A stretch of 25,076 nt of DNA from a virus (IMGVR_UViG_3300046819_000309:1-25076); one strand, 5' to 3'; positions 1 to 25,076 are shown, counted from the stretch's first letter. The notes: a model not told the origin generated them from the sequence alone. Made by a program: numbers and translations.

Positions 1-223
1 ACTTAATATTTGTATCTCCTCTAAGAAACCACAATAATTCGGTTACCATAGTCTTCCATGCCATTTTCTTTGTTGTAAGTAAAGGAAACCCTTCACTCAT
101 TTTATGACGAAACTGATAACCAAATAAAGAGATAGTACCTGTACCAGTTCTATCTTCTTTTTTTACTCCAAACTGAATAATATCACTTAATAATTTTTGA
201 TATTGTTTATCTAAATTGTTCAT
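1..223 (-). CDS. thyA: Thymidylate synthase, N-terminal part (cut by window edge)
   Basis: This is the first 74 codons of a thymidylate synthase, which methylates dUMP to dTMP using methylene-tetrahydrofolate. I translated it directly from an ATG at 223-221. Visible family signatures are DRTGTGT at residues 24-30 (its Arg is the phosphate-binding Arg of the family), the SLFGYQFRH strand, GFPLLTTKK at 45-53 and [12 protein letters not shown] at 62-73. The catalytic Cys and the residue that separates dUMP from dCMP substrates lie beyond position 1. A dCMP hydroxymethylase-type paralogue therefore cannot be fully excluded, although the N-terminus resembles ordinary ThyA much more than T4 gp42. 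Its start lies inside the end of the preceding membrane-protein gene (17-bp overlap), which implies translational coupling. It closes the visible part of a replication and nucleotide-metabolism block. Confidence 0.93.
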
Positions 224-593
224 ATACTTTTAGTCTTTTTTTATTATCTCTATCAAGTTCTGCTGAATACCTTTCTTTCATTCCAATTATCCTATGAAAA
301 TCTTTATATGCTTTTGGATGATAATCTTTTAAATAAGACATTCCTATTTCATACTCCCCAATAACATCTTCATATCTATGTTCTTTATAATCAAATCCAT
401 CTTCCAACATAAAGATTTCGGTTTGCAAACTATCAATCACATTTTGTAATGAATCTTGCTTTTGCAATGATGTTAAATAACTCTCTTCTGCTTTTGTTAT
501 ATTTACTTTACTATGATTTACACTCAAACCAATTGCTAATAACAATATTGAAATAAACAATATTAGTGGTGAATACCTTAAAAAATTATCCAT
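207..593 (-). CDS. Small membrane-anchored coiled-coil protein of unknown function
   Basis: A 128-residue protein that I do not recognise. Residues 7-25 form one hydrophobic N-terminal membrane segment ([18 protein letters not shown]) preceded by a short, nearly uncharged end. Residues 33-65 have heptad-like spacing ([23 protein letters not shown]) and suggest a coiled coil. The rest is charged and helical, ending in a basic K/R-rich stretch. The likely topology is one N-terminal anchor with a soluble helical body. The shape resembles an inner-membrane spanin or a phage membrane-associated helical protein, but no outer-membrane partner lipoprotein is visible nearby. It starts 1 bp after the primase stop and overlaps thyA by 17 bp, so it is co-translated with replication genes. 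A role in lysis or in membrane tethering of replication is inference only. Confidence 0.75.
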
Positions 594-594
594 A

Positions 595-1521
595 TTATAA
601 AGATAGTTTAAGTTTTATTAAATCTTCAAACGAAGATGTTGTGTTTGTTTCTATTTGTCGAGTAACCTCAGTAAAACCCATTTCAGATGGGTCTTTACCA
701 TTAAGAGTTATAATTTTACAATCTACATTATTATTTGTGAGATATTGATAATGTCTAACCGCGTCATTCATAGCATCCTTATCCAATACAATATTGATAG
801 ATGGTTTCTTTGTTAAAATCTTATCACTTAATACCTTTGGCAGAGTTTTACCAAAAATTGGAACTGCATTTCTCTTAATAGCAATTGCATCAAATGCTCC
901 TTCACAAAGTGTTACTGGCATATCCCAATTAATCATAGAATCAAATCCAATTATATTCTTAGATACAGGTGGATTTTTATATTTCATAGTTTCATTTGGA
1001 TAGATACTTCTTGCTATAAAGAAATTTAATCTACTATCACAATCATACGATGGAACTATAATTCTTCCTTTATATAAACCACTATCACAATATCCAATTC
1101 TATGTTTTAGAATATCACCATCACTTATACCTCTCTTCTTTAAATAATTGTATGCTACTTTAAATTCAATGATATGTTGATTATCTAAAATAGGTTTATA
1201 TTCAATCGGTAATTTTAATTCAATATATTCTTCATCCTTTACATCTCCACCAATATTAGCTTCATTGTAAATAGTATTAACTTTTATAACTACATCTCTA
1301 TCAACTTGTAGTTTTCTAAGCAGTGTATATATCTTAGCTCCTTTAGAATTACATACCCAACATCTCCACTTTTGTGATTCTAAATTGACCTGTAATTTAG
1401 GTTTATGATGTGAGCAGAATGGGCAGTAATATTGAATTTCATCTTTACCCAAACTTCTACCTCCTCCTAAAACTTCATCAATTTTAGTTTTAACAAATTG
1501 CTTATCAATTTCAGATATCAT
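595..1521 (-). CDS. DNA primase (DnaG/T4 gp61-like, zinc finger plus TOPRIM)
   Basis: A 308-residue primase that would make RNA primers for lagging-strand synthesis. An N-terminal CHC2-like zinc ribbon is visible as CPFC (Cys33, Cys36) and CWVC (Cys54, Cys57). The TOPRIM catalytic core shows the acidic motif CEGAFD (Glu207, Asp211) and a second metal-binding motif LDKDAMNDA (Asp247, Asp249). There is no room for a fused helicase domain, so the protein is of the stand-alone T4 gp61 type (T4 gp61 is about 340 residues) and would need a separate replicative helicase elsewhere in the genome. Its start overlaps the end of an SGNH-like gene by 11 bp. One base separates its stop from the membrane-protein gene downstream. 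The order primase, membrane protein, thyA marks the nucleic-acid-metabolism end of the window. Confidence 0.92.
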   Translation of the reverse strand: MISEIDKQFVKTKIDEVLGGGRSLGKDEIQYYCPFCSHHKPKLQVNLESQKWRCWVCNSKGAKIYTLLRKLQVDRDVVIKVNTIYNEANIGGDVKDEEYIELKLPIEYKPILDNQHIIEFKVAYNYLKKRGISDGDILKHRIGYCDSGLYKGRIIVPSYDCDSRLNFFIARSIYPNETMKYKNPPVSKNIIGFDSMINWDMPVTLCEGAFDAIAIKRNAVPIFGKTLPKVLSDKILTKKPSINIVLDKDAMNDAVRHYQYLTNNNVDCKIITLNGKDPSEMGFTEVTRQIETNTTSSFEDLIKLKLSL

Positions 1522-2212
1522 ATCTCGCTTTTAAAAAATTAATATACCACTTACACCCTTCTTCAGTAAAGTGTATATCTGAATTACTTATAAAATAAGA
1601 TGGGTTTGTTGATTTTATATAGGTTTCTATACTATTAAATCCATCTATTTGAATATGAGATGATTTTATTTTATTAAGTTTGAATAATTTATCATAATCA
1701 TCGGGATAAAAAATGTATTCTAAGTTAATTCCGTTTGATTTTGCTAATTGATATAATACATCTATTTCCAACATCCAATCTTTTAACATAATTTTTTCAT
1801 TATGAGAACATATTAAATTTGAATATGGAGCATATATGGAATCAATTAAAATATTATCAGTTGTAGAAAATAAAGGATATAATGAAAAATACATAGAATC
1901 TTCAAATAGTTCTTTATCAGCATATTCCAATTGAGAAGATTGATATTTAAATCCTTCCAATTCTTTTGTGGTGTATTCACTATAAGGATTATGTAATATA
2001 AGTAATCTATTTGCAACTGTTAATTGCAAAAGCATATGAACCCCTTTAACTTTATTCTTAATTAATTTTAAGAGTTTTAGTTTAGCAATTTTTAATATAT
2101 GGTCGTTTGATAAAGATGAATGGCTGTTAAATTCGATTGTTTCTTTATGATAATCTTTAATACTATTATCAAATAAAGAAAATGAATCACCAAATATGTA
2201 CAACTTTTTCAT
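1511..2212 (-). CDS. SGNH/GDSL hydrolase-like protein (copy 1)
   Basis: A 233-residue protein with the two most diagnostic SGNH signatures. Block I is IFGDSFS at residues 6-12 (candidate nucleophile Ser10), and the C-terminal block V is SDIHFTEEG at 211-219 (Asp212 and His214). The block II Gly and block III Asn are not clear, so catalysis is less certain than the fold. SGNH enzymes hydrolyse or transfer acyl esters, often acetyl groups on glycans. No signal peptide is present, so it would act in the cytoplasm or be packaged. The start lies 17 bp after another SGNH-like gene and the 3' end overlaps primase by 11 bp. It shares little with its neighbour beyond the motifs, so this is not a recent tandem duplication. 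The nearest alternative is a non-catalytic SGNH-fold protein. Confidence 0.72.
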   Translation of the reverse strand: MKKLYIFGDSFSLFDNSIKDYHKETIEFNSHSSLSNDHILKIAKLKLLKLIKNKVKGVHMLLQLTVANRLLILHNPYSEYTTKELEGFKYQSSQLEYADKELFEDSMYFSLYPLFSTTDNILIDSIYAPYSNLICSHNEKIMLKDWMLEIDVLYQLAKSNGINLEYIFYPDDYDKLFKLNKIKSSHIQIDGFNSIETYIKSTNPSYFISNSDIHFTEEGCKWYINFLKARYDI

Positions 2213-2229
2213 GTACCAAATATACTAAA

Positions 2230-3033
2230 TTATTTGGTTATTTCCAAATATTTTTTATACAATTGATTAGCCATCCAATGGTGTGATTGTAAGCAAGGGT
2301 GGTCATCATTAGCACCCAAATGTTGCCTCAAAGTTAAATAGTTCTCCCTATTCATATGATCCCAACTTCGGTATTCGGTATTCTGAAATATGATAGGTAA
2401 GTAATATTCGGATTCTTCTAATAAAGGTTTAATTAACTTAAATGTATCTTTATCATCCAATCCTACGAAAAACACAGTCTTGCACCCTAATTTTTCTAAA
2501 GTTTTAAATCTTTTTAATAATTCAGATAGAATTACTTCAAATACTTTTTTTATAGTATTATTAATTTTTGTTTTATTTTGGGCATCCATATAAATTATAT
2601 TTTCCTTTAATTCGGCATATAATTCTTTGGATAACCAATTATTTGCATCATATTCCTGCATCATAAATTCATTAACATCTCTTATGATGTTTGTAAATTG
2701 GAATACACAATATGTTGGAGTTAGATTTTTTTCAATACTAAGATGTTGTATTATAGTATCTAATTTTTGTATATTTTTAAAATTACACCCACCATTTTCA
2801 TTGTGGTGAATTAATTCAAAATTCAAAAATCTTTTCAAAACACCTGCATAACGATTTAATTGTCGATAATCCATAAAAGATTCAACCGAATCCATTATAA
2901 ATTTACAGGGTTCATAACTTGTTTTATCAAAAAATCTAGAATATGTAGATGGATAATTATCTTTCCAATAGTGAAATTCTAACCCTTCACCATAAGTAAA
3001 TGAACAACCTATTGCAATTAGTGTGTTTTTCAT
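2230..3033 (-). CDS. SGNH/GDSL hydrolase-like protein (copy 2)
   Basis: A 267-residue SGNH-fold candidate. Block I is AIGCSFTYGEG at residues 7-17 (Ser11), a form common in phage and bacterial SGNH proteins of unassigned substrate. NGGCN near residues 80-84 could supply the block II Gly/Asn, FQFTN near 111-115 fits block III, and the C-terminal DDHP at 243-246 supplies the Asp/His pair. The middle is helical and charged. No signal peptide or membrane segment is seen. It starts inside the GIY-YIG-like gene (4-bp ATGA overlap at 3030-3033) and is followed 17 bp later by a second SGNH-like gene, so the two are expressed together. The substrate is unknown. Esterase or acyltransferase action on a glycan is inferred from the family and from similar proteins beside the carbamoyltransferase at the other end of the window. 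Confidence 0.75.
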   Translation of the reverse strand: MKNTLIAIGCSFTYGEGLEFHYWKDNYPSTYSRFFDKTSYEPCKFIMDSVESFMDYRQLNRYAGVLKRFLNFELIHHNENGGCNFKNIQKLDTIIQHLSIEKNLTPTYCVFQFTNIIRDVNEFMMQEYDANNWLSKELYAELKENIIYMDAQNKTKINNTIKKVFEVILSELLKRFKTLEKLGCKTVFFVGLDDKDTFKLIKPLLEESEYYLPIIFQNTEYRSWDHMNRENYLTLRQHLGANDDHPCLQSHHWMANQLYKKYLEITK

Positions 3034-3473
3034 ATAACGGGTATATCTTTTCTAAAGAATTTTCCTAAAATGTTATCATTAAAATAAACATCTCCGTTTT
3101 CTAATACTCCTAATGAGAATAGATACTTTGTTTCCAAATAGGTAAGATGTTTTGGAGAAAAAGCAAATTCTATTATTGTTCTTTCAAATTCTTCTTGCTT
3201 TCCTTCTTTTATAAGTTCTTTAATAGTTGAATGTGATCCATAATAAGTTTTCCAATCACTTTCTTTTTGAACCTTCTTTTTCTTACTAGCTCTCTTATCA
3301 GTTAGCTCCGCCAGTTCCTTTTTGCCCAATGCTTTTGTAGTAACTGATATAAGTTGTTTCCTTCCCACATATCGTTTGTTAGAAGGGAGATGTGATACTT
3401 CATATACAAACCCAAATGCTCCTTCCGGAACTTCTGAGATATCAGAAATCACTTTATCTTTGTATTTCCACAT
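3030..3473 (-). CDS. GIY-YIG-like nuclease family protein
   Basis: A 147-residue protein with the layout of a stand-alone GIY-YIG domain. GFVYEV at residues 21-26 replaces GIY and RYVGRKQ at 34-40 replaces YIG, with Arg38 in the position of the catalytic Arg. Glu114 in TYLETKY fits the metal-binding Glu, and an Asn (132 or 134) follows in YFNDN. A lysine-rich insert at 60-70 and the segment WKTYYGS at 74-80 separate the two halves. Related phage proteins are usually annotated as homing or Seg-like endonucleases. I see no DNA-binding extension that would confirm homing, and a DNA repair or host-DNA degradation role is equally possible. It is preceded by a 22-bp gap with AAAGG about 9 nt before the ATG, one of the few SD-like sites here, and overlaps the next SGNH gene by 4 bp. 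Confidence 0.7.
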   Translation of the reverse strand: MWKYKDKVISDISEVPEGAFGFVYEVSHLPSNKRYVGRKQLISVTTKALGKKELAELTDKRASKKKKVQKESDWKTYYGSHSTIKELIKEGKQEEFERTIIEFAFSPKHLTYLETKYLFSLGVLENGDVYFNDNILGKFFRKDIPVI

Positions 3474-3495
3474 AATATAACCTTTATTAAAAATA

Positions 3496-3735
3496 TTATC
3501 TCTTTATGTTTTGAGAGTAAGGGGATGGATTTACACTTCCTTTTCTAGCACTTTGTAATACTCTATCACTTAAATTGTAATCACTTGATCCTGGAATAGC
3601 TTTTGATGTAAAACCTTTAACTGCAATCTCACCTGCAATTTTTGTTTTAATAAAATCTATTTTTTGATTAGGTGCTCCTTTTTCTGCCATTTTTGAGTTA
3701 GCATAAGCATCTAGTATTTGGTTTGTTTTTGCCAT
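3496..3735 (-). CDS. Small hypothetical protein
   Basis: A 79-residue basic, soluble protein that I do not recognise. The N-terminal half is predicted helical (NQILDAYANSKMAEKG), followed by KIDFIKTKIAGEIAVKGF. The C-terminal third is rich in Ser, Asn, Pro and Arg and looks extended. No membrane segment, metal motif or catalytic motif is seen. It stands at the head of the block that carries the GIY-YIG-like, SGNH-like, primase and thyA genes, and a copy of the recurrent AATATTTATA motif lies 19 nt upstream of its ATG. It also follows directly on a run of virion genes, so a small structural role or a regulatory DNA-binding role are both open. The clean start, spacing and codon use like its neighbours support a real gene. 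Confidence 0.65.
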   Translation of the reverse strand: MAKTNQILDAYANSKMAEKGAPNQKIDFIKTKIAGEIAVKGFTSKAIPGSSDYNLSDRVLQSARKGSVNPSPYSQNIKR

Positions 3736-3754
3736 TGTATTATTGTTTTACTTA

Positions 3755-3764
3755 TATAAATATT
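3755..3764 (-). promoter_or_regulatory. Recurrent AATATTTATA motif upstream of the 79-residue gene
   Basis: The coding strand reads TAATATTTATATAAG here. The motif overlaps the stop codon of the preceding structural gene and ends 19 nt before the ATG at 3735. The same core occurs in at least four other gaps of this window, at the heads of gene blocks. It is read as a candidate late promoter element or RNA-processing site, with no experimental or database support available here. Confidence 0.4.
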
Positions 3765-5199
3765 AGGTATCAAAACGAATAACGAAATTTAATGGATAAT
3801 CCGGCAAACTTTTAGGTTTTGAAGGGATTTTAGCAACTGCTACCATTTCGTAATTCTCATCATATAAACCAATTGTAGTAACATATGGTGCAAGATATGA
3901 ACCAGTTGGATCCAATGAAGAACTATAATCATATTCATCAAATCCTATTTTAGTAAGTCCATCATAATCAGAAACTATTCTAAAATCCAAATCGTATGCA
4001 CTTCCTGTGTAATCTAATGATGCAGGTTTGAAAGGAATGTATTTTTTAACATATACATCTCCATTATAAAATTTAGTAGCAGATGGATTAGTTGAATAAT
4101 TAAATTCATTAGGAGAAACTTCTAAAAATACTTCGTTTTCATAAATAGTTTTAGTAGATTTAAATTCTACACTATAATTTTTTGAATCAAAATTATAATT
4201 TATTTGCTCAGTTTGTGTATCAGAATATAAATCAGTTTGCCATGTCAATGTTACAATTCCGTTTGCATAGAATATATTTCCTACAACTTTAGGTGAATTG
4301 GTAACTCCTGTTGGTAGATTAAAGTTATCTAATGAGAATAAAACTCCACTTAATAAATCTATACTATCTAATGTAGTTGAAAATGGAGAACTTCCATTAT
4401 AAGTTAATATAATTGAAGGGGAAACATTACTTTCTTCATCACCAAAATCCAAAGAATCAACTCCTAAAATATAATTAAACCCATCATTTGTTAATATTGA
4501 TAAAGTTTCATTTTCAATATCAAATGCATAAGTTTGTAAAAAATCTCTACCCTGATAAACTAAATTATTTTTTCCATCATCGGTAATCTTAGAATAACTA
4601 CCATTACCAGTTAATGTAGAATAATCCGTTAAAACAAATGATTGTGGTTTTATTCCTTCACCTATATATCGCTGAGGAATATTTAAAAACATCAATCTAT
4701 CACTTATACTTCGTTCCTGAACCGATGTATAGTTATTCATAACACCATACATTTTAGTTACATCTGCCCAACTACCTTTTAAAATTTGCCCATTATCATT
4801 TACAATATATTCATTTGCAGTAAGATAATCTGAAAATTCATCAACATATTTTTGAGTAGCATCATCAAAATAATACGAATATGTCTGAGTTGTAGATGTT
4901 GATAAGTTATATGTAGTTACAACATCGTAAGTTGTTTGTTTTTTAGCCTTATGTTTAACAAAATTCCAATTAGATACATATCCAATTAAAGTTAAACCAT
5001 TTGAATAATATAGTTGTTTTAAACTTCTATATAAAGAATATTCATTAAATCCATTTACTTCTATCCCCTCACTATTTTCCCAACTTCCACTTAAATTCCT
5101 AACGACATGAAATGGTAGAGAATTCTCATCAAAATTCCACGATTTATAAGCCTTAAACGGTCTTATCGTAATATCGGATTTAGCTATCGACTTAAACAT
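3763..5199 (-). CDS. Virion structural protein with C-terminal domain shared with the 414-residue protein
   Basis: A 478-residue, Ser/Thr/Tyr/Asn-rich protein with strongly beta-like composition, no signal peptide and no catalytic motif. The C-terminus carries FNYSTNP (366-372) and YVTTIGLYDENYEMVAVAK (439-457). These match FNFSNNP and YITTVGLLNDANELMAVAK at the end of the protein at 5272-6516, so the two share a paralogous C-terminal domain. The copy here has about 45 extra residues between the two motifs. The N-terminus begins with a basic segment followed by YKSWNF and WENSEGIEVNGF. The gene sits alone between a terminator upstream and the recurrent motif downstream, so it can be regulated separately. 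A tail, neck or head-decoration role is likely from position and composition, but the exact role is unknown. Confidence 0.75.
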   Translation of the reverse strand: MFKSIAKSDITIRPFKAYKSWNFDENSLPFHVVRNLSGSWENSEGIEVNGFNEYSLYRSLKQLYYSNGLTLIGYVSNWNFVKHKAKKQTTYDVVTTYNLSTSTTQTYSYYFDDATQKYVDEFSDYLTANEYIVNDNGQILKGSWADVTKMYGVMNNYTSVQERSISDRLMFLNIPQRYIGEGIKPQSFVLTDYSTLTGNGSYSKITDDGKNNLVYQGRDFLQTYAFDIENETLSILTNDGFNYILGVDSLDFGDEESNVSPSIILTYNGSSPFSTTLDSIDLLSGVLFSLDNFNLPTGVTNSPKVVGNIFYANGIVTLTWQTDLYSDTQTEQINYNFDSKNYSVEFKSTKTIYENEVFLEVSPNEFNYSTNPSATKFYNGDVYVKKYIPFKPASLDYTGSAYDLDFRIVSDYDGLTKIGFDEYDYSSSLDPTGSYLAPYVTTIGLYDENYEMVAVAKIPSKPKSLPDYPLNFVIRFDT

Positions 5200-5204
5200 A
5201 CACT

Positions 5205-5213
5205 AATAAATAT
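5205..5213 (-). promoter_or_regulatory. Weaker variant of the recurrent motif (ATATTTATT)
   Basis: The coding strand reads GATATTTATTAGTGT immediately before the ATG at 5199, directly downstream of the terminator. It differs from the AATATTTATA core at its last base, and the leader would be only about 5 nt. If the motif is a promoter, this copy would restart transcription after termination. Confidence 0.25.
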
Positions 5214-5218
5214 CATAA

Positions 5219-5243
5219 TTAAAAAAACCCACCGAAGTGGGTT
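5219..5243 (-). terminator. Rho-independent terminator with UUCG loop
   Basis: On the minus strand a 7-bp stem AACCCAC / GTGGGTT closes a TTCG tetraloop (stem-loop at 5243-5226) and is followed by a run of seven T. The GC-rich stem stands out against the AT-rich surroundings. It lies 28 bp after the stop of the 414-residue gene and 26 bp before the next start, so it ends the transcript of the 7147-5272 block. The plus strand lacks a proper U tract on the other side, so it works in one direction only. Confidence 0.9.
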
Positions 5244-5271
5244 CATTTAAAATTAAGGTTTAGAATTAAAT

Positions 5272-6516
5272 TTAAAAATCAAGTTTTACCTTAATCAACA
5301 CCTCTTTATCAAAGGATTTCGCGATTGGTTGTGAAGTTTTAGCCACAGCCATCAATTCATTTGCATCATTCAATAATCCAACTGTTGTGATATATGTCTT
5401 AGGATCAGTTTCGAATGAAGGTTCTCTAAAAGCACCATCTGAACCACTTACAAAAGTAGGGTTATTAGAGAAGTTAAATTCTCTATTTGTTGCTCTTACG
5501 AAGAAATGTTGTGTAGATACATTTTCAGTTCTTCTTAATTCAAAATCATTTCCACCTTTTAATGCATTATATGCTAATTTGTGGTTATATGTTTCTACTG
5601 ATGGAGTTGATGAAGTTACTGGCAATAATTCACTACCTACTACTGATGCTACCGCAGTTGGATTCAATAACATAATACCCAATTTAGGGTAGAATTTACC
5701 AAATCCTTGTTCGTTAGATGCAGTGTATGTGTTAATAGTTGCTGCTGCTTCAGTTCCTATGTTGTTTGATCCAGAAACAATATTAAATACTGTTCCAGCT
5801 TTTCCAGCTTTATCAGAGAATTTCTTTCCACTATCATCGATAAATGTAAATACTCCGTTTGAACCACTTAAAGTAATAGTTAAATTACCCGCATCTGCTT
5901 GTTGTCTATATCTAGCTCTAGATAAGTTGATAACATATGCATGGTCAATTGAGTATCCATCTTCTACTGATGAAGAATATACTTTGAAAAATTCATCAGC
6001 ATCTCCTTCGTAGTTATCATTTAATAAAATTCTATATTGAGAGTAAATTGCTTTTGTTGGTAATAAAGCAGAATCAGAAGTTGTTAATTGAACTGAACCA
6101 CTTCCGTACTTATGCCCATATGCAATTGCAAATTCAACCGGTGCCGTAGAACCCGTTGCTGAACCTGTCAAATAAACATTCAAATAATACTTAGATGCAT
6201 CTGAACCACTGTGACCAGCAATAGTTGATGTTGAACCAGTAGTCATAGTATTACCTAAACTACCACTTCCATTACTCCATAATCCTTCGGTCACTACTTC
6301 TATTTTATTAGAAATTTTATCAAATTCACCGAATTTTTTAAATATACCTTGTGTTAAAACACCACCACTAGCCACACCAATTTTTTCATTGGTAGGTAGA
6401 GATCCGTTTAATATGTTAGCAATCGCAGTTGAATCAATAACCCCAGCGTTATCAATAAGATATTGGGATAATTGTTGTGTTAATGCTGCTCCTTGTGCTC
6501 CTGTAATTTGTGCCAT
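5272..6516 (-). CDS. Virion structural protein, Ser/Gly/Thr-rich
   Basis: A 414-residue acidic protein with the low-complexity, beta-rich composition of a phage capsid, neck or tail component. The N-terminus is helical (ITGAQGAALTQQLSQYLIDNAG). The middle is rich in Gly, Ser and Thr, with LSRARYRQQADAGN near 205-218. The C-terminal part carries FNFSNNP (347-353) and YITTVGLLNDANELMAVAK (375-393), a module repeated at the end of the next structural protein (3763-5199). No cysteine-based or enzymatic motif is seen. It follows the 204-residue gene after 16 bp, and a strong terminator stands just behind it, an arrangement often seen for abundantly made virion proteins. A tail or fibre-associated role is inference. 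It is not one of the T4 proteins I can name. Confidence 0.8.
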   Translation of the reverse strand: MAQITGAQGAALTQQLSQYLIDNAGVIDSTAIANILNGSLPTNEKIGVASGGVLTQGIFKKFGEFDKISNKIEVVTEGLWSNGSGSLGNTMTTGSTSTIAGHSGSDASKYYLNVYLTGSATGSTAPVEFAIAYGHKYGSGSVQLTTSDSALLPTKAIYSQYRILLNDNYEGDADEFFKVYSSSVEDGYSIDHAYVINLSRARYRQQADAGNLTITLSGSNGVFTFIDDSGKKFSDKAGKAGTVFNIVSGSNNIGTEAAATINTYTASNEQGFGKFYPKLGIMLLNPTAVASVVGSELLPVTSSTPSVETYNHKLAYNALKGGNDFELRRTENVSTQHFFVRATNREFNFSNNPTFVSGSDGAFREPSFETDPKTYITTVGLLNDANELMAVAKTSQPIAKSFDKEVLIKVKLDF

Positions 6517-6532
6517 TTTCTATTAATTATTT

Positions 6533-7147
6533 TTATGCTACATAATTTACTGTCACAGGAATAGAAATTGAACCACCGGTTTCATTTCCATAAACTGTCA
6601 ATGTAGTTACGATTGTAGCGGTTAAAGATGGGTTTGGAATAAACTCAAAAGTTAATCCTCTCTTAACATCTGCCGTTGCAGTAACTTCATCACTAACAGC
6701 TATTTGCCCTGCTGCTGCAATACCTAATCCCACCAAAGTTCCAGCAGTTTTATCTGCTAATACCGCAGTATAACCCGCAGTTGTGTTTCCGTTTGGAGAA
6801 GTTGTAGGTGTGATAGTAACTTTACCTCTTGTTTGGTTGGTACTGATGGTTGTTACACCAATTGATACCTGAGGTATTTTAGTTGTTCCCTTTGGTAGGG
6901 TAACAAGTTTGTATTTTAAAACTTGTGTTTCATCCGGAGATGCTTCTAAAATAGGGATAGCTTTGATAGCTGCATCATAATACGCAGAACCCTTTGGGTG
7001 TGCTGCATCGTATAATTGATAATCAATTTCATCATCACCCAATGCAAATTGTGTAATGTTTAATGATTGTCCAGCTGCCAACTTTTCTCTACCCTTCTTT
7101 GTAAGAATAGCATCAACAATGATTTCGGAATTATCTAAGTATGCCAT
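6533..7147 (-). CDS. Phage structural protein of the ILTKKGRE family
   Basis: A 204-residue protein whose N-terminus (EIIVDAILTKKGREKLA at 8-24, then FALGDDEIDYQLYD at 34-47) is a signature I recognise from uncharacterised virion proteins of marine and environmental myoviruses. Residues 75-204 are beta-rich, with repeated Thr/Val strands and a final SISIPVTVNYV that reads like a small Ig-like or BACON-like sandwich. No enzymatic residues are evident. The leader is long for this genome (69 bp) and carries two copies of the recurrent AATATTTATA motif, then an A-rich stretch right before the ATG and no Shine-Dalgarno. It starts a short unit of two structural genes that ends at the UUCG terminator. 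The strong leader and terminator suggest high late expression. Its exact place in the virion is unknown. Confidence 0.82.
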   Translation of the reverse strand: MAYLDNSEIIVDAILTKKGREKLAAGQSLNITQFALGDDEIDYQLYDAAHPKGSAYYDAAIKAIPILEASPDETQVLKYKLVTLPKGTTKIPQVSIGVTTISTNQTRGKVTITPTTSPNGNTTAGYTAVLADKTAGTLVGLGIAAAGQIAVSDEVTATADVKRGLTFEFIPNPSLTATIVTTLTVYGNETGGSISIPVTVNYVA

Positions 7148-7177
7148 TTTTTGTTGTTTATTTTTTTATTGGTCTTA

Positions 7178-7187
7178 TATAAATATA
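7178..7187 (-). promoter_or_regulatory. Recurrent motif copy upstream of the 204-residue gene (proximal)
   Basis: The coding strand reads TATATTTATATAAGACC. It ends 30 nt before the ATG at 7147 and shares TATTTATATAAG with the copy at 3755-3764. It lies in a 69-bp gap that also holds a second copy. Confidence 0.4.
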
Positions 7188-7201
7188 TGTTCTTTTAGTT
7201 T

Positions 7202-7211
7202 TATAAATATT
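7202..7211 (-). promoter_or_regulatory. Recurrent motif copy upstream of the 204-residue gene (distal)
   Basis: The coding strand reads AATATTTATAAAACTAA, starting 5 nt after the stop of the 1660-residue gene and about 54 nt before the next ATG. With the proximal copy it forms a tandem pair about 24 bp apart. Confidence 0.4.
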
Positions 7212-7216
7212 TTCGG

Positions 7217-10200
7217 TTAATCTACCTCCAATATTGGTTCTCCACTACCTCTACCAGCAGGAGATACTCTTAATCTATTAGGGTTAGTTACAAATACTTC
7301 AACCGGAGATGTACCATCTAATGTAGTTAAAGATGTTTGCTTAGACCCAATAAAGAAACTATTTTCTAATCCTCTACTCGTATCTTTGGTATTTCTATAA
7401 TGTCCGCTAGTATATCCATCAAATACTTCTATATTTGTTATAACTCCCGCTCCATAACGATATGAACCTAATGCAATCACAATATCACTATAAAAACTAT
7501 GTGCAGTAGGTGTTTTGAATGTTCCATTCTCTATTGGGTCAATTAATATAAGTTTTTTCTCATATCTATAAACTTTTTCTACACCCAATTTATCATCTGC
7601 TCCTAATTTACTAGTTCTATATAAAGATCCAGAACCATTTGCAGGAATTCTATAAGGAACATTTCTACTATATCTAATTGTTATTATATAAGCATTTTTT
7701 CTTTCAGTTAATACTAATGTACCGTCTTCTCTGAAATATGTTCTATCTAAAGCTCCATTTTCTCCAAATAATCCAAAACCTTTGTTAAATGGAGAATCCA
7801 TATCATTTCCAACTGCTTGATAAGAATCCTCTAAATCATATTCTCCTATAATAGAAGGGTCTTTTAATCCAGCATCTATTATAATTTCAATTCCACCCAT
7901 AGTAGAACCAGAATTATATGTAATATCACTCATTACCATATTATCCGTTACTATTGTTGTGCTAGATGTTAGGTATGAATATTCAGAAGATACGACAGTT
8001 AAATCATCTACACTATAACTAGAAGTATAGAAATGTACCCCAGCTTCCAAATCTTTATTAGTATCCAATACCAAACTACTTGTGTAATATGGAACATCGG
8101 TTACTAAAGCTCTATGTTGAGTTGTATCTATCGATGAAGAATGATATATGTTTTGACCAGTAGGTTTTGTTATTTTTATCTTACTTCTATCTAAAATAGA
8201 TGGCTCAATTAATAATCCTTTTGATACATTAGCTCTCGCAGGTATTACCTGATCCAACATATCAAATAGAGATTTATCTATTGATTTTACAAGTCTTATA
8301 TATTCATCAAAATTTAAGTTTGTTCTTTGGAAATAATAATTTCTAAGACCAATTAATTCTGAATAGTTATCAGTTCCATATTCATCTCCCCAATCTCCTA
8401 TATAATCACCTATATTAATAGCACCCAATGAACGAAGAATATCCAAATTCAATTCTTTAACAGGTGAGAAAAATAATCCTAATCTATTAGAATCTATCGG
8501 TGCTCTATCAAACGCTTTTTTAGTTGCTCTTTGTTTATATGATAATGTACCATTTAAAGTAATATCTTCTAATCTAACTTTATCTCTTCCAATAAATCCA
8601 ATCGATGGAATCTCTGCCGTTACAAATCTTTCATATACCTCATATTGATATGGATATGTAGATATGTTTGTACTCATACTTGCAGTTGCCGAAACAATTG
8701 AACCCGTAATCGGTGCCACATTCTTTATAGAAGTTGCTGAATATAAATTTTTAGGATACTCAAAATCTAATCTAACTAATAAGTTATCAGTCGATGAATG
8801 TACATTATTACCACTAATAACATCAGGATTTAAAGTATGTGATGTAATTGCAGATGATGATAATGCAGAATTCCACATTCTAAATTCATCCACCGAACCA
8901 CTTATACCATTTGATCCAGAACCATTTATTATAATTGTTCCTTGCTCAGTCCATGGTATATTAGTATAGAATGTACTACCTTCAAATAATGAATTTGAAG
9001 ATGATACTTGCATAGTTAATGATGCACTCTTATTTAGAATAAGTCTATCATCAACTGCTTCTTTAACATATAAAGTATATACATCATAATCTAAACTATC
9101 AGCAGTAGTTCTTTCTCTTTGAATAGTAATATGTTTAAAATCACCATCAAATAATGGAATATTTTCTATACTAACACTACTAGTGAAAGATGAAGTTGTA
9201 GAAGTTAATCCGTTTAGATATACCTTTTTATCAGAAACTATATCAAATACTACATTTCCGAACTTAGCACTACCAGTTGGTTCAATATAAACATTCCAAT
9301 AATAAGAACCCGCTTTTCCTCTTAATAATTGAGAAGTTTGTTTATTTATTGTATTAAATCTAAGTTGAACTGAATCTGGTGAAGATGAACCCGTAATCCA
9401 CGGAAGTGTAATATATTCCGTAGGAGATACATTAAGCATAGCAGTTCTATCTTCGTATGTATATTTGTTTAATTCAGATGGATTGCTCGAAGGCCCTCCA
9501 AACTCTACAATTGATAATAATGAAGATGGAACTCCATAACATGCTAATATAGCATTTATAGATTTTCTTGTACCTTTATGTTTTAATAAGTATGGTAAGT
9601 TATTAAGTATTCTTCTCCAAACTTGATTTCTAGCCTCTTCTGGAGTATATCCAGCAGATACATTATTTCCTAATGAATTATTATTCGTTGGAGTAGAACC
9701 ATCTTTATTTAAACCAAATGCATACTGCCATAATTCTTGCCCACTAAATGGTTGTTTAGGATCCCATCCAAATGATTCCAATAATTCATATACCAATTTA
9801 TCGGATATACCATCTACCGCTTTATTCTCTACTTTTCTAACTCTATTAATACCATTGATGTATGACCACACTATATCAAAGTGTTGTCCAATCATTTCTA
9901 AGAAAGTTAAATATTCTAAGTTAGATGAATCTTCTTTTATAAATTCAGGAACATGCTTAACTAAATAATTCTTATTATCCACATCATACAATTCAGCAAC
10001 TGATGATTGTGAAACAAAGAACATATGATTTGAAGATGTGATGTTATAATTATTATACATCGTTTTTTCAAATCCATCGAATCCATTTCTAACAGCATTT
10101 ATTTTATCATTATATGATGCACTTGTCACCAATGATATAGATGATGTTGATAATAAAGATGCTGAATATAAAGTTGTTGTAAGTTTATCTTCCCAACTCT

Positions 10201-12199
10201 CAATTGTTTCTATTTTGTATTGAAAGTTTTCTAACCTAGTCTGAGCACTACCAAAATTTACAAAGTTTTCAAACTTTAAAAAATAAGTTGAATATACATC
10301 ACTTCCACTCGTATATTCAATATTTAAATTATCTAAATTAAAAGAACTTTGAGAAATATATCTATTAACAATATCAGTAGATGTAAGAGAACCACTTGAT
10401 ACAATTTCATCAAAAAATTGTAATCCAGTTTCATTTACAACATCGGTTGCAAAATTAGGTTTTAGTATAAGACATTTATCATCATCCTCATCGGTAATAA
10501 TAATAGATTCTACAATAGTAGGAATTATCTGCTTTGAAATCCAAACTTGTGTGTTTAAATCTATGTTAGCAGGAAGTGGTTCTAATAATTTAACAACTAA
10601 TGAACCATAACTCTGATATCCTTTTTTCTTTCTAGTACTGCCGGTTTGAGTATCTACTTCAAATTGGGTTTCAACAACTTTATCATTGAATACTGAAAAG
10701 GTTAATGTATCCATTGCAGTATTAGTAATAACAAATGATTGGTCACCACCTGTTCTTACTTGATAATATAAGTGTTTATCATCTTCAAACTTAATTTCAT
10801 CTTCGTATAAATTCTTAGAATCATTGCCTGAAAATAACTGAGAGAATACGCCAGAAATATCTCTTAATGCCTGATTAGTAGGTATTAAGAATTTTGTTCT
10901 CTTTACTGTCGTAGTTACACTCTCTCTTTTACCTAATATCTTTCCGCTTATTCCGTTAAAATATGGTTGGAAACTAAATGTTATTTCATAAGTTTCAGCC
11001 GTTTCATTAAAATAAGATTTATATAATTCATATAATTCCTTAGCATTGTAATAAACATTAGCCTTATTATTTTGTACCGATATATCGGTTATTTTATTTT
11101 CACCTAAATAAACATGAATACCTTCCGCATTTACGGATTGTAAAGTAAAATCAAATTTAAAATCTAATGGTCTTAAATCTGCTTCAACTATATTTCTATC
11201 ATAAATTATTTGAGTAACATCGGGTTCTCCGTAAGTTTTTTCTTTTAGAACTTCAATAAATGTTCTAATTTCAGCTTGATCACCAACTACATCATTTCCA
11301 GCAAATACAACCAATTCATATCTACCTACTGCATTTGGATTATTAAGTTCAATTAAAGCCTCTCCGTTTGTAGTAGAAATCTTTTTTGAACCATTACCTT
11401 CTGCTCCACTTTGATTTGGAAAATAGTATCTAACATATGTAGTGGAGTTAGTAACACCTAATCTTAATTGAAATTTATTAGTTAATTCTAAATTCCAAGC
11501 ATATGCCTGTTTTAATTGAGTTGTAAAATTAGGAAAACTATCTGGAGTATAAACATCATAACTATCCACTACGATAGTATATTCTCTATCTACTACCGGA
11601 ATATCAAATGTATTAGAAGTTGTTTCTTTTATAACTACACCATTTTCATCTAAGATTTTAATACTTCTGATGTTGTATTGTTTTCCATCGGCTCTTACAA
11701 TTGATATTTTAGAATCTTTTTCAACTGTTACAAATTCTTGATTCACAACAACTACTTCTCTTTGTCCATTTCTCGGTCTATCAGATAATAGTTTTATAGA
11801 ACCTTTTCCTAATGTATTTTGAACTCTTACCGATACATAATTTGGCTCGGATGGAGGTCTATTAGTTAATACATCAGCTACACTTAATTGTGCAAAAGGA
11901 ACATTTATTACAAAATTAATTTCATTTGCCGGAGGTACAAAATAATCTCTATGAATTATTTCTCCGGGAACAATTGGATTAGTTTGAGTAGTTGAATATT
12001 TTAATGCATCAAAAGGTGTTGCAAATTGTGAATTATCACCTGCACTTTTTCCTTTTAAATCAGTTATTTGTTGAAATGAATCGGGTGTAGATATACCACC
12101 TCCTCCACCATCTGCATTTTGGATAATAGCCATACCTTCTGAGTTTGTTGATACTCTTCTATTTCCATCTAATATATCATCTAAAGGTGCTATCGCCAT
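7217..12199 (-). CDS. Giant tail/baseplate protein with P2 gpI-like core and LamG-like lectin domain
   Basis: At 1660 residues this is the longest gene here. Residues 1-450 are Ig-like and beta-rich after a GGGGG linker at 31-35. Residues 750-900 are helical and contain LPYLLKHKGTRKSINAILACYG (868-889), which resembles the core of P2 gpI-type tail proteins. Residues about 925-1130 look like a concanavalin A/LamG domain, ending in SGSVDEFRMWNSALSSSAI, a typical final strand. Residues 1295-1345 contain IDKSLFDMLDQVIPARANV and LLIEPSILDR, seen in related phage tail proteins. The C-terminus is beta-rich. Its position after gp6 matches T4 gp7 (about 1030 residues), so a baseplate-wedge or baseplate-periphery role with glycan binding is likely, but I cannot claim gp7 homology. 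The gene stands alone, with a recurrent motif 13 nt before its ATG. Confidence 0.85.
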   Translation of the reverse strand: MAIAPLDDILDGNRRVSTNSEGMAIIQNADGGGGGISTPDSFQQITDLKGKSAGDNSQFATPFDALKYSTTQTNPIVPGEIIHRDYFVPPANEINFVINVPFAQLSVADVLTNRPPSEPNYVSVRVQNTLGKGSIKLLSDRPRNGQREVVVVNQEFVTVEKDSKISIVRADGKQYNIRSIKILDENGVVIKETTSNTFDIPVVDREYTIVVDSYDVYTPDSFPNFTTQLKQAYAWNLELTNKFQLRLGVTNSTTYVRYYFPNQSGAEGNGSKKISTTNGEALIELNNPNAVGRYELVVFAGNDVVGDQAEIRTFIEVLKEKTYGEPDVTQIIYDRNIVEADLRPLDFKFDFTLQSVNAEGIHVYLGENKITDISVQNNKANVYYNAKELYELYKSYFNETAETYEITFSFQPYFNGISGKILGKRESVTTTVKRTKFLIPTNQALRDISGVFSQLFSGNDSKNLYEDEIKFEDDKHLYYQVRTGGDQSFVITNTAMDTLTFSVFNDKVVETQFEVDTQTGSTRKKKGYQSYGSLVVKLLEPLPANIDLNTQVWISKQIIPTIVESIIITDEDDDKCLILKPNFATDVVNETGLQFFDEIVSSGSLTSTDIVNRYISQSSFNLDNLNIEYTSGSDVYSTYFLKFENFVNFGSAQTRLENFQYKIETIESWEDKLTTTLYSASLLSTSSISLVTSASYNDKINAVRNGFDGFEKTMYNNYNITSSNHMFFVSQSSVAELYDVDNKNYLVKHVPEFIKEDSSNLEYLTFLEMIGQHFDIVWSYINGINRVRKVENKAVDGISDKLVYELLESFGWDPKQPFSGQELWQYAFGLNKDGSTPTNNNSLGNNVSAGYTPEEARNQVWRRILNNLPYLLKHKGTRKSINAILACYGVPSSLLSIVEFGGPSSNPSELNKYTYEDRTAMLNVSPTEYITLPWITGSSSPDSVQLRFNTINKQTSQLLRGKAGSYYWNVYIEPTGSAKFGNVVFDIVSDKKVYLNGLTSTTSSFTSSVSIENIPLFDGDFKHITIQRERTTADSLDYDVYTLYVKEAVDDRLILNKSASLTMQVSSSNSLFEGSTFYTNIPWTEQGTIIINGSGSNGISGSVDEFRMWNSALSSSAITSHTLNPDVISGNNVHSSTDNLLVRLDFEYPKNLYSATSIKNVAPITGSIVSATASMSTNISTYPYQYEVYERFVTAEIPSIGFIGRDKVRLEDITLNGTLSYKQRATKKAFDRAPIDSNRLGLFFSPVKELNLDILRSLGAINIGDYIGDWGDEYGTDNYSELIGLRNYYFQRTNLNFDEYIRLVKSIDKSLFDMLDQVIPARANVSKGLLIEPSILDRSKIKITKPTGQNIYHSSSIDTTQHRALVTDVPYYTSSLVLDTNKDLEAGVHFYTSSYSVDDLTVVSSEYSYLTSSTTIVTDNMVMSDITYNSGSTMGGIEIIIDAGLKDPSIIGEYDLEDSYQAVGNDMDSPFNKGFGLFGENGALDRTYFREDGTLVLTERKNAYIITIRYSRNVPYRIPANGSGSLYRTSKLGADDKLGVEKVYRYEKKLILIDPIENGTFKTPTAHSFYSDIVIALGSYRYGAGVITNIEVFDGYTSGHYRNTKDTSRGLENSFFIGSKQTSLTTLDGTSPVEVFVTNPNRLRVSPAGRGSGEPILEVD

Positions 12200-12212
12200 T
12201 TAATCTATTTCT

Positions 12213-12222
12213 TATAAATATT
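12213..12222 (-). promoter_or_regulatory. Recurrent motif copy upstream of the 1660-residue gene
   Basis: The coding strand reads TTAATATTTATAAGAAATAG, with the core ending 13 nt before the ATG at 12199. The gap between the flanking genes is only 25 bp, and this motif fills much of it. Confidence 0.4.
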
Positions 12223-12224
12223 AA

Positions 12225-12755
12225 TTATCGTATATTATTGACACCCATATTGATGTTCTCATCATATCCAATTTCATAACGGGTATTAGTTCCACCACTT
12301 ATTCCTCCACCACCTCCGCCGCCATATGATGGAACTTCTTGTGGAGCATTTATAGGTAATCCGTTTTCTGCCATTTCGGTAATAGTTACTTCATTATCTT
12401 GTCCCGCTTTTGCTTTTATCATAAATGTTTTTAATGCCTTAACATTATTACCAACAAATGTTACTTTAGTTGGATTTAACAATTGATATTCAAAAAAAGT
12501 AACAACAACTTTTCCATTTGATGTAGTAGAATCACTCCAATTTGAATCATTTACCAAAACTCTTACATCAACAGGTGTATTTGTGTTTTGTAAAAAAGTA
12601 TTGAAAGTAATATTAACTCTTCTAGGATTAGCAGTTGGTAAGGCATAATTAGCTCCGGAAAATTTCCATTCATTTCCTATCCATATATACCTTTCACCAT
12701 CCGAATTAGTGTAAGTTTGTCCAGTATATAATCCATTTTGTCCAGGTGCTGCCAT
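12225..12755 (-). CDS. Small virion/baseplate protein with poly-glycine linker
   Basis: A 176-residue protein. The N-terminus (GQNGLYTGQTYTNSDGERYIWIGNEWKF) contains YIWIGNEWKF at 23-32, the short WxGxxW-type strand repeat found at the tips of many phage fibre and tail proteins. Residues 45-130 are beta-rich (VNITFNTF, VDVRVLV, KVVVTFFEYQL). A run of seven glycines at 145-151 then leads to a short tail with YEIGYDENINMGVNNIR. No enzymatic motif is seen. The start overlaps the stop of the 467-residue gene by 1 bp (TAATG), so the two are translationally coupled. It is the last gene of the baseplate block before the giant protein. A connector or fibre-attachment role is a guess from the linker and position. 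Confidence 0.7.
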   Translation of the reverse strand: MAAPGQNGLYTGQTYTNSDGERYIWIGNEWKFSGANYALPTANPRRVNITFNTFLQNTNTPVDVRVLVNDSNWSDSTTSNGKVVVTFFEYQLLNPTKVTFVGNNVKALKTFMIKAKAGQDNEVTITEMAENGLPINAPQEVPSYGGGGGGGISGGTNTRYEIGYDENINMGVNNIR

Positions 12756-14158
12756 TATAATATATTTTCGTAATTCTTTCTTTGCGTAATCACATCATTA
12801 AAGATGGGTTCATTTATCAACACAGGATTTTCATTTGCCTGAATTCTTCCTCCTCCACTTCCTGCACCTTCTACTTGTGTAGGATTACTATATCCAGCAG
12901 TATAAGCAGGTGCGTTTTGTTGTTGTTGCTGATACATCATTTCTTGTTGTAATCTAGCCAATCTTTCTCTTTGTTGGTCAGCATCATCATAATTTACCGG
13001 TACTGCAACCGATGGTGGAGTTACAATCGGTTCTACTGCTTTAATAACAGGAACTTCTATCACAATTGGAACTTCAGGATTTGATGGATTAGGTAAAACT
13101 TGTTTTTGAACTGTGAAATTATCTTTAACCTCTTGTAATGTAGGTGGTTCTAATACAAATTTTTGTGCCTGAGGATTGGTTTGTGTAACATCTGATTTTA
13201 ATGTTTGTACCAAATCTTGCAATTTATCTATACTTTGTTGAGTTAAATTATCTAATAAAACTTCTTCCGAAAGTGTTCTTTTTGGTAAATGATATTGAAC
13301 TGAATCTTCAAATTTAGTGTTCAGCAATCGTATGATATCACTTTTATTATAATAAGTAAAATCAACATCATCTCCTAATGATTTACCAAATTGATTACTA
13401 CCTATCGTTGAATTTCTATGAAGCAAAGCATGTCTAACTGCTATCTTCATTGTTTCCAATACTTTACTAAAAAATATTTCAAATGATTGTACTCCAAACT
13501 CAGCTGCTAATTGATTTATATATGTTTCGGATTTTATCTTTTTAAATGTTTGAAATAAATCAGATGGTGTTAATCTATTTAAGATACCATCAATTTCCGA
13601 ATAAACTTCATCTCCACTAAATTTACCTATAACAAAATTATTATAAGCCTGGTTTAAATCAATTTTAGTATCGATATCTATATTAGAACTTTCATCAAAG
13701 TTATCAAATGGTAATAATCTAAGTTCTAAACGAGTTGGAGATATTTCATGTATCCACATTTTATCTTTTGGAACTGAACTACCTACTCTATCATTTACAA
13801 AGTTTAGTTGAACTCTAAAGATACCAGTGTTATATCCAGCATCTTTAATTAATCTTTTTACATCAACTAAAAATCCACCTCCATCTAATACTTTATCTAA
13901 AAGGTTTTCACTTTGAATTAAATACTCACTAATTTCTTCACCCTTAATATATCTAATAGAACCATAATCTTTTTGTTCTAATAAATTATTAGAAGCATCA
14001 TAAAGAGCAAATTCCAATACATCATTAACACCTATATTAAAAGGAGTAGCCTTAAATCCCTGATTTATTAATTCTAAATCAATTGGATTTAATTCAGTTG
14101 TTAGGGATGTTCCTTTATTTACAACTTCATCAATATTTTTAAATCTATCTAATGCCAT
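12755..14158 (-). CDS. Baseplate/tail structural protein with Pro- and Gln-rich tail
   Basis: A 467-residue protein. Residues 1-150 are mixed alpha/beta and end in HEISPTRLELRLLP (137-150), a phrase I associate with uncharacterised virion proteins of T4-like environmental phages. Residues 165-290 are helical (FFSKVLETMKIAVRHALLHR). Residues 300-345 are helical with Gln and Leu. A Val/Pro-rich linker spans about 355-388. After that comes QQRERLARLQQEMMYQQQQQ (395-414), a short coiled coil with a glutamine run, and a Gly-rich end. The layered folded-helical-disordered design suits a scaffold that bridges baseplate parts. It follows the coiled-coil/beta protein after 10 bp and is coupled by a TAATG overlap to the glycine-rich protein. 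I know no T4 counterpart by sequence. Confidence 0.75.
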   Translation of the reverse strand: MALDRFKNIDEVVNKGTSLTTELNPIDLELINQGFKATPFNIGVNDVLEFALYDASNNLLEQKDYGSIRYIKGEEISEYLIQSENLLDKVLDGGGFLVDVKRLIKDAGYNTGIFRVQLNFVNDRVGSSVPKDKMWIHEISPTRLELRLLPFDNFDESSNIDIDTKIDLNQAYNNFVIGKFSGDEVYSEIDGILNRLTPSDLFQTFKKIKSETYINQLAAEFGVQSFEIFFSKVLETMKIAVRHALLHRNSTIGSNQFGKSLGDDVDFTYYNKSDIIRLLNTKFEDSVQYHLPKRTLSEEVLLDNLTQQSIDKLQDLVQTLKSDVTQTNPQAQKFVLEPPTLQEVKDNFTVQKQVLPNPSNPEVPIVIEVPVIKAVEPIVTPPSVAVPVNYDDADQQRERLARLQQEMMYQQQQQNAPAYTAGYSNPTQVEGAGSGGGRIQANENPVLINEPIFNDVITQRKNYENIL

Positions 14159-14168
14159 AATTTATATT

Positions 14169-15179
14169 TTACCCCCAATTAGTACCTCTTTGTTTTTGAA
14201 CCGCAGTTGATAATGCTATTGTTCCATTTTTAGATTTAAATTCTAATGTACCGGTATATTCTTTATCTCCGGTGAAACCAAATCCAGCAGATGGTGAGAA
14301 ATCATCTACCTTTCCTGCATTATGAGTAAATGAAATTGTTTTCTTTTCTTGCGGTTGAACACTTACTGAGAATGGGCCGTTTAAGAAACTTATATTTTTT
14401 TCAGTTATAGTTACATTTTGAACTTCCAATGAAAAGTTAAATATTTCAACTTCAGGACCATTTATCCAACTACCATTTCCATCATCCTTAGCTCTAGCTC
14501 TATATGTTAAATCGTTATATCGTTGATCACCTTTATTGATAACTCTAACTGTTATATCTGCACCAGATTTTGCACCTTCTGCAATTCTAGCATTTTTACC
14601 ATTTAATTGTTCGGTTAAACTATCTACTTGCTTTTTAAGAGATTCAATTGTTGCATTTTGACCTTCATTTCTAGCTCTTAAAGATGAGTTTTCAATACCT
14701 TCATTTGTTGTTCTCTGAATATTACTTTGTAAGGTATCGGTTAATATGGTAAATTGAGTTCTAAGAGTTTCTGCACTTGATTCAGCGGTTACTCTTAATA
14801 ATCTTTCACTATCTAATTCTATATCCAATGCTGCCGAAATAGCAGTTAATGTAGCAACCTCTGCTTGTAAATTTGAAATTTGTATTGATTGTGAAGCAAT
14901 TGTACCATTTGCCAATTCTAATGAACGAGTAGCTTCATTATAGATAGGTCTCGGTATTAAATCTAAATCAGTTTCAGGTGATGATGGTATTAACTCAAAT
15001 ACATTTACATCAATAGCCTTTTTTAACTCATCTACATTATATACTCTTTTTTTCGATGGAGCATATACAAATCCAGTCTTATCTTGATCAGCAGTTGCTT
15101 CAAAATAAATTGTATCTCTATCCCTTGCGGCTAGAGATCCACTAGTTTGTAAATCTTTTTTAATCAACTCGAACTCCAT
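14169..15179 (-). CDS. Coiled-coil virion protein with C-terminal beta-sandwich
   Basis: A 336-residue protein in three parts. Residues 1-80 form a small mixed domain (TIYFEATADQDKTGFVYAPS). Residues about 95-200 form a long heptad-patterned helix (ISNLQAEVATLTAI, ESLKKQVDSLTEQLNGK). Residues 207-336 are a beta-rich, Ig-like domain (ITVRVINKG, FNFSLEVQNVTITEKNISF, GPFSVSVQPQEKKTISF). A parallel trimeric coil with a globular tip is the classic short-fibre plan, so a baseplate-attached fibre is plausible. The start lies inside the preceding DNRLRE-like gene (20-bp overlap), so translation is coupled, and the next gene starts 10 bp after the stop. It has no recognised T4 homologue by sequence and no enzyme motif. 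Confidence 0.75.
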   Translation of the reverse strand: MEFELIKKDLQTSGSLAARDRDTIYFEATADQDKTGFVYAPSKKRVYNVDELKKAIDVNVFELIPSSPETDLDLIPRPIYNEATRSLELANGTIASQSIQISNLQAEVATLTAISAALDIELDSERLLRVTAESSAETLRTQFTILTDTLQSNIQRTTNEGIENSSLRARNEGQNATIESLKKQVDSLTEQLNGKNARIAEGAKSGADITVRVINKGDQRYNDLTYRARAKDDGNGSWINGPEVEIFNFSLEVQNVTITEKNISFLNGPFSVSVQPQEKKTISFTHNAGKVDDFSPSAGFGFTGDKEYTGTLEFKSKNGTIALSTAVQKQRGTNWG

Positions 15180-16161
15180 TGCTTCTTATTTCAAATGTTA
15201 AATCATCTTCAAAGTATTCTTCAAACCCATCTCTTTCAATTAAAAATAATAGTCTATATACTCTATTCTTAGGGAAATTCGTTGTATCAAATACTAAGTA
15301 ATTTCCAGATGAATTACAATTTATCTTACTATAAGTAGAAAAATCTATAATTTTCTTCTTAGTAATTTCATCTCTAATAGCATAATAAGAACTAGTTGGA
15401 AGATAATTTACATCTAAATAAGAGAATGAATTAGAAAAAGTTTTAGTAGGATATTGTTCTCTACCGATTACTCTAACTTTAACCTTTCCACCTTCGTAGT
15501 ATGCAGGTTTTAATTCTTTACTCTTTACTGTTATTACTGATGCAGTTAATGCATTTAATGAACCCGTTGAAAATGAACCAGATGTATCATCCCATCCTAA
15601 TTTTAATAAAGGCTGATTTATAGTATTAGTTTCTCTTGAGTAGAAATTCATAATACCATAATCCAATGATGATGATTCTACTGATATGCTATGCTTTAAA
15701 ACTAATCCATAATTAGCAGAACTTGTCCAATAATCATAGATGTTCTTTATGTTCATTTCAACATCTAAACTCTGATATGTAAATATCTGAGAACCGCTTA
15801 CTGATGAAGTGTTAAATCCTGGTTGAGTATTCCAGCTTATACCATCGTTTGTTGAAGGAGTATAATGAAAAGTTCCTATACCCATATTCCAATTACTTTC
15901 GGTAACAGGATATGAATAAAGAGAAAAACTAACTGGCATTTCTTCTGCTTCAGTTAATTTTAAACACATTGTAGCAGATGAAGCCGTTACATAAGAAGGA
16001 ATGTTAGTTGTATCAAATTGTATGAATACTCTTGCATCATCTTTTTCAGCAAAACGAGAATAGTGTTTAGATACCGTCAATATTTCATCTAAACCAGTAT
16101 TCTTAGTTTTATATAGAGTATAAACTGTTGCATCTTTTGATGCGGTTACAAAATGTATCAT
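15160..16161 (-). CDS. DNRLRE-like beta-domain virion protein
   Basis: A 333-residue protein. Residues 1-190 read like a DNRLRE/disaggregatase-related beta-sandwich: DATVYTLYKTKNTGLDEILTVSK near 10-32 (the NTG..E.L pattern), then RVFIQFDTTNIPS near 44-56 (the R.l..FD motif), then ATMCLKL. The fold is known from surface and carbohydrate-binding proteins and from phage virions. The C-terminal third (VKVRVIGREQYPTKTF, VYRLLFLIERDG) is a second beta domain. No catalytic residues are evident, so binding rather than hydrolysis is likely. Its ATG shares one base with the gp6 stop (TAATG), which places it within the baseplate operon directly after gp6. A tail-peripheral adhesin-like role, or an internal baseplate role, is inference. 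Confidence 0.72.
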   Translation of the reverse strand: MIHFVTASKDATVYTLYKTKNTGLDEILTVSKHYSRFAEKDDARVFIQFDTTNIPSYVTASSATMCLKLTEAEEMPVSFSLYSYPVTESNWNMGIGTFHYTPSTNDGISWNTQPGFNTSSVSGSQIFTYQSLDVEMNIKNIYDYWTSSANYGLVLKHSISVESSSLDYGIMNFYSRETNTINQPLLKLGWDDTSGSFSTGSLNALTASVITVKSKELKPAYYEGGKVKVRVIGREQYPTKTFSNSFSYLDVNYLPTSSYYAIRDEITKKKIIDFSTYSKINCNSSGNYLVFDTTNFPKNRVYRLLFLIERDGFEEYFEDDLTFEIRSNGVRVD

Positions 16162-18203
16162 TATATTGCTCTTCCTTTAATATCTTTATCAGGAAACTTA
16201 ACTTCAAAGATAGATGGATCCAATGATGGATAAATTATCTTATTCTTTGTAGCACCCTTAATATCGTAACTATTTCGTGCATATGAACCTCCACACTTAT
16301 TAACTATTTCCAAATTCTGAATAGAAGCAACTCCTTCTACCATAGCAAGTGATAATTCTATATCCGATAAATTTATCGTTTGATTGAATTGCCAATTTTC
16401 TATTGCAAAGAAATTTTTCATTTCTTCAATACATCTTAACACAACTTCTCTTGTGTTAAAATTTTTATAAACTGTTATATCAAAATTAACTCCAATATTA
16501 ATAATAAATCCATCTATTATATTGACACCATCAGTAAGCATTCTAAATTCATTTAAATATGTTTTTAGATTTTCTTTTACAGCTCTATTCAAAGGTGTTA
16601 AATTTCCATTAGAATCATAACCTAATGTGTATAGATTAATTGCAAATGGATTAACTAATTCTGCACTTTGAGTTGTTTTTTTAACAAACTCTCTTACATT
16701 TTGTTTCATCTCATTTGTAGTAGGTAATTTACCTCCTTTAGCTAATGCAGAATTTACTATGCTTCTTGTTAATTCAGCAAATTCAGTTATATTATCAGTT
16801 TGATTTAAAATAGCTTCAGGTGAGTTTGCATTTAATGAATTATCACCGATTGCAAAAACTTTAGATACCGAACCATACTTAGTTGGCATTGATAAAGCTC
16901 TAACTTGATAATCTTTAGCAGTTACCGCTCTATTTTGAGATGCGTAATTAGCTAAAGCCGTTTCTCTGATTTCTTCTATCGTATCAATACCTCTACCACC
17001 TTTTGCAGGTATTTCATTTTCAACTGCAACTGATTGTTTAGCAAATTGATAAACTGCTGCATCCAATGATTCAAATGTATCAATCAAATCATCATCATAC
17101 GAAATAGATGTAATTGTTGTTAAATCTCCTTGTGGAACATTTGAACTAACTCCACCTCCTACTAAATAAGTAACTGTAAGAGTACTATTAGCAGATGGGG
17201 ATTGTCCGTATGTTTTTGTTTTTAAGAAATTAGTAGGGTCATATGATTCACCCATTCTATCGATTGAATTATTCAATCCCAATCCTACATTTTTAAGGTT
17301 TGGAATAAGTAATTCATCTGATAAAGAACTATCTCCTCCACCAAATTGAATAGATGTAGTAAAATCATCATTTGTTCTTACTACGAATCTTCTAGATGTT
17401 TTTAATAATTTTAAAATATAAGGGACAGTTGCACCAAATTGATATAAATCCGGATCATTTTGCTCAGCATTAGGATAATCTATATAAATGGTTTCCTGTG
17501 CCAAATAAGGAACTTCATACCATTTATTTCCATTATCATCAACTATACTATCAATTGCAACTACATCGGTTTCACTTAAACTTATAGTTTGAAATGATTC
17601 AGCAGTTGTAAATGTTTTTTCAAAAGTTTTTAATGTAGCTGATATTGCCTGAATTTTCTTTTTTACTAAGAAATAATCAGGAACATTAGTAAGAGGGGTT
17701 GTACTATAAACAGTCACCTCTCTATCAGTTGGGTCGTTAAAATCTAATACTTCAGTTGTTCTAAATGTTATATCAGTATTACTACTTGATTTTACCGATA
17801 ATCCTTCATTTATTCTAAGTAAATATTTTGTATCCAATTCACCTGCTGCGGTAGCTTTACATAATTGATAAACCGATAAAGTGGTAATGGCAGGTGAAGT
17901 TGGTTTTGGTCTATATCCTAATAAACCAGCTAATGCAAATACATTCTTTTCTTCACTTGCATATTGAATAAGGCTTTCTCTTAATGAAGTATCAGTATAA
18001 TATCCCAATACATCTCCTATATAAGATGCCATTTCAATGAACATCATACCAGGTGATGTTTCATTAAAATCATTGTATGAGTTTGGGAAATAGGTTTTAG
18101 CATATTCAACCAGATTATCTCTGAATGAATCGAAATCCTTACCTAAGTAGGATATATCTCTACTATTTCTACCAATTTTCTTATTTGTTACTTTAAATGC
18201 CAT
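16161..18203 (-). CDS. gp6: Baseplate wedge protein gp6 (Baseplate_J family)
   Basis: A 680-residue baseplate wedge protein. T4 gp6 is about 660 residues and forms the ring that joins the wedges around the hub. The N-terminal region is very characteristic: SRDISYLGKDFDSFRDNLVEYAK (14-36), YFPNSYNDFNETSPGMMFIEMASYIGD (38-64), then QYASEEKNVFALAGLLGYRPKPTSPA. Later segments fit Baseplate_J: the NRAVTAKDYQVRAL type helix, NLKTYLNEFRMLTDGVNI, and an INIGVNFDITV strand. It is coupled by 1-bp TAATG overlaps to gp25 upstream and to the DNRLRE-like gene downstream. Adjacent gp25 and gp6 genes match what is known of contractile-tail phages and related injection systems. This is the firmest anchor for calling the window a myovirus tail cluster. 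Confidence 0.97.
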   Translation of the reverse strand: MAFKVTNKKIGRNSRDISYLGKDFDSFRDNLVEYAKTYFPNSYNDFNETSPGMMFIEMASYIGDVLGYYTDTSLRESLIQYASEEKNVFALAGLLGYRPKPTSPAITTLSVYQLCKATAAGELDTKYLLRINEGLSVKSSSNTDITFRTTEVLDFNDPTDREVTVYSTTPLTNVPDYFLVKKKIQAISATLKTFEKTFTTAESFQTISLSETDVVAIDSIVDDNGNKWYEVPYLAQETIYIDYPNAEQNDPDLYQFGATVPYILKLLKTSRRFVVRTNDDFTTSIQFGGGDSSLSDELLIPNLKNVGLGLNNSIDRMGESYDPTNFLKTKTYGQSPSANSTLTVTYLVGGGVSSNVPQGDLTTITSISYDDDLIDTFESLDAAVYQFAKQSVAVENEIPAKGGRGIDTIEEIRETALANYASQNRAVTAKDYQVRALSMPTKYGSVSKVFAIGDNSLNANSPEAILNQTDNITEFAELTRSIVNSALAKGGKLPTTNEMKQNVREFVKKTTQSAELVNPFAINLYTLGYDSNGNLTPLNRAVKENLKTYLNEFRMLTDGVNIIDGFIINIGVNFDITVYKNFNTREVVLRCIEEMKNFFAIENWQFNQTINLSDIELSLAMVEGVASIQNLEIVNKCGGSYARNSYDIKGATKNKIIYPSLDPSIFEVKFPDKDIKGRAI

Positions 18204-18634
18204 TATTCTACTACATTAAATGTTATTGATTCTAAATTTTGTTGCCCCATAACTCTAAATGATAACGAAACTACAAAAGAATATCTATCTCTATTAGTAT
18301 TTGATTGATCAACTAATATCTCTTCAATAGATATAAACGGCATCCATTCTGCCACCGAAGATTCAATAGAACTTTGTATTTCCAATTCTAATGCATCGGT
18401 ATTTTGATTAAAAAGAGAATCATATAACGATGTACCAAATGTAGGATGCATCAATCTCTCTCCCTTTCTAGTCAAAAGTAGATTTTTTAAATTAGATTTA
18501 ATTTGGTCAATAGTTTGGAACGATTGGTTAAAATACCCAGTAGTACCCCTTTGTAAAGGAAGTGTTACCCCAATAGCTACTCTATCTTTTTCGGGTAAAT
18601 CTTTAACTAACTTAGGTCCAACTAATATTGCCAT
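18203..18634 (-). CDS. gp25: Baseplate wedge protein gp25-like
   Basis: A 143-residue protein, close to T4 gp25 (132 residues) and to the gp25/TssE family of contractile injection systems, which trigger sheath polymerisation on the baseplate. The hallmark is NLLLTRKGERLMHPTFGTSL (residues 52-71): the helix ending in TRKGER, then the MHPTFG turn. It is followed by ELEIQSSIESSVAEWMPFI and the closing beta strands RYSFVVSLSFRV and ESITFNV. It shares single bases with the 149-residue gene before and gp6 after (TAATG at both ends), so the three products are made in step. Nothing is truncated, and the start is fixed by the overlap. Confidence 0.95.
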   Translation of the reverse strand: MAILVGPKLVKDLPEKDRVAIGVTLPLQRGTTGYFNQSFQTIDQIKSNLKNLLLTRKGERLMHPTFGTSLYDSLFNQNTDALELEIQSSIESSVAEWMPFISIEEILVDQSNTNRDRYSFVVSLSFRVMGQQNLESITFNVVE

Positions 18635-19083
18635 TATCTATTTTTATCTTTACTTGCTGCTAAAACTTTTGCACTTCTTGCAATTGCTTTATCTATTAAC
18701 TCATTTCCAGTTGATACTGAATCTATTGGTGATTGCATACCCATCTGAGGATTACCATAACCTATCATATCAGGTGTAATAGTTCCCCATTCTCCATCAG
18801 TTCTAGAGAAATTAGCTCTCATAGAAGTTTCGTTTAGAATTTGGTTTAATACTGGATTTTGGGTATATACCTTCTCTTCCGTATGTCTTTCCTCATCTAA
18901 CATAGATAATGCCCTCTCAAATGGATCTTGTGTTTTTTGAACCATTTGTTTAGGTTGAGTAGTTGTTTTTTTCATTTCAGATAAGATTTCCTTTCTTACC
19001 TGCTCTTTAATCGCCGCGGTTTCTTTCTTAACCTCTTCTTTTACGATGATTTGAATTGCTTTAAAAAGTTTGTTAGTGTCCAT
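18634..19083 (-). CDS. Small coiled-coil structural protein preceding gp25
   Basis: A 149-residue protein. Residues 1-40 form a charged amphipathic helix (FKAIQIIVKEEVKKETAAIKEQVRKEIL), then a Lys/Gln/Thr linker and a second helical part with DPFERALSMLDEER. The centre is extended (DGEWGTITPDMIGYGNPQMG), and ELIDKAIARSAKVLAASK closes the chain. Similar small coiled-coil proteins sit in front of gp25 in other environmental T4-like phages, to my recollection. An assembly or chaperone role is possible but unproven. AAAAGGA lies 7 nt upstream of the ATG, the best Shine-Dalgarno-like site in the window, and a recurrent AATATTTATA motif lies 17 nt upstream, so this gene heads the baseplate-wedge block. 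It joins gp25 by a 1-bp TAATG overlap. Confidence 0.75.
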   Translation of the reverse strand: MDTNKLFKAIQIIVKEEVKKETAAIKEQVRKEILSEMKKTTTQPKQMVQKTQDPFERALSMLDEERHTEEKVYTQNPVLNQILNETSMRANFSRTDGEWGTITPDMIGYGNPQMGMQSPIDSVSTGNELIDKAIARSAKVLAASKDKNR

Positions 19084-19100
19084 AATAATCCTTTTGTAAG

Positions 19101-19110
19101 TATAAATATT
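19101..19110 (-). promoter_or_regulatory. Recurrent motif copy at the head of the baseplate-wedge block
   Basis: The coding strand reads CTAAATATTTATACTTACAAAAGGATT. The core ends 17 nt before the ATG at 19083, in a 53-bp gap after the GH19-bearing gene. No terminator-like hairpin is visible in this gap, so upstream transcripts may read through. Confidence 0.4.
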
Positions 19111-19136
19111 TAGATTTGATATTTGATAAAATATAT

Positions 19137-20633
19137 TTAGTTTCCGAAACTCAACGATGTTGAAGCTCCAGCTTTAGCCATTGCCATTTTTTGTTCATCT
19201 GCTATAAATTTCCTAGAATACACATCTACCTTAGACAATCCTTCTTGTACCACAAACCCGCTTGAACTTCTACTTAATAATCTTTCTCCTGCCACCGAGC
19301 TCACTACATATAAATTAGCATCCGCTTGAGTCATATTTGGGTCATTTATCCCATTATATTTTCTACCATCTTTTTTAATCATTTTAGGTAGTCTAAGATT
19401 CATCAACCAAGCGGCCGCTTTTCCGGATCCATCTGGTGTATTTACCAATTCAGGTTGATTGATAAATCGTTTATCTCCGTATCCTGCTAAAGAAGCTGCT
19501 TCATATCCACTACGACCTGTAAGTTGAACTAATCCTCTCCCTCTATATTTCATTGCATCACCAGGTTGAGTATTTCCAAGTCCCATTCCACTATCTTTTC
19601 CATATACAACATCCGCAAAAGCACTAACATTTTTCTTTAGTGCAGTTAATTGGTCAGGAGTATATTTAGCAACCCTTTTTCCAAATATAGCATAAATTCT
19701 ATCGTTATCCGTTGTAGAATAATTTATATTTTCATTTAGATAATTACCACCAGATTCTTTCATAACTGTCGATTTAACTGCTATGATTACTGTTCTACTT
19801 GTAATACCACTCTCAATTAGAGCCTTTTCTAAAGCATCCAATCTTTCTTTAACACTTCCACCATCAGCAGCTGCTAAGTTTGTATCATCAGCCGCTGGAG
19901 CCGAAGCAGCTGCCGCAGCTGCCGCATCTGCCGCCGCTTTTGCAGCATCTGCTAATAATTGACCTTTAGCCGCTAATTCCGCTGGATCAACTAATCCGGT
20001 AAATTTATTTTTAAGAGAGTTAAGATATTCTGGATTTGTACTAAATAAATCCTCATATGCAATTCCTAAATCAACTGGATTACTATTTACCGAAAATCCA
20101 GCCCATGGAATAAATCCAGGTGCTAATGTTCCAGGAGGATATAATGATGTTGTTATACAAAACCCCTGTATAGTAGTTAAGTGTGCGTTTGCCGCTAATA
20201 TTAACTTATCTATAAATCCATCTACATTATCTAACCCTTCATATGTAAAAGGAAATGATACTTGTAATCCAGGATTTGATACTGAGTTTTGTGTTATAGC
20301 AACATTACCAGTTGATCCTGGTGCTGGCATTAATGGAGTGAATAGTTTTTGTAAAGTACCAAATCCCCAATAAGCAATAAATCCGTTTGCAATTCCATTT
20401 ATAATTGGTAACTGTTCAGTTGATTGGGATTGTTGTAATAATACCAACCTAATTGCATTTTCTAATAATTGAACATTACCAATCTCTACCGGATTTTTAT
20501 TCATCAAATCACCTGCCGGCGGTGCTTTTACAGTAGCATCATAAGATACTGCAATAACTTTAGCTAGGTCATCTAAAGAAGGTGGCCCAGATTCCATTAC
20601 TTTTTTTACACTAAATTTGAAATTATCCCACAT
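19137..20633 (-). CDS. Hub protein with C-terminal GH19 chitinase/lysozyme-like domain
   Basis: A 498-residue two-part protein. Residues 1-200 form a virion-type domain (MWDNFKFSVKKVMESGPPS, FTYEGLDNVDGFIDKL) with no enzyme motif, followed by an alanine-rich linker at about 221-248. The C-terminal 250 residues look like GH19: MKESGG with Glu293 as candidate general acid, ENINYS (301-306), KYRGRGLVQLTGRSGY (362-377, the family hallmark) and a later SGKAAAWLM helix. In phages GH19 domains cleave peptidoglycan. Placed next to the hub spike, it should bore the cell wall during injection, doing the job of the lysozyme domain fused inside T4 gp5. No signal peptide or holin lies nearby, which argues against a free endolysin. 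It follows the spike gene by 5 bp. Confidence 0.87.
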   Translation of the reverse strand: MWDNFKFSVKKVMESGPPSLDDLAKVIAVSYDATVKAPPAGDLMNKNPVEIGNVQLLENAIRLVLLQQSQSTEQLPIINGIANGFIAYWGFGTLQKLFTPLMPAPGSTGNVAITQNSVSNPGLQVSFPFTYEGLDNVDGFIDKLILAANAHLTTIQGFCITTSLYPPGTLAPGFIPWAGFSVNSNPVDLGIAYEDLFSTNPEYLNSLKNKFTGLVDPAELAAKGQLLADAAKAAADAAAAAAASAPAADDTNLAAADGGSVKERLDALEKALIESGITSRTVIIAVKSTVMKESGGNYLNENINYSTTDNDRIYAIFGKRVAKYTPDQLTALKKNVSAFADVVYGKDSGMGLGNTQPGDAMKYRGRGLVQLTGRSGYEAASLAGYGDKRFINQPELVNTPDGSGKAAAWLMNLRLPKMIKKDGRKYNGINDPNMTQADANLYVVSSVAGERLLSRSSSGFVVQEGLSKVDVYSRKFIADEQKMAMAKAGASTSLSFGN

Positions 20634-20638
20634 CTATA

Positions 20639-21880
20639 TTAGAATTGAATCTTTACATTTTGAGATACTACACTATTTAAACTAGCCGCTAATTCTAATA
20701 ATTTATTTTCTCTAATCGGATCCATTCCAGATGTTGGACCAGCAGGAGTTAATAATCCTCCATTTTTTAAATTTATGATTTCACTTATTAAATCTGCTAA
20801 TATTTTAGTTAATGCTAATCCATCTACGGCAGGTTTTAAGTTTTTACTTCCTAAATTTATTTCACCGGAATCACCTATATAAAAGTTAATTTGTTTATCA
20901 AATGCTTGAATATCAACATTTCCTTTTGAATTTATGTTGATACCTTTATCAGTATCAATTGTGAATATACCATCCGTTATTACACCATAATTTCCTTTAC
21001 TCCAAAAAATCATTTCATTTTTTCGAGATGAAAAAACTAATCTATCGGATGTTATGAAACATTGTTCTCCATTATATTTTTTTGGAAATGCTTCAAATGC
21101 CACATCATTTGCAGCACCTGAGAAAATGAATTTAGAAGATTTATCGGGTCTTGTTTTGAAGTCAGAACCTCCTAATAAATCAGGAGTACCAGGAACAAAG
21201 TTTATGTTATTCTTATCACCACTTGTTAATAAAATAGTAGAACCATCATTATTGATATCCTCTCTTATAGCCATACCTTCAGGTAAAACTGAATTCTTAG
21301 CAGATTCTCCATTTCTAATGGTAATAGTAGGAGCAAAATCATTACTCTTATTATTATATCCACTAAAACGAATACTCTGACCGTGTCTGGATTGTATTAA
21401 GGTATCTCCTTCAAATATTTTTAATCTATGTATTTTTTGTTTAGAAAAGTAATCACCCAAACTTGCACCACCAATTGCCGCTAATGCACCTCCTAATGAT
21501 TTAAAATTATTTAAACCTGTGGATGGATTTCCTGCCGTAGCTGCTCCTGCCGGTACTTCTGAATTATTTATTGTTTTATTGAAATTGTATCTTCTATACA
21601 TAGGTATAGTACCATTGTATATGATATCAACAAATTCATTTACAAGTGGTAAATCAATAAAATGCTCATCATATGGATATGCAATTATAGTGTTGTTCAT
21701 ATTTTTACCAACCGATTCAACCTCAATTGCTCCAGGAAGTATAGTTCTTCCATTGGATTGAGTTCCAAAATCTAAATAAATTTTCTTAACAACACCATGT
21801 ACAACTCCACTATTACCCGAAGAGTTTTTGGTGGTCTTAGGATTTACTTGATAATCATCTCTAAACGAAAATATTCCCAT
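20639..21880 (-). CDS. Baseplate hub spike, gp5/VgrG-like (OB-fold plus beta-rich tail)
   Basis: A 413-residue protein. Residues 25-100 read as an OB-fold barrel (VVHGVVKKIYLDFG, GAIEVESVG, VNEFVDIIYNG). The hallmark is IHRLKIFEGDTLIQSRHGQSIRFSGY (150-175), the EGD...SR.G.SIR phrase shared by hub spikes of T4-like environmental phages. Residues 250-346 form a run of short strands (KFIFSGA, RLVFSSRKNEMIFWS, GININSKGNVDIQAFDKQINFYIGDSGEINLGS), as in the triple-stranded beta-helix of T4 gp5C or VgrG. The C-terminus is helical. Unlike T4 gp5 there is no lysozyme insert. That function is carried by the GH19 gene 5 bp downstream. The start is coupled by TAATG to the coiled-coil gene before it. Confidence 0.85.
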   Translation of the reverse strand: MGIFSFRDDYQVNPKTTKNSSGNSGVVHGVVKKIYLDFGTQSNGRTILPGAIEVESVGKNMNNTIIAYPYDEHFIDLPLVNEFVDIIYNGTIPMYRRYNFNKTINNSEVPAGAATAGNPSTGLNNFKSLGGALAAIGGASLGDYFSKQKIHRLKIFEGDTLIQSRHGQSIRFSGYNNKSNDFAPTITIRNGESAKNSVLPEGMAIREDINNDGSTILLTSGDKNNINFVPGTPDLLGGSDFKTRPDKSSKFIFSGAANDVAFEAFPKKYNGEQCFITSDRLVFSSRKNEMIFWSKGNYGVITDGIFTIDTDKGININSKGNVDIQAFDKQINFYIGDSGEINLGSKNLKPAVDGLALTKILADLISEIINLKNGGLLTPAGPTSGMDPIRENKLLELAASLNSVVSQNVKIQF

Positions 21881-22308
21881 TATTTTCTTTTTTCTAATTT
21901 ATCCTGAATTTCTTGTAACTCCAATTCTATATCATCAACCTTTTCTTTTGTATGTTTCTCCATTTCATCAGCAACACTCTTAACTTCTTCTAATAATTGA
22001 GCTCTTTCTGCTTCTGATAAGAATCCATCATCAGTTGGGCCTTTCATTTCTGCTGCGGTTATTCTTTGCGCAATAGTTGCCAATCTTATAAGCAAATCAT
22101 CATTCTCTACTGAGAACTTAACCAAATCTTTAATAATAGGTCCAACTTCTGCTATATCTCCTGCATGACGAATTGATTTTTTGAATTCTTCAATCAAATC
22201 ACCTATCTTTTGTTTCTTACTTCTTTGATTTGTATAAATTTCCTGAAATAAGTCTGATAACTTCTTTTCACCAAATAATACGAAATCTACTGCTGTCTGC
22301 TTTGCCAT
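21880..22308 (-). CDS. Coiled-coil tail-assembly candidate preceding the hub spike
   Basis: A 142-residue, almost entirely helical and charged protein. GEKKLSDLFQEIYTNQRSKKQKIGDLIEEF (13-42) and VKSVADEMEKHTKEKVDDIELELQEI (110-135) have heptad-like periodicity. PTDDGFLSEAERAQLLEEV lies between the helices. No membrane segment or enzyme motif is seen. The gene heads the hub block, overlaps the spike gene by 1 bp (TAATG), and is preceded by a variant of the recurrent motif with no Shine-Dalgarno sequence. Small helical proteins in this position are often hub-assembly or tape-measure-chaperone factors, but I recognise no named family, so the role is inferred from context only. Confidence 0.75.
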   Translation of the reverse strand: MAKQTAVDFVLFGEKKLSDLFQEIYTNQRSKKQKIGDLIEEFKKSIRHAGDIAEVGPIIKDLVKFSVENDDLLIRLATIAQRITAAEMKGPTDDGFLSEAERAQLLEEVKSVADEMEKHTKEKVDDIELELQEIQDKLEKRK

Positions 22309-22321
22309 AATAATAAATCTA

Positions 22322-22331
22322 TATAAATAAA
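22322..22331 (-). promoter_or_regulatory. Recurrent motif variant at the head of the hub block
   Basis: The coding strand reads CGTATTTATTTATATAGATTTATT, containing TTATTTATA and ending 13 nt before the ATG at 22308. It shares TTTATATAG with the TTTATATAAG seen at 3755 and 7178. The 41-bp gap separates the enzyme cassette from the hub genes. Confidence 0.35.
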
Positions 22332-22349
22332 TACGAAGTTATGAAATAT

Positions 22350-23483
22350 CTAAATTTCGTTCGATATAATACTAATAGGTACAATATCATCCGGCTCATT
22401 CATATTAATCATAAGTGTATTCTTATTCTCATATTCACCTTTTAATATATATGTATATATATTTTCTATGTTTAAATCTCTATATGATATTATTACATTA
22501 TGATTATGTTCTATAATAGAATTAACTTCATCACTCATAAACCAACTTCTAACATCAGTAGCAGACATATTTGTAAATTTTTCTATTACATCGGTATAAT
22601 CTACAATAGTTTTATCAATATTAGTTAAATCTATATTAAAATCAAATAAATGATTATATGTTTTAAACCCTAATGATTCAATAACTTTAATTTGGTCTTC
22701 AGATGAAATTAATAATAGAAACGGAACTTTGAATATAAAGTTACGAATTGTTTTTTCAGTTAAGTGAGAATTAAAACCTCTATTATCCATTCCAAAATCT
22801 GAAAATGTTTCTATAACAAAGTTCATAAATGATGATTTATAAACAGGTTGAAAATTTAAATCATTTTCATATGATGTATGATTATAAACATCGGTACAAT
22901 CATAACTTTGCAGTTGGGATAATCTATCACTTATTGTTTTATCACTCAAAACATTTTTATTACCATAATGTCTTTCAGTATTACAGGTTATAAAGCATTG
23001 ATTAAAAAATAAATTTCGCTTTAATAATTCGGATATAACCATTGCTCTTGGTTTTCTGATAGCATTATTAAGAAATGTATATTTTAAAAATCGTTGATTC
23101 TTTTCCATCACTCCACTTAATTGTGATTTAACTAAATGGTCTTTTATGGATAAACCTTTGTGCAAACAATTAAATTGATCCAAAAAATGATTAGTAGAAT
23201 GAAAAAATATATTCTTAGAATCAACTCCATATTTCATAGAGGTTAATAACACATGCTTTGCTCCTCCAAATGAAATTGGTTCAGTCAAATTATATAATAC
23301 TATTTTTTTATCTCTTAATTGAGTATTAACTTTTAAACTTTCATAGTATGGAACTAATCCCGTTATTGATACAAAAATAAAATCAGCATCAACATCTCTA
23401 TCAACTAAAGTATAAAATTTTTGGTTGAATAAATGTGAATTTTCTATGAAATGTTTTGTATGCGAATAGAAGTAAAATTTCAT
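22350..23483 (-). CDS. Putative glycosyltransferase-like protein
   Basis: A 377-residue cytoplasmic protein with no membrane segment. Residues 30-100 read as alternating strands and helices (ADFIFVSITGLVPYY, KKIVLYNLTEPI). Residues 137-158 (FLNNAIRKPRAMVISELLKRNL) resemble the N.xRxHR..L...L stretch of exostosin- or fucosyltransferase-like enzymes. The strongest part is FNSHLTEKTIRNFIFKVPFLL (237-257) followed by LGFKTYNHLFD (271-281). This (T/S)EKT...PF...GFKT(Y/F)...D layout recurs in phage and bacterial glycosyltransferase-like proteins whose acceptors are unknown. There is no DxD motif, so a nucleotide-sugar GT-B type would fit better than GT-A. It overlaps the SGNH-like gene by 4 bp (ATGA), tying it to the carbamoyltransferase cassette. 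The substrate is unknown, and the family call is moderate. Confidence 0.55.
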   Translation of the reverse strand: MKFYFYSHTKHFIENSHLFNQKFYTLVDRDVDADFIFVSITGLVPYYESLKVNTQLRDKKIVLYNLTEPISFGGAKHVLLTSMKYGVDSKNIFFHSTNHFLDQFNCLHKGLSIKDHLVKSQLSGVMEKNQRFLKYTFLNNAIRKPRAMVISELLKRNLFFNQCFITCNTERHYGNKNVLSDKTISDRLSQLQSYDCTDVYNHTSYENDLNFQPVYKSSFMNFVIETFSDFGMDNRGFNSHLTEKTIRNFIFKVPFLLLISSEDQIKVIESLGFKTYNHLFDFNIDLTNIDKTIVDYTDVIEKFTNMSATDVRSWFMSDEVNSIIEHNHNVIISYRDLNIENIYTYILKGEYENKNTLMINMNEPDDIVPISIISNEI

Positions 23484-24259
23484 AGGTATTTGTATTTAAT
23501 AAATCTAGCTAACTCCATTGATATCATAGTATAACCCTTTAGATTAGGATGCTGAGTACCTCTTGTATCCCATCTATCTTTATGTTCCCACATTGTATCA
23601 TCATTATACTGAGATAACCAATCTCTAATAGTTTGTTTTTTATATCCCCAATAATATTCGGATTCAATTAAATTAGTCTTATCATATTCACTACTTAATC
23701 CCAAAAACATATCTTCTATACCATCACATAAAACATAATTTATTTTATAGTGTTTAAAAAATTGTTGAAGAAATATAATATAATTTTGATTGACCATTGA
23801 ATAATATAATTGGTCATATAAGTTGGTTAAATAGAATTTCTTATAATCTTCCATAAAGAAATCATAATATCTATTTTCTGTTTGTGTTGATGTGTAAAAT
23901 CTTTCAGGAGTTTCCATTAAATGTTTAACACTCCAACTTAACCATTCTCCTTTAGGCCCATGAGGCATAAAAGGCAAATAATCTCTTAGAGATGAACTCC
24001 ACATTATAACAACTAAATCATTTTTAGTAGTTGTTCCACTTTTAACATCATCTACAATTTGATTGAATATTTTATTATTAGGATTACCACTTATACCATA
24101 ATTTTCATACGGCATTTTTAATTGGTCTGCTAATAATCTAACCCAACTATTTTCTTTTTGATAAATTATCTTTTCGTGTTTAGAGAGGGTGTCTTCGATT
24201 TCTCTATTACAACCCTCTCCAACTGTCCAACTATCTCCGTAAGCAACTAATCTTTTCAT
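23480..24259 (-). CDS. SGNH/GDSL hydrolase-like protein (copy 3)
   Basis: A 259-residue protein. Block I is AYGDSWTVGEG at residues 6-16 (Ser10). Block II is present as YGISGNPNNKI near 54-64 (Gly/Asn), block III is VVIMWSSSLRDYLP near 84-97, and the C-terminal block V is GTQHPNLKGY at 234-243 (His237). This is the most complete SGNH set of the three in the window. The tryptophan-rich centre and the HPN..GY ending are typical of phage-encoded SGNH proteins beside glycan-modifying genes. It is joined by ATGA overlaps to the carbamoyltransferase upstream and the glycosyltransferase-like gene downstream, so the three are a single translational unit. Deacylation or acyl transfer on the same glycan that the carbamoyltransferase decorates is the simplest reading. 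Confidence 0.8.
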   Translation of the reverse strand: MKRLVAYGDSWTVGEGCNREIEDTLSKHEKIIYQKENSWVRLLADQLKMPYENYGISGNPNNKIFNQIVDDVKSGTTTKNDLVVIMWSSSLRDYLPFMPHGPKGEWLSWSVKHLMETPERFYTSTQTENRYYDFFMEDYKKFYLTNLYDQLYYSMVNQNYIIFLQQFFKHYKINYVLCDGIEDMFLGLSSEYDKTNLIESEYYWGYKKQTIRDWLSQYNDDTMWEHKDRWDTRGTQHPNLKGYTMISMELARFIKYKYL

Positions 24260-25076
24260 TTCTTAGTGATAACATAATTTTCTAAAACCAACATATCTAA
24301 CCCAATATCCATAAAGGTATCTAAGGCAGTTTGAGGGTCTCTAATCATTGTTTGGTCTTTAACATTAAATGATGTATTCAATACAATAGGAAACCCATTT
24401 TTAGTTTCAAGTGATTCCAATAATCCATATATCCTCTTACATTGATTCTCTTCCAATGTTTGAATTCTAGCAGTACCATCTATATGAGTAATAGCAGGTA
24501 GTTTATCTCTAAATTGTTTTCTAACCATTACTATTTGATTCATATATCTAATTTCCTTATCCCATTCAAAATAAGTGTTAGTAGAGTCTCTTTTAACAAT
24601 TGGTGCAAATGGTCTGAATCCTTCTCTCTTTTTAACAATCTTATTTATTCTATTTTTCATTTCCCCATTTGTTGGGTCAGCCAAAATAGAACGATGACCC
24701 AATGCTCTAGCTCCCAATTCCAATCTATCTTCAAACCAAGCCACAACTTTGCCTTTTGTAATTGCAGTTGAAACCAAATCAATAATTTCTTCATCGGTAT
24801 GTTTGTTGTATTTTATTTTGTAATTATATTTTCTTAATTCATTTATAATTTCTTTTTCGGAAAATTTAGGCCCTAAATATGGATTTGTGTTATCAACTCT
24901 TTCTTTAATAGTATCCTTATAAAAGGAATTCAAACACGCACCAATAGAAGAACCAGCATCAGATGGTGCGGATGGAATCCATACATTTTTAAATCCTGTC
25001 TTTTTGGAAATCTTACCATTAGCAGTTCCATTATATGCACATCCACCACTTAACACTAAGTTATCACTCTTAGTTC
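24256..25076 (-). CDS. NodU/CmcH-family carbamoyltransferase, C-terminal part (cut by window edge)
   Basis: The reading frame is open to the window edge (last whole codon at 25074-25072), so the 5' end is missing and the GTG at 25056 is an internal Val, not a start. The fragment reads NLVLSGGCAYNGTANGKI first, the end of the family's N-terminal ATPase-like domain. The C-terminal YrdC-like domain follows: VVAWFEDRLELGARALGHRSI (compare the usual GRMEFGPRALGNRSI), INKIVKKREGFRPFAPIV and FPIVLNTSFNVKDQTMI. These enzymes make carbamoyl-adenylate from carbamoyl phosphate and ATP, then pass the carbamoyl group to a hydroxyl. Known acceptors are Nod factors, antibiotics, sugars and, in some phages, hydroxymethylated cytosine. 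Here the acceptor cannot be read. It overlaps the SGNH gene by 4 bp, which points to a glycan acceptor. Confidence 0.93.
   Translation of the reverse strand, partial: TKSDNLVLSGGCAYNGTANGKISKKTGFKNVWIPSAPSDAGSSIGACLNSFYKDTIKERVDNTNPYLGPKFSEKEIINELRKYNYKIKYNKHTDEEIIDLVSTAITKGKVVAWFEDRLELGARALGHRSILADPTNGEMKNRINKIVKKREGFRPFAPIVKRDSTNTYFEWDKEIRYMNQIVMVRKQFRDKLPAITHIDGTARIQTLEENQCKRIYGLLESLETKNGFPIVLNTSFNVKDQTMIRDPQTALDTFMDIGLDMLVLENYVITKK

Follow-up and report, generated by a model that had tools for sequence, protein, structure and literature searches.

The window, by which we mean the whole 25,076-nt stretch of DNA analyzed here (virus record IMGVR_UViG_3300046819_000309), is a fragment in which all called genes lie on the minus strand. 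Its gene content includes baseplate wedge genes (gp6-like and gp25-like), an endolysin-like gene, a primase gene and the start of a thymidylate synthase gene. An auxiliary gene at 24256-25074, beside the structural block, matches a Nol-like carbamoyltransferase (phrog_1601). Megablast returned no match for the window among phage records; judging by protein matches, it belongs with Flavobacterium phage immuto and Microcystis phage Mel-JY01. At least 80 relatives of the window are present in IMG/VR. Far-T4 is the published name for distant T4 relatives, including RM378, and we apply it here to the group of myoviruses to which the window belongs.

The first-pass annotation listed six positions of a recurrent core motif, described it as confined to intergenic gaps shortly before start codons, and placed it at the heads of gene blocks. 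The 8-mer TATTTATA indeed occurs exactly six times in the window, at precisely these positions and on the coding (minus) strand [Table 1]. All six copies fall within the 361 nt of non-coding DNA, with none in genes and none on the other strand. The exact copies lie ~13 to 54 nt before a start, and the distance is 5 nt for a weaker form of the motif. The longer AATATTTATA is present at four of the six copies, and a terminator scan detected the pairing of a terminator with ATATTTAT at 5243-5221/5213-5205. Two of the copies form a tandem pair with a spacing of 24 nt, both before one gene. The location at block heads is likewise supported, with a promoter as its best explanation.

Table 1. Motif copies and associated features in the window, and members of a sigma-like protein family in relatives (window coordinates unless a record is named)
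Feature	Position	Strand	Description
TATTTATA	22322-22329	minus	Candidate late promoter element, block 22308-19137; T precedes the core where extended AATATTTATA has A
TATTTATA	19101-19108	minus	Candidate late promoter element, baseplate block 19083-12225 (gp25-like, gp6-like); extended AATATTTATA
TATTTATA	12213-12220	minus	Candidate late promoter element, 1660-aa gene 12199-7217; extended AATATTTATA
TATTTATA	7202-7209	minus	Upstream member of tandem pair before gene 7147-6533; extended AATATTTATA
TATTTATA	7178-7185	minus	Downstream member of tandem pair before gene 7147-6533
TATTTATA	3755-3762	minus	Candidate late promoter element before gene 3735-3496; extended AATATTTATA
ATATTTATT, weak form	5205-5213	minus	5 nt before start at 5199, right after terminator
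Intrinsic terminator AACCCACTTCGGTGGGTTTTTTT	5221-5243	minus	Between block ending 5272 and gene starting 5199
Sigma-like family members	immuto35A_152 L101:18130-18828; L062:1567-2292; RM378 17032-17826		Unnamed in current annotation

In total, TATTTATA is no more frequent in the window than expected (6 copies versus 9.2 expected on both strands), and the non-random feature is the placement of the copies. Within the window gaps, six copies compare with 0.43 on average, and with 5 at most, in 5000 dinucleotide-preserving shuffles. The gaps of 66 dereplicated relatives hold 143 copies of ATATTTAT and 126 of TATTTATA, versus 8.6 and 9.0 expected under a trinucleotide model, and an unbiased ranking of 8-mers in the same 66 relatives puts these two first. 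Hence, the frequency in gaps relative to AT content, a check that the first-pass annotation had named, is above expectation both in the shuffles and under the trinucleotide model. Moreover, ATATTTAT/TATTTATA are far the commonest of the 56 A3T5 8-mers in the gaps of 115 dereplicated relatives, where the runner-up A3T5 permutations are overlapping versions of the same motif. As a control of the method, the same ranking puts the known late promoter TATAAATA first in T4; the procedure thus recovers a known late promoter. In coding sequence, TATTTATA is seemingly rare across the 115 loci (77 copies versus a median of 170 for the permutations, with codon effects uncontrolled), which possibly reflects avoidance of false promoters.

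Relatives share descent, so that site counts are not independent. The conservation of the motif before individual genes was therefore scanned gene by gene, in the 60 nt upstream of those orthologues whose N-terminus aligned with that of the window protein. The motif is kept before 153 of 158 orthologues of three motif-headed window genes: 51 of 56 for the gene starting at 22308, all 78 for the gene starting at 19083 (median protein identity 34%) and 24 of 24 for gene 7147-6533. It precedes none of the 499 orthologues of window genes that lack an exact copy. The genes starting at 12199 (no orthologue passed the N-terminal filter) and 3735 (no orthologues) were left out. No other single result is as strong: the motif stays before particular genes despite divergence of the proteins and is absent inside blocks. 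Its conservation at 34% identity argues against mere inheritance.

Alignment of 270 sites gives the extended consensus ATATTTATA. An A directly precedes the core in 96% of these sites, and the start codon mostly lies 15-29 nt after the core with a peak at 21-23 nt; start distances at T4 late sites are similar. No strongly conserved upstream element or -35 box is seen in the 270 sites. Of 257 sites, 43 have a terminator hairpin in the 70 nt upstream, versus 11 of 228 control gaps; these counts include related contigs and are not fully independent. At immuto positions 120553, 131252 and 145302, TATTTATAAATA palindromes allow the element to be read from either strand of one and the same site.

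The core had also been described as the reverse complement of the T4 late promoter, and a differently oriented late signal had been considered. The first part is true of TATTTATA and TATAAATA, but the reading as a reversed T4 late signal is not supported: the flanks are asymmetric and face the gene, and on the same strand the two boxes differ only at positions 4-5. A same-strand variant of TATAAATA with two changes describes TATTTATA better than a reversed copy does. TATAAATA itself is depleted in the gaps of the 66 dereplicated relatives (5 versus 19 expected) and occurs 0 times in the window gaps. On account of this depletion, the T4 motif on the coding strand was ruled out as the signal.

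TATTTATA sites precede genes for the sheath, baseplate hub, head-tail adaptor, terminase, portal and tape measure. In immuto, a site is found before 8 of 21 structural genes versus 16 of 211 other genes (Fisher P=3e-4). Some motif-headed genes have an unknown function, and 13 of the 21 immuto structural genes have no site of their own. In the complete genome of Mel-JY01, the 8-mer ranking returns ATATTTAT (18 versus 2.6 expected), although one part of this genome taken alone looked motif-poor. A 50-kb part of LR756508 has a single copy. In the Rhodothermus phage RM378 (NC_004735; 42.5% GC), the top upstream 8-mer is TTATTTAA (23 versus 1.2 expected), positioned mostly 6-17 nt before the start codon genome-wide, and the RM378 version of the motif is TATTTAAA. 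Here, sites also precede both genes of divergent pairs and follow terminators. The core TATTTA is shared on the same coding strand, which favors a same-strand relation to TATAAATA over a reversed one. Phages infecting Flavobacterium, Rhodothermus and, as reported, Microcystis have this core in common.

A second class of putative promoters, which serves as an internal control, was found in the same phages. TTG lies exactly 23 nt upstream of TATATTTG at 13 of 13 sites in a 168-kb relative and at 42 of 48 sites in the loci, and exactly 23 nt upstream of TATATTTAGG at 15 of 15 sites in immuto. Of the TATTTATA sites, 0-10% per set (~2% of 232) carry TTG at this distance, versus 80-100% for TATATTTG/TATATTTAGG. 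The flavobacterial sigma-A -7 box is known to be TAnnTTTG (PMC9723704). The TATTTATA class resembles the Bacteroidota sigma-A promoter (TTTG ... TAnnTTTG) in having an AT-rich box upstream of the start, whereas the TTG 23 nt upstream and the TTTG end of the box are both missing from it. Host-type sites cluster where small ORFs lie and ahead of helicase and primase genes, and this class is probably early and read by the host polymerase. It is located at 0-40 kb in record G001 and at 60-76 kb in immuto.

With these features computed (the motif and its orientation, conservation, position, placement at block heads, absence of TTG and structural linkage), we read TATTTATA as a predicted late promoter of the T4 type, i.e., an 8-bp -10-like element without a -35 and with a new consensus. 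We assign this reading a probability of roughly 0.78. Considered separately, the sites are very likely to be promoters and likely to be of the late class.

Which protein would recognize such a box? Near the baseplate genes, relatives of the window encode a sigma-like family of about 230-260 aa. The window stops short of the position expected for this gene, and the protein is seen only in relatives. Of 14 records searched, 11 contain a member, RM378 among them; no match was obtained in T4 and two incomplete contigs. The gp55 family phrog_234 matches the sigma-like protein in immuto only (E=0.008), and comparison of the family with gp55 by hhalign gives E=0.0016 with a probability of 16%, or E=0.046 and 1% with a deeper but less diverse alignment. 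Pfam Sigma70_r2 matches the family in one genome (E=0.001), and searching for gp55 with phrog_12791 gave no Far-T4 match. Sequence searches of PHROGs, Pfam and PDB with the family returned weak and mixed matches, sub-threshold for PHROGs and Pfam. Overall, the sequence links to sigma factors are weak but consistent.

Structure prediction adds to this picture. In an AlphaFold2 model of the protein (pLDDT 77.8), residues ~18-125 match sigma region 2; the matches listed are essentially all sigma factors, with a best Z of 6.8. All structural Z values stay below 8, and values of this size can also occur with helical bundles. The last 94 residues fold confidently (pLDDT 90.9) as a C-terminal helix-turn-helix-like domain without a clear relative, for which sigma region 4 ties with unrelated folds such as SRP and homeodomains. 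The gp33 profile PF16805 was found only in T4, without a Far-T4 match; a diverged or fused equivalent is possible. Apart from T4 itself, only one Far-T4 record (G011) gave a match to the T4-type sliding clamp (phrog_223).

In several genomes a host-type promoter is followed by a small gene and then by the sigma-like gene. The promoter scan upstream of the latter also returned some patterns inside coding sequence, and only clean gap cases were used. The order in immuto is an early site before gene 76200, the sigma-like gene at 78130 and the next gene at 78862 with a TATTTATA site. The small gene, at L051:3749-4015 and at the equivalent place in about 17 other loci, encodes about 80-95 aa with a hydrophobic N-terminus and a conserved SFESDDEVG-like motif; its product is a possible partner or regulator. 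RM378 encodes a second, conventional sigma factor (Rm378p144, 128329-128928) besides the sigma-like protein.

Gene position and the modeled fold suggest, on balance, that the sigma-like protein is the reader of TATTTATA. We put forward only tentatively that it acts as a single-chain late sigma, in which region 2 and the C-terminal HTH recognize TATTTATA without gp33. A review remarks on the absence of a fused late sigma among T4 relatives (PMC2988020); a single-chain reader, if real, would be that kind of protein.

From the anatomy of the sites and from comparison we infer promoter activity, timing, start-site position and recognition by the reader, and the following model can be outlined. Early in infection, host polymerase and its main sigma factor would read the host-type promoters (TTG-N20-TATATTTG), which in some genomes head an operon with the phage ~240-aa sigma-like protein. 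This protein would bind the host core polymerase and bring it to TATTTATA, with no -35 element involved. From a start a few nucleotides downstream of the box, the leaders would be about 10-25 nt long, and the mostly structural genes would be transcribed in blocks, one per site. Given the short distances in RM378, its late messages may be nearly leaderless.

Other readings of the same sites have to be weighed. The box could be a promoter read by host polymerase with a host sigma factor, perhaps together with a phage activator (cf. T4 middle promoters), with the sigma-like protein otherwise employed. The box is AT-rich like host -7 elements, the sigma-like protein is no more than a candidate reader, and in RM378 the conventional sigma factor Rm378p144 could take this role. 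However, the TATTTATA sites are without the TTG that host-type promoters of the same genomes hold at 23 nt, no other conserved upstream box is present, and one core across Flavobacterium, Rhodothermus and reported Microcystis phages fits a phage-borne reader. We regard recognition by host sigma as unlikely.

Very unlikely, in our view, is a role in translation, where an AU-rich leader element would aid ribosomes without Shine-Dalgarno sites. The peaked distance to the start codon and the often only 6-17 nt in RM378 would suit such an element, as would the lack of Shine-Dalgarno sequences in Bacteroidota, which rely on A-rich positions upstream of the start (PMC6847099). Nevertheless, none of the 499 within-block orthologues, which also need translation, carries the element, and terminators just upstream of many sites mean that a new transcript must start there. 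The known Flavobacterium translation determinants are, moreover, single adenines at -3, -6 and -12/-13 and not an 8-mer (PMC6847099).

The first-pass annotation had raised a new signal that is either a promoter or an RNA-processing site. The promoter half of that proposal is supported. Cutting of longer transcripts at UAUUUAUA ahead of each block would also fit the block-head location, but cutting of a long precursor clashes with the terminators that often lie just upstream and with the sites before both genes of the RM378 divergent pairs. No known nuclease with such a target is invoked, and processing is highly improbable. An artefact of AT-rich gaps has negligible probability: the gaps are 85% AT and the window as a whole shows no excess of copies, yet AT bias as the cause of the motif is ruled out by shuffles and permutations, with composition-preserving models giving 0.43 and about 9 against the 6 and 126 seen, same-letter permutations far rarer in the 115 loci, gene-specific conservation before orthologues and the core recurring in RM378 at 42.5% GC.

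Returning to the late-promoter reading, the T4 late promoter TATAAATA is recognized by gp55 together with gp33 and the gp45 sliding clamp, the latter linking late transcription to replication. The likeness comprises an 8-bp AT-only box near the start codon that has no -35 and heads structural blocks, and a phage-encoded sigma-like protein. The Far-T4 system differs in its box, TATTTATA, with T4's TATAAATA depleted; in the absence of a detected gp33 and the presence of a T4-type clamp in one record only; and in its sigma-like protein, which is longer than gp55, only weakly related to it and equipped with an extra HTH-like C-terminal domain. The predicted late promoters of KVP40, 44RR, S-PM2 and Aeh1 are highly similar to the T4 consensus, and the Aeh1 box is altered only at -13/-12 (PMC2988020). 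As in the Far-T4 phages, these are in silico consensus boxes upstream of late genes, whereas the Far-T4 change lies mid-box and the clade is more distant.

Far-T4 phages reportedly occur widely in aquatic environments; T4 core genes tied to transcription regulation were not detected in them (PMC4360716). A limited literature search found no earlier description of TATTTATA or of Far-T4 or Flavobacterium phage promoters, and the late promoter of this widespread group has apparently not been described previously. The cultured phage immuto makes in vitro testing simple. Together with its candidate reader, a late promoter shared across the clade would provide a testable map of Far-T4 transcription units and would show how the recognition sequence of a T4-type late system can shift.
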